Part shown: positions 1 to 64,000 of the stretch, piece by piece
Layout of the letters: each line of letters opens with the position of its first letter
Numbering within the stretch: the first letter of the stretch is position 1
Program-made: the position numbers and the translations under genes
Origin: Microlunatus elymi
GTDB taxonomy: Bacteria; Actinomycetota; Actinomycetes; Propionibacteriales; Propionibacteriaceae
DNA length: 64,000 nt
Reading direction: 5' to 3'
Assembly: GCF_007362775.1 (NCBI RefSeq)
Contig: NZ_CP041692.1
Coordinates: forward strand, 3,534,001 to 3,598,000
Notes under the pieces: generated by a model
Database searches by the model: none
What the model was told of the DNA's origin: nothing
What the model saw: the letters and a program-made list of their open reading frames with translations, nothing else

Positions 1-28
1 CGGGGTAGAGCAGCCCGATGGTGATCAT
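1..28 (-). CDS. Start of a further gene of the left catabolic operon (partial)
   Basis: Only nine codons are inside the window (MITIGLLYP). The ATG overlaps the TGA of the upstream M20 gene in an ATGA arrangement, which is the coupling used elsewhere in this operon. An N-terminus reading IGLLYP resembles the first strand of Asp/Glu racemase and arylmalonate decarboxylase-like proteins, but nine residues cannot settle identity. The gene continues beyond the left edge. Confidence 0.4.
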
Positions 29-1269
29 GAAATGCCCAACGTACGTTGGATGATCAGCGCGTAGCCGCGCGCCGCGGTCAACAGGTCCCGGATCGGCACC
101 GACTCGTCGGCCTGATGCGCCTGTTCGGTCACCGACCCGGGCCCGAACACCACCACGTCCAATCCGGCGTCGCGGGCCAGGAAGCCGCCGTCGCAGGCAG
201 CCGACCAACCGCCGGGCGGCAGCTCGGGCGCTCCGGCAGCGATGCAGGAATCATGAACCACGGTTGCGATCGTGCTGTCGTTCGCCGTCTCGAACCCGGG
301 CATGTCCAAGATCAACTCCGTCTCGATCCGCAGATCGTCGGGCAGGTCCAGGCGGCCGATTCGGCGGCGAAGTTGATCAAGAACCATCGGCCCGGTCTCC
401 GTCGGCAGCAGCCGCCGATCGGCGATCAGCCGGCACTCTGCCGGCACGATCGACGGCCCGGTGCCGCCACTGATCGTCCCCACACTGACCGTGGCCGGAC
501 CGGTCAGCGGATGACCGCTGCCGGCCAACTCTGCATGCCAGCAACGAAGATCGTCGATGATTTCGGCCGCACCGTAGATCGCGTTGGTTCCTTCGTCAGG
601 AGAGCCGGCGTGGGCGGCCCGACCGGTGATCTTGATCTCCAGGTACGCGTCGCCACGGGCAGCGATCACGGTCTGCAGCCCGGTCGGCTCGCCGACCACG
701 CAGCCGGCGAAGCCTCGGCCATGGCCGCTCGTGAGGTAGTGGCGCACCCCCAGCGCGGCATCCTCCTCGTCGATGGTGACCGCCAGCTCCACGGGTCCTC
801 GTAGCGGCACCCCGGCCCGGCGCATCGCACCCAGCGCGACCAGCATCGCGGCCAAGCCGCCTTTCATGTCGGCCGAGCCGCGCCCGTACAGGCGTCCGTC
901 GCGAACGAGGCCACGATGAGGATGCATCGACCAGCCGTCACCGGCCGGAACCACATCGGAATGCCCCAGGAACAGCAATCCTGGACCGTCACCGCCGGCG
1001 AGCCGGGCCCGCAGGTTGGGCCGGCCCGGCCGGACCGGGTCGATCTCGTGATCGAGTCCCCGCTGGTCGCAGGCCCGGGCCAGCACCTCGACGGTTGCCT
1101 GTTCCTGGCCGGGCGGATTCTCCCCCGGAGCCACCACCAGAGCGGCCGCCAGCGACGTGATCTCCTCGGTGCCGATCAAGTCCAGTACTGCGGCCTCCGC
1201 CGCCGTTGCGGCACTCGGCGGCGCGAGGCCCAACGGGCTCACCTCAGGCCCGAGGTGCCGCTCAGGCAT
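25..1269 (-). CDS. M20 family metallopeptidase / deacylase (ArgE/DapE/CPG2-like)
   Basis: A predicted cytosolic zinc hydrolase that removes an acyl or amino-acid group from an N-substituted amino acid. The sequence shows the M20 signatures in order: a metal-binding GHSDVVPAGDGW with His near residue 103, the bridging Asp in GRGSADMKGG near residue 134, the general-base pair in TIDEEDA near residues 168-169, and the dimerisation-domain text GRAAHAGSPDEG. The length (414 aa) is normal for the family. I chose the ATG at 1269, which overlaps the end of the aminotransferase gene by 8 bases; a start 26 codons upstream would lie wholly inside that gene. The exact substrate cannot be read from sequence. 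By position it acts after the M24 hydrolase, like the deacetylase step of ectoine breakdown. Confidence 0.88.
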   Translation of the reverse strand: MPERHLGPEVSPLGLAPPSAATAAEAAVLDLIGTEEITSLAAALVVAPGENPPGQEQATVEVLARACDQRGLDHEIDPVRPGRPNLRARLAGGDGPGLLFLGHSDVVPAGDGWSMHPHRGLVRDGRLYGRGSADMKGGLAAMLVALGAMRRAGVPLRGPVELAVTIDEEDAALGVRHYLTSGHGRGFAGCVVGEPTGLQTVIAARGDAYLEIKITGRAAHAGSPDEGTNAIYGAAEIIDDLRCWHAELAGSGHPLTGPATVSVGTISGGTGPSIVPAECRLIADRRLLPTETGPMVLDQLRRRIGRLDLPDDLRIETELILDMPGFETANDSTIATVVHDSCIAAGAPELPPGGWSAACDGGFLARDAGLDVVVFGPGSVTEQAHQADESVPIRDLLTAARGYALIIQRTLGIS

Positions 1270-2434
1270 CGAGCGCTCGACGCAGCCTGGCCACGCCCTC
1301 GACGATCCGGTCCGGCGGCGTCGAGGCGAAACACAACCGCAGCGCATCCGGGTAGCGGCCGGTCGGCGAGAACGCAGGACCGGGGATGTACGCGACGCCC
1401 TCGGCCAACGCAGCGGCGAACAGCCGCTGGGTGTCGACCCCGGGAATCGTTACCCACAAGAAGAATCCGCCGTCGGGATCGGTCCAGGTCGCCCGCGACC
1501 CGAATTGGTCGGCCAATGCCGTCTGCATGGCCGTCCTGCGTTCGCGATAACGTTCCCGCTGCGTGCGCAGATGTTGATCAAGACCACCTTCGGCCAGGAA
1601 GGCGGCCACCAGCCGCTGTCCCGGCAGATTGGTGCAGGTGTCCATCGCCTGTTTGGCGTTGATGATCAACTGCTGATGCTGCGGAGCGGTGTCCACCCAA
1701 CCCACCCGCAGCCCGGGAGCGATGATCTTGGAGAAGGTGCGCACCGCGAACACCAGCGGATCACCGTCGGACAGGGATCGCAGCGAACCGATGTCGTCAC
1801 CGCCGAACCGGAGCAGACCGTACGGATCGTCGTCGATGATCATCGAACCCCAACGGCGGGCCAACTCGATCAACCGCTGCCGGCGTTCCAGGCTCAGTGT
1901 GGTGCCGGAAGGATTCTGAAAGCTGGGGATGACGTAGATCGCCTTCGGCGCTCGACCGGCCCGGTCGACGACCTCGATCAACTCGTCGATGATCATGCCG
2001 TCGGCATCGACTCCGACCTCGGCCAGCTCGGCGCCGTAGGACAGTGCGGTCGCGCTGCCGTTGGTGTAGGTCGGCGACTCCACGATCACCAGGTCACCCG
2101 GATCGATGAACAGCTTGCCGAAGATGTCCAGGCCCTGCATGCCGCCGGCGGTGATGGTCAGCCGTTCGGGGACGGTCCGATCCGAGGTGCCGTCCAGCAT
2201 CTCCAACAGCGCATCGCGCAGTCCCGGATCACCTTCGGTGGCGGCATAGTCGAAAGCCTCAGCACCCAGCACCTTGGCCGCCAGCGGTTCGAAATCCGGG
2301 ATCGCCTCGGCAGCGGGGCTGCCCATCGCGAACCGGACGATGTCGTGGGATTGCTTCTGCAGCAGCGAGGTCGATGAGTCGATCACCGACCCCAGCAGTT
2401 GGGTTGCCCTCTTTGCCAGCAGGGATTTGCTCAT
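1262..2434 (-). CDS. PLP-dependent class I/II aminotransferase (MocR/2-aminoadipate type, no DNA-binding domain)
   Basis: A 390-aa fold-type I aminotransferase. Visible landmarks are the NPSG motif near residue 174, the DDPYG motif near 202 (Asp/Tyr contacting the pyridine ring), and the Schiff-base lysine in RTFSKIIAPGLRVGW at about residue 236. It lacks the N-terminal winged-helix of MocR regulators, so an enzyme is more likely than a regulator. It starts 4 bases after the M24 gene and overlaps the M20 gene by 8, so the three are co-transcribed. In the proposed pathway it would transfer the amino group of a freed diamino or amino acid, but donor and acceptor are unknown. Confidence 0.88.
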   Translation of the reverse strand: MSKSLLAKRATQLLGSVIDSSTSLLQKQSHDIVRFAMGSPAAEAIPDFEPLAAKVLGAEAFDYAATEGDPGLRDALLEMLDGTSDRTVPERLTITAGGMQGLDIFGKLFIDPGDLVIVESPTYTNGSATALSYGAELAEVGVDADGMIIDELIEVVDRAGRAPKAIYVIPSFQNPSGTTLSLERRQRLIELARRWGSMIIDDDPYGLLRFGGDDIGSLRSLSDGDPLVFAVRTFSKIIAPGLRVGWVDTAPQHQQLIINAKQAMDTCTNLPGQRLVAAFLAEGGLDQHLRTQRERYRERRTAMQTALADQFGSRATWTDPDGGFFLWVTIPGVDTQRLFAAALAEGVAYIPGPAFSPTGRYPDALRLCFASTPPDRIVEGVARLRRALDA

Positions 2435-2438
2435 CTCC

Positions 2439-3623
2439 TCACCGTCCTTTCACTCGCAACACTTGATCAACGTCGGTGAGTCGCTCGGCGCCGGCATCGG
2501 TGACCAAGATCGACTCGCTCAGCTCGTACCCCCAACCGTCGGCCCACATCCCGGCGATCACGTGGAACGCCATCTTGGACCGCAGCTGGGTCTGATCACC
2601 GGTCCGCAGGCTGATCGTTCGCTCGCCCCAGTCCGGCGGGTAGCCGATGCCGATCGAGTAACCCAGCCGCGATTCCTTGATCAACTGGTGCCGGGCCAGC
2701 ACCGCGTCGAAGGCGGCATGCACCTCGTCCGCTGTCACCCCGGGCTTGATCAATTCCAGCACGGCGGCCATCCCGTCGCCGACGACGCCGGCCACCAGGG
2801 ACAGTCGCCGCGGCGGACGGCCGAGCATCACCGTTCGGGCCAGCGGTGCGTGATAACGCCGGGAGACGCCGGTCAACTCGATCGTGGTTACCTCGCCGCC
2901 GACGAACCGATCACCGGTCCAGGTCAGGTGCGGTACGCCGGCCCCGGCACCGGTCGGCAGCAACGGCACGATCGCCGGATAGTCACCACCCTGATCATCG
3001 ACACCGGCGATCTGGGCCGAGGAGATCGCTGCCACCGCGTCGCACTGCCGGACTCCCGGCTCGATCACGTCCAGTGCGGTGGCCATCGCAACCGAACAGA
3101 TCCGGCCGGCGCGACGCAGTTGATCTTGCTCGTAGTCGGACTTGATCACCCGCACCCAGTTGATCAACTCCGCGCTGTCGATCAGCCGGTCCGCGCCGCA
3201 CAGCTCGGCCAGCGCGAGGTAACCCCGTACCGAGAAGAAGTGCGCGTCCGCCTCGACGGCGATCTGGCCGTCGTCGGGCAACAGCCCGATCTCCTTGGCT
3301 CGTTGGCAGATCCATTGATAGGGATGCCGATCAGGTCGGTGCACCAGCTCCTCCGGATAGCCGTGTACGCGTTCGGGACCAAGATCAGCCCCGAAGCGCG
3401 CGCCGGCCGCATCCATGGTGCGGGCGAAGAAGTGCGGATCACCCACAGCGGGCACGATGAGGCATTGCGGCGTGTAGAAACTCCATGCGTCATAGCCGAC
3501 CAGGTAATAGATGTTGGCCGGATCGGCGACCACCAGCGCGGCCAGCGACCGGGTCGCCATCGCCGCCTGCACTCGCTGCACGCGGTCGCGATACTCGGCC
3601 ACCGACGGCATCGCCGCAGTCAT
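2439..3623 (-). CDS. M24-fold hydrolase of the DoeA/EutD (ectoine hydrolase-like) type
   Basis: A pita-bread-fold protein of 394 aa (creatinase N-domain, then M24 domain). The N-domain text NIYYLVGYDAWSFYTPQ is characteristic of the ectoine-hydrolase/creatinase branch. In the M24 domain the usual metal-binding Asp is replaced (IELTGVSRRYHAPLARTV), and the C-terminal block GMWADGWGYELSES also follows the DoeA branch, so a metal-independent C-N ring hydrolase is more likely than an aminopeptidase. The start codon overlaps the stop of the racemase-like gene (ATGA). Known DoeA opens ectoine. EutB/EutC and DoeD are not seen here, so ectoine itself is only one possibility; a related cyclic amidine or hydantoin-like compound would fit as well. 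Confidence 0.75.
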   Translation of the reverse strand: MTAAMPSVAEYRDRVQRVQAAMATRSLAALVVADPANIYYLVGYDAWSFYTPQCLIVPAVGDPHFFARTMDAAGARFGADLGPERVHGYPEELVHRPDRHPYQWICQRAKEIGLLPDDGQIAVEADAHFFSVRGYLALAELCGADRLIDSAELINWVRVIKSDYEQDQLRRAGRICSVAMATALDVIEPGVRQCDAVAAISSAQIAGVDDQGGDYPAIVPLLPTGAGAGVPHLTWTGDRFVGGEVTTIELTGVSRRYHAPLARTVMLGRPPRRLSLVAGVVGDGMAAVLELIKPGVTADEVHAAFDAVLARHQLIKESRLGYSIGIGYPPDWGERTISLRTGDQTQLRSKMAFHVIAGMWADGWGYELSESILVTDAGAERLTDVDQVLRVKGR

Positions 3624-4354
3624 CGGGCGGCCCCGATGGGCGTCCGCAGCAGCCGCTGTCCCGGGCCGATCGCCGGTGCGCCGACCAGTCTCAGCAGGGC
3701 CCAGACGGTGGCCTGATTGGAGCTGATCACCGGCTTGCCGATGGTGGCCTCCACCTCGGCGATCAGGTCATAGGTGGCCAGGTTCGTGCAGCAGACGACG
3801 ATGCCGTCGGCGTCGGGGCTGTCGGCGGACAGCAGCAACTCCCGGGTCACCGGATAGCCGACGTGCCAGATGTCATGGCGCAGATCGAGGTTGCGCGAAC
3901 CGGCGACCGCGATGCCGACCTCGTCCAGATAGCGCTCGAAGGCGATCGAGATGTCCAACCGGTACGGGTTGGCGACCGCGACGCGGCGCAGTCCCAGCTC
4001 GCGGATGGCCGTGACCAGCGCACCGCTGGTGGTGATCGACGGTCGGCCGGTCGTCGTGGTGATCGCGTCGACGATCGCATGCTCGCCCGCGACACCGTTG
4101 ATGAAGCTGCCGGACGTGCAGCCGTACGCGTAGGCCAGCGGCTCCGCACTGACCAGATCGGTGGCGGTCCGGCCGATCATCTCCGGATCACTCAGATCAA
4201 TGACCAACTCGGTCGTCACCTCCAGCGGTGAATAGGGCGTCCTGGTGAACAGCAGGCTGACGTCGTCGGGGGCCCAGCGCCACAACTCCCGGTCCAGGGC
4301 CATGTCGTGCGGGACCACGATCCCCACGGCCAACCGGCTCCCCTCCACGTACAT
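3620..4354 (-). CDS. Asp/Glu racemase superfamily protein (EutA / maleate isomerase / arylmalonate decarboxylase-like)
   Basis: About 244 aa. It carries both cysteines expected for this superfamily: one in YAYGCTSGSF and one in VVCCTNLATYDL, each in a GCT/CTN loop. The end of the fold (GKPVISSNQATVWALLRLVG) matches maleate isomerase and EutA-type proteins. First gene of the left operon and translationally coupled to the M24 gene, as eutA accompanies eutD/doeA in known ectoine-utilisation loci. Start uncertain: ATG at 4354 gives the family-like MYVEGSRLAVGIVVPHDMALDREL; an in-frame TTG at 4390 would add 12 residues but begins inside the control region. No good Shine-Dalgarno sequence precedes either. 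Confidence 0.78.
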   Translation of the reverse strand: MYVEGSRLAVGIVVPHDMALDRELWRWAPDDVSLLFTRTPYSPLEVTTELVIDLSDPEMIGRTATDLVSAEPLAYAYGCTSGSFINGVAGEHAIVDAITTTTGRPSITTSGALVTAIRELGLRRVAVANPYRLDISIAFERYLDEVGIAVAGSRNLDLRHDIWHVGYPVTRELLLSADSPDADGIVVCCTNLATYDLIAEVEATIGKPVISSNQATVWALLRLVGAPAIGPGQRLLRTPIGAAR

Positions 4355-4379
4355 GACCACAGTCTGCCCGCGACGGTAG

Positions 4380-4391
4380 ATTGTTGACAAT
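4380..4391. promoter_or_regulatory. Candidate operator ATTGT-TG-ACAAT between divergent operons
   Basis: A perfect 5+5 inverted repeat with a 2-base centre that overlaps the TTGACA -35 box of the right operon and lies at the head of the left operon. The layout TTGT-N2-ACAA is of the type bound by FadR/VanR-like GntR repressors. A repressor here could shut both operons. No GntR gene is in the window. Confidence 0.45.
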
Positions 4392-4413
4392 GTTCCGTCC
4401 GGATTTCTAGGGT
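4384..4413 (+). promoter_or_regulatory. Promoter TTGACA-18-TAGGGT of the right catabolic operon (leaderless)
   Basis: Consensus -35 TTGACA at 4384-4389, an 18-base spacer and -10 TAGGGT at 4408-4413. The GTG start of the dehydrogenase begins 7 bases after the -10 box, so the transcript should start on or next to the start codon. Confidence 0.65.
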
Positions 4414-4419
4414 CTACAT

Positions 4420-5427
4420 GTGTCCACCCCGTCGCCGCCGCCGCAGATCGCCGTACTCTGCCGCGATGATCAAGATCGGCCGCCGGGCCTGGAGTCGCTG
4501 GCCGGTCGAGTGACGTTCCGCTTCACCGACGCGGACGGACTGCCGGACGCCATCGCCGGAGCGGACGGACTCTTCGTCTGGGACTTCTTCTCCCCCGCCG
4601 TCCGGGCCGCCTGGCCCCGAGCGAACCGGCTGCGCTGGTTGCATGTCGCGGCCGCGGGCGTGGACGCGGTGCTGTTCGACGAGTTGATCAACTCCGACGT
4701 GGTGGTGACCAACGCCCGCGGCGTCTTCGACCAGCCGATCGCGGAATACGTGCTGGCGATGATCTTGGCCGAGACCAAGCAACTGCACCGGACCAGACAA
4801 CTGCAGCGCGAGCACCGCTGGCAGCATCGCGAGACCCGCTCGCTGGCGGGACAGCACGCCTTGATCGTGGGCACCGGCGGGATCGGCCGGGCCACCGCGC
4901 GACTGCTCACCGCGGCCGGTCTGCGGGTCACCGGCGCAGGCCGGGTGGCCGTCGACGAGGATCCGGATTTCGCCACTGTGGTGGAGAGTTCGGCCCTGGA
5001 GCGCAACGTCGGCGAGGTGGATCACTTGATCATGGTCGCGCCGTTGACACAAGCCACCACCGGCTTGATCAACGCACGGGTGCTCGCCGCGATGAAGCCC
5101 GGTTCGCATCTGATCAACGTCGGCCGCGGACCGTCGGTGGACGAGGACGCGTTGGCCGCGGCATTACGGACCGGCCCGATCGGCGCCGCCTCGCTGGACG
5201 TCTTCTGCTCCGAGCCGCTGCCCGATGATCATCCGTTCTGGGAGCTGCCCAACGCGTTTGTCAGTCCGCACATGTCCGGCGACACAGACGGCTGGCTGTG
5301 TCGGCTCGCCGGCCAGTTCGTCGACACCGCCGAGCGCTGGCTGGACGGCCGGGAGTTGATCAACATCGTGGACAAGCGGCGCGGCTACTCGGCCGGCGGG
5401 TCGGCCCGTCGGGAGCCGCGGCGATGA
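4420..5427 (+). CDS. D-2-hydroxyacid dehydrogenase, NAD(P)-dependent
   Basis: A 335-aa member of the D-isomer-specific 2-hydroxyacid dehydrogenase family. It shows the Rossmann glycine motif GTGGIGRATAR, the substrate-binding and catalytic Arg in NVGRGPSVDEDAL, the Glu in CSEPLPDDHPFWE, and the catalytic His in FVSPHMSGDTDG. It would interconvert a 2-oxo acid and a D-2-hydroxy acid in the cytosol. The GTG start is supported by the -10 box 6 bases upstream and the absence of a Shine-Dalgarno. Its stop overlaps the amidase start (ATGA). In this locus it could handle the 2-oxo acid produced by the divergently encoded aminotransferase; that link is inference. Confidence 0.88.
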   Translation: MSTPSPPPQIAVLCRDDQDRPPGLESLAGRVTFRFTDADGLPDAIAGADGLFVWDFFSPAVRAAWPRANRLRWLHVAAAGVDAVLFDELINSDVVVTNARGVFDQPIAEYVLAMILAETKQLHRTRQLQREHRWQHRETRSLAGQHALIVGTGGIGRATARLLTAAGLRVTGAGRVAVDEDPDFATVVESSALERNVGEVDHLIMVAPLTQATTGLINARVLAAMKPGSHLINVGRGPSVDEDALAAALRTGPIGAASLDVFCSEPLPDDHPFWELPNAFVSPHMSGDTDGWLCRLAGQFVDTAERWLDGRELINIVDKRRGYSAGGSARREPRR

Positions 5428-6836
5428 CCGAACTCTCCATGATCACCGCAACCGAGCTGGTCGCCGGTTACCGCGGCGGGCAACTGTCGCCGGTCGAGGC
5501 CACCGACGCGGCGTTGACGGCGATCGAACGCTTTCAACCGGCCGTGAACGCCTTCGTGCTGGTTGATCCGGACGGTGCTCGCACCGCGGCGCGAGCGTCG
5601 GAACGCCGTTGGCACAGCGGCCGCCCGCTCGGCCCGCTGGACGGCGTACCGATGTCGATCAAGGACATCTTCTTGACCCGCGGCTGGCCCACACTCCGCG
5701 GCAGTCGGTTGCTGGACGCGTCCGGGCCGTGGGACGAGGATGCGCCGGCGGTCGCTCGGCTGCGGGAGTCCGGTGCGGTCTTCCTCGGCAAGACCACCAC
5801 GCCGGAGTTCGCTTGGAAGGGCGTCACCGATTCGGCCCGCTACGGCGCCACCGGCAACCCGTGGGACGCGAGGCGGCACGCCGGCGGATCGAGCGGCGGT
5901 TCGGCCGCGGCCGTCGGCCTGGGGATGGGTACGGTGTCGATCGGCACCGACGGCGGCGGATCGGTGCGGATCCCGGCATCCTTCACCGGTACCACGGCGA
6001 TGAAGCCGACCTACGGTCTGATCCCGTTGTATCCGCCGAGTCCGTTCGGCACGCTGTCCCATGCCGGACCGATGACCCGAACGGTGGCCGACGCGGCCCT
6101 GCTGTTGGACGTGATCACGGGCTTCGACCCCCGGGACTGGTCGGCGATGCCGACACCCACCGATTCCTTCGCCGACAGTGAAATCGGGGCCCTGACCGAT
6201 CTACGGATCGGTTTCTCCGCCGACCTGGGCTACGTCCGCAATGATCTCGGGGTGGACGCGGCCGTGCGCGCGGCGGTGGCCGTGTTCGCCGAAGCGGGGG
6301 CCGAAATCACCGAGATCGATCCCGGCTTTCCCGACCCGAGCGAGGCCTTCCACGTGCTCTGGTTCTCCGCAGCGGCCAAGGTCCTGCAGGAGCACGAGCG
6401 AGAAGTTGATCTTGTCGATCCTGGTCTGCGCGCCATCGCCGAGCAGGGTGCCGAACTGACCGCTTCCGACTATCTCGACGCCACGGCGACCCGGATGGGG
6501 TTGGGCGTCACGATGGGCCGGTTCCACACCGACCACGACCTGTTGATCACGCCGACAATGCCGATCACGACATTTCCGATCGGCCGGCAGGCACCGGAGG
6601 GTTGGCCGTCGCAGCTGTGGACCAGCTGGACTCCGTACACCCTTCCGTTCAATCTGACGCAGCAGCCCGCGCTCAGTGTCCCGTGCGGATTTGCCGACGG
6701 ACTGCCGGTCGGACTTCAGATCGTCGGACGTCGGCACGCCGACCGAACGGTGCTCCGCGCCGGCCGGATCTACCAGCAGCGAACCGATTGGCACCGACAG
6801 CCACCGAAGTTGATCACCGATGAAGGGACGAGTTGA
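5424..6836 (+). CDS. Amidase signature family protein
   Basis: A 470-aa amidase with the full Ser-cisSer-Lys triad context: Lys in VPMSIKDIFLTRG, and the glycine/serine stretch GGSSGGSAAAVGLG followed by IGTDGGGSVRIPASF with the nucleophile serine. The family cleaves amides to acid and ammonia. The ATG overlaps the dehydrogenase stop by 4 bases; the longer open frame upstream is only the shadow of that gene. Substrate unknown. The downstream DUF3830 gene starts 2 bases after its stop, so the three genes form one operon. GatA is unlikely because there are no gatB/gatC neighbours. Confidence 0.88.
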   Translation: MTELSMITATELVAGYRGGQLSPVEATDAALTAIERFQPAVNAFVLVDPDGARTAARASERRWHSGRPLGPLDGVPMSIKDIFLTRGWPTLRGSRLLDASGPWDEDAPAVARLRESGAVFLGKTTTPEFAWKGVTDSARYGATGNPWDARRHAGGSSGGSAAAVGLGMGTVSIGTDGGGSVRIPASFTGTTAMKPTYGLIPLYPPSPFGTLSHAGPMTRTVADAALLLDVITGFDPRDWSAMPTPTDSFADSEIGALTDLRIGFSADLGYVRNDLGVDAAVRAAVAVFAEAGAEITEIDPGFPDPSEAFHVLWFSAAAKVLQEHEREVDLVDPGLRAIAEQGAELTASDYLDATATRMGLGVTMGRFHTDHDLLITPTMPITTFPIGRQAPEGWPSQLWTSWTPYTLPFNLTQQPALSVPCGFADGLPVGLQIVGRRHADRTVLRAGRIYQQRTDWHRQPPKLITDEGTS

Positions 6837-6838
6837 TC

Positions 6839-7369
6839 ATGCCGCGTTACCTGCGTGTCAGCCTGGAGTCTCGCGGCGTGAGCTGCCGCGCCAAGTTGCT
6901 CGACGATGAGGCACCGCGCACCGCCCATGCGGTCTGGCAGGCCCTGCCGCTGTCCGGGCAGGTGTTTCACGGCAAGTACGCCCGCAACGAGATCTACAAC
7001 CTGGTCCCGGCCTTCGCCGAAACCGAACCGGGCAAGGAGAACACCACCGTCACGCCGATCCCCGGTGACCTCTGCTATTTCGCCTTCGACGGGAATGATC
7101 TTGCCACCCCGTCGCACGGCTACGGTCAGGGCGAGGGACCCGTGCCGCCGGCGCCCGGCTCCGGAGAAGATCTGCAGCTGCAGCACATCATCGATCTGGC
7201 GGTCTTCTACGGCCGCAACAACCTGCTGCTGAACGGTGATCAGGGCTGGGTACCGGGCAACGTGTACGGGACGATCGTGCAGGGACTGGAGGAATTCGCC
7301 ATGGCCTGCAACGACATCTGGATGTCCGGGGCCCGCGGCGAGACGTTGACCTATGCCCGCGACGAATAG
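6839..7369 (+). CDS. DUF3830 family protein (cyclophilin-like fold)
   Basis: A 176-aa protein matching DUF3830 in overall text (N-terminal RYLRVSLESRGVSCRAKLL, HGKYARNEIYNLVP, GDLCYFAFDG). The family has a cyclophilin-like beta-barrel and no established activity. It is typically encoded next to amidases, racemases or hydantoin-type hydrolases, as here. ATG at 6839 is preceded by an AAGGGA Shine-Dalgarno inside the end of the amidase gene. A TTG two codons earlier is less likely. Confidence 0.8.
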   Translation: MPRYLRVSLESRGVSCRAKLLDDEAPRTAHAVWQALPLSGQVFHGKYARNEIYNLVPAFAETEPGKENTTVTPIPGDLCYFAFDGNDLATPSHGYGQGEGPVPPAPGSGEDLQLQHIIDLAVFYGRNNLLLNGDQGWVPGNVYGTIVQGLEEFAMACNDIWMSGARGETLTYARDE

Positions 7370-7431
7370 TGGTACCGACCCAGTCGCCGTCGAATGGGTG
7401 AGAAACGGCGTCCTGGAACGGATTCAGTGAC

Positions 7432-7437
7432 TAATGT
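7432..7437 (+). promoter_or_regulatory. -10 box TAATGT, leaderless start of the LacI-type gene
   Basis: TAATGT lies 6 bases before the GTG start and there is no Shine-Dalgarno. An imperfect inverted repeat (TGGAACGGATTCA) just upstream could be an autoregulatory site; that is weak. Confidence 0.4.
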
Positions 7438-7443
7438 TCTCGG

Positions 7444-8445
7444 GTGACCTCCAGCGACGCAATCAGACGGCCGACGATGAAGATGGTCGCCGAGCGCTGC
7501 GGTGTCTCGGTGGCCACGGTGTCGTTCGTGTTGTCCGGCCGACGCAGCGGGCAGGTCGCGGCATCGGCTGCGACGGCCGAGCGGATCCGTACGGTCGCCG
7601 CGGAATTGGGTTATCGGCCCAACCATGCAGCGCGAGCCATCCGGACCGGGCGCTCGGGGCTGGTGTTGCTGTCGCTGACCCAACTGTCCGACCCGTGGTG
7701 CCAGTCGGTCAGTCACGCCGTCAACGAGGCCTCGGCCGATCGGCACCTGCAACCGTTGATCCTGGCCGACGGCGACTGGGGCGAGGTGCTGGACACGCAG
7801 CCGGTGGATGCCGCCTTCCTGGACGCCGGCACCGGTGCCGATCTTGATCGGATTCGCGGCCTGGTGCGCCGCGGGCTGCGCCTGATCGTCTTTTCCGATG
7901 ATCTTGAACCGGACGGGTTCGACGTGATCAGAAGTCCGCAGCAGCCGGGCTGTGGGCTGGCCATGGAGCACCTGCTCGCCGATCACGTCAGGATCGGCTG
8001 TCTGACCGGATCCGATCCGAGTCGGCCCGGTTGGCACCGCGAGGATGCCTACTTCGCTGCCCTGCAAGAGGCAGGGATCAAGCCGGAATCCGATCATTTG
8101 CAGCGATACACCCACGATCTTGCCGGCGTGTACGACGCCGCGTTACGCCTGCTGGATCGGGCCGATCCGCCGACCGCCGTGTTCGCATCCTCCGACTTCG
8201 CGGCGATCACGGTGATCAACGTCGCACTGCGGCTGGGCATGTCGGTGCCCGATGATCTTGCCGTGGTCGGGGTGGGCAACACCGAGGAAGGCACCCAACT
8301 GCATCCCTCGTTGACCTCCGTCGGCCCGACCGAGTTCTTCTCCACTCTCGCCGACTTGATCATCCAGCTGGCGGAGCGTCCCGACGATCATCAGCCCACC
8401 CGACACGACTTTCCCTGGCAGTTGCATCGGCGCGAGTCCAGCTGA
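7444..8445 (+). CDS. LacI family transcriptional regulator
   Basis: A 333-aa repressor. The N-terminal helix-turn-helix MKMVAERCGVSVATVSFVLSGR and hinge GYRPNHAARAIRTGRSGLV are typical LacI, followed by a periplasmic-binding-like sensor domain ending in SVGPTEFFSTLADLI. The GTG start gives 12 residues before the usual MKMVAERCG opening; an internal ATG is possible. It sits 74 bases after the DUF3830 gene with its own -10 box, so it may control the catabolic operon or an unseen target. The effector cannot be deduced. Confidence 0.88.
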   Translation: MTSSDAIRRPTMKMVAERCGVSVATVSFVLSGRRSGQVAASAATAERIRTVAAELGYRPNHAARAIRTGRSGLVLLSLTQLSDPWCQSVSHAVNEASADRHLQPLILADGDWGEVLDTQPVDAAFLDAGTGADLDRIRGLVRRGLRLIVFSDDLEPDGFDVIRSPQQPGCGLAMEHLLADHVRIGCLTGSDPSRPGWHREDAYFAALQEAGIKPESDHLQRYTHDLAGVYDAALRLLDRADPPTAVFASSDFAAITVINVALRLGMSVPDDLAVVGVGNTEEGTQLHPSLTSVGPTEFFSTLADLIIQLAERPDDHQPTRHDFPWQLHRRESS

Positions 8446-8449
8446 CCGA

Positions 8450-8530
8450 GCAGACTGCCGTTCGCTGCCCTGGACCCGAAGGGCCATGGATCCTTGCAAC
8501 CTGCTGACCGGAGAGGTCGGCGCTAAACGA
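8450..8530 (+). ncRNA. Candidate structured leader RNA resembling an S-box (SAM-I-like) core
   Basis: Two hairpins stand in a non-coding strip before the peptidase gene: TGGaCCC-gaa-GGGCCA at 8471-8486, and GCTGACC-ggaga-GGTCGGC at 8503-8521. They are separated by ATGGATCCTTGCAACC and followed by GCTAA. This order (stem, AUGAAnCCnnGCAACC, stem, GCUAA) is close to the conserved core of SAM-I-clan riboswitches. The outer P1 pairing and the usual GGU before GCUAA are not clear, and the downstream gene is a peptidase rather than a methionine gene, so this is only a candidate. Confidence 0.33.
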
Positions 8531-8650
8531 TTGACGATACTGTTGCGGGTACCCCTATCGCCGCCCGTCCTCATGCCGTAGCGTCGAGCCGGACGTGGAT
8601 ACGTTGGGACCACGCCACCTGTACCGAGCTTTACGAGGAGATTGCTTTCC

Positions 8651-9967
8651 ATGCCTGCAAAACCCTTGGCTAATGCTGATCTTGAGCGACTGCGCAAAGA
8701 ATTCAGCGCCGATCCGACGGCCAAACTGCTGCAGAACGCGTTGACCACGGCGGAGCTGAAGGACATCGCTCTTGATCATGATGTGGTCGCGGCGACCGAC
8801 ACCACGATGTCGAACCGGCTGGACGACTGGAAGGTCACCAACCAGAAGCGCAGCGGCCGCTGCTGGCTGTTCGCCGGACTGAACCTGCTGCGTGCCGGCA
8901 CCGCCGCCAAGTTCGGCATCAAGGACTTCGAGTTCAGCCAGAACTACGCCATGTTCTTCGACAAGATCGAGCGGGCGAACTACTTCCTGCAGTCGGTGAT
9001 CGAGCTGGCCGACCGGCCGACCGACGACCGTACGTTGGCCACCCTGCTCGAGGACTGCATGGGCGACGGCGGCCAATGGAACATGTTCTCCGCGGTGATC
9101 GCCAAGCACGGTCTGGTGCCCAAGTCGGCGATGCCCGAGACGATCAGCTCCGAGGGCACCAGCCAGATGAACTCCTCGCTGCGCAAGATCCTGCACACCG
9201 CAGCCCGGGACATCCGGGTGGCCGATCAAGATCAACGAGCCGAGCTGGCCGAGACCACGACCAGCGTCGTCTGGCGCGCGTTGTGCATGCATCTGGGTAC
9301 GCCGCCGGAGAAGTTCTTCTGGCAGTGGACCGACAGCGACAAGCAGTTCCATCGCGACGGCTGGCTGACCCCACAGCAGTTCCGTGACAACTACCTGACA
9401 CTCCCGCTGGACGAATACGTCTGCCTGGTTCACGATCCGCGCAACCCGACCGGCAAGACGTACACCGTGGAGCTGCTCGGCAACGTCGTCGACGCACCGC
9501 AGGTCGTCTACCTCAACGTCGACATCGAGACCATGAAGAAGTACGCCGCCGATCAGATCGTCGCCGGTACGCCGGTGTGGTTCGGTTGCGACGTCGGTCA
9601 GCAGATGGATCGCGACCGCGGCATCTGGGACGCCAAGCTGCACGACCTGGAGTCGGTCTACGGCACCGAGTTCAGCCTGGACAAGGCCGCTCGGCTGGAG
9701 TATCACCAGACGCTGATGACGCACGCCATGCTGTTCACCGGAGTTGATCTTGTCGACGGCACGCCGCGGAAGTGGCGGGTGGAGAACTCCTGGGGCGACG
9801 AGCACGCCGATCAGGGCTTCTACACCATGAACGATTCCTGGTTCGACGAGTACGTGTTCGAGATCGCCGCGCCGAAGTCGATCCTGCCGGCCGAGCTGGT
9901 GGCGGCTCTGGACGAGCAGCCGACAGTGCTGCCGGCCTGGGACCCGATGGGTGCCCTCGCCCGCTGA
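8651..9967 (+). CDS. pepC: C1 family cysteine aminopeptidase (PepC / bleomycin hydrolase-like)
   Basis: A cytosolic papain-fold peptidase of 438 aa, the usual length for PepC/bleomycin hydrolase. The active-site cysteine lies in NQKRSGRCWLFAGLN, the catalytic His in MTHAMLFTGVD and the Asn in WRVENSWGDEH. Such enzymes trim N-terminal residues from peptides and form self-compartmentalised hexamers. Start at the ATG preceded by ACGAGGAG at a spacing of about 10 bases. The gene stands alone, with a nested inverted repeat right after the stop. Confidence 0.92.
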   Translation: MPAKPLANADLERLRKEFSADPTAKLLQNALTTAELKDIALDHDVVAATDTTMSNRLDDWKVTNQKRSGRCWLFAGLNLLRAGTAAKFGIKDFEFSQNYAMFFDKIERANYFLQSVIELADRPTDDRTLATLLEDCMGDGGQWNMFSAVIAKHGLVPKSAMPETISSEGTSQMNSSLRKILHTAARDIRVADQDQRAELAETTTSVVWRALCMHLGTPPEKFFWQWTDSDKQFHRDGWLTPQQFRDNYLTLPLDEYVCLVHDPRNPTGKTYTVELLGNVVDAPQVVYLNVDIETMKKYAADQIVAGTPVWFGCDVGQQMDRDRGIWDAKLHDLESVYGTEFSLDKAARLEYHQTLMTHAMLFTGVDLVDGTPRKWRVENSWGDEHADQGFYTMNDSWFDEYVFEIAAPKSILPAELVAALDEQPTVLPAWDPMGALAR

Positions 9968-9976
9968 TCCCCTGCT

Positions 9977-10069
9977 ACACCCCGCAGCCGCACCACTTGG
10001 CTGCAGCCGCACCAGTTGCACCTGGTGCGGCTGCACGGTAGTGGTGCGGCTGCGGGTTTCTCGGGGTGT
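9977..10069. repeat. Nested inverted repeat with four copies of GCAGCCGCACCA
   Basis: The outer pair is CCCGCAGCCGCACCAC (9981-9996) with its exact complement at 10041-10056, flanked by ACACCCCG/CGGGGTGT. The inner pair is GCAGCCGCACCAG (10003-10015) with its complement at 10022-10034 around a 6-base loop. It lies between the convergent peptidase and DUF3046 genes, so it probably acts as a two-way terminator or mRNA 3' stabiliser. Confidence 0.7.
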
Positions 10070-10084
10070 CGGTCCGACAGCGGG

Positions 10085-10279
10085 TCAGCGCTCTCGCGCC
10101 GGTAGTTCGAGCGCCTCCCAGACCGCGCGCCAGATCGTCTTGCAGTCGATGCCGTCGGCCAGCGCCTCGTCGACCGTACGCCCACCGAGTCGAGCCAGAT
10201 TGTGCTGACCTGCCCAGACCTGGCTGTAGGCCGGGCCGAGATGGGTGCGCATCCGTTCCCAGAATTCCGTTTCCCGCAT
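10085..10279 (-). CDS. DUF3046 domain-containing protein
   Basis: A 64-aa protein matching the actinobacterial DUF3046 family across its length (MRETEFWERMRTHLGPAYSQ, then LGGRTVDEALADG and WRAVWEAL). In mycobacteria and relatives the gene is beside recA/recX and near clgR-cinA-pgsA. recA is not here, so that neighbourhood has been rearranged. Function unknown. Confidence 0.88.
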   Translation of the reverse strand: MRETEFWERMRTHLGPAYSQVWAGQHNLARLGGRTVDEALADGIDCKTIWRAVWEALELPARER

Positions 10280-10291
10280 GATCCGGTCAGC

Positions 10292-10546
10292 CTACGTCGC
10301 GCTGTCGGCGCGATCCGAGCGACAGACCAGCAGGACCGACTGCGGCTGGTCGGCATGGAAGTCCCCGACCAGGCGGTACTCATGATCATCGCAGCGCCAC
10401 AGCACCTTCAGCGCCGCATCCCGCTTGGCCGGGTCATAGCAGCACAGGATGATCTTGCTCGAAGTCACCAGCCCGTCCAGCTGAGCCCGCCACAGATAGC
10501 CGAGTTGCTCGAGCAGAGTGCGATGATCTTCGCCGATTCGGGGCAC
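10292..10546 (-). CDS. Small hypothetical protein
   Basis: An 84-aa frame with balanced composition, including HRTLLEQLGYLW, SSKIILCCYDPAKRDAALKVLWRCDDHEYRL and QSVLLVCRSDRAD. It reads like a compact alpha/beta domain. I do not recognise a family. It lies 12 bases upstream of DUF3046 on the same strand, so the two are probably co-transcribed. The GTG start has AAGGAA only one base before it, which makes the start doubtful. Confidence 0.5.
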   Translation of the reverse strand: MPRIGEDHRTLLEQLGYLWRAQLDGLVTSSKIILCCYDPAKRDAALKVLWRCDDHEYRLVGDFHADQPQSVLLVCRSDRADSAT

Positions 10547-10680
10547 TTTCCTTGAGCAACCCCGTCATGGACCGAGCCAGGTCGGCCGGCGGCCTTGGCG
10601 GACTTCATGCCGGTCCCGGTGGGCGGCGTCGGACGGCGCGACCGAACTGGCATGATCAACTTCACCGAAGGGAGATGATC

Positions 10681-11385
10681 ATGCTGGCAGCGATCGTGTG
10701 GGGAGCGGTGGCGGCGTCGTCACTGGTGATCGGCGCGATCCTTGGTGTGGCGCGGACCTGGCCGACCCGGCTGATCGGCGCGGTACTGGCGTTCGGCGCG
10801 GGCGCCCTGGTGTCCAGCGTCTCGTTCGAGTTGGCGGCCGAAGGCTTCCAGGTCGGTGGGCCGCTACCACTCGCGATCGGCATCGGCGCCGGCGCCGGCG
10901 CCTTCTTCCTCGCCAACCGCGGTGTCCAGCGGCTCGGAAGCCGCGGTCGCGGATCCGCCGGTCTGCCGCTGGCGCTGGGGGCGTTCCTGGACGGGATCCC
11001 GGAGCAGGCCGTGCTCGGCATCGGTCTTGCCGCCGGTGACGGTGTCAGTGTCGCCCTGCTGGTGGCGATCTTCGTGTCCAACCTGCCGGAGGGAATCGGC
11101 TCGGCCTCCGAGATGCATCTCGGCGGGCGCAGCAGCCCGGCGGTGCTCAAGTTGTGGCTGGTGGTGGCGGCGCTCTGCGCGCTCGCGACCGTGGCCGGCT
11201 ACGGCCTTGCCGATCTGCTCGGCCCTCGATGGCAGGGCGCCATCGATGGCTTCGCCGCCGGCGCCCTGCTGGTAATGCTGGTCGACGAGATGATTCCGGA
11301 GGCGTACGACAAGGCGAAGGATCCGGCCGGCCTCCTCACCGTACTGGGCTTCGCCGTCGCAGCCGGCCTGTCGGCCAGCTCCTGA
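10681..11385 (+). CDS. ZIP family divalent metal transporter
   Basis: A 234-aa membrane protein with about eight hydrophobic segments. The ZIP transport-site helices are recognisable as FLDGIPEQAVLG and VSNLPEGIGSASE, variants of the HNxPEG/HxxPE motifs, so zinc or another divalent metal is the likely cargo. The ATG at 10681 follows GGGAG by 6 bases; an ATG two codons upstream overlaps the Shine-Dalgarno less favourably. The long open frame upstream is not coding-like. Confidence 0.85.
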   Translation: MLAAIVWGAVAASSLVIGAILGVARTWPTRLIGAVLAFGAGALVSSVSFELAAEGFQVGGPLPLAIGIGAGAGAFFLANRGVQRLGSRGRGSAGLPLALGAFLDGIPEQAVLGIGLAAGDGVSVALLVAIFVSNLPEGIGSASEMHLGGRSSPAVLKLWLVVAALCALATVAGYGLADLLGPRWQGAIDGFAAGALLVMLVDEMIPEAYDKAKDPAGLLTVLGFAVAAGLSASS

Positions 11386-11415
11386 ATGGGTGCGGCGGCG
11401 TACCGGCAGGGCTGG

Positions 11416-12540
11416 TCAGCGGGCCGCGTAGGTCAGAACGTCGGACATCGCGGCGGTGTCGTCCGGCCCGCCCATCTCCACCTGGGACAACCACACCACC
11501 ACGGTCTGCGTGGACCCGATCACATAACCCGCGGTGCCGGTCCCGCCGACCCAGCCGTAGCGGCCGATCACGTTCCAGGGATGTGCTGTACGAAGATCAA
11601 CTGCGCCGCCGAATCCCCAGCCCTGGCCGTCCAGGAAGAGATGTTGCGGACCGCCGTCGACGTGCGCGGTGGTGATCAACTTCACCGACTCCTCCGACAA
11701 CACCCGCCGGCCCCCTTGATCACCGCCGGCCAAGATCATCCGGCCGAAACGGTGCCAATCGTGCACGGTCGACAGCAGGCCACCGCCGCCGCTCTCGAAC
11801 GCGGGCGGCGCCGCCCACTGACCCTGAGGCGGATCGATCAGCTCCAGCCCGGCATCGCCACGGCGATACAAGCCGGCCAATCGGTCGACATCCGTTGTCC
11901 AGAAGGACGTGTCGGTCATCCGCAGCGGACCGAGCACGGCGTCCGACAGCACGTCGATCAAGGACTCGCCGGTGGCCCGGGACAACAGCACACCGAGGAT
12001 GTCGGCACCGGTGTTGTAGGTCCAGCCCGCCCCGGGTTGGTGCAGCAGCGGAACCGTGGACAGCGCCCGCATCCAATCGTCGGGCGCCGGATGATGCTGG
12101 GGTTGCGGCGGCCCCTCGGCGAGTTGCTCGGTCAGCACCTGGACGATCGGCAGGTCGAAGCGCTGCGGGAAACCGTGGCCTGCTTGGAAGGTGAGCAGAT
12201 CGCGTACGGTGATCGCCCGCTCGGCCGGCATTACATCGTCGGTCGGACCCTCGAGATTTCGCAGCACGACCGGGTCGGCCAGCTCGGGCAGCAGCCAGGC
12301 GACCGACTCGTCCAGATCGATCACGCCTCGTTCGACCAGCACCATGGTGGCGGCGGCGACGATCGGCTTGGTGATCGACGCGATCCGGAAGATGGTGTCC
12401 GGGGTCATCGCCGCACCGCCGATCGTCTGCTCGCCCGCGTACGCGAGCTCCGGCTCACCGTCGCGCGAAACCAGCGCGACCGCGCCGAGCACCGTACCGC
12501 GGGCACAGGCGTCGTCGAGGAGTTGCTGCAGCCGTTTCAT
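11416..12540 (-). CDS. Serine hydrolase of the class C beta-lactamase / esterase family
   Basis: A 374-aa penicillin-binding-fold hydrolase. The nucleophile motif is SITK (FRIASITKPIVAA, near residue 60), followed by the YNT (YxN) motif in GWTYNTGADILG and a C-terminal GWVGGTGT block in the place of the KTG motif. No signal peptide, so probably cytosolic (esterase or D-aminopeptidase-like) rather than a secreted beta-lactamase. It is divergent from lhr with 90 bases between them. Confidence 0.88.
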   Translation of the reverse strand: MKRLQQLLDDACARGTVLGAVALVSRDGEPELAYAGEQTIGGAAMTPDTIFRIASITKPIVAAATMVLVERGVIDLDESVAWLLPELADPVVLRNLEGPTDDVMPAERAITVRDLLTFQAGHGFPQRFDLPIVQVLTEQLAEGPPQPQHHPAPDDWMRALSTVPLLHQPGAGWTYNTGADILGVLLSRATGESLIDVLSDAVLGPLRMTDTSFWTTDVDRLAGLYRRGDAGLELIDPPQGQWAAPPAFESGGGGLLSTVHDWHRFGRMILAGGDQGGRRVLSEESVKLITTAHVDGGPQHLFLDGQGWGFGGAVDLRTAHPWNVIGRYGWVGGTGTAGYVIGSTQTVVVWLSQVEMGGPDDTAAMSDVLTYAAR

Positions 12541-12618
12541 ACCGTCACCGTGTCAGACCCGCTCGCCGAGCGCCAGCAATCCTGAGCCCGGGGAGGATGC
12601 TTTGTCAGTGGCACCAGG

Positions 12619-12624
12619 CAGGAT
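12619..12624 (+). promoter_or_regulatory. -10-like box CAGGAT before lhr
   Basis: CAGGAT ends 6 bases before the GTG start of lhr. The same hexamer precedes fbiD and the RibD-like gene at similar spacing. No clear -35. Confidence 0.3.
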
Positions 12625-12630
12625 GAGATC

Positions 12631-15600
12631 GTGCCCAACCGACAGCAGGGATTCCGCTCCCCAGGATTCGACGCCCTGGCCGGTTTCACGCTGCCCACAC
12701 GGACCTGGTTCGCCGAGGTGTTCGAGGCGCCGACTTCGGCTCAGTCCGGTGCCTGGGAGGCGATCTCGGCAGGCCACAACGCGCTGGTCATCGCACCGAC
12801 CGGATCCGGCAAGACGTTGGCGGCCTTCTTGTGGGCCCTGGACGGGCTCGCGCGGACCGAACCACCGCCGAGCAAGCAGCGCTGCCGGGTGCTCTACGTG
12901 TCTCCGTTGAAGGCGCTGGCCGTCGACGTGGAGCGCAATCTGCGCGCGCCGTTGACCGGTATCGCCCGGACCGCCGAGCGACTCGGCGCCCCGGTGCCGG
13001 ACATCCGGGTCGGCGTCCGCTCCGGCGACACCCCGGCCTCCGACCGCCGCAAGCTGGCCAGCAAACCACCGGACATCATGATCACGACGCCGGAGTCGTT
13101 GTTCCTGATGCTCACCTCCGGCGCTCGGGACATCTTGCGCCAGGTCGAGACCGTGATCGTCGACGAGGTGCATGCGCTGGCCGGCACCAAGCGCGGCGCC
13201 CATCTGGCGATCAGCCTCGAACGGTTGGAGGAGCTGATCGGCCGGACCGCCGAGGACGCCGGAGCTGATCATCGGCCGGTGCAGCGGATCGGACTGTCTG
13301 CGACGGTTCGACCGCCGGAACGGGTCGCCGCCTTCCTCGGCGGCCGGCATCCGGTCCAGGTGGTGGCGCCGCCCGCGGAGAAGAACTGGGATCTGCAGAT
13401 CGTCGTCCCGGTCGAGGACATGGCCGAGGTCGGAGCCGCGCCGCCGCGGCCGATCTCCGAGCAGGTCGGTACGGCCGAAGTGCTCGGATCGCCCGCGGCA
13501 CCCGACCCGAAGGGTGCGGCTCCCGACGACCTCGATCCGTACGATCTCGTTGCCCCGCCGCCCAGCGGCCCGCCGTCGATCTGGCCCCACGTCGAGACCC
13601 GGATCCTGGATCTGATCCTGGACAACCGATCCAGCATCGTGTTCGCGAATTCGCGCCGGCTGGCCGAGCGGCTGACCGCTCACCTGAACGAGTTGTACGC
13701 CGAGCGACTCGGGGTCGAGGTGCCCGACAGTGTCAGACCGCCGGCCCAGGTGATGGCCCAGTCCGGTGCCTCCAAGGGGCAGGACGGCTCCGGTGACGGC
13801 GGGGCCCCGGTGATCGCCAAGGCGCATCACGGATCGGTCAGCAAGGAGCAGCGGGCGATCGTCGAGGACGACCTGAAGTCCGGCCGGCTGCGTTGTGTGG
13901 TGGCGACCTCGTCGTTGGAGTTGGGCATCGACATGGGCGCGGTCGACATCGTGATCCAGGTGGAATCACCGCCGTCCGTTGCGAGCGGGCTGCAGCGGGT
14001 CGGCCGGGCCGGCCATCAGGTCGGCGCGATCTCCCGCGGCGTCTTCTTCCCCGATCATCGCGGCGACTTGATCGAGTCGACGGTGGTGGCGACCCGGATG
14101 CGGGACGGACAGATCGAGGAGGTCGCCCGGCTGCACAACCCGTTGGACGTGCTGGCCCAGCAGATCGTGGCGATCGTTTCCGATCAGGACATCGATGCCG
14201 ATCGGCTTTTCGATCTTGTTCGGCGAGCCGACGGCTACGCCGAGCTGCCCCGCAGCGCGTACGAGGCCGTGCTCGACATGCTCAGCGGCCGCTATCCCAG
14301 CGAGGATTTCGCCGAGTTGCGACCGCGGCTGATCTGGCATCGCGACACCAATCAGTTGCAGGCCCGTCCCGGCGCACAACGCCTGGTGGTGACCTCCGGC
14401 GGCACCATCCCTGATCGTGGTTTGTTCGGCGTCTTCCTGGTCGGTGAGGGTGCCGGTCGTCGCGTCGGCGAGCTGGACGAGGAGATGGTGTACGAGTCCC
14501 GGGTCGGTGACGTGATCACGCTCGGCACCACCAGCTGGCGGATCGAGGCGATCACCCACGATCAGGTGCAGGTCTCCCCTGCTCCCGGCGTGCCCGGCCG
14601 GCTGCCGTTCTGGAAGGGTGATGCACCGGCCCGACCCGCCGAGCTGGGCCGGGCGCTGGGTGGATTCGTCCGCGAGATCGCGGCGCAACCGACCTCCGAA
14701 TCCAAGCCCCGCTTGCTGTCTGCCGGTCTGGACGAGTGGGCCGCGGACAATCTGCTCGGTTACGTCCATGATCAACAATCGGCCACCCGAGGACTGCCGA
14801 CCGACCGGGAAGTGATCTTCGAACGGTTCCGCGACGAACTCGGCGACTGGCGGGTTTGCGTGCACACCCCGCTCGGTTCGGCGGTGCACGCACCGTGGGC
14901 GTTGGCGATCGAGGCGGCGGCCCGGGAGCGGTACGGCGTCGACGCGTCGGCGACCGCGACCAACGACGGCATCGTGCTGCGGATCCCGGACACCGAGAGC
15001 GAACCACCGGGTGCGGAGTTGATCATCAGTGACCCGGACACGTTGGAGCAGATCGTCACCGACGAGGTCGGCGGATCGGCCTTGTTCGCTTCGCGATTCC
15101 GGGAGTGCGCGGCCAGGGCGTTGCTGCTGCCCCGCCGAGATCCGCGATCCCGATCACCGTTGTGGCAGCAACGGATGCGTTCGGCCCAACTGCTCGGCGT
15201 CGCCACCCGCTACCCCGAGTTTCCGATCGTGCTGGAGACGATGCGGGAGTGCCTGACCGACGTCTTCGATCTTGAATCGCTGCTCGACGTGCAGCGCCGG
15301 ATCGCGGCGAGACAGATCAAGATCGTCGAGGTGGAGACCAAGGAGCCGTCGCCGTTCGCCAGGACGCTGCTCTTCGGCTACGTCGGTGAGTTCGTCTACG
15401 AGGGCGACGTGCCGCTGGCGGAGAAGAAGGCGGCCGCACTGTCCCTGGACGCCGGGCTGCTGGCCGAGTTGCTCGGCAAGGACGGGCTGCAACAGCTGCT
15501 CGATGCCGAGGTGATCACCGAGGTCGAGGCAGATCTTCAGTCGTTGAGCATCCAGCGGCGAGCTGGCCGGCCGGAGCAACTGTTCGACCTGATCCGAACC

Positions 15601-17505
15601 GCCGGCCCGTTCGATCACAGCGAGCTGGCCGCCCGGGTGACCGCCGAGTTTGATCTTGACACCGAGCTGGCGGGGTTGATCAACCAACGCCGCGTGGTCG
15701 AGGTCCGGATCGCCGGTGATCAGCGGTATGCGGTGATCGAGGACCTGCCCCGATTGCGGGACGGATTGGGCATCCCCTTGCCGCCCGGCACGGCCGCCGA
15801 TGTCGGCTCGTCCGGTGATCAGCCGGTCACCGACCTGGTGCTGCGGTGGGCTCGGACCCACGGCCCGTTCCTGGCCCAGACCGTCGCCGACCGCTACGGC
15901 CTCGGCGTCGGCGTGATCAGCTCGGCGCTGCAGGATCTGATCAAGGACGGCACGGTGGTTACCGGCACCTTCACCGCCCCAGCCGCGCCGGAGCACGGCG
16001 AAGAACCGAAACCCGACCCCGACGGTCCTGCCCATGACGGCGGACCGAAACCCGGCCACGCCCGTCAGTACTGTCACCAGCGCAATCTGGCGCTGATCAA
16101 ACGCCGTACGTTGGCCAAGCTCCGCCAGGGTATCGAGCCGGTCGATCAGGTCGCCTACCAGCGGTTTCTGCTCGACTGGCAGGGGATCGGCTCCGGCGTA
16201 CGAGGTCCGGAGGCAGTGTTGTCGGTGCTGGAGCAGCTGGCCGGTTATCCGCTGCCGGCCAGCGCGATCGAATCGGTGATCCTGCCGGCGCGGGTTGCCG
16301 ACTATCAACCGGCGATGCTGGACGAGCTGACGTCGTCGGGTGAGTTGCTGTGGATCGGCGACGGTGCGATCGGTGACGCCGACGGTTGGGTTCGGTTCTA
16401 TCCGCAGGACGCCGACCTGCCCGATCCGGGCCAGCAGGTTCCGGGGCCGCTGGCGGCCGAGCTGATGGAACGGCTCGAGTCCGGCGGCGGATTCTTCTTC
16501 GACAACCTGCTCGGCGCTGATCTCGAGCCGGGTCGGCGCGGCGACTACGTGCAGGCGCTGTGGGATCTGGTCTGGTCCGGGCACATCACCGGCGACACCT
16601 TCGCACCGGTCCGGGCGCTGACCACCGACGGCACGATGAAGCGACCGGCGACCCCTCGGGCCAGGCTGCCTCAGAACCGATTGAGGGGCCGGGGCATGCG
16701 ACCCCGATTCGGACCCGGCAGTGGACTGTCCCGACGGCCGCCACGCCCTGGTTTCGTGGCTTCCTCGCCGACCACAGCCGGACGGTGGTCTGCGGTGCCG
16801 CGGATCGGCGACGTCGATCAACGGGCACGCTTTGCCGGCCAGTTGTTCGCCGAGCTGGACCGCTACGGCGTGCTGACCCGGGGCAGCGTGCTGAACGAGG
16901 AGGCCGAGGGTGGGTTCGGGGCGGCCTATCGCGGGTTGAGCACGCTGGAGGAGTCGGGGCAGTGTCGCCGTGGCTACTACATCGACGGGCTGGGCGCCGC
17001 CCAGTTCGCCGTCCCCGGCGCGATCGACCGACTGCGTGATCATCAGCGCGAACTTGATCTTGAACACCCGCGGGCGGTCGTCCTGGCGGCGACCGATCCC
17101 GCCAACGCGTACGGCGCTGCCCTGCCGTGGCCACGTAGAGCCGCGCTCCGCGCGGACATGCCGGGCAGAGCCGCACCGGGCATCGACGGGTCCGAACGGG
17201 AGGGACACCGTCCCGGCCGAAAGGCCGGTGCCCTGGTGGTGCTGGTCGACGGACTGCTCGCGCTGTATGTCGAGCGGGGTGGCCGGACCCTGCTCACCTT
17301 CACCGAGGCGGATCAGCTGCTGCGGCCTGCGACCGCTGCCCTGGCCGCCGCGGTGCTGGCCGGCCACCTCGGCCGGGTGACCATCGAACGGGCGAACGGT
17401 GACCAGATCTTCACCGCAGGCCGGTTGAGCGAGTTGTTGCAGGAAGCCGGCTTCCGGATGACGCCACAGGGTCTGAGGCTCCGACCGGATCCGTCCCGAT
17501 CGTGA
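12631..17505 (+). CDS. lhr: ATP-dependent helicase Lhr (large helicase-related protein)
   Basis: A 1,624-aa superfamily-2 helicase. Walker A is APTGSGKTLAAF near residue 54 and the DEVH box is VIVDEVHAL near residue 174. Motif III-like LSATVRPPE and the C-terminal RecA-domain motif VGRAGHQVG follow, then the winged-helix and large C-terminal Lhr core domains. It unwinds DNA or RNA:DNA hybrids and in mycobacteria belongs to a mitomycin-induced DNA-repair regulon. Length is at the upper end for the family because of low-complexity inserts near residues 267-317 (Pro-rich), 1120-1147, 1337-1387 (Arg/Pro-rich) and 1499-1537. GTG start supported by FTLPTRTWFAEVFEAPTSAQ, the usual family opening, shortly after. 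Confidence 0.95.
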   Translation: MPNRQQGFRSPGFDALAGFTLPTRTWFAEVFEAPTSAQSGAWEAISAGHNALVIAPTGSGKTLAAFLWALDGLARTEPPPSKQRCRVLYVSPLKALAVDVERNLRAPLTGIARTAERLGAPVPDIRVGVRSGDTPASDRRKLASKPPDIMITTPESLFLMLTSGARDILRQVETVIVDEVHALAGTKRGAHLAISLERLEELIGRTAEDAGADHRPVQRIGLSATVRPPERVAAFLGGRHPVQVVAPPAEKNWDLQIVVPVEDMAEVGAAPPRPISEQVGTAEVLGSPAAPDPKGAAPDDLDPYDLVAPPPSGPPSIWPHVETRILDLILDNRSSIVFANSRRLAERLTAHLNELYAERLGVEVPDSVRPPAQVMAQSGASKGQDGSGDGGAPVIAKAHHGSVSKEQRAIVEDDLKSGRLRCVVATSSLELGIDMGAVDIVIQVESPPSVASGLQRVGRAGHQVGAISRGVFFPDHRGDLIESTVVATRMRDGQIEEVARLHNPLDVLAQQIVAIVSDQDIDADRLFDLVRRADGYAELPRSAYEAVLDMLSGRYPSEDFAELRPRLIWHRDTNQLQARPGAQRLVVTSGGTIPDRGLFGVFLVGEGAGRRVGELDEEMVYESRVGDVITLGTTSWRIEAITHDQVQVSPAPGVPGRLPFWKGDAPARPAELGRALGGFVREIAAQPTSESKPRLLSAGLDEWAADNLLGYVHDQQSATRGLPTDREVIFERFRDELGDWRVCVHTPLGSAVHAPWALAIEAAARERYGVDASATATNDGIVLRIPDTESEPPGAELIISDPDTLEQIVTDEVGGSALFASRFRECAARALLLPRRDPRSRSPLWQQRMRSAQLLGVATRYPEFPIVLETMRECLTDVFDLESLLDVQRRIAARQIKIVEVETKEPSPFARTLLFGYVGEFVYEGDVPLAEKKAAALSLDAGLLAELLGKDGLQQLLDAEVITEVEADLQSLSIQRRAGRPEQLFDLIRTAGPFDHSELAARVTAEFDLDTELAGLINQRRVVEVRIAGDQRYAVIEDLPRLRDGLGIPLPPGTAADVGSSGDQPVTDLVLRWARTHGPFLAQTVADRYGLGVGVISSALQDLIKDGTVVTGTFTAPAAPEHGEEPKPDPDGPAHDGGPKPGHARQYCHQRNLALIKRRTLAKLRQGIEPVDQVAYQRFLLDWQGIGSGVRGPEAVLSVLEQLAGYPLPASAIESVILPARVADYQPAMLDELTSSGELLWIGDGAIGDADGWVRFYPQDADLPDPGQQVPGPLAAELMERLESGGGFFFDNLLGADLEPGRRGDYVQALWDLVWSGHITGDTFAPVRALTTDGTMKRPATPRARLPQNRLRGRGMRPRFGPGSGLSRRPPRPGFVASSPTTAGRWSAVPRIGDVDQRARFAGQLFAELDRYGVLTRGSVLNEEAEGGFGAAYRGLSTLEESGQCRRGYYIDGLGAAQFAVPGAIDRLRDHQRELDLEHPRAVVLAATDPANAYGAALPWPRRAALRADMPGRAAPGIDGSEREGHRPGRKAGALVVLVDGLLALYVERGGRTLLTFTEADQLLRPATAALAAAVLAGHLGRVTIERANGDQIFTAGRLSELLQEAGFRMTPQGLRLRPDPSRS

Positions 17506-17553
17506 GATCGCTGATGAAGAAGTACGACGCCGTCGGCGACCACCCTCGGGATC

Positions 17554-18117
17554 TCAGTCCACCGGATGGCGGGCGGTCAGCAGGTCCATGAAGGCGCGCA
17601 TCCAGGTCGGGTGATCCGGCCACGCTCGCCCCGACACCAGATTTCCGTCCACCACTCCGCCGCCCTCGACGAAGGTGCCGCCGCCCAGCTCGACGTCCAC
17701 GCCGAGCTCGGGATAGGCCGACGAGGTGCGCCCCTTCAGCACACCCGCGGCGGCCAGTAGCAGCGGACCGTGGCAGAGCGCGGCGACCGGTTCGTCGGCG
17801 TCGAAGAAGTGCCGGATGATCCGGCGCGCGTCCTCGTCGTTGCGGATGTATTCCGGTGCCCGGCCGCCGGGCACCACGGCGGCGACGTAATCGGCCGGAT
17901 TCACGTCGGCGAACGCGACGTCGGCCTCCCAGCTGTGCCCGGGCTTCTCCGTGTACGTGTCGAATCCGTCGACGAAGTCGTGCACCACGAACTGCAACTT
18001 CTTCTTCTCCGGCGCGGCGATGTCGACCTCGTACCCTGCCTCCTGCAGCCGCTGGTACGGGTAGAACACCTCCAACGTCTCGGCCGCGTCCCCAGTCAGA
18101 ATGATCACCCTCGGCAT
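17554..18117 (-). CDS. DJ-1/PfpI family protein
   Basis: A 187-aa class I glutamine-amidotransferase-like protein. The nucleophile-elbow cysteine is in VAALCHGPLLLAAAG and the supporting early region reads VIILTGDAAETLEVFYP. Members act as glyoxalases, deglycases or chaperones, less often as proteases. ATG at 18117 with GAGGG 6 bases upstream is preferred over a TTG two codons earlier. Convergent with lhr. Not obviously in an operon. Confidence 0.88.
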   Translation of the reverse strand: MPRVIILTGDAAETLEVFYPYQRLQEAGYEVDIAAPEKKKLQFVVHDFVDGFDTYTEKPGHSWEADVAFADVNPADYVAAVVPGGRAPEYIRNDEDARRIIRHFFDADEPVAALCHGPLLLAAAGVLKGRTSSAYPELGVDVELGGGTFVEGGGVVDGNLVSGRAWPDHPTWMRAFMDLLTARHPVD

Positions 18118-18205
18118 CGCCAACCCTCGGCAAGAGCCGGCGGGTACGCGTTCGGCCGATACGTCGGGCGCCCGGAGCGCGGATAATCACCGACGTCTGC
18201 GGCAC

Positions 18206-18237
18206 GCAAAACGGGCCCTTCCGAAGTGGAAGGGCCC
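18206..18237 (-). terminator. Rho-independent-type terminator after clgR
   Basis: A 10-bp stem GGGCCCTTCC/GGAAGGGCCC with a 5-base loop, followed on the minus strand by CGTTTTGC. It lies 16 bases past the stop of the ClgR-like gene and ends the rimO-pgsA-cinA-clgR transcript. Confidence 0.7.
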
Positions 18238-18253
18238 TGCGGAGGTACGACGT

Positions 18254-18562
18254 TCAGGCAGCAGCCTGGGCCAGCGGGCGAACCGGCAACGGGGTGAGGA
18301 TCTTCTCGTGAATCGCGAGCTTCTCGCTGACCATCGACAAGATCACCGACAGGGGCACGTCGAGGGCGCCGCAGATCGCGGCCAGCAATTCACTGGAGGC
18401 TTCCTTCTGGCCCCGCTCCACCTCGGAGAGGTAACCCAGGCTGACCCGCGCGGACTTGGAGACCTCACGCAACGTCTTGCCCTGCAGGGCGCGTTCTTCG
18501 CGGAGAGTCTCGCCGATCAACTCACGTACGAGGACCGGCTTCACCGTTTGGACCTCAGCCAT
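18254..18562 (-). CDS. clgR: ClgR/PopR-type XRE family transcriptional regulator
   Basis: A 102-aa helix-turn-helix protein. The Cro/CI-type domain is [48 protein letters not shown], a close match to actinobacterial ClgR, the activator of clp protease and stress genes. It ends in Ala-Ala-Ala, as do ClgR proteins degraded by ClpP. Start at the ATG 7 bases after TAGAGT; the longer frame upstream is not supported. It follows cinA, as in mycobacteria and corynebacteria. Confidence 0.88.
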
Positions 18563-18569
18563 GGCAGAC

Positions 18570-18575
18570 ACTCTA
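18570..18575 (-). promoter_or_regulatory. -10 box TAGAGT, leaderless clgR
   Basis: TAGAGT followed by 7 bases and the ATG of clgR, without a Shine-Dalgarno. It gives clgR its own promoter inside the operon, as expected for a self-activating stress regulator. Confidence 0.55.
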
Positions 18576-18648
18576 CCCACCCTTCGAAGCAGTTTTCGTT
18601 GCGCACTGGTGCCAACACTCGCGACTGCTTGATCATTCCGTGGGGTGA

Positions 18649-19182
18649 TCATTCCGTCGGCGGCCCGACGACCCGCAACGCCTGCCGCAGCGCGGCGGCC
18701 ACGGTCTGCTCCCGGATCACCGCGCGGCTGCCGGTCAGTGCCAACTCCCGAACGCAGACCACGCTGTCGCCTGCCGGGTCGTCCCAGCCTGCTTCGCCGG
18801 GTTGGTGACCGACCGCGACGAACACGGTGCCGGGCGGATGTCCCTCCTGCGGGTCGGGGCCGGCCACTCCGGTGACCGCGATTCCCCAGGTCGTGTCGCA
18901 GCGTGACGCCACCCCGAGTGCCATCTCCACCGCGGTCAGCTGGGACACCGCTCCGTGCTCGGCCAGGGTGCTCTGCCGGACGCCGGCCAGGCTCGCCTTC
19001 AAGTCGGTCGCGTAGCTGACGACGCCGCCGCGGTAGGCCTCCGACGATCCTGGGACCCCGGTCAGCGTGGCACCGATCAGCCCACCGGTCAGCGATTCTG
19101 CGGTGGCCACGGTCTCGTCGCGGCCGATTAGCAACTCGATCAGTTCGGTCGCCAGTTCGCCCAGCGACTCCGGCGCCGTCAT
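18649..19182 (-). CDS. cinA: CinA family protein (nicotinamide-nucleotide amidohydrolase domain)
   Basis: A 177-aa protein made only of the C-terminal CinA domain, which deamidates NMN to nicotinic acid mononucleotide. Characteristic text: [33 protein letters not shown] and [15 protein letters not shown]. The N-terminal molybdopterin-like domain of full CinA is absent, as in many actinobacteria. Its ATG overlaps the pgsA stop (ATGA). Confidence 0.92.
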
Positions 19183-19883
19183 CGATCGGTTCCGGTCTGG
19201 TCCGGCCCGCCGTGTTCGGGGCCGCCGTCTTCGGTGTCGTTTTCTGCCGGTCGGGGCTGGCCGGTACCGCTCTGCGGGGTTTCGTACCGATCGCCTTCTG
19301 CTGTTGGTCGGGTTGCTACCCGTCGCATCCTGTTGGCCTCCAGAAGATAGTCCACACCGGTCACCACGGTGACCACGAAGGCCACCGCCATCACCGCCCA
19401 GCCCACCGGCAGCAACCAGTGCGGCAGCGGCAACAGCAACAGCCCCAGGGCGAGCGCCTGCAGGACGGTCTTGATCTTGCCGCCCTTACGAGCCGCCATT
19501 ACCCCGTACCGCAGGACGACGAAACGTAGCAGGGTGATCCCCCACTCGCGGACCAGGATCACGATGGTGACCCACCACCACAGCTCGCCGATGATGCTCA
19601 GCCCGATGAAGGCCATCCCGGTCAGGGCCTTGTCGGCGATCGGGTCGGCCAGCTTGCCGAAGGTGGTGACGATGTTGTGCTTGCGGGCGAGGTGCCCGTC
19701 CAGGAAGTCGGTGAAGATCGCCACCACGAAGATCAACGCGGATGCGACTCGCCACCAGGGATCGTGGGGATGGCTGAGCAGCACGTAGGCGAAGACCGGC
19801 ACCAGCACCAGCCGGAACGCGGTCAGCGCGTTCGGTATGTTCCAGGCCGACGACTCGGTCTGGGGCTGAGCCGGCGAAGTCAT
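19179..19883 (-). CDS. pgsA: CDP-diacylglycerol-glycerol-3-phosphate 3-phosphatidyltransferase
   Basis: An integral membrane CDP-alcohol phosphatidyltransferase of 234 aa that makes phosphatidylglycerophosphate. The catalytic motif reads [18 protein letters not shown] then [11 protein letters not shown], keeping the conserved Asp/Ala-Arg/Gly/Asp pattern. Four to five hydrophobic segments are visible, then a C-terminal tail of about 50 residues rich in Gly, Pro, Asp and Glu that is not part of the fold. Translationally coupled to rimO upstream and cinA downstream by 4-base overlaps. Confidence 0.92.
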
Positions 19884-21424
19884 CGGGTCGCCCCTGCTCG
19901 GACCGGCCCGGCCGACGTCTCGGCAGCACGGACCGAGGCCACCAGATCCACCCCCTCGACGCCGGTCACGGTGGCTTCGACCAGGTCACCGCTGCGAGCG
20001 TCACTGTCGATCAGTCGTACGGTGCCGTCCACCTCCGGACCCTGATGCTCGGCCCGGCCGATGATCTCGGGGCGGCCGGTCGAGGGATCGTCGCCGCCGT
20101 CCTCCACCGATTCCACCAGCACGCTGACCCGCTCGCCGATCCGTTCCTCGGCGCGTTGATCCACCAGCTCTTCGGCAAGGTCCGCGATCTCGGCACGCCG
20201 GCCCTCGATCTCGTACTCGTCAAGCTTGCCGGCCATCGCGTACGCCTCGGTCTCGGTCTCGTCGGAGTAGCCGAAGACCCCGATCGCGTCCAGTCTGGCC
20301 TCGCTGAGGAAGTCAGCCAAGGTCCGGACGTCCTGCTCGGTCTCGCCCGGGAAGCCGACGATCACGTTGGATCGGATCCCCGCCTGCGGCGCTCGTTCTC
20401 GGATGCTCTCGATCAGGTTCAGGAAGGAGTCGGGATCGCCGAAGCGGCGCATCCGGCGCAGCACCGGCGCGGAGGCGTGCTGGAAGGACAGATCGAAGTA
20501 CGGCACCACCTTCGGCGTGGAGGTCATCACGTCCACCAGGTCCGGCCGCATCTCGGCCGGCTGCAGGTAGGAGACCCGGATCCAGTCCAGTTCGTCGAGC
20601 TCGGACAGCTGTCCGAGCAGCTTCTCCAGCAGCCGGATGTCGCCCAGATCCTTGCCGTAGGAGGACGAATTCTCGCTCACCAGGAACACCTCGCGCACGC
20701 CCTCGCCGGCCAGCCAACGCGCCTCGGCGACGATCTCGTCCGGGGTCCGGGAGACGTAGGCGCCGCGGAACCGCGGGATCGCGCAGAAGGTGCAGCGGCG
20801 GTCGCAGCCGGCGGCCATCTTCAGCGGAGCCGACGGTCCGGAGCCGAGTCGTCGCCGGAACGTCCGCGGCCCGCTGGCCGGGGCGACTCCGGCCGGCAGG
20901 TCGGCCGGTCCGCCGGGCGCCGTGTGCATGCCGGGCGTGCTGACTTCGGCCAGCCGACGTTCGACCGGGCTGATCGGCAGCAGCTTGCGCCGATCGGTCG
21001 GTACGTGGGACTGGTGCCGCTCGCCGGCCAGGATCGCGTTCAGCTTGTCGGCGATGGTGTCGTAGTCGTCGAAGCCGAGCACGGCGTCGGCCTCGGGCAG
21101 CGAATCGGCGAGCTCCTTGCCGTACCGCTCGGCCATGCAGCCGACCGCGACCACCGCCTGGGCCCGGCCGTCGGCCTTCAGATCCGCGGCCGCCAGCAGC
21201 GTGTCGACCGAGTCCTTCTTGGCGCTCTCGATGAAGCCGCAGGTGTTGACCATCACGGCGTCGGCATCCTGCGGATCGTCGACCAGCCGGAAACCGCCCT
21301 CGGCCAGCCGGGCCGCCAACTCCTCCGAATCCACCTCGTTCCGGGCGCAGCCCAGCGTCGTCAGGTGGACGGAGGTCAGGGCGCCCGGGCTCAGTGATTC
21401 GGGGCTCAGCGATTCGGTGCTCAT
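19880..21424 (-). CDS. rimO: Ribosomal protein S12 methylthiotransferase RimO
   Basis: A 514-aa radical-SAM enzyme that adds a methylthio group to an Asp of ribosomal protein S12. The N-terminal MTTase domain starts at [16 protein letters not shown], and the radical-SAM cluster motif is [18 protein letters not shown] (CxxxCxxC). A C-terminal TRAM domain follows. An insert near residues 160-195 (Pro/Ala/Gly-rich) lengthens it compared with enteric RimO. The N-terminus has an imperfect [10 protein letters not shown] duplication. First gene of the rimO-pgsA-cinA operon. Confidence 0.93.
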
Positions 21425-21561
21425 CAGGGGGCCAGTATGTCAACAGACAGCGGTTGTTGATCATTCGCTTCCGATGATCTCGAGCTGCGCCGGTGTCGTC
21501 CCTCCTGATGGCGGGCGGCCACCCGCCGATCGAGGGGCACGGACATTCGTTCAAGACAGGC

Positions 21562-21580
21562 CGGTCGCGCCGAGCGACCG
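21562..21580. promoter_or_regulatory. Inverted repeat CGGTCGC-gccga-GCGACCG before the alpha/beta hydrolase
   Basis: A perfect 7-bp inverted repeat with a 5-base centre, 7 bases upstream of the ATG. It could be an operator, for instance of the AraC-type regulator encoded next, or a hairpin in the leader. Confidence 0.35.
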
Positions 21581-21587
21581 TACCGGC

Positions 21588-22421
21588 ATGAACGAGTACG
21601 ACAACCGGCTCGTCCGACCACTGCAGGTGGTCGAGAGCGGCTCGCCCGAGGCGAGCCCACTGCTGCTGATCCACGGATCCGGAGCGGCCGGACCCTGCTG
21701 GGACTTCATGGTGCCGGCCTTGGCGCGCCGGCATCACGTGATCCAGGTCGACCTGCCGGGCTGCGGCAAGTCCCCCACCGCCAGCACCTACGAGGTCCCG
21801 CACCAGGCACACCGGGTCGCCGACGTACTGGACGATCTCGGCATCACAACCGCCGCGGTGGGCGGGCACTCCAGCGGTGGCTATGTGGCCACCGCGCTGG
21901 CCGAGCAGCGACCGGACCTGGTCGGTTCGCTGACCTTGATCAACAGCGGTCCCAGCATGGCCGCCGAACTGCCGCCGCCGCTGGCTCTGCGAGTGTTGCT
22001 CGGACCACCGTTGGGCGGCCTGATCTGGTCGTTCCGCTCGGACAGTTGGATCCGCAACGGGCTGAACGCCACCGCTGCACATCCAGTGCAGATCCCGGAC
22101 GAGATGATCGCCGGTGTCAGCGGAACCAGCTACCGCACCATGCGGGCGATCCTGCGCTGCAACGCCGCCTACCTGAACGAGCACACCGTGCCCCAGCGGC
22201 TGGCCCGCCTCGACCTGCCCATCCTGGTGATCCTCGGCGACACGGACCGCAAGTGGAGTCCGGACCTCTCGATCGAGCAGTATCGGACCGTCTCCCGGGC
22301 CCGGATCGAGGTGCTGCCCGATGTCGGTCACGTAGCGATCCTGGAGGCGCCCGAACGGACCGCTGATCTGCTGCTCGAATTCGTCGCCGCGTCCGCCGAT
22401 GCCGGGGAGCATGACCGATGA
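21588..22421 (+). CDS. Alpha/beta hydrolase
   Basis: A 277-aa alpha/beta hydrolase: oxyanion text LLIHGSGAAGPCWDF, nucleophile elbow VGGHSSGGYVATAL (Ser), acid near LGDTDRKWSPD, and catalytic His in PDVGHVAILEAP. The substrate is unknown; esterase or C-C hydrolase are both possible. The ATG agrees with homologous N-termini, since the open frame upstream (about 157 codons) overlaps rimO and is not coding. It precedes an AraC regulator on the same strand. Confidence 0.88.
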   Translation: MNEYDNRLVRPLQVVESGSPEASPLLLIHGSGAAGPCWDFMVPALARRHHVIQVDLPGCGKSPTASTYEVPHQAHRVADVLDDLGITTAAVGGHSSGGYVATALAEQRPDLVGSLTLINSGPSMAAELPPPLALRVLLGPPLGGLIWSFRSDSWIRNGLNATAAHPVQIPDEMIAGVSGTSYRTMRAILRCNAAYLNEHTVPQRLARLDLPILVILGDTDRKWSPDLSIEQYRTVSRARIEVLPDVGHVAILEAPERTADLLLEFVAASADAGEHDR

Positions 22422-22463
22422 CCAACTTCGGGCGACCGTGACGACTGCAGTCGGCGCTGCTTC

Positions 22464-22469
22464 TAGAGT
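22464..22469 (+). promoter_or_regulatory. -10 box TAGAGT, leaderless AraC-type gene
   Basis: TAGAGT lies 7 bases before an in-frame GTG at 22477. This decides the start over the ATGs at 22399 and 22411, which overlap the hydrolase gene. Confidence 0.5.
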
Positions 22470-22476
22470 TGCTGAC

Positions 22477-23325
22477 GTGTGGTCCGCCGTCACTGCGCAC
22501 GACCCGTGGTCGTGGGCAGACGTGGAGATTGCCGTTCCGAGCCCTTCGGAACGGTTGCCGGCGATCAGCATGGCAGGGTTCAGCTTTCGCCGACGGCTGC
22601 CCTCGCTGGTGGAGATCGGCATGGTCGCGCACCCGTCGCTGACCATGATCATCGACCTGAGCCGTGACGGCGGCATCGTCCACGGTCTCGGCTCGAGCCA
22701 GCGCAGCGGCAGCTTTATCGCGGGCCTGCTGCCCGGCCACCTGCGCGCCGGAGGACTCGACGGGGAATGCCTGCAGATTCGGCTGTCTCCGGTGGTGGCG
22801 CAGGCAGTGCTCGGGTCGTCGGCCGAGCTGACCGGTCGAGTGTTCGGCTTGGAGCTCGCCCTGGGGCGTGAGGCCGGCAGACTCGAGCGTTCCCTGCGCG
22901 CCGCGACGTCGTGGAGCCAACGATTCGCGATCGCCGCCGACTTCGTCGATCGGCGGCTGCAGGCCGCTTCCCTGATCGAACCGGAGGTGGATCACGCCTG
23001 GCAACGGACGCTGGCCGCGGGCGGCACCGTACGGATCGACGACCTCGCCGACGAAGTCGGTTGGAATCGGCAGCGGCTGTGGTCCCGATTCCGCGCCCGG
23101 CTGGGCATCACCCCCAAACGTGCCGCCCAACTGGTGCGGTTCGACCGTGCCGCCCACCTGCTGGTGGCCGGTCGCCCGCCCGCTGAGGCAGCCGCCGACA
23201 CCGGCTACGCCGACCAGTCCCACCTGCATCGCGAGGTCCGCGCGATCACCGGCACCACACCGTCGCGGGTGGCCGGTGCGCCCTGGCTGGCGATCGACGA
23301 CGTCGCCTGGCCGACCGGGCCGTGA
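22477..23325 (+). CDS. AraC family transcriptional regulator
   Basis: A 282-aa regulator with an N-terminal sensing domain and a C-terminal double helix-turn-helix: VRIDDLADEVGWNRQRLWSRFRARLGITPKRAAQLVRFDRAAHLL, then AAADTGYADQSHLHREVRAITGTTPSRV. The N-domain is of the type seen in regulators of unknown effector (SPSERLPAISMAGFSFR). The start is chosen at GTG because of the leaderless promoter signature. If the upstream ATG were used, the gene would overlap the hydrolase by 23 bases. Probably controls the neighbouring hydrolase or MFS gene. Confidence 0.85.
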   Translation: MWSAVTAHDPWSWADVEIAVPSPSERLPAISMAGFSFRRRLPSLVEIGMVAHPSLTMIIDLSRDGGIVHGLGSSQRSGSFIAGLLPGHLRAGGLDGECLQIRLSPVVAQAVLGSSAELTGRVFGLELALGREAGRLERSLRAATSWSQRFAIAADFVDRRLQAASLIEPEVDHAWQRTLAAGGTVRIDDLADEVGWNRQRLWSRFRARLGITPKRAAQLVRFDRAAHLLVAGRPPAEAAADTGYADQSHLHREVRAITGTTPSRVAGAPWLAIDDVAWPTGP

Positions 23326-23493
23326 GGCTCACCAGCCAAGATCAGGGCCAGCACCCGGCCGACCCAGGTCGCCCCTGCCGACGGCGGATCGGGTTCACAC
23401 TCACCTACCAGCTGGCGCACGGCCGCTGCGATTGGCGCCTGGCGCGATCTTGTAGAAGGATCCTCCGGGATCAATTCAGGCAAGGAGCGGCGG

Positions 23494-24753
23494 ATGAGCG
23501 CTGACCGGACCACCGAGGGCTTCGCCGACGAACCAGCACTCGAGCATCAAGCTCGATGGACCGGCTACGGACGCAAGGCGGTGGTCGCCGCCGCGGTCGG
23601 CTACGGACTCGACGGCTTCGACCTGTTGATCTTGAGTTTCGCGTTGTCCGGCATCATCGCGACCTTCGGGCTGACCGACGCGCAAGCCGGCAGTTTGACC
23701 ACGTTCACCTTGCTGGGGGCGGTTGTCGGCGGCATCGGCTTCGGCATCCTCAGTGATCGCTACGGCCGGGTCCGGATGCTGACCTATTCGGTGATCTTCT
23801 TCGCGGTGTTCACCGGTCTGTCCGCGTTGGCGCAGGGTTACCTCGACCTGGCGGCGTACCGGTTCATCGCCGGCATCGGCATCGGCGGCGAGTTCGGCAT
23901 CGGCATGACGCTGGCCGCCGAGGCAACACCGGCCAGGTTGCGGGCCCGCGCGACGTCGTGGGTCGGCATCGGTTTCCAGTGCGGAGTGCTGGCGGCGGCG
24001 CTGGTGTCGGCGCCGATCATCTCCGTCTTCGGCTGGCGGGGTCTGTTCGTGGTCGGTGCGGTGCCGGCGGTGGTGGCGATCGTCATCCGCAAGCGCCTGC
24101 CGGAGTCGCCGAAGTTTCTGCAGCGCAGCGCTGAGCCGACCGCGTACAGATCGGGCTTGCGGCTGCGCTATCTGGTGGCCGATCGCGCGACGGTCGGATA
24201 CAGCGTGGCCATGATCGTGCTCACCTCGGTGCAGAATTTCGGCTACTTCGGAATCATCTCCTGGCTGCCGACCTACCTGGCCAAGGACGTCGGGCTCGAC
24301 CTCAAGTCGTCGTCGTTGTGGACCGCGGTGACGGTGCTCGGGATGATGACCGGCATCATCTGCTTCGGTCAACTGGCCGACCGGGCCGGTCGTCGGCCCG
24401 CGTTCCGGGTGTTCCAGATCGGCGCGGCCGCATCGGTGTTGATCTACAGCCAGTTGCACGATCCGACCGCGATCCTGATCGGTGGGTTCGTGATGGGGCT
24501 GTTCGCCAACGGCATGCTCGGCGGCTACGGCGCCCTGATGGCCGAGTTGTATCCGACCGAGGCCCGGGCCACCGCCCAGAACGTGCTCTTCAACATCGGC
24601 CGCGGGATCGGTGGCTTCGCGCCGTTCGTGATCGCCCTGGTCGCCGGGTCGTACGGCTTCGGCTTCGCCCTGGCGCTGCTGTCGAGCATCTACCTGCTCG
24701 CCTTCGTGGCGATGTTCATGATCCCCGAACGCAAGGGCGTCGAACTCAGCTGA
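23494..24753 (+). CDS. MFS transporter (aromatic acid / sugar-acid:H+ symporter-like)
   Basis: A 419-aa, 12-helix major facilitator protein. It has the family motifs GFDLLILSFALSGI in helix 1, SDRYGRVRMLTYS in the 2-3 loop, the RFIAGIGIGGEFGIG helix-4 motif, and the LADRAGRRPAFR repeat in the second half. This set is typical of the AAHS/benzoate and related acid symporters. Shine-Dalgarno AAGGAG precedes the ATG by about 8 bases. The substrate is unknown. The gene is followed by a long inverted repeat. Confidence 0.87.
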   Translation: MSADRTTEGFADEPALEHQARWTGYGRKAVVAAAVGYGLDGFDLLILSFALSGIIATFGLTDAQAGSLTTFTLLGAVVGGIGFGILSDRYGRVRMLTYSVIFFAVFTGLSALAQGYLDLAAYRFIAGIGIGGEFGIGMTLAAEATPARLRARATSWVGIGFQCGVLAAALVSAPIISVFGWRGLFVVGAVPAVVAIVIRKRLPESPKFLQRSAEPTAYRSGLRLRYLVADRATVGYSVAMIVLTSVQNFGYFGIISWLPTYLAKDVGLDLKSSSLWTAVTVLGMMTGIICFGQLADRAGRRPAFRVFQIGAAASVLIYSQLHDPTAILIGGFVMGLFANGMLGGYGALMAELYPTEARATAQNVLFNIGRGIGGFAPFVIALVAGSYGFGFALALLSSIYLLAFVAMFMIPERKGVELS

Positions 24754-24827
24754 ACACAATCCCCCGCTGATGGCCACGATCCGGCCCAAATCGGGTGGAA
24801 TCGGGGAATCAGCGGGGGATTGTGTTC
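24752..24827. repeat. 20-bp perfect inverted repeat between MFS gene and ftsK
   Basis: GAACACAATCCCCCGCTGAT and its exact complement enclose 36 bases. The element begins within the stop codon of the MFS gene and ends 18 bases before the stop of convergent ftsK. A strong two-way terminator is the simplest role; see the other gene-end repeats near 10 kb, 54.4 kb and 61.3 kb. Confidence 0.75.
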
Positions 24828-24845
24828 GCGAGAAGTGCTGTTCGG

Positions 24846-27503
24846 TCAGCCGGTGCGCAGGTTCTCCACCACGGCTTCAAGATCATCCGGTTTGACCAGG
24901 ACGTCGCGCGGTTTGGATCCCTCCGACGGTCCGACGATGCCCCGGGTCTCCAGGATGTCCATCAACCGGCCGGCCTTGGCGAAACCGACGCGCAGCTTGC
25001 GTTGCAGCATCGAGGTGGATCCGAGTTGCAGGTTCACCACCAGCTCAACCGCCTGCAACACCAGATCAAGATCATCACCGATGTCCTCGGCGACCTTCTT
25101 GGCCGCCGGGGCCTGGATGATGTCGTCGCGGTACTGCGGTTTGAGCTGCTCGGTGACGTGCTTGACCACCTTGCGGATCTCGGACTCGTCCACCCAGGCG
25201 CCTTGGATCCGGATCGGCTTGCCGGCCCCCATCGGCAGGAACAAACTGTCGCCCTGGCCGACCAGTTTCTCCGCACCCGGGGAGTCCAGGATCACCCGGG
25301 AGTCCGTCATCGACGAGGTCGCCAGCGCGAGCCGGCTGGGCACGTTGGCCTTGATCAGGCCGGTGACCACGTCGGTGCTGGGACGCTGGGTGGCGAGCAC
25401 CAGGTGGATGCCCGCGGCCCGGGCCAGCTGAGTGATGCGGACGATCGAGTCCTCCACGTCGCGCGGGGCGACCATCATCAGGTCGGCGAGCTCGTCGACG
25501 ATCACCAGCAGGTACGGGTACGGCTCGAGCTTGCGTTCCGAGCCCTCCGGCGGAGTGACCGCGCCGGCCCGGACCGCCTTGTTGAAGTCGTTCACGTGCC
25601 GGAAGCCGAAGTGGGCCAGGTCGTCGTAACGCATGTCCATCTCGCGGACGACCCACTGCAACGCCTCGGCCGCCTTCTTCGCCGAGGTGATGATCGGCGT
25701 CACCAGATGCGGGATGCCTTCGTAGATGGTCAGCTCGACCCGTTTCGGATCGACCAACATCATCCGCACCTCGTCCGGGGTGGCCCGCATCAGGATCGAG
25801 GTGATCAGCGAGTTGATGAAACCGGACTTACCGGCGCCGGTGGCACCGGCGATCAGCAGGTGCGGCATCTTGGACATGTTGGCGACCACGAAGCCGCCCT
25901 CCACGTCCTTGCCCATCCCGACCGTCATCGGATGATGATCATTACGGGCAGCCGGCGAGCGGAGCACGTCACCGAGGGAGACGATTTCCTTGTCGGTGTT
26001 GGGGATCTCGATGCCGATCGCGGACTTGCCGGGGATCGGCGACAGGATCCTGACCTCATTGCTGGCCACCGCGTAGGAGATGTTCTTGTTCAAGGCGGTG
26101 ACCTTCTCCACCTTGACCGCAGGACCGAGCTCGACCTCGTACCGGGTCACCGTCGGGCCGCGGCTGTAGCCGGTCACCCGGGCGTCGATGTTGAACTGCT
26201 CCAGCACACCGGTGAGCCGGCCGACGACCGCGTCGGAGGCCTCGGTGCGAGCCCGCGGAACCGTACCCTGCTTGAGATCTGCGGAGTCGGGCAGCAGGTA
26301 CTGCACGTCGCCGGACAACTGCAACTGCTCCACCCGCTGCGGTGGCGGCGTGTGCTGCGGCGGTTCGAGTTCGGCCTCTTCCTCGTCCTCGCCGCGGACG
26401 TGGAAACCCGGCGGCAGGCCGGCCGTCACCGGCCCCTTCGGGCGGTCGTCGGCCGGCGCGTCCGGCGTGTCGAGCGGCTCGGCGAAGCCGGTGTCGGAAC
26501 CGATCTCCTCGACCAGGTCGATCGAGTCACCGATCTCCTCCGGCGACTGCTCCTCCCCTGCGGCCCTGTCCTTCTTCTTCCGCCGGCTCTTGGGCTTGCC
26601 GTCGGTGATCATCGGGGTGTCGTAGGCCTGATCGGCGCCGTACTCGAGCTCCTCGACGACCTCGCCGTCGATCACCCGATTCGGGGTCAGCCGGTCGCGC
26701 AGGGCGGCGAACCGGCCGGGCATCTCGTGCAACGGGATGCCGACGATGACCAGGATCCCGAAGATCAACAACAGCACCAGCAGCGGCGCGGCGACCCAGT
26801 TGGTCTTCAGCAGGTCGTGCAGCAGCGAGGACGAGATGAAGCCGAGTACGCCGCCGGCCTCCCGCAGGGCCTGTGGGTCGTTGGGCCGCGGCAGACCGTT
26901 GGCGAGATTGATCAGTCCCAGCAGGCCGAGCAACGCGGCGCTCCAGCCGATGAACTGACGGCCGGCCGGCCCGTTGTGGTCCGGATGCCGCAGCGTCCGC
27001 CAGGCCATGCCGGCCAGCAGGATCGGTGAGGCGTAGGCCAGGGTGCCGATCACGCTGGTCACGCCGACCTGGATCCAGTGCCCGACCGGATCCGGCAGCC
27101 CCCACCAGAACTGGGCCGCGACGACGATCGCCAACCCGATCAGCAGCAGACCGACGCCGTCCCGGCGTAGCGCCGGATCGATGTCGTCCGGGCCGGGTTG
27201 ACCGTGGTGATGGCCCACCTTGCGTGCCCCTCCCCCGACCGCGTGCGCGACGCCCATCCAGGCGCCACGCAGTCCGCGCCCGACCACCGCGCCGGCCGAC
27301 GGCCCCTGCGGCTTCGGCTTGCGCGCGGGCGGTTTTCGGGCCGGCTGCTTGCGGCCGCGCGTCGAGACCGCCTTGCCGCCATTGCTGGCCGGCTTGCGGT
27401 TGGTGGACTTCTTACTTCCGGGCGAACGCGAAGTCGACCCGCCCCGCGAACTCGCGGAGCTGGAGGTACGAGTCCGCGCTGGGGAAGACGCGCGGGTCGC
27501 CAT
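24846..27503 (-). CDS. ftsK: DNA translocase FtsK
   Basis: An 885-aa septal DNA pump. It begins with a basic Ser/Lys/Arg/Pro-rich tail (about 75 residues), then about four membrane helices (from [19 protein letters not shown] to [17 protein letters not shown]), an acidic/Pro linker, and the RecA-type motor with Walker [16 protein letters not shown]. The C-terminal gamma winged-helix is [29 protein letters not shown], which reads KOPS-type signals. The ATG is preceded by TACGTT at 7 bases (leaderless). In related actinobacteria ftsK is beside pgsA-cinA-clgR; here three genes intervene. Confidence 0.95.
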
Positions 27504-27510
27504 GGCCCAT

Positions 27511-27516
27511 AACGTA
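27511..27516 (-). promoter_or_regulatory. -10 box TACGTT, leaderless ftsK
   Basis: TACGTT followed by 7 bases and the ftsK ATG; no Shine-Dalgarno. Confidence 0.45.
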
Positions 27517-27577
27517 CGCCATCAGCCCCTCCAGCCACTCCGGTTACACGCCGCGGAGACGACATCGGCCGCCCGTG

Positions 27578-27595
27578 GGATCGTTGAACCGATCC
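27578..27595. promoter_or_regulatory. Inverted repeat GGATCG-ttgaac-CGATCC upstream of the ABC operon
   Basis: A perfect 6+6 repeat with a 6-base centre in the 365-base gap between ftsK and the binding-protein gene, about 60 bases before the TACACT -10 candidate. Possible operator of the transporter operon. Confidence 0.3.
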
Positions 27596-27652
27596 GTGAG
27601 TCGTGTCTGAGGGGCGGCCGGTCGGGTCTGTCCCGGTCGGGTCGGGCACCAC

Positions 27653-27658
27653 TACACT
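27653..27658 (+). promoter_or_regulatory. Candidate -10 box TACACT of the ABC importer operon
   Basis: TACACT stands 210 bases before the binding-protein ATG. If used, the mRNA has a leader of about 200 bases, which is long for this genome. No good -35 is visible. Confidence 0.3.
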
Positions 27659-27868
27659 CCAGGTGCAACGATTCAGACGACCCCGCGCGAGCCGATCACA
27701 CCGTCGAGCCCAGGGCGCGCGTCCACCCGAATCACCCGATCGCGCCGTGCCCCGGGCCGGCGCGACCGACAACCCCGACGCCCCGGCGAGCGGGATGCCG
27801 CAGGAGCATCGACCAGCTGTACGGATCCGCCGTCGAGCACGGATCCGAGTCCGGAAGGACCCACAACG

Positions 27869-29788
27869 ATGTGGACTGTCCATCGTCCTCGGCCGCGACT
27901 GCTCGCCGCGGCCGTCACCTCGCTGATGCTGATCGCTCTCGCGGCCTGCAGCGGCGGAAGCACCCCCACCTCACATTCGAGTTCGCACACCAACTCGGGC
28001 GCGAACGTCAACGCCGCCTCGTCCAATCCGAGCAGCACCGCATTCCGCTGGGGCACCCGGGCCTGGGCGAGTTCGATCGCCAACAACCCGTACGCCCCCA
28101 ACCCGACGCCCGAGTACAACCTGTCGCTGCTCAGCCTGGGTGTCGTCTCGGACTGGAACCGGCCCGGCAAGAATCCGTACTTCCCCGAGCTCGCGCAGAG
28201 CTGGGACGTCGGCAAACACGCGATCACCTTCCACCTCCGCCCTGATGCCAAGTGGCAGGACGGGACGCCGCTGACCAGCAAGGACGTGATCACCAGCTTC
28301 CGAGCCGCCGGCGCCGACTACAACTCGGTCTGGGCCGCGATCACCTCGGTTTCCGCACCCGACCAGCACACGGTCACCGTCAACCTGCAGCCGTGGGAGG
28401 TCCCGCAGAATGCGCTGCTGCACCTGTTGCAGATCGTGATCGTCCCGAACAGCCAGTACGCGTCGCTGCTGCCCTCGTCCAACTTCGACCAGACCTTGAT
28501 CAACTACTGGAAGACGTACAAGATCCTGCAGCCGACCGCGGCCAGCATCGCCGCCGCCGGGAACAGCCCGGCCGGCAAGGTACTGGCGAAGGTCAGTCCC
28601 CAGTTGGTCAAGTTCAACCCGAAGACGATGCTCGGTGCCGGGCCGTACACGCTGAAGAGTGCCAACGTCAGCGGCATTCTCTATCAGAAGTGGAACGGCT
28701 TCTTCGACGCCGCCAAGATCACCGCACCGTACGTGCAGATCTATCCGATGAACACGGTGACCGAGTTCGGCGCGTTGAGCTCCGGCAGCATCGAGTTGGA
28801 GACCGACAACCAGTTCACCGATCCGCAGGCGGTGAAGTTGAACGCGCAGGGAAGCAACGCCCACTACGTGTTCATCCCTTCCCCGGTGCAGCAGGTGAGC
28901 CTGGTCTTCAGCTTCGACCACTACCCGTTCAACCTGCTCGCGGTCCGTCAGGCGCTGGCGTACTTGATCAACCGCGATGACCTGGTGAAGCGGGACATGG
29001 GCGGCACGCTGGTGCAGAACCCGGCGGCCGCGACACCCGACGGCATCAACGACTTCCTGGCCAAGCAGTACCTGACGCCGGCCCAGTTCGCCAAGCTCAA
29101 CCACTATCCGCACGACACCGCCAAGGCCACCTCACTGCTGAAGGGTGCCGGCTTCACCCTGCGCAACGGAAAGTGGTACACGCCGAAGGGTCAGCCGTTC
29201 AGCTTCACCATCTCCGAAGCCGCGGGCATCCCCTACTTCGACGAGGACGGCTTGATCATCGCCGGTTATCTGAAGGCCTTCGGCATGGACGTGAAGGTCG
29301 AGGACGTCGATCCCGGCACCTATCCGACCAAACAGGAGGCCGGCGACTTCGCGGTGTCCCAGTGGTGGATGGACTGGGGCCAGGGTCCGCCGATGGCCGA
29401 CTTCGCGGCCACCTTCGGCCTGCCGGCCACGCCGTCCTGGAACTACCCGATCGCCTACAGCGGCAGCGGACCCTGCAACTGCGGCATCGGCATCGGCCCG
29501 GACGCCAACGTGCCCGGTCTCGGCCACGTCAACATCGCCTCCGAACTCAACCGTGAGGTGAACGAGGCGACGCCGAACACCTGGGCCAAGTACACCTGGG
29601 CGTGGGCGCAATGGGTGAACCAGAACCTGCCGATCCTGCCGCTGTACAACAACGCCTTCCACGAGTCCTACTCGACCGTTCGCTACACCGACTTCCCGCC
29701 GGATTCGGCAAAGTGGCTGTGGACCGGCCTCACCGGCGCGGCCCAACCGGTGGAGTGGATGCAGGCGGGCTACCTGAAGTTGAAGTGA
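27869..29788 (+). CDS. ABC transporter solute-binding lipoprotein, family 5
   Basis: A 639-aa family-5 binding protein that captures the ligand outside the membrane. It begins with a basic signal peptide and a lipobox LIALAAC, then a Ser/Thr/Asn-rich linker of about 35 residues. The SBP_bac_5 signature region includes LSLGVVSDW and LRPDAKWQDGTPLTSKDVITSF. Length exceeds the usual 520-560 aa of peptide binders and is close to oligosaccharide binders of the same fold. GGAAGGA precedes the ATG. First gene of a five-gene importer operon. Confidence 0.92.
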   Translation: MWTVHRPRPRLLAAAVTSLMLIALAACSGGSTPTSHSSSHTNSGANVNAASSNPSSTAFRWGTRAWASSIANNPYAPNPTPEYNLSLLSLGVVSDWNRPGKNPYFPELAQSWDVGKHAITFHLRPDAKWQDGTPLTSKDVITSFRAAGADYNSVWAAITSVSAPDQHTVTVNLQPWEVPQNALLHLLQIVIVPNSQYASLLPSSNFDQTLINYWKTYKILQPTAASIAAAGNSPAGKVLAKVSPQLVKFNPKTMLGAGPYTLKSANVSGILYQKWNGFFDAAKITAPYVQIYPMNTVTEFGALSSGSIELETDNQFTDPQAVKLNAQGSNAHYVFIPSPVQQVSLVFSFDHYPFNLLAVRQALAYLINRDDLVKRDMGGTLVQNPAAATPDGINDFLAKQYLTPAQFAKLNHYPHDTAKATSLLKGAGFTLRNGKWYTPKGQPFSFTISEAAGIPYFDEDGLIIAGYLKAFGMDVKVEDVDPGTYPTKQEAGDFAVSQWWMDWGQGPPMADFAATFGLPATPSWNYPIAYSGSGPCNCGIGIGPDANVPGLGHVNIASELNREVNEATPNTWAKYTWAWAQWVNQNLPILPLYNNAFHESYSTVRYTDFPPDSAKWLWTGLTGAAQPVEWMQAGYLKLK

Positions 29789-29865
29789 TGCCTGGCTTCG
29801 CCGTCGGCCCGGTGCTGCTCGGCGCCGGGCCGGGAGCGAGCCCTCGACGCTGAGGAGGCCGAGGC

Positions 29866-30942
29866 GTGGTTGGTTATCTGGCACGACGCGTTCTGATGGC
29901 GTTCGTGACGATCTTCGTGATCGTCTCGCTGTCGTTCTACATGGTTCGGCTGATGCCCGGAAATCCCATGCAGTACTTGGAATTCCAGCTGGAGCAGCAG
30001 GGCAACACCGACCCGGAGCAGATCCGTCAACAGGTGCAGGCGATCTACGGCGTGATGCCGTCCGGTCCGCTGTGGCAGCAGTATCTGACCTACATCGGCA
30101 ACGTGTTCCGCGGCGACTTCGGCGTCTCGTTGCTCAATCCCGGTCAGAGTGTGGCGAGCATCGTGGTGAGCGCGTTGCCCTGGACCCTGCTGCTGGTGGG
30201 TACGTCGTTGCTGATCAGCTTCGGCATCGGCATGGTCGTGGGCCGCGCCATCGCCGCGCACCCGGACACCGTGTTCGCCCGGGTGATGACCGGTATCGTC
30301 TCCTTCCTGTCGGCGATCCCGCAGTATCTGGTGGCGATCGTGTTCATCTACCTGCTGGCCGACATCCACCACTTCTTCCCGATCACCGGCGCGTACTCCA
30401 ACAACACCACTCCCGGATTCAACTGGGGCTTCATCGCCAGCGTGATCTATCACGCGATCCTGCCGGTGACCAGTTATGTGGTGGTCTCGTTCGCGGCCTG
30501 GGCGCTGACCATGAAGGGCAGCGTGACCACGGTGCTCGGTGCCGATTACGTCCGGGCCGCCGAGGCCCGCGGTCTGGGTGATCGTCGGGTCACCCGTACG
30601 TACATCGGACGGAACGCGATGCTGCCGATGGTGACCAGTCTGGCGCTGTCGCTGGGCTACATGTTCGGCGGTTCGGTCTTCATCGAAACCTACTTTTCCT
30701 ATCCGGGCTTGGGATATCGGCTGATCTCGGCGGTGAACTCGCGGGACTACTCGCTGATGATGGGCTGTTTCATCCTGATCACCGTCGCCGTGGTCTTCGC
30801 CAATCTGATCGTCGATCTGATCTATCCGCTGGTGGACCCGCGGATCATCAGTCCGGCGTCGCGGCGGCGTACCAGACCAGCCGCTGCGGCAGCAGCGACC
30901 GACGTCGTCGACCTGGCCAATCCCGTGGCCACCAAGATGTAG
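29866..30942 (+). CDS. ABC transporter permease, DppB/OppB type
   Basis: A 358-aa inner-membrane permease with an N-terminal helix (RVLMAFVTIFVIVSLSFYMVRLMPG) and about five more. The coupling loop is EAARGLGDRRVTRTYIGRNAMLPM, the family EAA motif. A region of about 50 residues after the first helix faces outside. GTG start with GAGGAGG upstream. Pairs with the following permease to form the channel. Confidence 0.92.
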   Translation: MVGYLARRVLMAFVTIFVIVSLSFYMVRLMPGNPMQYLEFQLEQQGNTDPEQIRQQVQAIYGVMPSGPLWQQYLTYIGNVFRGDFGVSLLNPGQSVASIVVSALPWTLLLVGTSLLISFGIGMVVGRAIAAHPDTVFARVMTGIVSFLSAIPQYLVAIVFIYLLADIHHFFPITGAYSNNTTPGFNWGFIASVIYHAILPVTSYVVVSFAAWALTMKGSVTTVLGADYVRAAEARGLGDRRVTRTYIGRNAMLPMVTSLALSLGYMFGGSVFIETYFSYPGLGYRLISAVNSRDYSLMMGCFILITVAVVFANLIVDLIYPLVDPRIISPASRRRTRPAAAAAATDVVDLANPVATKM

Positions 30943-30951
30943 GCGGTCACG

Positions 30952-31800
30952 ATGGAATTCCTGAAGGACTTCTGGCGGATCCTGCGCGAGGACAAGTCGG
31001 CCCTGATGGGCGCGTTCATCGTCTGCGTCTATGTCGTGGTCGCGATCCTCGGTCCGATCGTCGCCCATATCCCGGACGTGCCCAGCGGGGAGGCCTACCT
31101 GTTGCCGTCCTGGAAGCATCCGCTGGGCACCGACTTCATCGGCAACGACACGTTGACCTCCTTGATCATCGGCACCCGTCCGGTGATCGAGGTCGGCATC
31201 GCCTCGGCCGTCATCGTGGTCTTCGTCGGCGTGGTCGTCGGCCTGTTCAGCGGCTACGTCGGCGGACCGCTCGACTACCTGATCATGCGCGTCACCGACA
31301 TCTTCCTGACCATCCCGGGGCTGCCGTTGATCATCGTCATCGCCAGCGTCGTCCACACCACCAGCCCCTGGGTGTTGGCGGTGATCTTGTCGGTGACCGC
31401 GTGGGCGGGGCTGGCTCGCGCCGTACGGTCTCAGGCGATGAGCCTGCGCACCTCGGACTTCATCGACGCGGCCAGGGTGCAGAACCTGTCGATGAACAAC
31501 ATGATCGGCCGGCAACTGCTGCCCAATGTCGGACCGTACGTGGCGATCCACTTCCTGCTCGCGGTCACCGGCGCCATCTATGCCGAGGTTGGTCTGTTCG
31601 TGCTCGGGGTTGCCCCGGTCAGCGGGACGAACTGGGGCATCATGATCAACCTGGCGATGAACCAGGGTGCGCTCTACACCAGCAAGAGCCTGCTGTATCT
31701 GCTGGCGCCGATGGCAGCGATCGTGTTGCTGCAGGTGGCTCTGGTGTTCTTTGCCCGGGCTCTGGACAAGCTGTTCAACCCCCGGCTCCGGGTGCAGTAG
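30952..31800 (+). CDS. ABC transporter permease, DppC/OppC type
   Basis: A 282-aa permease with six predicted helices. The N-terminal FWRILREDKSALMGAFIV and HPLGTDFIGNDTLTSLIIGT are typical of OppC-type proteins, and the EAA coupling loop is DFIDAARVQNLSMNNMIGRQLLPN. The gap to the preceding permease is 9 bases, and the next ATPase starts 2 bases after its stop. Confidence 0.92.
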   Translation: MEFLKDFWRILREDKSALMGAFIVCVYVVVAILGPIVAHIPDVPSGEAYLLPSWKHPLGTDFIGNDTLTSLIIGTRPVIEVGIASAVIVVFVGVVVGLFSGYVGGPLDYLIMRVTDIFLTIPGLPLIIVIASVVHTTSPWVLAVILSVTAWAGLARAVRSQAMSLRTSDFIDAARVQNLSMNNMIGRQLLPNVGPYVAIHFLLAVTGAIYAEVGLFVLGVAPVSGTNWGIMINLAMNQGALYTSKSLLYLLAPMAAIVLLQVALVFFARALDKLFNPRLRVQ

Positions 31801-31802
31801 CG

Positions 31803-32846
31803 ATGACCAGTCTGCGAAGTGCCGGGCCCAGCATGGATGCGCCGGCAGCGACCGACTCGCGATCGAAGATCATTCTCGAGATCGACCAGCTGAGCGTCGA
31901 CTTCGGAAAACTGCGCGCCGTCGATCGAGTCAGCCTCACCGTCCGCGAGGGCGACATCTGTGCCCTGGCAGGCGAATCCGGCTGCGGCAAGTCGACCCTG
32001 GCCTACTCGCTGCTGGGCATGGTCCCGCCTCCGGGTGTCGTGTCGTTCGGCCAGGTCAGGTATCGCGGCCAGGTCCTGACCGCGATGAGCTCTCGTGAAC
32101 TGGACCGGCTGCGTGCGGCGGACATCTCGATGGTGTTCCAGGCCGCGATGAACGCGTTCAACCCGGTGATCACCATCGGCAAGCAGGTCGAACACGTACT
32201 CCAGGCGCATCCGGACAGTTACCCGAATCGGCAGGAGGGCAGGGACTACTTCGAGTATCTGCTGAGATTGGTCCGGCTGGATCCGGCGACCGTCTGGAAC
32301 GGCTACGAGAGCCGACTCTCCGGCGGCATGAAACAGCGAGTCGCGATCGCCCTGGCGTTGCTGTTGCGGCCGTCGGTGCTGGTGCTGGACGAGCCGACGA
32401 CCGCGCTGGACATCCTCAGTCAGCGATTGGTGATCGACATCCTGAACGATCTGCATGCCGCCCTCGGGGTCACCATCGTGTTCATCACGCATGATCTTGC
32501 TCTGGTCGCCGAGCTGGCCGACCGGGTCGCGGTGATGTACGCGGGCCGGCTGGTCGAGACCGGGACCATCGACGAGATCTTCTACGCCGAACGGCGGCAT
32601 CCTTATGTGGACGCCCTGATCCGCGCCGTGCCGAGCGTCACCGGCGACATGGCCGCGATCAAGCCGATTCCCGGCCGAGTGCCGAATCTGGCCGAACTGC
32701 CCGTCGGCTGCCGGTTCGCGCCACGCTGCCCGCTGGTGCAGCAGCAGTGTCGCGAGGTCGACCCACCGCTGCTGGCCGACGCATCGGGGCATGCGATCGC
32801 CTGCCACGTGGTGAATGCGGAGCTGGCCGGAGGTGGATCCCGATGA
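31803..32846 (+). CDS. ABC transporter ATP-binding protein, DppD/OppD type
   Basis: A 347-aa nucleotide-binding subunit. Walker A is GESGCGKSTL, the signature is LSGGMKQRVAIALALLL, Walker B is VLVLDEPTTALD, and the switch His is in FITHDLALVAELADRVAVMYAG. The C-terminal oligopeptide-transporter domain carries the cysteine cluster CRFAPRCPLVQQQC. Start at the ATG just after the permease stop; the long open frame upstream is a shadow of the permease gene. Overlaps the next gene by 4 bases. Confidence 0.93.
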   Translation: MTSLRSAGPSMDAPAATDSRSKIILEIDQLSVDFGKLRAVDRVSLTVREGDICALAGESGCGKSTLAYSLLGMVPPPGVVSFGQVRYRGQVLTAMSSRELDRLRAADISMVFQAAMNAFNPVITIGKQVEHVLQAHPDSYPNRQEGRDYFEYLLRLVRLDPATVWNGYESRLSGGMKQRVAIALALLLRPSVLVLDEPTTALDILSQRLVIDILNDLHAALGVTIVFITHDLALVAELADRVAVMYAGRLVETGTIDEIFYAERRHPYVDALIRAVPSVTGDMAAIKPIPGRVPNLAELPVGCRFAPRCPLVQQQCREVDPPLLADASGHAIACHVVNAELAGGGSR

Positions 32847-33853
32847 GCCTGTTGGAGGTGTCGAAGCTGACCCACCGCTACCCGTCCAGCAGCAGCGAAC
32901 TGCCGGCGCTGAACGAGGTCTCGCTCGCCGTCGACGCGGACACGGTGACCGCCATCGTCGGCGAGTCCGGCTGTGGCAAAACGACCCTGGGTCGGGTTCT
33001 CAGCGGCCTGGTCAAACCGCTGGCCGGTCAGGTGTTGTACGACGGCCGAGATATCCACCAGCTGCCCCGGACCGACTGGGACGCCTATCGACGCAACGTG
33101 CAGATCGCCCAGCAGGACCCGTACTCGTCGCTGAATCCCGGCCTGAGCGTACGGGAAACGCTGCGGCCGGGTCTGTTGCGGCACCGGATCGTGCCTCGGC
33201 ACCAGGTGCCGTCGGAGATCCTGCGACTGCTCGAACTGGTCGGACTGGACGCGGATCCGAGGTTTCTGCGCCGCTTTCCGCATCAGTTGTCCGGCGGGCA
33301 GCGGCAACGGCTGGCCATCGCCCGCGCCGTCAGCTTGCGGCCGCAGCTGATCGTGGCCGACGAGCCGACCAGCATGCTGGACGTCTCCATTCGGGTCTCG
33401 GTGTTGGACCTGATGAAAAGGTTGCGGACCGAGCAGGGGTTGGCTTATGTGTTCATCAGCCACGACTTCGGCGTGGTCCGCTACATCGCCACCGGCGGCC
33501 GGATCGTGGTCATGTTCTTTGGCGAGGTGGTCGAGGAGGGGCCTGCCGAGGAAGTGATCCGCCGGCCCCAACACCCGTACAGCTATCTGCTGTTGGAATC
33601 GATCCCGGTGCCGGACCCCCGGACCGCGCGGCAGCGGCGGAGCGCGTCCGTCCGTGCCGTCGAGGAGCGAGTCGAGCAACCGCCGTCGGCCACCGGCTGC
33701 ATTTTCTCCAACCGATGTCCGTTTGTCGAGGACGCCTGTCGGGTTGCCCGGCCCGAACTGACCGAGGTCTCCCCCGGCCACCGGGCCGCGTGCTTGTTTC
33801 CCGAGCGAGTGCCACAACTACCGCAGGGACTGCAGGCCGACGTCACCGGGTGA
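32843..33853 (+). CDS. ABC transporter ATP-binding protein, DppF/OppF type
   Basis: The second nucleotide-binding subunit, 336 aa. Walker A GESGCGKTTL, signature LSGGQRQRLAIARAV, Walker B LIVADEPTSMLD, and C-terminal cysteines GCIFSNRCPFVEDAC. ATG overlaps the previous stop (ATGA), so the pair is translated together as a heterodimer. The substrate of the complete importer cannot be read from the genes; peptide, cello- or other oligosaccharide are all possible. Confidence 0.93.
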   Translation: MSLLEVSKLTHRYPSSSSELPALNEVSLAVDADTVTAIVGESGCGKTTLGRVLSGLVKPLAGQVLYDGRDIHQLPRTDWDAYRRNVQIAQQDPYSSLNPGLSVRETLRPGLLRHRIVPRHQVPSEILRLLELVGLDADPRFLRRFPHQLSGGQRQRLAIARAVSLRPQLIVADEPTSMLDVSIRVSVLDLMKRLRTEQGLAYVFISHDFGVVRYIATGGRIVVMFFGEVVEEGPAEEVIRRPQHPYSYLLLESIPVPDPRTARQRRSASVRAVEERVEQPPSATGCIFSNRCPFVEDACRVARPELTEVSPGHRAACLFPERVPQLPQGLQADVTG

Positions 33854-33877
33854 TCGGTCGCGGTTTTATGGGAGAGT

Positions 33878-34855
33878 TCAACGGCAGTGCTTGGTGGTGA
33901 AGTCGAGGACCGCGGCCGCGGCCTCCGCGTCGTAGTTCATGCCGACATGATCCCGGGTGTCGGCCGACGTACCGACCGAGGCATCCAGGTCCATCGGGTA
34001 CACGGGCGCAGCGCATTGACCGCCGGCGATGCGGAGCTGCAGCACTCCGGTGGCGGGTAGATCGATCGGCTTGCCCGGCCGCGACCCGGACGACGTGAAG
34101 GACGCCTTGATCACGTCCGGATCCTGCTGGGCGGTCACCTTCAGCAGTCGTACCGGCTGTGGCTGCCCGAATCCGACCCCGGGCTCGGTCGCCAGCCGCA
34201 CCCGAAGTGTCAGGACTCCGCCGGAGGTCGAGGTCCGCAGGGTCGTCAGCTTGATCGATCCGACCTTGAAGCAGCTCTGGAAATGCATGCCGGCGAAGGT
34301 GTTCTGGGCTGCGTCGGCGGCCGGCTGGGGAATCGTGATGGTGAGCCACTGTGCGGATCTGCCGGGCGCATGGGCGAGCAGCCGGAGCGTCGTCGGTCCG
34401 AGCACCTGTGGCACCCGACAATCCGGCGACAAGGAGTAGGGCACCTCGGTGACCTCGTTGCCGGCGATCGTCCGCGCCTTCTGCAGTCCCGGCGACAGGA
34501 CGTCGAAGCCGGGCCGCGAGAGCTGGGCTTGCTCGATGGTCACCGGCTCCGTGGCGGCGTTGCGGAGCCGGATCCCGACCGCGGCGCGGCGACCGTTGCT
34601 GGTCCAGAATTCACTCGGCATGTCGTAGAGAGCGGCGTCGATCCGTGGCTGATGTCGCCGCTGCTGGCTCATCCACAGGTACGTCCCACCGACTCCGAGC
34701 GCGAAAGCGGACACCGTGACCAGCAGCACCACGACCGCGAGGCGTCCCCGACGCCGCAGCCGTCGCACCAACGAGTCCTGCCAACCGCCGGAATCCAGTT
34801 GCTCGGGGTCACTGACCTGTGGCTCGCCCTGCTTCCCGACGTCCTCGTCATCCAC
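33878..34855 (-). CDS. Hypothetical single-pass membrane protein
   Basis: 325 aa: a charged cytosolic head (MDDEDVGKQGEPQVSDPEQ, then a basic VRRLRRRGR patch), one membrane helix at about residues 38-60 (LAVVVLLVTVSAFALGVGGTYLW), and a long outside domain rich in beta-type sequence (IRLRNAATEPVTIEQAQL, LTLRVRLATEP). The last residues contain a pair of cysteines (GQCAAP and KHCR). I do not recognise a family. It is convergent with the ABC operon and isolated, with a 770-base gene-poor stretch upstream. Confidence 0.65.
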   Translation of the reverse strand: MDDEDVGKQGEPQVSDPEQLDSGGWQDSLVRRLRRRGRLAVVVLLVTVSAFALGVGGTYLWMSQQRRHQPRIDAALYDMPSEFWTSNGRRAAVGIRLRNAATEPVTIEQAQLSRPGFDVLSPGLQKARTIAGNEVTEVPYSLSPDCRVPQVLGPTTLRLLAHAPGRSAQWLTITIPQPAADAAQNTFAGMHFQSCFKVGSIKLTTLRTSTSGGVLTLRVRLATEPGVGFGQPQPVRLLKVTAQQDPDVIKASFTSSGSRPGKPIDLPATGVLQLRIAGGQCAAPVYPMDLDASVGTSADTRDHVGMNYDAEAAAAVLDFTTKHCR

Positions 34856-35279
34856 GCGCGATCATCCCTCTCGGCACGTCCCGTCCGGCTTGGCTGGGAA
34901 CGTGATGTGCTCGCAGTCACTATCGCAGGTGCCGCGATTCTGGTCAGGACGAACCGACCGGGATCCCCCGACTTGCGACTGCTGGACGAACCCAACGCCA
35001 TCACGAAGTACGGACTCAACGGCGTGACCCAGTTGAACCCGCGGTGACTCAGGCTGCCTGCTGAGTTGTTGATTCGGTGACCATCGTCGCCGTGATCAGG
35101 TCCTTGGCGCCGGTGTAGCTGCCAAACACGGCACCGTACCTCGCACAGGGCCTGAGCTTGTCGAAGGGCCAGCGCGTGCGATAGTTTCACCGCGCATCGT
35201 CCGCCCATATCACAAGCCACTGACAACCAGATCGGCCCAGTTTTTCCTTACCTGCAATAGATTCCTCGTCCTAGACCTC
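34856..35279. other. Gene-poor stretch with coding remnants
   Basis: No intact gene is supported. On the minus strand a frame ends FGSYTGAKDLITATMVTES at about 35045-35135 and looks like a lost gene's C-terminus, but it has no start and abuts the palindromic repeat at 35151. Base composition is less GC-rich and less codon-structured than in neighbours. Confidence 0.4.
35151..35167. repeat. Dispersed palindromic repeat CCTGAGCTTGTCGAAGG, copy 1
   Basis: A 17-base sequence identical to copy 2 at 57393-57409, flanked here by GGG and GCC. The word CCTTCGACAAGCTCAGG is a widely distributed intergenic REP-like element in GC-rich bacteria. Confidence 0.75.
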
Positions 35280-35301
35280 GATCGAACACACTTGTTCGAT
35301 C
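35280..35301. promoter_or_regulatory. Inverted repeat GATCGAACA-cact-TGTTCGATC; possible broken SOS box
   Basis: Perfect 9-bp arms. Read as TCGAAC-N6-GTTCGA it is the actinobacterial LexA box with a spacer of 6 instead of 4; deleting one AC of the ACACAC run would restore TCGAAC-N4-GTTCGA. It directly precedes a -10 box and the remnant of an HNH endonuclease gene, a class often placed under LexA-like boxes. Confidence 0.45.
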
Positions 35302-35302
35302 T

Positions 35303-35308
35303 TAGGAT
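35303..35308 (+). promoter_or_regulatory. -10 box TAGGAT of the HNH endonuclease remnant
   Basis: TAGGAT plus 7 bases leads to the ATG at 35316, the leaderless layout of this genome, although the gene behind it is destroyed. Confidence 0.4.
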
Positions 35309-35315
35309 CAGGGGC

Positions 35316-35463
35316 ATGACCCCTGACGTGTTTGTTCCACCACAGCAACTTCGAAGCGATCGGCTGGCAATGCCGGATGATCGACGGACTCCCGTACTGG
35401 ATCCCACCCCGCTGGATCGACCATGATCAAAAACCCAGGCTCAACTACCGCATCCGAATACGC
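35316..35463 (+). pseudogene. Remnant of a DUF222/HNH endonuclease gene (start fused to C-terminus, frameshifted)
   Basis: The frame at 35335 encodes FHHSNFEAIGWQCRMIDG followed by LPYWIPPRWIDHDQKPRL, which matches the C-terminal HNH portion of DUF222-type endonucleases (HHxNF...GLPxWIPPxWIDPDQxP). The preserved ATG at 35316 lies only 19 bases upstream and in another frame. The gene (normally 400-500 codons) has therefore lost nearly all of its body, leaving promoter, start and tail. Not functional. Confidence 0.7.
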
Positions 35464-35621
35464 CACCATCTCGACAACCAGGCGCCGCCGGCGCTGACGG
35501 GCGCGCGTGGCAGCTGAGGTCGGCTTCACGGCCTTCCCTTCGACCACGCCGACGACCCGGAGTCGGCCGACAGCTCATGTGGGACCTCGCCGCACAGGCG
35601 CTCGGCGCCGGTATCGATGGG
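35464..35621. other. Intergenic stretch without recognisable genes
   Basis: Nothing supported between the endonuclease remnant and the end of the DinB-like gene. Confidence 0.5.
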
Positions 35622-36155
35622 TCAGGGCGGGTCGTTGCCGACCAGCCCGTCGATTGACTCGCGGATGATCGAGGTCTGGCCGGTGTGCAGCAGGTTCTCT
35701 TCCAGGATGTCGACCAGCCGTCGCCGGCGATTGACCACATAGCCGGGGTCGTCGGTGCATTCCCGGTCGAGACCACCATCGGCGACCAGCGCAGTCCACT
35801 CCTGCCGACAGCGAGCGATGGTGCCGTACCAAAGCTCGTACAGCGCTTCGGGCGACAGCTTCGGCGCCTCCCGCCATTCGGCGTCGTAATGCTCTTCCCC
35901 GTCGGCGCCGATCACCGGCGGTCCCGGCTCACGCCCGGCAGCGGCCGCCGTCCACTGTTCCTCGACCTTGGCCAGATGCACCATCGTGCCGGCGATTGTC
36001 ACGCCCGACGGCGGATGTTTGGTCCCCAACTGTTCACGGGTCAGTCCCCCGGACTTCCAAGCGAACTGTCGATGCACCCGGTCGAGAGCGAACAGCAGCA
36101 TCGCGCCCTCGACGCCGGTACGACAGTCCTCCAACGGAATGTCGGTGTAATCCAT
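35622..36155 (-). CDS. DinB family protein (DUF664-like)
   Basis: A 177-aa four-helix-bundle protein of the DinB/YfiT superfamily: DRVHRQFAWKSGGLTREQLGTKHPPSG, then TIAGTMVHLAKVEEQWTAAA with the first metal His, and ILEENLLHTGQTSIIRESIDG with the second His cluster. Members include bacillithiol- and mycothiol-dependent S-transferases and proteins of unknown role. The ATG at 36155 is 7 bases from a TAGTGT box; the upstream extension in the same frame is basic and non-coding in character. Confidence 0.85.
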   Translation of the reverse strand: MDYTDIPLEDCRTGVEGAMLLFALDRVHRQFAWKSGGLTREQLGTKHPPSGVTIAGTMVHLAKVEEQWTAAAAGREPGPPVIGADGEEHYDAEWREAPKLSPEALYELWYGTIARCRQEWTALVADGGLDRECTDDPGYVVNRRRRLVDILEENLLHTGQTSIIRESIDGLVGNDPP

Positions 36156-36162
36156 CTCGGCG

Positions 36163-36168
36163 ACACTA
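36163..36168 (-). promoter_or_regulatory. -10 box TAGTGT, leaderless DinB-like gene
   Basis: TAGTGT, 7 bases, ATG. The divergent gene at 36268 carries the identical hexamer 6 bases before its own ATG. Confidence 0.5.
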
Positions 36169-36255
36169 CTCCGGCCCCGCGTGGACCAACGTCCCTCACG
36201 CCGACCACGACCATGATCGAAGATCGACAGCCGACGATTGGCCACTCTGCAGCGT

Positions 36256-36261
36256 TAGTGT
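36256..36261 (+). promoter_or_regulatory. -10 box TAGTGT, leaderless small membrane protein gene
   Basis: TAGTGT, then tcatcc, then ATG. It forms a mirror arrangement with the promoter of the divergent DinB-like gene. Confidence 0.5.
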
Positions 36262-36267
36262 TCATCC

Positions 36268-36585
36268 ATGCTTCGCCGTGTCGCGCTCGGCTCCGGATTA
36301 GCCGCCGTGGTTGTGGCCGTGGGACTGATGGTCGCCCCGATCCGAGCCGATGGCGTTTCAGGAAACGCGATCGCACCCCGCTACAGCGACTTCGGCTGGT
36401 TCGCGTACGTGCCACTGCCTGAGCACCCGACTCTCGGCGATCTTCGCTCCGCAGGAGTTCATGTCCCACAAGATGCCGTCGCGAACCGCCGTCGAGGCGC
36501 TGCCGTCGTTGCCTCGGGCGGGTTGGTACTTCTGGCCGTTGCATTCGGAACTCGACGCTCGCGACGCCAACCCAGCTCCGAATAG
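36268..36585 (+). CDS. Small hypothetical membrane protein
   Basis: 105 aa with two hydrophobic segments (residues 7-24 and about 77-93), an external loop of about 50 residues containing YSDFGWFAYVPLPEHPTLGDL, and a basic C-terminus TRRSRRQPSSE. The first segment could be a signal anchor. No family recognised. Start supported by a leaderless-type promoter. Confidence 0.65.
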   Translation: MLRRVALGSGLAAVVVAVGLMVAPIRADGVSGNAIAPRYSDFGWFAYVPLPEHPTLGDLRSAGVHVPQDAVANRRRGAAVVASGGLVLLAVAFGTRRSRRQPSSE

Positions 36586-36633
36586 GGACCCGCCGAGGGA
36601 GGCGTACATCCCGCCGGCGGGCACCCTCACCGG

Positions 36634-36948
36634 TCAATCCTGCACGTGGACCACGGCCTCCCAGGAGTCCGGTTGACTGGGGTCGTCGACCGCGAGCCGG
36701 TTGCGCGACTCGTGCCCACACACAGTGCACACATGTACGATCGCCAACCCCTTTCCTCGAGGTTGCACCAGCCGGACGGGCGCCATCAACCCACCGCAGG
36801 TCGATGCTCGGTCCCCGGGCCGATCATCGACGTGCAGTGACCAAAGACAGTCTGCGCAGTGGTTTCGGAAGCTTCCATTTCGCAGACGATCGACACGCTC
36901 GCCACAATGAGCGCACATGAACGGTTGGTTTTCGGTTGCGCGAGACAT
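36634..36948 (-). CDS. RNHCP domain-containing protein
   Basis: A 104-aa zinc-ribbon protein. The family signature is clear: FMCAHCGERVDRLRNGSFRN then HCADCLWSLHVDDRPGDR, followed by STCGGLMAPVRLV and a second cysteine pair VHVCTVCGHESRNRLAVDD. The RNHCP family is found mostly in actinobacteria and has no established role; paired CxxC motifs suggest metal binding. ATG at 36948 with AGCAGGA upstream. The open frame extends further up but loses family likeness. Confidence 0.85.
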   Translation of the reverse strand: MSRATENQPFMCAHCGERVDRLRNGSFRNHCADCLWSLHVDDRPGDRASTCGGLMAPVRLVQPRGKGLAIVHVCTVCGHESRNRLAVDDPSQPDSWEAVVHVQD

Positions 36949-37609
36949 TCCTGCTCTCCGCGGTCGTAGGGATACGACTGCGAAGGCGGAGGGTTCCGTT
37001 AGCTCTTCCCCGGACATCCGGGGCACCGGGCTTGACAAGCGAGTGACGCGATTCACCGCCCACGATCGGGCGATTACTCCCAATTCCTGCTTCACCGTTT
37101 CCAGAACGGATCCGAACCTCGATCAGGTTTGTTGATCATGACGATCGCTGTCCTGACCACTGTCCACCAGCTCAGGCCCGTGGCCACCGGTAGGTGTCAT
37201 CTCATCGCACCGGCTGCGGCGCCGTCCCCTCTCAGCAGGTCACGCGGCAGCACGTCAGCACCAGACACGCCCTCCTTCGGGTCCGCCCGGCGAGGTCGTC
37301 CCGCCGGGGCACTCCCGACCTTACGACTGGACAGCCCAAACGGCAGCCGAATACCGGTTGCCCGGAAGCAACGAGTTTCCTCGGCGCAACCAACGTCCAG
37401 AAGGACATGACGCCCGTGCAGTGCGTGGCTCGCCCTGATGAGGATCCAGCTTCGCGACACCTCGGGTGCAAGACTTGCTCATGCCCTGGCGTCCCGAACG
37501 ATTCCAGTCCGTGCGGGTCGACCATCGAGTGGATCTGTATCGAGAGCGTCATGTGGTCAGTCGTCCAGACGTCCGTGTCAAGGCGCAAAGCTCAGAACGA
37601 GGTGGAGAA
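36949..37609. other. Gene-poor stretch
   Basis: No supported gene. Several open frames exist on both strands, but none shows a family motif, a start signal or codon structure. A short perfect hairpin CCCCGGA-ca-TCCGGGG lies near 37007-37023, upstream of the RNHCP gene. Probably decayed accessory DNA. Confidence 0.45.
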
Positions 37610-38020
37610 ATGACGACGACGGCAAATGATCAAGCATCCGTGTCGGTCATGCTGATCGTCCCCGACACCCCCGCGGCGGTCAGCTGGTACAAGACTGCGC
37701 TCGGTGCCGCCGAGCTGTGGAACCTCGGAAGCGTCGCCGCGCTGCAACTGCGCGGCGCACCGTTCATGCTGCACGAATCCGTACCTGGCAAAAAGACCGA
37801 ACAAAGCCCGATCGAGGCAGGACTGACCACCACCCGGATCGAGGTCTTCGTGGATGACCCCGACCAGCTGATCGGACTGGCAACCAAAGCCGGCGCTACC
37901 GACATCGAACCCGTCACCGGCCACCAGGCCCCCTGGGGAACACACCAACAAGGCGGCTTCACCGACCCCTTCGGACACCGATGGTCGATCGGCGACCGAT
38001 CACCAATCCGGCAGTACTGA
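37610..38020 (+). CDS. VOC (glyoxalase/bleomycin-resistance fold) protein
   Basis: A 136-aa vicinal-oxygen-chelate protein: VSVMLIVPDTPAAVSWYKTALGAAELWN opens the first beta-alpha-beta module and GGFTDPFGHRWSIGDR closes the second. Resembles PhnB-like or antibiotic-binding members. AGGTGGAG precedes the ATG. Metal ligands are not fully conserved, so catalytic or ligand-binding function is open. Confidence 0.82.
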   Translation: MTTTANDQASVSVMLIVPDTPAAVSWYKTALGAAELWNLGSVAALQLRGAPFMLHESVPGKKTEQSPIEAGLTTTRIEVFVDDPDQLIGLATKAGATDIEPVTGHQAPWGTHQQGGFTDPFGHRWSIGDRSPIRQY

Positions 38021-38055
38021 CCTGCCGCCGCCGGTTGCCCCTCGACCGGCCGCCG

Positions 38056-38601
38056 TCACGCGGCGTAGCGCAGCAGAGTCACGCCGCCCTGAAATCCCCG
38101 GCACTCCTGCAACCTGAGCCGTGGAACTGCGCAACCGTCGGGAAACAGCCGCCGTCCCCGACCCTGAACGGTGGGATAGACGAACAGTCGGTACTCATCC
38201 ACCAGACCGGACTCGATCAGGGCATGGGTCAGGGTGATGCTTCCGGTGACGGTGATGTCGCCGCCGGTCTTCTGCTTCAGCGCCTGCACTTGGGCAACCC
38301 AGTCGCCGGTCAGCACGGTCGAGTTCTGCCACTGCGGGTCGGTCAGGGTCGAGGAAACGACATACTTGTGGACGTCATTCAGTTCCTCGCTGATTCCGGT
38401 CCGATCATCGGTCTGCTGCGGCCAGTATCCGCGGAAGTCCTCGAACGTCTGCCGACCCAACAGCAGCGCATCCTGTCGCTCCGAATGCAGCCGCGTCACC
38501 TCCAACAATTCTGGATCCTGATCGGAGGGGTCGAACCAGTCGCCCAGCATCTCGATCGCGCCGTCAAGGGTCATGTTCTGGGTAATCGCCAGGGTCCTCA
38601 T
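38056..38601 (-). CDS. Dihydrofolate reductase family protein (RibD C-terminal domain)
   Basis: 181 aa, a RibD_C/DHFR-fold reductase: MRTLAITQNMTLDGAIEM, GRQTFEDFRGYWPQ (NADPH-binding region), DITVTGSITLTHALIESGLVDEYRLFVYPTVQGRGRRLF. Such stand-alone proteins are common in actinobacteria, with largely unknown substrates. The ATG at 38601 follows CAGGAT by 8 bases. Confidence 0.88.
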   Translation of the reverse strand: MRTLAITQNMTLDGAIEMLGDWFDPSDQDPELLEVTRLHSERQDALLLGRQTFEDFRGYWPQQTDDRTGISEELNDVHKYVVSSTLTDPQWQNSTVLTGDWVAQVQALKQKTGGDITVTGSITLTHALIESGLVDEYRLFVYPTVQGRGRRLFPDGCAVPRLRLQECRGFQGGVTLLRYAA

Positions 38602-38741
38602 GGCAGCCGATCCTGCCACCGGAGCCCGATGATCCAGCACGAGCCCGGCGTGGAAGGAAATGATCGAGCAGCAAGTTCGCCTGGTGACAGGCCGGCCGTG
38701 CCAGGATCGACCGTGTCAGGGCATCGTGACAGGCTTTGCCC

Positions 38742-39107
38742 ATGGCGATGACGACGAGAGTGCTGAGTGTGACGGTGCCGGTTCCCGACCAGGACCGGGC
38801 TCTGGAGTTCTACCGGGACGTGCTGGGCTTCCAGGTGCGCTATGACGGTGAACCATGGCCCGGGGCGCGCATGATCGAAGTCGTCCCGCCGGGTTCCTCG
38901 GTCGGGATCGTGCTGCTGCCACCGGACAGCGAGATTCCTGTCGCCGTGCGGCTGGGCACCGACGACGCGCAGGCGGCGTTCGATCGAGTCAGGGATGCCG
39001 GCAGCACAGTGCACAACGACCAGCCGATCTCACTCGGCGCCGGATCGCCCATGTTCTTCTTCGATGATCCGTTCGGGAACGGCCTGGTCTACATCCAGGA
39101 ACCATGA
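38742..39107 (+). CDS. VOC family protein
   Basis: A 121-aa glyoxalase-fold protein: VLSVTVPVPDQDRALEFYRDVLGFQVRYD and a closing SPMFFFDDPFGNGLVYIQEP. Typical size and order for a single-domain VOC protein. ATG at 38742 or two codons later; neither has a clear Shine-Dalgarno. Function unknown. Confidence 0.85.
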   Translation: MAMTTRVLSVTVPVPDQDRALEFYRDVLGFQVRYDGEPWPGARMIEVVPPGSSVGIVLLPPDSEIPVAVRLGTDDAQAAFDRVRDAGSTVHNDQPISLGAGSPMFFFDDPFGNGLVYIQEP

Positions 39108-39139
39108 CGTCACCCGACGGCGCGTCACGCCGTTCCCGT

Positions 39140-39145
39140 TAGAGT
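39140..39145 (+). promoter_or_regulatory. -10 box TAGAGT, leaderless cobU
   Basis: TAGAGT followed by 8 bases and the GTG start of cobU. Confidence 0.45.
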
Positions 39146-39153
39146 CGGTTCCT

Positions 39154-39756
39154 GTGTCAGGCGAAGGAATCGCCGGGCCGGCTGCACCGCGTACGACGTT
39201 GGTCACCGGTGGCGTACGGTCCGGTAAGTCGACGTATGCGGAGCAGCTGGCCACCATGGCTGCTGCCGGCGGTCGGCTGTTCTATGTGGCCCCTGGGCCA
39301 CGACCCGATCCGACGCAGGATGCGGAATGGGCCGCTCGGGTCGATGATCATCGCAGCCGGCGCCCGGCCAGCTGGACGACCGTTGAGACCGCTGACCTGG
39401 ATGCTGTGATCAACAACGGTTCCGATCCGGTGTTGATCGACTGCCTCGGCACCTGGGTCACCGCTGTGATCGACGAGTTGGACACCTGGGACGAACCGCT
39501 GCCGGCTTGGAAACCCGCCTTCGACACCCGCGTTGCCGCGTTCTGTGATGCGTGGCAACACAGCGAACGGGTGATCATCGCCGTCAGCAACGAGGTCGGC
39601 TGGGGTGTCGTTCCCGCCTATCGTTCCGGCCGGATCTTCGCCGACCTGCTCGGCGAGGTCAACCGGCGCATTGCTGCGATCAGTGATCGGGTGGTGCTGA
39701 TGGTGGCCGGGCGTCCGATGATCATTCCCGCTGTTGATCAAGGTCCGCGGGAATAG
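39154..39756 (+). CDS. cobU: Adenosylcobinamide kinase / adenosylcobinamide-phosphate guanylyltransferase
   Basis: A 200-aa bifunctional enzyme of cobalamin nucleotide-loop assembly. The P-loop is TGGVRSGKSTYAE near residue 18, and the family motifs LIDCLGTWVTAVID and AVSNEVGWGVVPAYRSGRIFADLLGEVNR follow. It phosphorylates adenosylcobinamide and then transfers GMP. GTG start placed by the promoter; the upstream open frame overlaps the VOC gene. Convergent with cobS and cobT, which encode the next steps. Confidence 0.92.
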   Translation: MSGEGIAGPAAPRTTLVTGGVRSGKSTYAEQLATMAAAGGRLFYVAPGPRPDPTQDAEWAARVDDHRSRRPASWTTVETADLDAVINNGSDPVLIDCLGTWVTAVIDELDTWDEPLPAWKPAFDTRVAAFCDAWQHSERVIIAVSNEVGWGVVPAYRSGRIFADLLGEVNRRIAAISDRVVLMVAGRPMIIPAVDQGPRE

Positions 39757-39762
39757 TCGAGT

Positions 39763-40533
39763 TCACCAATTCACCAAGCAGCACAGCGCGGTCACCGTGG
39801 CGGCGAGCTCGACCGAAGCACCCATCACGTCTCCGGTGACACCGCCGATCCGGCGCAACACCCAGCAGACCAACAGCAGCGCGGCCAGCAGACCGGCGGC
39901 GACCGCGATCATCCCGCCGATCGGGCCGACACCGGCCAGGATGCCGAGCCCGGCTCCGATCATGATCATGATCAGCGAATTGATCAACGCCACCGGCGTA
40001 GGCACCGAGCCGGCAACCAACGCACCCAGTCCGCTCGGCCGGGCGGCGGGCACGCCACGCACACACGCGATCGACAGCGCCGCCCGGGACAAGCAGATGA
40101 TCAGACCCACGGCGGCGGCTCCACCAAGATCATCGGCGATCGTGCCGAACGCCGATGCCTGCAGTCCGATGACGATGATCAACGCGATCACTCCCATCGG
40201 TCCGATGTCGCCCTTGCGCATGATCTCCAGCGCCTTGTCCCGGTTCCAGCCGGATCCCAACGCGTCAACGGTGTCGGCCAGCCCGTCCAGATGGAAGGCC
40301 CGCGTGCCGAGGGCAGCCGCTGCGACGCCCAGCAATCCGGTGACCAGCCACGGCAACTCGATCCGATGTGCCAGCCAGAGGATCAGTCCGACTCCGACGC
40401 CGACGGGCACGACGGCCAGCGGAGCCAGGATCATCGCCGTCGGCGCGGTACGACGTTCGATCGGCCGGGCTCGTATCGGAACGATCGTGAGCAGGCTGAC
40501 CGCGACCCGCAGTGACGAGAGCAGGTTCATCAT
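39763..40533 (-). CDS. cobS: Adenosylcobinamide-GDP ribazoletransferase (cobalamin synthase)
   Basis: A 256-aa membrane protein with about seven hydrophobic helices. The hallmark FHLDGLADTVDALGSGWNRDKALEIMRKGDIGPMG is present. It joins GDP-cobinamide to alpha-ribazole at the membrane. The start overlaps the cobT stop (TGATG). The open frame extends upstream into cobT but is not translated from there. Confidence 0.92.
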   Translation of the reverse strand: MMNLLSSLRVAVSLLTIVPIRARPIERRTAPTAMILAPLAVVPVGVGVGLILWLAHRIELPWLVTGLLGVAAAALGTRAFHLDGLADTVDALGSGWNRDKALEIMRKGDIGPMGVIALIIVIGLQASAFGTIADDLGGAAAVGLIICLSRAALSIACVRGVPAARPSGLGALVAGSVPTPVALINSLIMIMIGAGLGILAGVGPIGGMIAVAAGLLAALLLVCWVLRRIGGVTGDVMGASVELAATVTALCCLVNW

Positions 40534-41567
40534 CAGAGGTCGGAGAGCAAGCTCATCCGGTTGATCAACAACGCCGCCGAGCGGAGCAGCGGCACCGCCG
40601 CCAAGGCTCCGCTGCCCTCCCCCAGTCGCATCGACGCGTCGAGGATCGGCCGCAGTCCGAGCTTTTGCAGCGCCAGTTGCTGGCCGGGCTCGGTGGAGCG
40701 ATGACCGGCTGCGCACCAGGCGATCGTGCCGGGTGCCAGGTCCTCTGCGGTGATCGCCTCGGCGACACTGATCAACCCGTCCAGCAAGATCGGCACGCCG
40801 GCGCGAGCGGTGGTGATCATGACCGCGACCGCCGCCACCAGATCGGCCGAGCCGAACGCGATCAACCGTTGCCACGGGTCAGCGGCACGATCACCGACCC
40901 GGTCCAACGCAGCCTTGATCACGTCGGTCTTGTGTGCCAACTCTGCTCCACGGACGCCGGTGCCGGAACCGGTGACCTGCTCGGCTCCGACGCCGAGCGC
41001 CGCAGCGATCAGGCACGCTGCCGGGGTGGTGTTGCCGATGCCGAGATCACCGATGATGATCAACTCGGCGTCATCGGCCAGCAGCTCCCGGGCAATGGAT
41101 TCCCCTGCCTGGTAAGCCTGTTCCGCGTCGGCCGGCGTGAGCGCGTCCTCGAGCTGGAGCGGACCCGATGATCGCCGTACCTTGTAGCGGGTGAGCGGTT
41201 CGGGTACGCCGTCAAGGTCATCATCGACGCCGAGGTCGTAGATCTGCAGCTCGACCTGGTGTTGTCGCGCGAGCACGGTTGCGGCCGCGGTGCCGTCCAC
41301 GAACGCTCTGACCATCGCCGCGGTGACCTCGCGCGGGTAGGCGGAAACGCCGTACCGGGCAACGCCGTGATCACCGGCCAGCACCACCGCTCGGACCCGT
41401 TGCGGCACCGTCGGCGGACATCGCCGCTGACAGCCGGCCAGCCAGACCGCCAGATCCTCCAGGATTCCCAATGAGCCGACCGGCTTGGCCAGCTGGTCCA
41501 ACCGGCGACGGGCGGCCTCACGGGCCGCCATGTCCGGGGCCGGCACCGGCGCGGTGTGGATCGCCAT
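40533..41567 (-). CDS. cobT: Nicotinate-nucleotide-dimethylbenzimidazole phosphoribosyltransferase
   Basis: A 344-aa cytosolic enzyme making alpha-ribazole phosphate. Family text: RARRRLDQLAKPVGSLGILE at the N-terminus, VLAGDHGVARYGVSAYPREVTAAMV, and the substrate loop LIIIGDLGIGNTTPAACLIAAALG. One-base stop-start overlaps link it to the amidohydrolase upstream and cobS downstream. Confidence 0.94.
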   Translation of the reverse strand: MAIHTAPVPAPDMAAREAARRRLDQLAKPVGSLGILEDLAVWLAGCQRRCPPTVPQRVRAVVLAGDHGVARYGVSAYPREVTAAMVRAFVDGTAAATVLARQHQVELQIYDLGVDDDLDGVPEPLTRYKVRRSSGPLQLEDALTPADAEQAYQAGESIARELLADDAELIIIGDLGIGNTTPAACLIAAALGVGAEQVTGSGTGVRGAELAHKTDVIKAALDRVGDRAADPWQRLIAFGSADLVAAVAVMITTARAGVPILLDGLISVAEAITAEDLAPGTIAWCAAGHRSTEPGQQLALQKLGLRPILDASMRLGEGSGALAAVPLLRSAALLINRMSLLSDL

Positions 41568-42841
41568 CAGAGCAGGTTCTTCGCGAACTGGCCGTCCTTC
41601 ATGATCATCACGAACGCCTCCTCGGGCCGGGCGAGCAAGTTGATGTCGTCCAACGGGTTGCCGTCGACCAAGATCAGATCCGCGTAGGCCCCTTCGGCGA
41701 TCACGCCGAGTTTTCCTGCTGGGTAAGGGTTCCGCGGGCCGGACAACTCCAGCAGCTCGGCGTTGCGGAGGGTCGCCATGGTGATCACCTCAGCCGGATT
41801 GAACCAACGCACCAGCTTGGCCAACTGCGCCCCCTGCCGAGCCGCCAGAGCCGGATCGAACAGGGTGTCGGTACCCCAGGCGAGTTTGACCCCGTGCTTG
41901 CGGGCCAACGCGTACGCGGTGTCGGTGCCGGTGATCATCTGCATCAACTTGACCCGGCTGGCGCCGGTGACCACCGGCGCATCCTCGTCGTCCAGGAAGG
42001 GCTGCATGCTCCACCACAGATCATGTTCGGCCATCAGTGCGGCGGTCTCGTCGTCCAGCAGTTGACCGTGTTCGATCGACCGCACGCCGGCCCGAATCGC
42101 CTGCTGCACCGACCGCGGCGTGTACGCGTGCACCATCACGTACGTTCCCCAGTTGGCGGCGGCATCGACCGCAGCACGCAACTCGGCCTCGGTGTACTGC
42201 GTCACGTCCAGAGGGTCGTAGAAGGACGCGACCCCGCCGCCGGCCATCAGCTTCAGCTGGCTGGCGCCCAACATCAACTGCTCGCGGGCGGCGCGCAACA
42301 CCTCGTCGACACCGTCGGCCACCGCGGTCGCCCCGAGCAGATCGGTGTGGCTGTGCTGCCCCAGCCGACCGCGCGGAATGTCTCCGGGGCTGCGGAAGTC
42401 TCCGTGGCCGCCGGTCTGCGAGATCATCGCGCCGGACGGAAAGATCCGCGGTCCCGGCAACACACCTTGATCGATGGCGAGCTTCAGACCGAACGCCGGC
42501 CCGCCCGCGTCCCGTACCGTGGTGAAGCCGCGCAGCAGAGTTTCCGACGCCGAACGTCCTGCCAGGGCGTGGATGTAGCCGGGATCTGCCCGCATCGACA
42601 CGGCCAGCGGAATGGTCGCGAACATCGAGTGCCAGTGCGCGTCGATCAGACCCGGCATCAAGACCCGCCCGCCGCCGTCGATGATGCGCGCGCCGTCGCC
42701 GAGCTCAAGATCATCACGGCTGCCGACGGCGGTGATCAGGTTTCCCTCCACCACCACGCGGCCGGGCGCGCCGACCGTACCGGTGGCGCTGTCGAGCACT
42801 CGGACGTTGTCGAACACCGTCGTCTTGCCCGGATCCGCCAT
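41567..42841 (-). CDS. Metal-dependent amidohydrolase family protein
   Basis: A 424-aa TIM-barrel hydrolase of the imidazolonepropionase/prolidase-like group. The metal-binding HxH is in [13 protein letters not shown]; later it shows [41 protein letters not shown] with two His, and [13 protein letters not shown] with the catalytic Asp. The C-terminus [31 protein letters not shown] is typical. ATG at 42841 follows GGAGG by 5 bases. First gene of the operon with cobT-cobS, though it has no known role in cobalamin synthesis. Confidence 0.88.
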
Positions 42842-43017
42842 GGCTTCCTCCACCTCGTCACGTCTCGGTCAGCCTAGCGATGATCCGCGCCGCACTCCGC
42901 CACAGAGCTCCTCCTGGACAGGACGGATCGCGCAACACCGATCGTGTGGTCCGACGCACCGGCACCGAGCCGTTAGAGTGCTCGGCAGCGTCCGTTTTCA
43001 TGATCACGACAAAGGGG

Positions 43018-43280
43018 ATGACGGTGGAGCCCGACGTCGCGGGAGTCGAACAGCCGGTATCCACCGGCGAGCTTCCCGGTTGGAAACGCGTCGAGGACCT
43101 CGTCACCGCCGCCCACGACCGCTATCGCGGGGTCGACGACGGCGACGTCGCCGACTACATCCCGATCCTCGCCGAGGCCGATCCGAGGTGGTTCGGGATC
43201 GCCGTTGCGGAGACCGCCGGTGCTGTTCACGCCGTCGGTGACAGCGACCGTGAATTCAGCATTCAATCGATCTCCAAAGC
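43018..43280 (+). pseudogene. glsA: Glutaminase A, 5' part, interrupted by an ISL3-family insertion
   Basis: The N-terminal 87 codons of a serine-dependent glutaminase ([52 protein letters not shown]). The break falls inside the catalytic SISK (Ser-x-x-Lys) motif. Joined to the part after the insertion, with one target copy removed, the frame continues SISKAFVYALVCDALGH and gives a normal protein of about 333 aa. No other lesion is seen. The TAGAGT -10 box at 42974-42979 and AAAGGGG near the start are intact. Confidence 0.88.
43273..43280. repeat. Target-site duplication TCCAAAGC, left copy
   Basis: Eight bases identical to 44729-44736, immediately outside the left terminal inverted repeat. 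Eight-base duplications are usual for ISL3 elements. Confidence 0.9.
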
Positions 43281-44728
43281 GGCTCTTCGCAGTTGAGGGT
43301 GTAGCTGGGATGTGATCAAACGCGCTCGAGTGGCGGCGCGTCGGTGAGCTGGTGGGTGTCGGGGTCTTTCGATGATGGAGGTTCTCACACCGGCCCATCG
43401 GAAAGACCCCGACGTTGCACAACGCTACCTTCCAGTGCCCTGATCTGACCACGTTCTGCCGGCTCGACGCGCTCGGGCTTCAGGTCGTCGGTCAGCGGCT
43501 CGAAGCCGGCCGGGCCGAGCTGGCCTGCCGGGTCGTCGATGCTGATGATTGGTGTCACCGCTGCGGCTGTCAGGGCATTGCCCGCGACAGTGTGGTGCGG
43601 CGGCTGGCGCACGAGCCGCTCGGGTGGCGGCCCACCACGTTGGTCGTCACGGTCCGCCGGTACCGCTGTACGGGCTGCGGGCATGTGTGGCGCCAAGACA
43701 CCAGCCGGGCGGCCGAACCACGAGCCAAACTGTCGCGAGCTGGTTTGCGGTGGGCCTTGGAAGGGATCGTGTGTCAGCACCTGACGGTGGCCCGGATCGC
43801 CGAAGGACTCGCGGTGTCATGGAACACCGCCAACACCGCGATCCTGGCCGAAGGCAAGCGGGTCTTGATTGATGATCCGGCCCGGTTCGACGGTGTGCGG
43901 GTGATCGGGATCGACGAACACTCCTGGCGGCACACCCGCCACGGGGACAAGTTCGTCACCGTGATCATCGACATGACGCCGGTGCGGGATCGGAGGGGAC
44001 CCGCGCGGCTGCTGGACATGATCGAGGGCCGCTCCAAGCAGGTGTTCAAGACCTGGCTGAACGATCGACCACAAGCCTGGCGCGACCAGATCGAGGTCGT
44101 CGGCATGGACGGGTTCACCGGCTACAAAACCGCGGCCACCGAGGAACTACCCGAGGCGGTCACCGTGATGGACCCATTCCACATGGTCCGCCTGGCCGGG
44201 GACGCGTTGGAACAGTGCCGGCAACGGGTCCAGCAGCAAACTCTGGGCCACCGCGGCCGCAAGGGTGATCCTCTCTACAGTGCCCGCCGGACCCTGCTCA
44301 CCGGGCAAGATCTCCTCACCGACAAACAACGTGACCGACTGGCCAACCTGTTCGCCACCGACCGGCATGTCGAGGTCGAAGTAACCTGGGGCATCTACCA
44401 ACAGGTGATCGCTGCCTACCGGGCGCCCGACCGGACGGCCGGGAAGATGATCATGAAACGAGTCGTCGACGCGATCTCCGACAGCGTTCCGGCCGCGCTG
44501 GTCGAGATCCGCAAACTCGGCCGCACCCTGAAACGCCGCGCTGCTGACGTGATCGCCTACTTCGACCGGCCCCACACCTCCAACGGACCTACCGAAGCGA
44601 TCAACGGACGCCTCGAACACCTCCGCGGCTCCGCCCTCGGATTCCGCAACCTCACCAACTACATCGCCCGTAGCCTGCTCGAAGCCGGAGGATTCAGACC
44701 CCAACTACACCGTCGATTCTGAAGAGCC
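43281..44728 (+). mobile_element. ISL3 family insertion sequence (1,448 bp), complete
   Basis: Ends are imperfect inverted repeats beginning GGCTCTTC on both sides and sharing GGTGTAG further in (left GGCTCTTCGCAGTTGAGGGT; right, complemented, GGCTCTTCAGAATCGACGGT). It carries one transposase gene and is flanked by a perfect 8-bp duplication. All parts needed for movement look intact, so the element may be active. Confidence 0.93.
43415..44722 (+). CDS. tnp: ISL3 family transposase
   Basis: 435 aa. N-terminal zinc-binding region (CHRCGCQG and YRCTGCGHVWRQD), helix-turn-helix in GIVCQHLTVARIAEGLAVSWNTAN, then the DDE catalytic domain: first Asp in VIGIDEHSWRHTRHG, second in VVGMDGFTGYK, and Glu in SNGPTEAINGRLEHLRGSALG. 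Start is a TTG (protein begins HNATFQCPDLTTFC), as no ATG or GTG fits the homologous N-terminus. The coding region stops just before the right inverted repeat end. Confidence 0.93.
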   Translation: MHNATFQCPDLTTFCRLDALGLQVVGQRLEAGRAELACRVVDADDWCHRCGCQGIARDSVVRRLAHEPLGWRPTTLVVTVRRYRCTGCGHVWRQDTSRAAEPRAKLSRAGLRWALEGIVCQHLTVARIAEGLAVSWNTANTAILAEGKRVLIDDPARFDGVRVIGIDEHSWRHTRHGDKFVTVIIDMTPVRDRRGPARLLDMIEGRSKQVFKTWLNDRPQAWRDQIEVVGMDGFTGYKTAATEELPEAVTVMDPFHMVRLAGDALEQCRQRVQQQTLGHRGRKGDPLYSARRTLLTGQDLLTDKQRDRLANLFATDRHVEVEVTWGIYQQVIAAYRAPDRTAGKMIMKRVVDAISDSVPAALVEIRKLGRTLKRRAADVIAYFDRPHTSNGPTEAINGRLEHLRGSALGFRNLTNYIARSLLEAGGFRPQLHRRF

Positions 44729-44736
44729 TCCAAAGC
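44729..44736. repeat. Target-site duplication TCCAAAGC, right copy
   Basis: Matches the left copy exactly; encodes the Ser-Lys of the glutaminase SISK motif. Confidence 0.9.
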
Positions 44737-45475
44737 TTTCGTGTACGCCTTGGTGTGCGACGCGCTCGGCCACCGGACCGTCAAGGATCGCGTCGGCGTC
44801 AACAACACCGGTCTGGCTTTCAATTCGGTGATGGCGATCGAACTCAATGCCGGACACCCGATGAATCCGATGGTGAACGCGGGCGCCCTGGGGACCACCG
44901 CACTCATCCCCGGCGCAACTCCTGCCGAGCAATGGGAGGCCATCAGGAACGGTCTTTCCCGGTTCGCCGGCAGGGCTCTGGAGTTGGACGGCGATGTCTA
45001 TCACTCCGAAATGCTGACCAATCAGCGCAATCAGGCGATCGCCCGCCTTTTGCAGAGCTACGGCCGGCTTCCCGGCGATCCGGCCGAGGTGGTCGACGTC
45101 TACACCCGGCAGTGCTCACTCAGGGTCGACGCGCGGGATCTGGCCACGATGGGCGCCACCCTCGCCGACGGCGGCGGCAATCCGGTGACGGGCGAGCGTG
45201 TTGTCTCCGCCGAGGTCTGTCGCGACACCTTGGCCGTGCTCGCCGCCACCGGACTGTACGAAACCTCCGGCGAATGGTTGTTCGAAATCGGCTTGCCGGC
45301 CAAATCCGGCGTGGCCGGCGGGATCGTCGCGATCGCCCCGGGAAAGGGCGGCATCGGGACTTTCTCGCCGCGACTGGATTCGGCCGGCAACAGCGTACGC
45401 GGGCAACGGGCGACCGCTTATCTGTCCCGAACGTTGGGCCTGAACTTGTTCGCCTCCGACGTACATCAGCACTGA
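44729..45475 (+). pseudogene. glsA: Glutaminase A, 3' part after the insertion
   Basis: Continues the same frame through the right target copy: SKAFVYALVCDALGHRTVKD, then LNAGHPMNPMVNAGALGTTALIPG, RNQAIARLLQSYGRLPG and EWLFEIGLPAKSGVAGGIVAIAPGKGGIGTFSP, all typical of GlsA. A GTG at 44741 could restart translation but would lack the catalytic Ser/Lys. Ends 15 bases before the MFS gene, with which it probably formed an operon. Confidence 0.88.
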
Positions 45476-45490
45476 GCAGAAGGTAACCGC

Positions 45491-47131
45491 ATGACCGAAT
45501 CAGCTGTTTCGCACCAACAAGCGGGAAGCACCGAACGCAATTCCTGGGCTCCGATGGTGGGCCTGTTTCTGGCCCAGGTGCTGATGTCGTTCAACGTGGC
45601 CGCGCTGCCGGTCTCGCTGGGTGGCATGGTCGAGGCGTTCGGGGTGCCGCCGACCGTGGTCAGCTCGACCATCGTCGTCTACGGTCTGGCCGTCGCCGCC
45701 CTGGTGATGGTGGGCGCGAAACTGGGTCAGCGGATCGGCTGGGTGTTGATCTTCCGGGTGGTGATCGGACTGTTCGCGGTCTCGGCCGTCTTGATGATCA
45801 CCGCGCCGTCGGTCGGTTTCGCGATCGCCGGCCAGGCGGTGGCCGGCGCCTCTGCGGCGATCATCGTGCCCTCCTTGGTCGCCTTGATCGCGGAGAACTA
45901 CCACGGCGCTCAACAGGCCACCGCGATCGGTTCGCTGGGTTCGGCGCGGGCATTGTCGGGCGTGAGCGCGTTCTTGATCGGCGGCGCCCTCGGCACCTGG
46001 GTCGGTTGGCGACCCGTGTTCGGTATCGTGCTGGCCATCGCGGTCGCGGTCTTCATCTTCAGTTTCCGGCTGCGGTCAGACGGCGGCGACCGCAGCGTCA
46101 AGATCGACATCGTCGGCGCGATCCTGATCGGCCTGGCGATCGTGCTGCTCACCTTGGGTTTCAACAACCTCAACGCCTGGGGCGTCTTCTTCGCCAAGGA
46201 TGCGGCTCCGTTCACGATCATCGGCGTCTCCCCCGCACCGCTGTTCGTGCTGGTGGGAATCGTGCTCGGTCAGGCATTCGTCTTCTGGACGCTGCGCCGG
46301 ATGCGGACCGGGCAGGTGCCGCTGGTCGACCTGTCGGTGCTCAGCTCGCCGCAGGAACGAGCCGCGGTGTACGCGATGTTCATCGTGGTCGCGATGGAGG
46401 CCGCGCTGAACTTCTCGGTGCCGCTCTACATCCAGATCGTCCAGGGCCGCTCGCCGCTGGACACCTCGCTGGCGATGATGCCGTTCAACCTCACCGTCTT
46501 CGTCACCGCCATGCTGGTGGTGCGGTTCTACCAGCGTTACAGCCCGCGGACGATCGCGCTGTTCTCCTTCGCGCTGACCACGATCGCCCTGCTCTGGTTG
46601 GCATTCGTGGTCACCAACAACTGGGAGACACTGCCTACGATCCTCGGCCTGATCGTCTTCGGCGTCGGCCAGGGCAGCCTGGTGACGTTGGTGTTCAACG
46701 TGCTGGTCACCTCGGCGCCGAAGAACCGTGCCGGAGACGTCGGCTCGATCCGGGGCACCACCCAGAATCTCGCCTCCGCGGTCGGCACCGCGGTGATCGG
46801 CGCACTGCTGGTCACCCTGCTGGGCCTGCTCGTTGCCCGGGCCGTGCTCGGACATCCCGAGCTGCCGCCGGAACTGTTGGCCCAGGTCGACCTGACCAAC
46901 ATCAACTTCGTCAGCAATGATCAACTTCGCCAGACGCTGGAGCAGACCTCCGCGAGCGCCTCGCAGGTGGACGCTGCCGTGGCGATCAACGAGGAAGTAC
47001 GACTTCGTACGCTCCGGTTCGGCCTGTTGATCATGGCCGGGATCAGTGCGGTCGCCGCCGTTCCTGCCAGCCGGCTGCCCAACTACCGACCCGAGGCGTT
47101 GGACGACCCGTCACAGTGGGACGACGCGTGA
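45491..47131 (+). CDS. MFS transporter, DHA2-like (about 14 helices)
   Basis: A 546-aa major facilitator protein with 12-14 hydrophobic helices: VGLFLAQVLMSFNVAALPVSLGGM in helix 1, GQAVAGASAAIIVPSLVALIAENYHG in the helix 4-5 region, and FGVGQGSLVTLVFNVLVTSAPKNRAGDVGS later. A loop of about 50 residues precedes the last helix (VDLTNINFVSNDQLRQTLEQTSASASQ). GAAGG precedes the ATG. Located right after glutaminase, so an amino-acid or related export role is possible. The IS may impose polarity on it. Confidence 0.85.
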   Translation: MTESAVSHQQAGSTERNSWAPMVGLFLAQVLMSFNVAALPVSLGGMVEAFGVPPTVVSSTIVVYGLAVAALVMVGAKLGQRIGWVLIFRVVIGLFAVSAVLMITAPSVGFAIAGQAVAGASAAIIVPSLVALIAENYHGAQQATAIGSLGSARALSGVSAFLIGGALGTWVGWRPVFGIVLAIAVAVFIFSFRLRSDGGDRSVKIDIVGAILIGLAIVLLTLGFNNLNAWGVFFAKDAAPFTIIGVSPAPLFVLVGIVLGQAFVFWTLRRMRTGQVPLVDLSVLSSPQERAAVYAMFIVVAMEAALNFSVPLYIQIVQGRSPLDTSLAMMPFNLTVFVTAMLVVRFYQRYSPRTIALFSFALTTIALLWLAFVVTNNWETLPTILGLIVFGVGQGSLVTLVFNVLVTSAPKNRAGDVGSIRGTTQNLASAVGTAVIGALLVTLLGLLVARAVLGHPELPPELLAQVDLTNINFVSNDQLRQTLEQTSASASQVDAAVAINEEVRLRTLRFGLLIMAGISAVAAVPASRLPNYRPEALDDPSQWDDA

Positions 47132-47171
47132 GCCTCCGGCGGCGCCCGGATTCGGCTACGGTCCTGATGCC

Positions 47172-48383
47172 ATGACGAACGACGAGCCGGCCGCACCCGA
47201 CGAGCCGACCACCCCGTCCGTGGGTCAGGCCGTACCTCCGGCGCGAGCCGGGATGCCCCGCGCGGCCGTGTTGGTGATCGTCCCGGCGGCGCTGGCGATC
47301 TGCGCGGTGCTGCTGCGTGAGCTGGCCTGGCTGTTCGGTCCGGTGACGCTCGCCCTGGTGATCGTGATCTTGGTGCATCCGATCCACAGTTGGCTGATCC
47401 GGATCGGTGTGCCCAAAGCCGTCGCGCTGGCCGGACTGATGATCGCGATCTTCGGTCTGGTGCTGGGCCTGATCGCGATCATCGTACTGTCGCTGGCCAG
47501 GCTGGCGACCATCCTGCCCAGCTACATCCCGGCCGCATCGCAACGGCTGCAGGGAATCATCGACCTGCTGCGCCGACTCGGTGTGGGTTCGGAGCAGGTC
47601 CGGGAGATCATCGGCTCGCTCGACGTGACGACTGCTGCTCGCTTCATCACCAGCCATCTGCCGACCTTGATCAGCCAGGGCGCCACCGCCGTGCTGTTGT
47701 GCAGCCTGCTGCTGTTCCTGGCGATGGAGTCCGCGGGAATCGCCGACCGGATGAAACCGATCCTGGCGACCCGGCCGCGGGCCGGTCTGGCGTTGCTGGA
47801 TGCGGTCCGCAAGACCCGCCGCTTCCTGGCGGTGACGGGCTTTTTCGCCGTGGTCGTCGGCACCCTCGACGTGGTGCTGTTGTGGGTGATCGGTGTCCCG
47901 CTGGCACCGTTGTGGGGCTTGCTGGCCGCGGCCTGCAACTTCATCCCGTACGTCGGTTTCATCATCGGCGTCATCCCGCCGGCCCTGCTGGCGCTGCTCG
48001 GCGGCGGCTGGGATCAGATGGTGTTCGTGATCATCGCCTACATCGTGCTGAATTCGATCTTCACCACCCTGGTGCCGGCCAAGGTCGTCGGCAACGCGGT
48101 CGGCGTCGCGGTGCCGGTCACCTTCGTCGCGGTGGTCTTCTGGGCCTGGGTGCTCGGCCCGCTGGGCTCGATCCTGGCGATCCCGCTGACCCTGTTCGTG
48201 AAGTCGGCGCTGATCGACTCCGATCCCCGTGCAGCCTGGCTCTCCGGGTTCTTCGACGCGCCGGAAGGCAGACTGGCGAAACGGCGCCGCAGCCAGGACG
48301 CCGCCGCTGCGCGGCAGCACTCCGGTGCCGACGTGGTGCCGCCTGCGAACGGCACGAACGAGGTTGCCGCCGAGTCAGAATGA
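47172..48383 (+). CDS. AI-2E family transporter (PerM/TqsA-like)
   Basis: A 403-aa membrane protein of the AI-2 exporter/PerM family: N-terminal hydrophobic pair (AALAICAVLLRELAWLFGPVTLALVIVILVHP), a soluble mid-section (RLQGIIDLLRRLGVGSEQVREIIGSL), and the C-terminal block PLWGLLAAACNFIPYVGFIIGVIPPALLALLGGGW. The role may be small-molecule or ion export; members differ. Start ATG follows TACGGT by 9 bases. Overlaps the convergent amidohydrolase remnant by 9 bases. Confidence 0.87.
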   Translation: MTNDEPAAPDEPTTPSVGQAVPPARAGMPRAAVLVIVPAALAICAVLLRELAWLFGPVTLALVIVILVHPIHSWLIRIGVPKAVALAGLMIAIFGLVLGLIAIIVLSLARLATILPSYIPAASQRLQGIIDLLRRLGVGSEQVREIIGSLDVTTAARFITSHLPTLISQGATAVLLCSLLLFLAMESAGIADRMKPILATRPRAGLALLDAVRKTRRFLAVTGFFAVVVGTLDVVLLWVIGVPLAPLWGLLAAACNFIPYVGFIIGVIPPALLALLGGGWDQMVFVIIAYIVLNSIFTTLVPAKVVGNAVGVAVPVTFVAVVFWAWVLGPLGSILAIPLTLFVKSALIDSDPRAAWLSGFFDAPEGRLAKRRRSQDAAAARQHSGADVVPPANGTNEVAAESE

Positions 48384-48796
48384 ATCGAGCCGAGCGTCGA
48401 TCTCGTCGAATCTGGTCACCGTCGGGTGTTCGATGATCGATCCGCCGATGATGACCAGCTCCGGGTCGACGGAGGCCCGGAATCCGTCCAGCGGATTGGA
48501 CGCGAGCACGACCAGGTCGGCCGCCAAGCCCGTCCGCACCGCGCCCGTCACCCGATCCAACCCGAGGATCGCGGCGTTGGCCCGGTGGCGGCGTGCGCGT
48601 TGATCAGGCCCGGTACGACGAAACGCCCACGGCCCTGGAGGATGCGACATCCCGACGGAACCTCGATGTCCGCTGCGGCACCCACCCGCTCGATCGTGCC
48701 GTCACGTCCCACCAGCACCGTCTGATCGGACAGCACGCTGCCATCGGCATCACCGGTCACGACGGTCACATTGGTCAAGCCGAACGATCCGCGCAT
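48375..48796 (-). pseudogene. Amidohydrolase gene with large internal deletion and frameshift
   Basis: The start encodes a normal amidohydrolase N-terminus (LTNVTVVTGDADGSVLSD..RFVVPGLINAHA), ending where the metal-binding HxH should follow. Within about 30 bases another frame continues with a typical C-terminus (RANAAILGLDRVTGAVRTG, LAADLVVLASNPLDGFRAS..VIIGGSIIEHP). The whole catalytic barrel (about 250-280 codons) is missing and the halves are out of frame near 48580-48600. Non-functional. Confidence 0.8.
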
Positions 48797-48910
48797 GGGC
48801 TCATTTCCTTGGTCGGCGGGTCGGATCCGATCACCACGACGTCATCGGCTCCGGGCGTTGATCATGCGAGGTCAACGACTTGATGCCGGCCATCACCAGC
48901 CCGGAATCGG

Positions 48911-49900
48911 TCATCCGTAGTGATTCCAGCCGGCCTCGCCCTCCCACGACGCACCGTCGACGGTGACCGCGGACTCGCCCTCGTGCACAGCCCCGATCAC
49001 CGTCCAGCCGGCGGGCACCCGGTCGGCGGCGAAGGTCGCCGCCAGGGCGTGGTCCTCGCCGCCGGTCAAGATCAACTTCAACGGATCCGATCCGGTCGCC
49101 GCCGCCACCGCCTGCAGCGGTTCGGCGACCTCGAACGCGTCCGAGCGCAGATCGATCGCGACTCCCGATCGCTCGGCCACGTGACCAAGATCAGCCAGCA
49201 GCCCGTCGGAGATGTCGATCATGGACGTCGCACCGGCCAGCGCCGCCACTTTTCCCTGCCCGTACGGGACTTCCGGCACCTGTTGCGCCTGTACGGCAGC
49301 CCGCGGCGACCGGAATCCGCGGCCGAGCACCGCGAGCCCGGCGGCCGCCCAGCCGACGCGGCCGCAGAGCGCGACGACCTGTCCCGGCCGGGCACCGTCG
49401 CGCCGGACCGGGGCCCGGCCGTCCAGGGTGCCCAGCACGGTAACGGAGATCGCGATCTGAGCCGAGCGAGTGACGTCACCGCCGACCAGCGACACTCCGG
49501 CGGTGTCGCATTCGGCCCGCAGCCCCCGGGCGAAGTCCAGCGCCCAGCGCTCCTCGGTGTCGGCGGGCGCGGCGAAGCCGACCACGATCGCCGTCGCGGT
49601 GCCGCCCATCGCCTCGATGTCGGCCACGTTCACCGCCACCGACTTGCGACCGACGTCGGTGGCCGACGACCATTGCGGTTTGAAGTGCACGTCCTGGATC
49701 AGCACGTCCACCGAGCAGACCAGCGGCGAGTCGACCGCGAGCACGGCGCCGTCATCGCCGGGCCCGATCACCACGTCCGGTCCGGCCGGCAGATCAGCGG
49801 TGATCTCGTCGATCAGGCCGAACTCTCCTACCTCGGCCAAGGTGCGATGTCCATGATCGGAACCGCCCGCACTCGATGCGGTCGGGAAAAACGAACTCAT
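48911..49900 (-). CDS. thiL: Thiamine-monophosphate kinase
   Basis: A 329-aa AIR-synthase-fold kinase that makes thiamine diphosphate from thiamine phosphate. Visible: GEFGLIDEITADL, the Asp/Gly loop VVIGPGDDGAVLAVDS, VDVLIQDVHFKPQW, GRKSVAVNVADIEAMGG, VSLVGGDVTRS and SMIDISDGLLADLGHVAERS. A GAGAGGCAGG stretch precedes the ATG. In actinobacteria it neighbours the Lrp-domain, DUF3515 and ddl genes, as here, though in opposite orientation to the first two. Confidence 0.94.
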   Translation of the reverse strand: MSSFFPTASSAGGSDHGHRTLAEVGEFGLIDEITADLPAGPDVVIGPGDDGAVLAVDSPLVCSVDVLIQDVHFKPQWSSATDVGRKSVAVNVADIEAMGGTATAIVVGFAAPADTEERWALDFARGLRAECDTAGVSLVGGDVTRSAQIAISVTVLGTLDGRAPVRRDGARPGQVVALCGRVGWAAAGLAVLGRGFRSPRAAVQAQQVPEVPYGQGKVAALAGATSMIDISDGLLADLGHVAERSGVAIDLRSDAFEVAEPLQAVAAATGSDPLKLILTGGEDHALAATFAADRVPAGWTVIGAVHEGESAVTVDGASWEGEAGWNHYG

Positions 49901-50007
49901 GCCTGCCTCTCGAACAGCTGACCGGGTAGCGTGTGGTCAGCCGAGAGCGTACCGTCGCTCGCTCATGGTCGTCCGCGCCGCTCGCACACAAGGGAGAGTG
50001 ATCCACC

Positions 50008-50244
50008 ATGGCCGTGCAGGCATACATTCTGGTTCAGACCGGCGTCGGTCAGGCCGCCGATGTGGCAGCCAAGATCCGTACCATCTCCGGCGTCACGCTG
50101 GCCGAGGACGTGACCGGTCCGTACGACGTGATCGTGCGCGCGGAGGCGGCCAATGTCGACGAGCTCGGCGCGTTGGTGGTGGCCAAGGTGCAAGTCGTGG
50201 AAGGAATCACCCGCACCGTGACCTGCCCGGTGGTCCATATCTGA
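50008..50244 (+). CDS. Lrp/AsnC ligand-binding (RAM) domain protein
   Basis: A 78-aa stand-alone regulator-of-amino-acid-metabolism domain (VQAYILVQTGVGQAADVAAKIRTISGV, TGPYDVIVRAEAANVDELG) with no DNA-binding part. Such proteins form oligomers that bind amino acids; here the partner is unknown. AAGGGAGAG precedes the ATG. Conserved next to thiL, DUF3515 and ddl in actinobacteria. Confidence 0.9.
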   Translation: MAVQAYILVQTGVGQAADVAAKIRTISGVTLAEDVTGPYDVIVRAEAANVDELGALVVAKVQVVEGITRTVTCPVVHI

Positions 50245-50274
50245 GTTCGATTCGGGCCGTCGAGTCCTGCGGGT

Positions 50275-50280
50275 TAGGGT
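50275..50280 (+). promoter_or_regulatory. -10 box TAGGGT, leaderless DUF3515 gene
   Basis: TAGGGT, 6 bases, ATG. Same hexamer as the dehydrogenase promoter at 4408 and the ddl promoter at 51959. Confidence 0.55.
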
Positions 50281-50286
50281 CTCGGC

Positions 50287-50760
50287 ATGCGATCCGGTCT
50301 GCCACGGTTGACGGTCCGGATCGCGCTGGCCGGGCTGTTGACGATCATGGTCGTCGGCTGTTCCGGCCCGGTCCGGCTGACGCCGCCGACACCGACCGGT
50401 GGGACTGCGACGATCTGCCGCCATCTCGTCTCGGCAACTCCGGACGTGGTCGATGATCAAGATCGCGTCAAGACCGAGCCTATCTCGCCGTACACGTCGG
50501 CCTGGGGCAAACCGGCGATCACGTTGGCTTGCGGCGTGGGGAAACCGGCGGGACTGAACGCCGCCAGCCAGTGCTTTGAAGTGAACGGGGTCGGCTGGTA
50601 CGCCGAGGATCGTAACGGCGACTACCGCTTCACCACGATCGGGCGGAAGGCGTACGTGCAGGTGGTGGTGCCGGACAAGTACGCCCCGCAGGCCAACCCG
50701 CTGATCGATCTGGCGAAGCCGATCAAGGACACCGTTCCGGTGATCAAGAACTGCGTCTGA
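50287..50760 (+). CDS. DUF3515 domain lipoprotein
   Basis: 157 aa. Signal peptide (RIALAGLLTIMVVGC) with a lipobox VVGC, then the DUF3515 region CRHLVSATPDVVDDQDRVKTEP, WGKPAITLACGVGKPAGL, CFEVNGVGWYAEDRNGDYRFTTIGRKAYVQVVVPDKY. Function unknown; the conserved position by ddl suggests a role in the envelope. Convergent with ddl, 15 bases apart. Confidence 0.9.
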   Translation: MRSGLPRLTVRIALAGLLTIMVVGCSGPVRLTPPTPTGGTATICRHLVSATPDVVDDQDRVKTEPISPYTSAWGKPAITLACGVGKPAGLNAASQCFEVNGVGWYAEDRNGDYRFTTIGRKAYVQVVVPDKYAPQANPLIDLAKPIKDTVPVIKNCV

Positions 50761-50775
50761 TCAGCCCGGATGTGA

Positions 50776-51930
50776 TCAGCGCAGGCCGGTCGGCCGATCC
50801 AGGGCCAACTGCAGCAGCCGGTCCACCAGGGTCGGGTAGTCGATCCCGCTGGCCGCCCAGACCCGCGGATACATCGAGTGCTCGGTGAAACCCGGCATGG
50901 TGTTGATCTCGTTGACCACCAACCGGCCCTCGGCGGTGAGGAAGAAGTCGACCCGGGCCAGCCCTTCGCAGCTGATCGCGTCGAAGGATCGTGCGGCCAG
51001 TGCCCGCATCTCGTCGGCGACCTCGGTCGGCAGATCGGCCGGCACGTCCAGATCGACCTGCTCCTCGGGCAGATATTTGGCGTCGAAGTCGTAGAAGCCG
51101 GAGTCGGTGTGCATCCGGATCTCGGCGATCGCACTGACCTGCGGCGCGGCGCCGCCGAGCGACTGCAGCACACCGCACTCCAACTCGCGAGCGTTCTCGA
51201 AACCCTCCTCGATGATCACCTTCGGGTCGTACTGATGCGCGAAGGCGATCGCGTCCTCGAGCTGGGACTCGTCGGTGACCTTGCTGATGCCGATGCTGGA
51301 CCCGTTGCGGGTGGGCTTGACGTAGAGCGGATAGGTCAGCTGGGAGACCTGTTTCAACGCCTGTTCCCGATCGCGCTGCCAATCGGCCGGCGTGATCACC
51401 ACGTACGGGCCGATCGGCAGTCCGGCGCCGGCGAAGATCATCTTCATGTAGTGCTTGTCCATGCCGACCGCACTGGCCAGCACACCCGCGCCGACGTAGC
51501 GAGTGCCCATCATCTCGAACAGGCCCTGGATCGTGCCGTCCTCGCCGAACGGACCGTGCAGCAGCGAGAACGCGACATCGACCGGACCCAACTCGGCGAG
51601 CCCACCACCGCCGGACGCTCGCTGCACCAGCTCGCCACCGCCGCCGGAGCTACCCGGCAGCAGCATCGCCTCGGCCGCCTGTTCGGTCAGCTCGGGGAGC
51701 TTGCGGTCGGACACCTGGAGGGCGGCGATCTGATCGGCGGAAACCACGATCCAGCGGCCGCTGCGGGAGATGCCCACGCCGATCACGTCGTAGCGGTCCT
51801 GATCAATCGCGCCGACCACGCCACGAGCGGTCAGGCACGACACCGGATGCTCGTCGCTGGTCCCGCCGAACACCACGGCCACCCGCGGTTTCCGACCGGG
51901 TCCCGCGGCCGGTTCGCTTGCCTGGCTCAT
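50776..51930 (-). CDS. ddl: D-alanine-D-alanine ligase
   Basis: A 384-aa ATP-grasp ligase supplying the D-Ala-D-Ala terminus of peptidoglycan precursors. Text: VAVVFGGTSDEHPVSCLTARGV, FSLLHGPFGEDGTIQGLFEMMGTRYVGAGVLASAVGMDK, PLYVKPTRNGSSIGISKV, and the C-terminal metal site SCEGLARVDFFLTAEGRLVVNEINTMPGFTEHSMYP. ATG at 51930 has GGGGAG 6 bases upstream. An in-frame ATG at 51948 lies almost at the predicted transcription start and is less likely. Confidence 0.94.
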   Translation of the reverse strand: MSQASEPAAGPGRKPRVAVVFGGTSDEHPVSCLTARGVVGAIDQDRYDVIGVGISRSGRWIVVSADQIAALQVSDRKLPELTEQAAEAMLLPGSSGGGGELVQRASGGGGLAELGPVDVAFSLLHGPFGEDGTIQGLFEMMGTRYVGAGVLASAVGMDKHYMKMIFAGAGLPIGPYVVITPADWQRDREQALKQVSQLTYPLYVKPTRNGSSIGISKVTDESQLEDAIAFAHQYDPKVIIEEGFENARELECGVLQSLGGAAPQVSAIAEIRMHTDSGFYDFDAKYLPEEQVDLDVPADLPTEVADEMRALAARSFDAISCEGLARVDFFLTAEGRLVVNEINTMPGFTEHSMYPRVWAASGIDYPTLVDRLLQLALDRPTGLR

Positions 51931-51958
51931 GCTCATCTCCCCAACCATGTCGCCGAAG

Positions 51959-51964
51959 ACCCTA
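51959..51964 (-). promoter_or_regulatory. -10 box TAGGGT of ddl
   Basis: Predicts a transcript starting about 20 bases before ATG 51930, leaving room for the GGGGAG ribosome site. Confidence 0.45.
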
Positions 51965-52058
51965 CCGTGGCTCGGCGTTCAAGCCATGTCGGCGCGCACG
52001 AGACCGTACGAGTCCAGGCGGTGACGCTGCCCTAGACCGCTGCCGCCAGACTGGACCC

Positions 52059-53186
52059 ATGCCCGACGACATGCCCAACCAGCTACCCAACGACGCGCGC
52101 GGCCCATCGCTGCACCAGTATCGGCCACACCCGGACACCATCGCGATCTCCGCCGGCCGTCCGGAACGTCGCCCCGATGCTCCGCTCAATCAGCCGATCG
52201 TGCCCGCTTCGACCTACGTCGGCGGCGACGGCACCGAATGGGTCGGCTACGGCCGTTACGGCAATCCGGGCTGGTCGGCCCTGGAGGACGCCGTCGGCGC
52301 GTTGGAGGGCGGCACCGCGCTCGCCTTCGCCAGCGGGATGGCCGCGGCCGCAGCAGTCTTCTCCAGCATCCCGCCCGATGCCGTGGTGGTGATCCCGGAA
52401 CACTGCTATCTGGGTGTTGCCTCGTTGGCGCACGAGCACGCGCAGCGGCACGGCTTGACGGTGCGGACCGTCGACATCACCGACACCGAGCGGGTGCTCG
52501 CCGCGGCGGACGGGGCCCGGCTGATCTGGCTCGAGTCCCCGGCCAATCCGACCATGGAGGTCGCCGACCTGGCCGCGATCGCCGCCGGCCGGCCCGACGG
52601 TTGCCTGCTGTTGGTGGACAACACGTTCGCCACCCCGATCCTGCAGCAGCCGATCGGTCTCGGGTCCGACATCGTGTTGCATTCGGCGACCAAGTTCCTG
52701 TCCGGCCACTCCGACGCCCTCTGCGGGATGTTGATCTTCGCCGACGGGCGGGAGGAGCTGCTCGAGGCAGCCGAGAGCGCCCGCAAGTTGCACGGTGCCA
52801 CGCCCGGCGTGTTGGAGGCGTACCTGGTGTTGCGCGGCATCCGCACTCTGTCGGTACGGGTCCGGCATGCGGAGTCGACGGCACGGACGTTGGCCGAGAC
52901 GCTGGCCGAGCATCCGCTGGTCGAGCGAGTCCGCTACCCCGGCTTCGGTTCCATGCTGGCGATCGAACTGCCGGACGCGAGCGCCGCGGACACCATGATC
53001 AACTCACTTCGGCTGTGGGTGCACGCGACCAGCCTCGGCGGGGTCGAGTCCAGTCTGGAACGGCGTCGACGTTGGCCGTCGGAGCTGAAATCGGTGCCGG
53101 AAGGTCTTGTCCGGATGTCGGTCGGACTCGAACACGTCGACGACCTGATCGCCGATCTGCGACAGGCACTTGACTTGATCACTTGA
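52059..53186 (+). CDS. Cys/Met metabolism PLP-dependent enzyme (cystathionine gamma-lyase/synthase-like)
   Basis: A 375-aa fold-type I PLP enzyme: LNQPIVPASTYVGGDGTEWVGYGRYGNPGWSALE, LAFASGMAAAAAV, LESPANPTMEVAD, VDNTFATPILQQP, and the Schiff-base lysine in HSATKFLSGHSDALCG. The C-terminus VESSLERRRRWPSE replaces the usual SLGGVESL..THP pattern only partly, so lyase and synthase cannot be separated. The ATG choice is supported by family length; the upstream extension is basic and non-coding. It ends in a triple TTGATCA cluster. Confidence 0.9.
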   Translation: MPDDMPNQLPNDARGPSLHQYRPHPDTIAISAGRPERRPDAPLNQPIVPASTYVGGDGTEWVGYGRYGNPGWSALEDAVGALEGGTALAFASGMAAAAAVFSSIPPDAVVVIPEHCYLGVASLAHEHAQRHGLTVRTVDITDTERVLAAADGARLIWLESPANPTMEVADLAAIAAGRPDGCLLLVDNTFATPILQQPIGLGSDIVLHSATKFLSGHSDALCGMLIFADGREELLEAAESARKLHGATPGVLEAYLVLRGIRTLSVRVRHAESTARTLAETLAEHPLVERVRYPGFGSMLAIELPDASAADTMINSLRLWVHATSLGGVESSLERRRRWPSELKSVPEGLVRMSVGLEHVDDLIADLRQALDLIT

Positions 53187-53202
53187 TCAAGTCACTTGAT
53201 CA
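53172..53202. repeat. Triple TTGATCA cluster with a 10-bp palindrome
   Basis: GACTTGATCA-ct-TGATCAAGTC is a perfect inverted repeat spanning the stop codon of the PLP enzyme, and a third TTGATCA follows 6 bases later. The densest occurrence of the window-wide motif. Confidence 0.7.
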
Positions 53203-53246
53203 AAGCTTCGCCCAAGACGGCGTGCCGAACCTTGATCAACTCTCGG

Positions 53247-53252
53247 TACTCT
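53247..53252 (+). promoter_or_regulatory. -10 box TACTCT, leaderless ino1
   Basis: TACTCT, 7 bases, ATG; a TTGATCA copy lies just upstream at 53232-53238. Confidence 0.5.
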
Positions 53253-53259
53253 TCGGCCC

Positions 53260-54330
53260 ATGTCACGTATTCGCGTAGCCATCGTCGGCGTCGGAAACTG
53301 CGCCTCCTCCTTGATCCAGGGCGTGCAGTACTACCGCGACGCACCCGACGACGAAGAAGTACCGGGCCTGATGCATGTCCTCTTCGGCGACTATCACGTC
53401 GGCGACATCGACTTCGTCGCCGCCTTCGATGTTGATCAGAAGAAGGTCGGTCTTGATCTTGCCGATGCGATCAACGCCAGTGAGAACAATACGATCAAGA
53501 TCTGCGACGTACCGCGGACCGAGGTGACGGTGCAGCGCGGGCCGACCTTCGATGGCCTCGGCGAGTACTACCGGGAGACGATCACCGAGTCCGACGAGCC
53601 GGCCGTCGATGTGGCGGCAGCGCTGCGCGAGGCCGGGGTCGACGTCCTGATCTCCTATCTGCCGGTGGGATCCGACGAAGCGGACAAGCACTACGCCCAG
53701 TGCGCGATCGACGCCGGCGTCGGCTTCGTCAACGCGCTGCCGGTCTTCATCGCCTCGGATCCGTTGTGGGCCAAGAAATTCACCGATGCCGGGGTGCCGA
53801 TCGTCGGCGACGACATCAAGAGCCAGGTCGGCGCCACCATCACCCACCGGGTGCTCGCCAAGCTGTTCGCCGATCGCGGGGTGAAGCTCGATCACACCTA
53901 TCAGCTGAACTTCGGCGGAAACATGGACTTCATGAACATGTTGGAGCGCAAGCGGCTGCACTCGAAGAAGATCAGCAAGACCCAGGCGGTCACCTCCCAG
54001 ATCCCGTACGAGATGGAGGGCGCCGACGTGCACGTGGGGCCGAGCGACTTCGTGCCGTTCCTGCAAGATCAAAAGCATGCGCTGGTCCGGCTGGAGGGTC
54101 GCGGCTTCGGCGACGTGCCGCTGAAGCTGGAGTACAAGCTGGAGGTGTGGGACTCTCCCAACTCCGCCGGGATCGTGATCGACGCGCTGCGAGCCTGCAA
54201 GATCGCCAAGGATCGCGGCATCGGCGGCCCGGTGCTGAGCGCCAGCTCGTACTTCATGAAGAGCCCGCCCGAGCAGTACGACGACTCCACCGCCCGCGAC
54301 GAGGTCGAGCGCTTCATCGCCGGCAGCTGA
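53260..54330 (+). CDS. ino1: Inositol-3-phosphate synthase
   Basis: A 356-aa NAD-dependent myo-inositol-1-phosphate synthase, the first step to phosphatidylinositol and mycothiol. Text: [23 protein letters not shown] (dinucleotide fold), [75 protein letters not shown], and [32 protein letters not shown]. Length matches the actinobacterial form. Start set by the leaderless promoter and family N-terminus. Confidence 0.95.
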
Positions 54331-54360
54331 TCACCCCGCATACTGCCTGGCCCCACCCTC

Positions 54361-54432
54361 CACAGCCGCGCGCAAAACCGACCGCCGCACCCGATATTCC
54401 GCGTGCGGCGGAGGTTCTTGCGCGCGGCTGTG
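54361..54432. repeat. Nested inverted repeat between ino1 and panC
   Basis: Outer arms CACAGCCGCGCGCAA (54361-54375) and exact complement (54418-54432). Inner arms CCGCCGCAC (54382-54390) and GTGCGGCGG (54403-54411). Lies between convergent genes; probable two-way terminator. Confidence 0.75.
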
Positions 54433-54453
54433 TGGATTGACGGTAGGGACGGG

Positions 54454-55311
54454 TCAGGCCACGGGTTCGTTGTCGATCAACCGCACCGGGCCGACCCGAG
54501 CGGCGATGATCACCAACGCCGGCCGGTCGTCCAGTCGCGGTCTGGGTTCAAACGTATCCGGGTCGACCACGGCCAGATACTCGGCCTCGATGCCGGCCGT
54601 CCGCAACAGGTCGGTCCCGGCCGCGATCGCAGTGTCCGAATCGTTCTCCCGGATCATGATCCCGTGCTTGACGAAGTCCAGGGCGCGATGCAGTACGGCC
54701 GCCCGGTCGCGATCCGCGGACGACAAGCGCACGTTGCGACTGGACATCGCCAGGCCGTCGGGTTCTCGTACGGTCGGACCGGTCCGGATCTCGACCGGCA
54801 GATTCAGGTCGGCGACCAGCCTTCGTACCACCGCAACCTGCTGAGCATCCTTCTGACCGAACCACGCGACGTCCGGGCCGACCATGCCGAACAGCTTTGT
54901 CACCACCAGGGCCACGCCGTCGAAATGGCTGGGCCCGCGCGCGACGCCCTCCCAGAGAGCGGCCACGCCCCCGATGTGAACGCTGGTTGAGAATCCGACC
55001 GGATAGACCTCGTCCGGATCCGGGACGAAGATCAGGGACGCCCCGGCGGCCGAGGCCAATTCGATGTCGCGATGGACGTCACGCGGATACTGCAGCAGGT
55101 CGGCGGGATCGTTGAACTGGGCGGGATTGACGAAGATCGACACCACCACCTCGTCGGCACTCGCGGCAGCCGACCTGATCAAGCTCAGGTGGCCCTCGTG
55201 CAACGCGCCCATGGTCGGCACCAGAGCGATCGTGGCCGATCGCTGCCGTGCCGGCGCCAGCATCCGCCGCAGTTCGCCGACCTCGCGCGCCACGCGTGTC
55301 AGGTCGACCAC
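54454..55311 (-). CDS. panC: Pantothenate synthetase
   Basis: A 285-aa enzyme joining pantoate and beta-alanine via a pantoyl-adenylate. Nucleotide-binding motifs: LVPTMGALHEGHLSLIRSA (HIGH-like), VSIFVNPAQFNDPADL, DVAWFGQKDAQQVAVVRRLV and GLAMSSRNVRLS (KMSKS-like). GTG start with GGAGG close by. panB, panD and coaX are not adjacent. Divergent from the heparinase-like gene with 63 bases between. Confidence 0.94.
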   Translation of the reverse strand: MVDLTRVAREVGELRRMLAPARQRSATIALVPTMGALHEGHLSLIRSAAASADEVVVSIFVNPAQFNDPADLLQYPRDVHRDIELASAAGASLIFVPDPDEVYPVGFSTSVHIGGVAALWEGVARGPSHFDGVALVVTKLFGMVGPDVAWFGQKDAQQVAVVRRLVADLNLPVEIRTGPTVREPDGLAMSSRNVRLSSADRDRAAVLHRALDFVKHGIMIRENDSDTAIAAGTDLLRTAGIEAEYLAVVDPDTFEPRPRLDDRPALVIIAARVGPVRLIDNEPVA

Positions 55312-55374
55312 CTCCTCCGCAGTCCCGACGGCTATCCTCGCATCCGCCCGATCTCCATCGCCAAGGATGTCCTG

Positions 55375-57357
55375 ATGCCGAGCACGCCGTCGCCCGATTC
55401 CAAGATCACCACAGCTCTGCTACCGGCCGAACCGTTCCTGCCGGACTGGCACCGGATCCGCGATCGCAGCAAGCTGGACTGGGCGGCGCCGATCCGTGCG
55501 GCGATCGCCACCGACGCGCGTCACTGGCGGGACCGGATCGCCATCCCCGGACCGGAGGGCGAGACCGCCTGGACACACTTCTACTTCTGCGACGACGACG
55601 GCGCCCGGCTGATCTTCGACACCGAACTGCCGACCGACCATCGCTGCTCGCACTGTGGTCGGCGTTATCACGATGATCACCGCAACGGGGCCTGGCGCAC
55701 CCAGCTGCACAACCTGATCGCGGCCCAGACGCAGCGCTACGCCGTGCTCGCCCGGACCAGCGAAGATCAGCAGGAAACAGCAGCGTTGGTGGACGAGCTG
55801 GCGACGATCATCGATCAATACGCCGACAGCTACCAGCTGTATCGGCGGCACGGCGAGCATGCCGGCATCGGCCAGGTGATGCCGCAAAGTCTGGACGAGT
55901 CGATCTGGTTGATCACGCTGTTGCGCTCGGTCCGCTGGGTCGAGGACCTGTTGCCGGCGACCACGCTGGGCGGAGCCCGGCGACTGGCGGCTCAGGCGGT
56001 CGATCTGCTGCGTCCGCAGGTGAGCATGATCCACAACATCCACTGCTGGATGCTGGCCGCGCTTGCCGAGGCCGCGGTTCGGTTGGCCGACGACGAATTG
56101 TTCGGCTTCACCCGCGACTCCGCCTACGGCGTGAAAGCCCAACTCAGCAAGGGATTCCGGGCCGAGGGCCTGTGGTACGAGGTCAATTCGCACTACCACT
56201 ACTACACGGTCGCCGCGTTGTTGTCCTGGTACGAGGCGGCCGGGCCGGGGTCGCTGGACGATCACGGTACGGCGACGCTGGCCCGCGCCGTCTCCGCGCC
56301 GCCGCTGCTGGCCTACTCCGACGGACTGCTGCCAGCGTACGGCGACGGTTGGCCGGAAGGCAGGATCGGCAACCATGCGGCGCCGGCCGAGGTCGCTGCC
56401 GGACTGTTGCCGGACGCCGGCATCGACGTGAGCCGTTACTACGCGCAGCCGCTCGAACAGCCGGTGAAGATCTGGCTGGGCGGCGGTGATCAACACCACG
56501 GCGTCTCCGCGCCGATCCGCGGGCGCAGCAGCGTTGCGGCGTTGGTCTTCGGCCCCGACGACGTCGACCCTCATCCGGTCGACCCTCATCCGGTCGACCC
56601 GCCTCCGGTCGACCCGCCTCCGGTCGACTTGGCTCAACCGGCTGGGTCGACAGCAGAGCCGTCGTTCTGCTGGCCCGGTTCGGGCATCGCGTCGGTGCGC
56701 AATGCCGAGGTCAGGATCACTCTGCGTTCGGGCCCGGACGCCGGTGGCCATGATCATCACGACAAGCTCGCGGTGGACGTGGAGACCGCCGGCGGCTGGC
56801 GCAGTCTCGATCTCGGCACCAGCGGCTACGGCGCCGACTTCACCAACTGGCTGCGTTCGCCGGCCGCGCACAGCACCGTCTTCGTCGGCGACAGCAGGCA
56901 ACCGTCCTGTGACGGCGAGATCATCGACTTCTCCCCGACTCATGCGGTCGGCGCGGTGTCCTGGCCGGGATGCCGACTCGAGCGCCGGATCGAGTTGATC
57001 AACGGCGGTTGGACCGACACCTTCGAGATCGAGCTTGATCAATCCGACCGGATCGAATGGGTCTTCCACGGCGACGGCCGGATCATCACCCCGGCGGCCC
57101 GGCGGTCGTCGAACTCGCTGGGTGATCAACTCGGACATGATCATCTCCGCGAACAACACCGTGTCGCCGTTGATCAAGGGAGCGTCGAGCTCACCTGGGA
57201 TCGGCCCGGCTCCCCGACCGCCACCATCGGTGTGCCGGACGATTTCGCCGTCTACACAGCGGTAGCCGACGGCAACCCCACCGGCCATCCGCTGGGTTCG
57301 GTGATCATCCGAGGCGCCGCGGCCGGCGCGACCGTCGCCGCAACCTTCCGTTTCTAG
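55375..57357 (+). CDS. Heparinase II/III family protein
   Basis: A 660-aa protein with an N-terminal alpha-toroid region (LLRSVRWVEDLLPATTLGG, KGFRAEGLWYEVNSHYHYYTVAALLSWYEAAG with the conserved Tyr/His) and a C-terminal beta-sandwich (GGHDHHDKLAVDVETAGGWRSLDLGTSGYGADFTNWLRSPAAHSTV). Related enzymes cleave uronic-acid polysaccharides by beta-elimination; the substrate is not predictable. No signal peptide is evident. The middle contains a tandem DPHPV/DPPPV repeat at about residues 397-418. AAGG lies 8 bases before the ATG; a TATCCT box lies at 55333-55338. Confidence 0.85.
   Translation: MPSTPSPDSKITTALLPAEPFLPDWHRIRDRSKLDWAAPIRAAIATDARHWRDRIAIPGPEGETAWTHFYFCDDDGARLIFDTELPTDHRCSHCGRRYHDDHRNGAWRTQLHNLIAAQTQRYAVLARTSEDQQETAALVDELATIIDQYADSYQLYRRHGEHAGIGQVMPQSLDESIWLITLLRSVRWVEDLLPATTLGGARRLAAQAVDLLRPQVSMIHNIHCWMLAALAEAAVRLADDELFGFTRDSAYGVKAQLSKGFRAEGLWYEVNSHYHYYTVAALLSWYEAAGPGSLDDHGTATLARAVSAPPLLAYSDGLLPAYGDGWPEGRIGNHAAPAEVAAGLLPDAGIDVSRYYAQPLEQPVKIWLGGGDQHHGVSAPIRGRSSVAALVFGPDDVDPHPVDPHPVDPPPVDPPPVDLAQPAGSTAEPSFCWPGSGIASVRNAEVRITLRSGPDAGGHDHHDKLAVDVETAGGWRSLDLGTSGYGADFTNWLRSPAAHSTVFVGDSRQPSCDGEIIDFSPTHAVGAVSWPGCRLERRIELINGGWTDTFEIELDQSDRIEWVFHGDGRIITPAARRSSNSLGDQLGHDHLREQHRVAVDQGSVELTWDRPGSPTATIGVPDDFAVYTAVADGNPTGHPLGSVIIRGAAAGATVAATFRF
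56563..56628 (+). repeat. In-frame 15-bp minisatellite (4.4 copies)
   Basis: Two copies of GTCGACCCTCATCCG, two of GTCGACCCGCCTCCG and a final GTCGAC. Encodes V-D-P-H-P / V-D-P-P-P units inside the heparinase-like protein; the unit keeps frame, so copy number can change linker length only. Confidence 0.9.
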
Positions 57358-57392
57358 AGCACGCCCCGGCCCGCACACCCACGGCAGAGGGC

Positions 57393-57409
57393 CCTGAGCT
57401 TGTCGAAGG
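57393..57409. repeat. Dispersed palindromic repeat CCTGAGCTTGTCGAAGG, copy 2
   Basis: Identical to the 17-base core at 35151. Located in the 76-base gap between the convergent heparinase-like and gpsA genes. Confidence 0.75.
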
Positions 57410-57433
57410 ACCGCAGACCAGCGGCTGGTGCGG

Positions 57434-58429
57434 CTACGTACGTTCCGCTTTCGGGGCGCGGGAGAGCAGGGCCCGCACCAACGCGTCGGGGCCGAGATGG
57501 CCGTCGATCACCGCGCAGACGGCGTACGTGATCGGCATCTCGACGCCGTACTCCTCGGCCAGCGCCTTGATCGACTTGCAGGACTTGACCCCCTCGGCGA
57601 CCTGCCGGGTGGAGGCGGTGATCTCGGCTACGGTGCGGCCGCGGCCGATCTCCTCACCGAAGGTGCGATTCCGCGACAGCGGCGACGAACAGGTTGCAAC
57701 CAGATCGCCGACTCCGGCGAGACCGGAGAAGGTGTGCGGGTCGGCGCCCATCGCCTCGCCCAACCGGATGATCTCGGCCAGCCCGCGCGTGATCATGGAC
57801 GCGCCCGAGTTTGCGCCGTACCCCATTCCGGCAGCGACGCCGACGGCGAGCGCGATCACGTTCTTGGCAGCCCCGGCAAGCTCGCAGCCGATCACATCGT
57901 TGTTGGTGTACGGCCGGAAGGTCGCGGTGTGGAAGAGATGCTGGACGGCCAGCGCGGTCTCCTGCTCGGTGCTGGCGACGACGGCCGCGGCGGGTTGCCG
58001 CTCGGCGATCTCGTGCGACAGGTTCGGCCCGGTCAGTACGGCGATCCGATCGGCACCGATGCCGGTGACCTGAGTGATCACTTCACTCATCCGCAATTCG
58101 GTGCCGAGCTCCACACCCTTGGCCAGGCTGACGACGATCGCCCCGTCCGGGATCGTCCACCGACCGAGGTTCTCCCGCAGCGACTGGGCAGGAACGGCGA
58201 GCACCACGAACTCGGCGCCGTCCATCGCCCGATCGGGATCGTCGACCGCGGCCAGGCTGTCCGGCAACCGGAGATCGCCGAAGTAGTCGGGGTTGCGATG
58301 TTCGGTGTTGATCTTGTGGCAGACCTCGGGCCGGCGCGCCCACAAGGTGACCTGATGGTCGTTGTCACACAACGTCAGGGCCATGGCTGTGCCCCATGAC
58401 CCTGATCCCATCACCGTTACCGCGCTCAT
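57434..58429 (-). CDS. gpsA: Glycerol-3-phosphate dehydrogenase [NAD(P)+]
   Basis: A 331-aa enzyme supplying sn-glycerol-3-phosphate for phospholipids. N-terminal dinucleotide motif VTVMGSGSWGTAMALTL, then VVSLAKGVELGT, VLTGPNLSHEIAERQPAA, GCELAGAAKNVIALAVGVAAGMGYGANS with the catalytic Lys, and GLAGVGDLVATCSSPLSRNRTFGEEIG. Start at ATG 58429, preceded by TACGAT at 8 bases, rather than the longer frame. Follows plsC on the same strand with an unusual 313-base gap. Confidence 0.95.
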   Translation of the reverse strand: MSAVTVMGSGSWGTAMALTLCDNDHQVTLWARRPEVCHKINTEHRNPDYFGDLRLPDSLAAVDDPDRAMDGAEFVVLAVPAQSLRENLGRWTIPDGAIVVSLAKGVELGTELRMSEVITQVTGIGADRIAVLTGPNLSHEIAERQPAAAVVASTEQETALAVQHLFHTATFRPYTNNDVIGCELAGAAKNVIALAVGVAAGMGYGANSGASMITRGLAEIIRLGEAMGADPHTFSGLAGVGDLVATCSSPLSRNRTFGEEIGRGRTVAEITASTRQVAEGVKSCKSIKALAEEYGVEMPITYAVCAVIDGHLGPDALVRALLSRAPKAERT

Positions 58430-58742
58430 CGCCGGTGATCGTACGCCACCGGCCCGTCGAGTGCGCGCCACCCGCCGTACAGGTGATCTTCAACCCGCGA
58501 CGTCACCGGACGGCAAATCACGAGTCGAACTGGGCGCTCGCGCGAAATCGCAGGAGGTTGTGACCCCATAAACCGCACGGGAGTGCCCGAACCTCCTGGG
58601 ATCCAGAGGTGGCGTGGCAGCACCCGGATCCGGCAGCCCAGAACCCGAACATTCGGCAACCCGGCCGGCTGCCGGCAGGGCTCCCGAGGTCGTTCGGCGA
58701 TCGGCACTGGTAATCAGATCTCTCGGCCCGAACGGCACACGG
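58430..58742. other. Intergenic region plsC-gpsA with a long-loop inverted repeat
   Basis: No gene supported. It holds the TACGAT -10 box of gpsA at 58438-58443 and an inverted repeat CAGGAGGTT (58551-58559) / AACCTCCTG (58590-58598) around a 30-base loop; one arm contains a ribosome-site-like AGGAGG. The rest shows nothing recognisable. Confidence 0.45.
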
Positions 58743-59543
58743 TCAGCGCTGTTCGGGGCGGAGCTCCTCGACCAGCTCGGTGATCGCCGACATGATCCGC
58801 CGGGTCGCGATGCGGGCGTTCTCGGTGGTGACCGGAGTGCTGCGAAGATCATCCAACCGGACCGGATCGCCGACCAGCATAGAGATCCGCTTCGGCGGCA
58901 GGATGCGCGGACAGCCACTTCGCTTGCCGTAGAGGATCTGCTGCGCGCCCCATTGCCCGATCGGGATCACGGTCGCGCCGGAACGCAGGGCCAATCGGGC
59001 GGCCCCGGTCTTGCCCTTCATCGGCCACAGTTCCGGGTCGTCGGTGATCGTGCCCTCCGGATAGATCACCACACTGTCGCCGCGTTCCAGCACCGTCATA
59101 GCGTGCTCCAAGGCGTCACCCGCGGTGGCCGACGTGCGGAGCACCGGGATCTGCCCGGCGGCTCGCAGCAACGGGCCGAGCACCGGAACGCCGAACAACG
59201 ACGCCTTGGCCAGGAACCGCGGCCAGATCCCGTTCCGGACAAGGAAACTTCCGACCAGCAGCGGGTCGACGTTGGAGATGTGATTGACGGCCAGGATGAC
59301 GCCCCGGCCGTCCTCCCCGGCGAAAGTCCGCAACCGATCTGCCGCACGCCAATCGGAACGCGTCAGGGCCGTGGTGACGCCGACGACCACCCGGACCAGG
59401 CCACGCAAGCTCCGGGCCGGAGTCGTCGGCAGCTGCAGCGAGGAACGCCGATCAGGATCGCCTGCGTGATCAGCATCGCTGTGATGATCAGGTCTGTCTT
59501 GATCATCGCGGCGGTCTCGGTGGTCCGGCGGGTCGGTGGTCAC
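58743..59543 (-). CDS. plsC: 1-acyl-sn-glycerol-3-phosphate acyltransferase (lysophospholipid acyltransferase)
   Basis: A 266-aa acyltransferase for phosphatidic acid synthesis. Catalytic box ILAVNHISNVDPLLVGSF (NHxxxxD), then FLAKASLFGVPVLGPLLRAAGQIPVLR and SVVIYPEGTITDDPELWPMKGKTGAARLAL. The first 48 residues are rich in Asp, Arg and His (DPPDHRDRRDDQDRPDHHSD) and look disordered. GTG start at 59543; a longer frame would run into divergent fbiD. Upstream of gpsA, which makes its pathway precursor. Confidence 0.88.
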   Translation of the reverse strand: MTTDPPDHRDRRDDQDRPDHHSDADHAGDPDRRSSLQLPTTPARSLRGLVRVVVGVTTALTRSDWRAADRLRTFAGEDGRGVILAVNHISNVDPLLVGSFLVRNGIWPRFLAKASLFGVPVLGPLLRAAGQIPVLRTSATAGDALEHAMTVLERGDSVVIYPEGTITDDPELWPMKGKTGAARLALRSGATVIPIGQWGAQQILYGKRSGCPRILPPKRISMLVGDPVRLDDLRSTPVTTENARIATRRIMSAITELVEELRPEQR

Positions 59544-59549
59544 AGTACG

Positions 59550-59562
59550 AGCATGACAGGAT
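59550..59562. promoter_or_regulatory. Back-to-back -10 boxes of plsC and fbiD in a 26-bp gap
   Basis: On the plus strand CAGGAT (59557-59562) lies 7 bases before the fbiD GTG; on the minus strand CATGCT (complement of 59550-59555) lies 6 bases before the plsC GTG. Both genes would be leaderless and their RNA polymerase sites overlap. Confidence 0.35.
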
Positions 59563-59569
59563 CGGTCCC

Positions 59570-60397
59570 GTGCTGTCGTGGGGTGGAGTTGTCGCGTTGA
59601 AGCCGGCCGCCGTCGGGAAGTCCCGGCTCGGCGTGTTGCCCGTTCCGCTGCGGGAGCGGCTGGCGCTGATGATGGCACTCGACTCGTTGACGGCGATCGC
59701 GGCCGCGACCGATCGGCTGCTGGTGATCACCGACGATCCCAACCTGCCGGGAATCCTTGCGCAGGAGGACATCGATGCCGAGGTGCTTGCGGAACCGGAT
59801 GGTGGCGGGCTGAATGCAGCGCTGTCCGCCGGTGATCTGGCGCTGCGTGAAGCCGACTGTGATCACGTCCTGGCGGCGGTCGGCGATCTTCCCGCACTGA
59901 CAGCCGAATCGGTGACGGCGTTCCTGGCTGCTGCCGCGGTCCGCGCGGTTCCCGGACGGGCCTTCGTACCCGATCGCAGTGGCGTCGGAACCACCCTGCT
60001 GGCGGCATCGGGGGTCGCGCTGAATCCCTTGTTCGGTGGGCAATCCGCGGCGGCGCACCGGGACTCCGGAGCAGTGCCGATCGATGATCTTGATCTGCCC
60101 GGGCTGCGCTCGGACGTGGATGCGCCCGCGGATCTCCCGCCGGCGATCGAGGTCGGCGTCGGTCGCTACACCGCGTCCTTGGTCGCACCGCAAGACCGTG
60201 ACTTGGCCGAGTACGTGCCGGTCACCGTCGCCGGACCGGTAGGGGATCAGACGGACGAGTATGCGGTGATCACCGATTCCGGCGTACGACTCCGGCTGGC
60301 CTCGGCGGTGCTGGATCGCCGGATCAGGTTTCTGCGGGCGGGTCAGCGCCTGCACGCCGTACGGGCCGGTGACGCGGTGCTCAGCGCCTGGTTCTGA
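59570..60397 (+). CDS. fbiD: Phosphoenolpyruvate (2-phospholactate) guanylyltransferase of F420 synthesis, C-terminally extended
   Basis: 275 aa. A CofC/FbiD nucleotidyltransferase domain in the first about 200 residues: VALKPAAVGKSRLGVLPVPLRERLALMMALDSL, LLVITDDPNLPG, LAEPDGGGLNAALSAGD, VLAAVGDLPALTAESV, AFVPDRSGVGTTLLAAS, PLFGGQSAAAHRDSGA, LRSDVDAPADL. It activates phosphoenolpyruvate with GTP for coenzyme F420. Usual length is about 215 aa; an extra segment of about 75 residues (from VGVGRYTASLVAPQDRD to AVLSAWF) follows. GTG start. FbiA/FbiB are not in the window. Confidence 0.88.
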   Translation: MLSWGGVVALKPAAVGKSRLGVLPVPLRERLALMMALDSLTAIAAATDRLLVITDDPNLPGILAQEDIDAEVLAEPDGGGLNAALSAGDLALREADCDHVLAAVGDLPALTAESVTAFLAAAAVRAVPGRAFVPDRSGVGTTLLAASGVALNPLFGGQSAAAHRDSGAVPIDDLDLPGLRSDVDAPADLPPAIEVGVGRYTASLVAPQDRDLAEYVPVTVAGPVGDQTDEYAVITDSGVRLRLASAVLDRRIRFLRAGQRLHAVRAGDAVLSAWF

Positions 60398-60428
60398 ATC
60401 CAGCAAGGCGTATCCCGCGACCGCAGTT

Positions 60429-60469
60429 GCGAAGGCCCGGGCAGCGGGTCAGCTGTCCGGGCCTTTCGC
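60429..60469. terminator. Hairpin between fbiD and hupB
   Basis: Stem GCGAAGGCCCGG / CCGGGCCTTTCGC (one bulged T) around a 16-base loop, in the convergent gap after fbiD and hupB. Probable two-way terminator; no long T run. Confidence 0.55.
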
Positions 60470-60499
60470 GATGATCTTCAGTTGTCAGTCGAGCAATGA

Positions 60500-61183
60500 T
60501 CAACGAGCGGCGCGCTTGGCCGTCGTCTTCTTGGCCGGAGCCTTCCTGGCAGCGGTCTTGGTGGCCGGTGCCTTCTTGGCGGCGGTCGTCCTCTTGGCCG
60601 CGGTCTTGGTGGCCGTTGCCCGTGCCGGTGCCTTCTTGGCCACGGTCTTGGTCGCAGGCGCCTTCTTGGCGGCCGTCTTGGTGGCGGCAGCGCGGGTGGC
60701 CGGCGCCTTCTTGGCGGTGGTCCTCTTGGCCGGGGCCTTCTTCGCCGCGGTGGTAGTGGCTGCAGCCTTCTTGGCCGTGGTCTTCTTGGCCGTGGTCTTC
60801 TTGGCCGGGGCCTTCTTCGCCGCGGTCGTGGTCGCCGCCGCCTTGGTCGGGGCCGCGGTGGTGGTCTTGGCGACGGCCTTCTTCGCCGTTGCCCGCGGCG
60901 GCTTCTTCTCGCCGGACACGTAGGCCTTCAATTCCGAACCTGCACGGAATTTCGGCACTGCCGTTGCCTTGGCACGCTTGCGCTCTCCGGTCCGCGGGTT
61001 GCGCACCATCCGGGCCGGACGCTTGATCTTCTCGAAGACGCCGAAGCCGGTGATCGACACCTTCTCGCCGCGGGCCGTCGTGTAAGTGATCGTGTCGACG
61101 ACCGCGTTCAGTGCTTTGGCCGCTTGGGCCTTGCTGCCGTCGAACTCGACGGCGAGCGCCTCGATTAACTCAGCCTTGTTCAC
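60500..61183 (-). CDS. hupB: HU-family histone-like protein with Lys/Ala-rich tail (HupB type)
   Basis: 227 aa. Residues 1-90 are a standard HU domain (MNKAELIEALAVEFDGSKAQAAKALNAVVDTI, ISITGFGVFEKIKRPARMVRNPRTGERKRAKATAVPKFRAGSELK). The rest is a long repetitive tail of PAKKTTAKK / APATKTAAKKA units like mycobacterial HupB and eukaryotic H1. It compacts DNA and binds non-specifically through the tail. The tail is encoded by many similar short repeats, so length variation between strains is likely. GTG start with GAAGGGAAG upstream. Confidence 0.94.
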   Translation of the reverse strand: MNKAELIEALAVEFDGSKAQAAKALNAVVDTITYTTARGEKVSITGFGVFEKIKRPARMVRNPRTGERKRAKATAVPKFRAGSELKAYVSGEKKPPRATAKKAVAKTTTAAPTKAAATTTAAKKAPAKKTTAKKTTAKKAAATTTAAKKAPAKRTTAKKAPATRAAATKTAAKKAPATKTVAKKAPARATATKTAAKRTTAAKKAPATKTAARKAPAKKTTAKRAAR

Positions 61184-61264
61184 AGCTTCCCTTCTTCGAA
61201 CGCCAAAATCAGCGCCGCACCTTGCGACTACGTGCTAACGCTAGGGAAACCGAGCACCTGAAAC

Positions 61265-61334
61265 AAACACCGCAAGCCCCGAAACGCCGTGTCGTAAGGA
61301 AATTCGGCGATTTTCGGGGCTTGCGAGGGTGTTT
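61265..61334. repeat. Inverted repeat after leuD
   Basis: Arms AAACACC+GCAAGCCCCGAAA (61265-61284) and TTTCGGGGCTTGC+GGTGTTT (61312-61334, with a 3-base bulge) around a 27-base loop. Lies 8 bases past the leuD stop, upstream of hupB; terminator of the leuCD operon. Confidence 0.7.
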
Positions 61335-61342
61335 TCGGCCGA

Positions 61343-61951
61343 TCAGGCGGTGGTTTGCGCCGCCACGGTGGTCGGTTGGAAACCCAGCCGATTCGCTTCG
61401 TACGCGGTGATCTCGGCCTCCTTGCGCAGGGTCAAGCCGATGTTGTCGAGGCCTTCCAGCAGCCGCCAGCGGGTGTAGTCGTCGATCGTGAAGGCTGTGC
61501 TGAAGCCGTCGCTGGCCTGGATCGTCCGGGTCTGCAGATCGACCGTGATCTCTGTCTCCGGGTGGTTCTCGACGATCTTCCACAACTGTTCGACGTCCTC
61601 GTGGGACACCTTGGCCAGCAACAAACCCGCGTTGCCGGAGTTGTTGGAGAAGATGTCACCGAAGCGGGATCCGATGACGACCTTGAACCCGTAGTCCTGC
61701 AAGGCCCAGACCGCGTGCTCCCGCGACGATCCGGTGCCGAAGTCCGGACCGGTGATCAAGATCGTGGCGCTGCGATACGGCGGCTGGTTCAGGACGAACT
61801 CGGGATCCTTGCGCCAGGCGGCGAACAGTCCGTCCTCGAAGCCGGTCCGGGTGACCCGCTTGAGGTAGACCGCCGGGATGATCTGATCGGTGTCGACATT
61901 GCTGCGACGCAACGGCAGCCCGGTGCCGGTGTGACTGGTGAACTTTTCCAT
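61343..61951 (-). CDS. leuD: 3-isopropylmalate dehydratase small subunit
   Basis: A 202-aa swivel-domain subunit of isopropylmalate isomerase in leucine synthesis: [79 protein letters not shown] at 61951 has AAGGAG 8 bases upstream; an ATG two codons before it is too close to the ribosome site. Follows leuC by 35 bases. Confidence 0.95.
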
Positions 61952-61986
61952 GATCATGACTCCTTGTGGCCAGTGAGGTGTCGCGG

Positions 61987-63387
61987 TCAGCGCTGCAGGT
62001 CTGCGGGTGCGGTCAGCTTGCCGGTCACCGCGGTGGCCGCGGCGACGACCGGCGAGACCAGATGGGTCCGGCCGCCCTTGCCTTGCCGGCCTTCGAAATT
62101 CCGGTTGGAGGTGGACGCACTGCGCTCGCCCGGCGCCAGCTTGTCCGGGTTCATCGCCAGACACATCGAGCATCCGGCGCCGCGCCATTCGGCACCGGCC
62201 TCCTTGAAGATCACGTCCAGGCCCTCGGACTCGGCCTGCAGCCGAACCCGAGCCGATCCGGGAACAACCAGCATCCGTACCGAATCGGCGACGGTGTGAC
62301 CCTTGATCACCTCGGCGGCGGCGCGCAGGTCCTCGATCCGGCCGTTGGTGCAGGAACCCAGGAAGATCGTGTCCACCGCGATCTCCTTCATCGGCGTACC
62401 GGCCTTCAGATCCATGTACTCCAAGGCTTTCTGGGCCGCGACCCGGGAGGTCTCGTCATGGAAGGTCTCCGGATCCGGCACCGACGCCGACAGCGGTACG
62501 CCCTGGCCGGGGTTGGTGCCCCAGGTCACGAACGGCGACAACTCGGCGGCGTCCAGGTCGATCTCCAGATCGAAGCGGGCGTCGTCGTCGGTCCGCAACG
62601 ACTTCCAGTAGTCGACGGCGGCATCCCAGTCCGCGCCCTGCGGCGCATGCGGCCGGCCCTTCAAGTACTCGAAGGTGGTCTCGTCCGGCGCGATCATGCC
62701 CGCCTTGGCACCCCATTCGATGCTCATGTTGCAGATCGTCATCCGCCCTTCCATGGAAAGGCTTTCGATCACCGAGCCGCGGTATTCGGCGATGTAGCCC
62801 TGGCCGCCGCCGGTGCCAACCTTGGCGATCAGCGCCAGCACGATGTCCTTGGCGGTTACGCCGGCCGGCAGTTCGCCGTTGACGTTGACGGCCAACGTCT
62901 TCGGCTTGCGCTGCGGCAGCGTCTGGGTGGCCAGCACGTGCTCGACCTCGGAGGTGCCGATGCCGAAAGCCAACGCACCGAAAGCCCCGTGGGTCGAGGT
63001 GTGCGAGTCACCACAGACCACGGTCATCCCCGGCTGGGTCAGGCCCAGCTGCGGACCGATGATGTGCACGATGCCCTGATCAAGATCACCCAGCTGGTAG
63101 ATCGGCACGCCGAATTCCTTGGCGTTCTTCCGCAGGGTCTCCACCTGGGTCCGGGAGACCGGGTCGGCGATCGGCTTGTCCACGTCGAGGGTCGGGATGT
63201 TGTGATCCTCGGTGGCCAGGGTCAGATCCGGACGCCGCACCTGTCGGCCCGCCTGACGAAGACCGTCGAAGGCCTGCGGGCTGGTCACCTCGTGCACCAG
63301 GTGCAGGTCGATGTAGAGCAGCTGATTGTTCTCGTCGGCGTCCACGACGTGGGCGTCCCACACCTTCTCACTCAGCGTCTTACCCAT
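61987..63387 (-). CDS. leuC: 3-isopropylmalate dehydratase large subunit
   Basis: A 466-aa aconitase-family subunit holding the [4Fe-4S] cluster: cysteines in [13 protein letters not shown] and [11 protein letters not shown]. Other marks: [36 protein letters not shown] and [31 protein letters not shown] at 63387 has GGGAGAG about 9 bases upstream and gives the family start [13 protein letters not shown]. Divergent from an IclR gene, a layout known for NdgR/LtbR-type control of leuCD in actinobacteria. Confidence 0.96.
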
Positions 63388-63477
63388 CCGAAGCGCTCTC
63401 CCTGTCACGTCGACGCAGTCGCGCCGACTGATTGATGATCTTGATCTGAGTTATTCGCCGATGTTCGCCGCCAGAAC

Positions 63478-63506
63478 TTGCATTCCAGCATTCGAGACGG
63501 CAATAT
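63478..63506 (+). promoter_or_regulatory. Promoter TTGCAT-17-CAATAT of the IclR gene (leaderless)
   Basis: -35 TTGCAT, a 17-base spacer and -10 CAATAT, 6 bases before the ATG. A direct repeat GCATTC-ca-GCATTC overlaps the -35 and could be part of a regulator site in the leuC-IclR intergenic region. Confidence 0.5.
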
Positions 63507-63512
63507 CAAGCC

Positions 63513-64000
63513 ATGGACAACTCTAGCGGTGTCGGCGTTCTGGACAAAGCGGCTCTCGTGCTGGGCGCACTGGAGACCGGGCCGACCACCCTGGCCGGAC
63601 TGGTCTCTGCGACCGGTCTGGCCCGCCCGACGGCCCATCGGCTGGCCGTCGCACTGGAACATCATCGGCTGGTCAGCCGTGACCTGCAGGGCCGGTTCGT
63701 GCTCGGCCCGCGGCTCGGTGAGCTGGCCTCGGCCGCCGGTGAGGACCGGCTGCTCGCCACCGCCGGACCGGTGCTGGCCCGGCTGCGCGACATCACCGGC
63801 GAATCGGCTCAACTCTTCCGCCGACAAGGCGATTTCCGGATCTGTGTCGCGGCCGCGGAGCGTCAGTCCGGGCTGCGGGACACCGTCCCGATCGGGTCCC
63901 AGTTGACCATGACCGCCGGCTCGGCGGCCCAGATCCTGCTGGCCTGGGAGGATCCGGAGCGGATGCAGCGCGGGCTGCGTGGGTCGCGCTACACCGCGGT
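63513..64000 (+). CDS. IclR family transcriptional regulator (NdgR/LtbR-like, partial)
   Basis: The first about 162 residues are present; the gene runs off the window. The N-terminal winged helix reads VLDKAALVLGALETGPTTLAGLVSATGLARPTAHRLAVALEHHRLV, followed by the IclR effector domain (LRDITGESAQLFRRQGDFRICVAAAERQSGLRDTVPIGSQLTMTAGSAAQILLAWEDPER). This and the divergent position to leuCD match NdgR/LtbR, which controls leucine genes in Streptomyces and Corynebacterium. Regulation of leuCD is inferred. Confidence 0.88.
   Translation, partial: MDNSSGVGVLDKAALVLGALETGPTTLAGLVSATGLARPTAHRLAVALEHHRLVSRDLQGRFVLGPRLGELASAAGEDRLLATAGPVLARLRDITGESAQLFRRQGDFRICVAAAERQSGLRDTVPIGSQLTMTAGSAAQILLAWEDPERMQRGLRGSRYTA

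What the first reader, a model, noticed from the sequence alone, without database searches (positions are those of the whole stretch)
1..64000. Extreme over-representation of TTGATCA(A) and GATCTTG words across all genes
Scanning by eye I count about 70 copies of TTGATCA or TGATCAA (many as the full palindrome TTGATCAA). A window of this size and about 67% GC predicts about 2 for the 7-mer on both strands. The relative GATCTTG also recurs (e.g. 7841, 7893, 8116, 8256, 9744, 14212, 15268, 15652, 17055, 53452, 60085). Copies occur in genes of either strand and in intergenic DNA. They force TTG for Leu before ATC and CTT for Leu after GAT, codons that are otherwise rare here, so amino-acid content does not explain them. 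The word is nearly palindromic, which fits a dimeric binding protein, a methylation target or an uptake/recognition word better than a directional signal such as KOPS. A pronounced codon-pair bias is the null explanation.
Basis: partly seen in the sequence, partly recalled or inferred. Interest (0 to 1): 0.78.

Follow-up and report, generated by a model that had tools for sequence, protein, structure and literature searches.

The report
Genome-wide TGATCA palindrome in an actinobacterium
This actinobacterium carries the symmetric DNA word TGATCA (best form TTGATCAA) thousands of times, far more often than its proteins and codon habits require, inside and between genes, and the DNA-methylating enzyme types usually invoked to explain such words were not found in its genome.

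Summary
The window has 78 sites with TTGATCA or TGATCAA (zero-order expectation 1.8), 22 TTGATCAA and 147 TGATCA; none of 500 synonymous and none of 500 synonymous-plus-dinucleotide shuffles reaches the counts. It is genome-wide: 785 TTGATCAA, 8,681 TGATCA. It is DNA-level: raised in both frames it can occupy (xTG|ATC|Axx 1789/1324, xxT|GAT|CAx 705/112) and the top hexamer between genes. It is lineage-bound: 6 of 20 genomes of the genus (probably Microlunatus) have at least 14 per 10 kb, and own ranks first of 295 class genomes for TTGATCAA. It resembles cyanobacterial HIP1, but the parts of that model were not found: own genome has no match to PF02086, PF01555 or PF00145 and three to PF02384 (one read: type I HsdM), and MutS_I matches 0 of 20 genus genomes. 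Orthologues show faster gain and slower loss than comparison contexts, so a fixation-like bias keeps it. I favour sequence-biased repair around GATC over selection for a binding protein; the two are not separated.

The parts
1..64000 (.). 147 TGATCA sites spread over the window, inside called genes and between them; 78 of them extended to TTGATCA and/or TGATCAA
373..380 (.). first of 22 TTGATCAA octamers; starts at 373, 1574, 2463, 2677, 2746, 3160, 4684, 5065, 5356, 15676, 21936, 28496, 28964, 39734, 39980, 40561, 53183, 53196, 53232, 56995, 57035, 57170
8116..8122 (+). example of the asymmetric relative GATCTTG (58 copies on both strands in the window); further exact examples at 14212, 15268, 15652
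12631..17505 (+). Lhr-type helicase gene, used to place the organism and for the tree; not part of any mechanism

Best explanation
TGATCA, best as TTGATCAA and with weaker relatives such as TTGATCTT, is an iterated palindromic word of HIP type, at one site per 590 bp, kept by a bias that acts on DNA and not on protein or translation. SHOWN: excess in two frames with different codons and between genes; restriction to part of one genus and a few relatives in its family among the genomes examined; orthologue comparison in which the word is gained faster and lost more slowly than comparison contexts. INFERRED: the agent is a GATC-reading step in DNA repair or conversion that, without MutS and without the type II methyltransferases searched for, resolves mismatches towards T just before GATC (and A just after it), so that sites accumulate as a by-product rather than because each is needed.
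For: Dinucleotide-preserving synonymous shuffle: xxT|GAT|CAx 705 against 112, xTG|ATC|Axx 1789 against 1324. Octamer TTGATCAA 258 against 53, highest of the NNGATCNN octamers with expectation 15 or more. 218 kb between called genes: 239 TGATCA, top hexamer, 3.15 times an order-2, 2.14 times an order-3 and 1.52 times a maximal-order model. Same frame excess in G011 (157/33) and G006 (128/25). Orthologue pairs: loss of T-GAT-CA 0.57 (95% 0.39-0.83) against 2.06 (1.37-3.81) for T-GAT-G; gain 0.267 (0.190-0.380) against 0.037 (0.024-0.064). No gradient from the contig start (r 0.07), over-dispersed gaps (CV 1.23), flat along genes: no sign of a placed function. MutS_I in 0 of 20 genus genomes, NucS in 20 of 20. 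The fifth of genes closest to the preferred codons has the fewest sites (12.4 against 18.8-21.2 per 10 kb in the other four), as if translation opposed the word.
Against: No repair enzyme with this sequence preference is known to me; the passages seen of one NucS paper (PMC11109965) hold no neighbour-context data. Selection for binding predicts the same gain and loss pattern. The Leu TTG|ATC test points the same way but its intervals overlap (loss 0.41-1.49 before A, 0.86-3.22 before G). The three pair sets share sequences. T-GAT-CT is also gained fast and lost slowly (0.140, 0.68), so the effect is not exclusive to the palindrome. A second palindrome, CGTACG, is also raised in all three frames, which one GATC-reading agent does not explain. 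NucS is present in low-density members too, so its presence alone is not the cause.
Confidence: 0.42

Rival explanations
1. Selection for a DNA-binding protein: an abundant, probably dimeric chromosome protein reads WTGATCAW, and weak selection at thousands of sites keeps the genome dense in targets (nucleoid organisation, segregation or self-recognition).
For: Palindromic optimum with graded half-sites; two TT halves together exceed the product of their single effects (4.89 against 3.42). Slow loss plus fast gain. Lineage-bound presence.
Against: No placement: no regular spacing, gradient or bias along genes. My estimate from the gain/loss ratios is a scaled strength of about 1.3 to 3.3 per site, hard to sustain by selection at 8,681 sites. 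No candidate protein was found; gene content was not compared systematically.
Confidence: 0.3
2. HIP1-like methylation: an orphan methyltransferase marks GATC or TGATCA and methyl-directed repair ratchets the word up, as Elhai proposed for cyanobacteria.
For: GATC core; TGATCA is also the hexamer with the highest ratio in many group C1 cyanobacteria (PMC4390886, passages, section 3.4 part 1).
Against: Own genome: 0 matches to PF02086, PF01555 and PF00145; 3 to PF02384, of which the one read is a type I HsdM by Pfam beside a gene with Methylase_S domains. None of the four families matches in all six high-density genomes. MutS_I in 0 of 20. Other methyltransferase families were not searched.
Confidence: 0.1
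3. Codon-pair or codon-context bias of translation.
For: Next-codon effects on wobble choice are strong in this genome in general, and the most significant raw words lie in genes.
Against: Different codons in different frames give the same DNA word; TGATCA is also the top hexamer between genes; CTT is 28% of Leu after GAT but 4% after GAC, the same amino acid; genes closest to the preferred codons have the fewest sites.
Confidence: 0.06
4. Pure mutational context: mutation towards T beside GATC is simply more frequent, with no bias in repair or fixation.
For: Would affect all DNA; no function needed.
Against: Would raise gain without slowing loss; loss of T-GAT-CA is 3.6 times slower than of T-GAT-G. 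Needs two coordinated rate changes.
Confidence: 0.12

Closest known systems
HIP1, GCGATCGC, of cyanobacteria (Elhai 2015, PMC4390886; abstract, passages and section 3.4 part 1 seen)
   Same: Highly iterated palindrome with a GATC core, genome-wide, variable between lineages; density about one per kb there, one per 590 bp here
   Different: TGATCA core with A/T-leaning flanks instead of GC-rich flanks; an actinobacterium; the type II methyltransferase families searched and MutS were not found
TGATCA of group C1 picocyanobacteria (same paper, passages)
   Same: Same hexamer as the most over-represented one
   Different: Listed there as a weak oligomer; other phylum; no frame, intergenic or gain/loss test in the passages seen
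DNA uptake sequences (recalled)
   Same: Many copies of a short word
   Different: No near-invariant long consensus and no bias along genes
KOPS and Chi (recalled)
   Same: Short words over-represented genome-wide
   Different: Those are directional; this is palindromic, and no gradient along the chromosome was seen

Membership tests
HIP-type iterated palindrome | palindromic word far above model expectation, genome-wide | tested here: met
HIP-type iterated palindrome | raised independent of reading frame and between genes | tested here: met
   1.35-fold and 6.3-fold in the two frames that allow TGATCA (the third would contain the stop codon TGA), 3.15-fold at order 2 between genes
HIP1 proper | sequence GCGATCGC | tested here: not met
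   CGATCG only 2620/2130 in coding and 0.69 at order 2 between genes; GCGATCGC is not among the 25 most over-represented palindromic octamers; it was not counted by itself
HIP1 proper | cognate GATC or CGATCG methyltransferase in the genome | tested here: not met
   0 matches to PF02086, PF01555, PF00145 in own genome; an unsearched or unknown family is not excluded
Elhai ratchet (methyl-directed mismatch repair) | MutS-type mismatch repair | tested here: not met
   PF01624 in 0 of 20 genus genomes, 11 of 14 controls
DNA uptake sequence | long near-invariant consensus | tested here: not met
   base before TGATCA is A 0.30, T 0.29, G 0.27, C 0.14; but some 10-mers are strongly raised, e.g. GTTGATCTTG 321 against 33 at order 4, not codon-controlled
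DNA uptake sequence | clustering at gene ends | tested here: inconclusive
   deciles within genes are flat (225-303 each); the DNA just downstream of genes was not tested apart
KOPS-like directional signal | strand orientation and ori-ter gradient | tested here: not met
   palindrome; r = 0.07 with distance from the contig start over 82 bins, assuming that the start is near the origin
Methylation target | base modification at the word | not testable with these tools
   needs long-read kinetics

The most novel reading that the evidence does not exclude
A HIP without type II methyltransferase and without MutS: the non-canonical mismatch repair of actinobacteria, or an unknown GATC-reading factor, drives a palindromic word through whole genomes like biased gene conversion. 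Such words would then not need methylation, and one genus with high- and low-density species would be a natural contrast in which to find the factor.
Probability: 0.4. Interest if true: 0.8.

Novelty: new variant of a known kind. Interest (0 to 1): 0.62.

Why it matters
Why genomes fill up with highly iterated palindromes is an old open question, tied so far to orphan methyltransferases and methyl-directed repair in cyanobacteria. Here the same kind of word occurs where those parts were not found, in some species of one genus and not in others, with a measurable gain and loss bias. That makes both models directly testable by modification calling, mutation accumulation and pulldown.

Tried and rejected
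Codon-pair null: rejected. Methylation: three type II families have no match in own genome; weak PF01555/PF02384 matches in G011 and G012 have UPF0020 (RlmKL-like) as best Pfam match, all NCBIfam matches being below cut-off; the weak matches in G006 and G008 were not read. Gradient, regular spacing and bias along genes: none. Atypical genes lacking the word: not seen, the least typical fifth has 20.1 per 10 kb. TTGATCAA as the unit: raw flank coupling around TGATCA is small (TTGATCAA 276 against 248), but with codons controlled the octamer exceeds the product of its halves (4.89 against 3.42).

Results that cut against a tidy story: TGATCA ranks first by z under the dinucleotide shuffle and fifth under the within-gene shuffle, eighth by Poisson z in another run. 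G008 is high genome-wide (18.5 per 10 kb) but the 34.6 kb of it that I held shows 7.8 and no clear frame excess (11/8.0). In the low group the frame count is 3 against 0.5, so a weak effect is not excluded there. The nine comparison pools of other actinobacteria (66 of the 80 loci) have expectations of only 0-7 in the T|GAT|CA frame, so power is low.

The first tree used wrong-strand frames and was discarded; (FastTree) replaces it. One search crashed on an N and was rerun. Literature, listings only unless said: TTGATCAA (20 of 37 listed), TGATCA with other terms (20 of 30 listed, one paper), Microlunatus with GATC, actinobacteria with GATC and codon context, Propionibacteriaceae with palindrom and overrepresent (none): no title or abstract start seen reports this word in Actinobacteria.

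Full report
OBSERVATION. The window holds 147 TGATCA, 78 distinct sites with TTGATCA or TGATCAA, 22 TTGATCAA and 58 GATCTTG/CAAGATC. Zero-order expectations are 1.77 for the two heptamers together, 0.15 for the octamer and 3.6 for GATCTTG. By a maximal-order Markov model TGATCA has the highest z of the window's hexamers (294 against 207, strands summed). Of 500 synonymous within-gene shuffles and 500 synonymous shuffles that also keep dinucleotides, none reached the observed count for any of the seven words tested in the 60 genes wholly in the window.

WHERE IT COMES FROM. The window is bases 3,534,001-3,598,000 of a single 5,121,194-base contig. The Lhr helicase of the window matches actinobacteria at up to 57% in the best segment among the 80 loci kept. 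Two relatives have the same sizes and counts as the genomes of named loci, Kribbella sp. ALI-6-A (G048 and G059) and Actinopolymorpha rutila (G053 and G060), and are given as other families of the same order; so the order is Propionibacteriales (recalled taxonomy). G019 of the same genus is 5,683,123 bases long, which from memory is the size of Microlunatus phosphovorus NM-1. Genus Microlunatus, family Propionibacteriaceae, is thus an inference, not a tool result.

GENOME-WIDE AND LINEAGE-BOUND. Own genome: 785 TTGATCAA and 8,681 TGATCA, 17.0 per 10 kb. From the counts (sizes there partly rounded), 6 of 20 genus genomes have at least 14 per 10 kb (G000, G004, G006, G008, G011, G012), 2 about 10 (G001, G015) and 12 under 7; 13 genomes of other genera of the family range from 0.15 to 11.7, and 24 of other families of the order from 1.25 to 4.1. 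In 295 genomes drawn evenly from the class, own has the highest TTGATCAA count (785, next 191) and the highest per Mb (153, next about 123, a 1.2 Mb genome); one other genus member was in that draw (G018, 7 copies). In 80 named actinobacterial loci TGATCA is 0.4-6.5 per 10 kb. In a FastTree of Lhr from eight genus members G000, G011, G012 and G006 form a clade (support 100) whose neighbour G009 is low, while G008 falls outside it.

IT IS A DNA WORD. I called 1,466 genes with a home-made caller on 1.658 Mb of own genome. Under a synonymous shuffle that keeps protein, codon usage and dinucleotides, TGATCA is 2,494 against 1,436, the highest z of the hexamers (fifth under the plain within-gene shuffle): 1,789 against 1,324 in frame xTG|ATC|Axx and 705 against 112 in frame xxT|GAT|CAx; the third frame would hold a stop codon. 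The two frames use unrelated codons. In 218 kb outside called genes TGATCA is again the top hexamer by an order-2 model (ratio 3.15; order-3 2.14; maximal order 1.52). Among strand-symmetrised octamers NNGATCNN the best is TTGATCAA (258 against 53), then ATGATCAA (459/136) and AAGATCAA, that is TTGATCTT (479/176). The GATCTTG words are thus asymmetric relatives of the same family. Summing the NGATCN table by frame, GATC itself is raised over the within-gene shuffle in each frame (744/343, 14,696/10,250, 5,626/2,966). G011 and G006, 400 kb each, repeat the T|GAT|CA excess (157/33, 128/25); nine pools of other actinobacteria (66 of the 80 loci) do not (largest 6/4 and 4/7), though with small expectations. 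Small samples of the genus and family: G004 15/2.4, G012 11/1.8, G015 9/4.0, G009 3/0.8, G023 3/0.0, G002 1/0.0, G019 2/3.0, G016 0/0.5, G008 11/8.0, low group 3/0.5.

GAIN AND LOSS. Codon alignments of 122, 155 and 92 reciprocal best pairs among own, G011 and G006 were scored at sites with conserved amino acids. For T|GAT|CA (260 site pairs, 51 with the word in both, 64 in one) the share is 0.32, gain 0.267 (0.190-0.380) and loss 0.57 (0.39-0.83). T|GAT|CT: 0.17, 0.140, 0.68. T|GAT|C with C or G next: 0.058, 0.076, 1.24. T|GAT|G: 0.018, 0.037 (0.024-0.064), 2.06 (1.37-3.81). A single wobble T elsewhere is lost at 1.8-2.3 (first version). TTG before ATC-A against ATC-G points the same way (loss 0.72 against 1.42) with overlapping intervals. 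The pair sets share sequences, so intervals are too narrow. Faster gain plus slower loss is what selection or biased repair gives, not a one-way mutation bias.

LOOKING FOR THE AGENT. In own genome PF02086, PF01555 and PF00145 give 0 matches; PF02384 gives 3, of which the one read is a type I HsdM by Pfam beside a gene with Methylase_S domains. Across the six high-density genomes PF01555 is over cut-off in 1, PF02086 in 1, PF00145 in 4 and PF02384 in 5 (weak matches included; those read in G011 and G012 are best matched by UPF0020). MutS_I matches 0 of 20 and NucS_C 20 of 20 genus genomes. Sites show no gradient with distance from the contig start (r 0.07, 82 bins), variance-to-mean 2.6 per 20 kb, gap CV 1.23 and a flat profile along genes.

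READING. Elhai (PMC4390886; abstract and passages, section 3.4 part 1) ties cyanobacterial HIP1 to methyltransferases and proposes a methyl-directed repair ratchet; the passages also give TGATCA as the hexamer with the highest ratio in many group C1 cyanobacteria. The word here is the same kind of thing, but the parts of that model were not found. I commit to biased repair or conversion around GATC as the most likely agent, with selection for a binding protein close behind. Neither has direct evidence.

Noticed in passing
window (48 sites) and own genome sample: A second palindrome, CGTACG, is raised in all three frames (199/35, 706/557, 331/136) and between genes (2.57 at order 2, but 0.94 at maximal order); also raised in the Streptomyces/Kitasatospora pool (24/5, 67/41, 44/18), not in every frame of G011 (22/5, 91/124, 37/20).
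   Followed up: partly
G032 (other genus of the family): TGATCA is nearly absent: 34 copies in 2.3 Mb, 1 TTGATCAA; could be avoidance of a restriction enzyme of BclI type (recalled).
   Followed up: no
G000:C1:500940, 1025632, 4198547: Own genome has three PF02384 (N6_Mtase) matches; the first is a type I HsdM by Pfam, the other two were not read.
   Followed up: partly
own genome, G011, G006 alignments: Strong general next-codon effects on wobble choice: GAT is 0.6-4% of Asp codons before AA, AC, AT or GG, but 39-62% before C.
   Followed up: partly
window 24846-27287 (-): FtsK/SpoIIIE-type translocase gene by Pfam; no link to the word shown.
   Followed up: no
G008:C1:1-20000 and three short G008 loci: The 34.6 kb held have 7.8 TGATCA per 10 kb against 18.5 genome-wide, so density in that genome seems uneven.
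   Followed up: no
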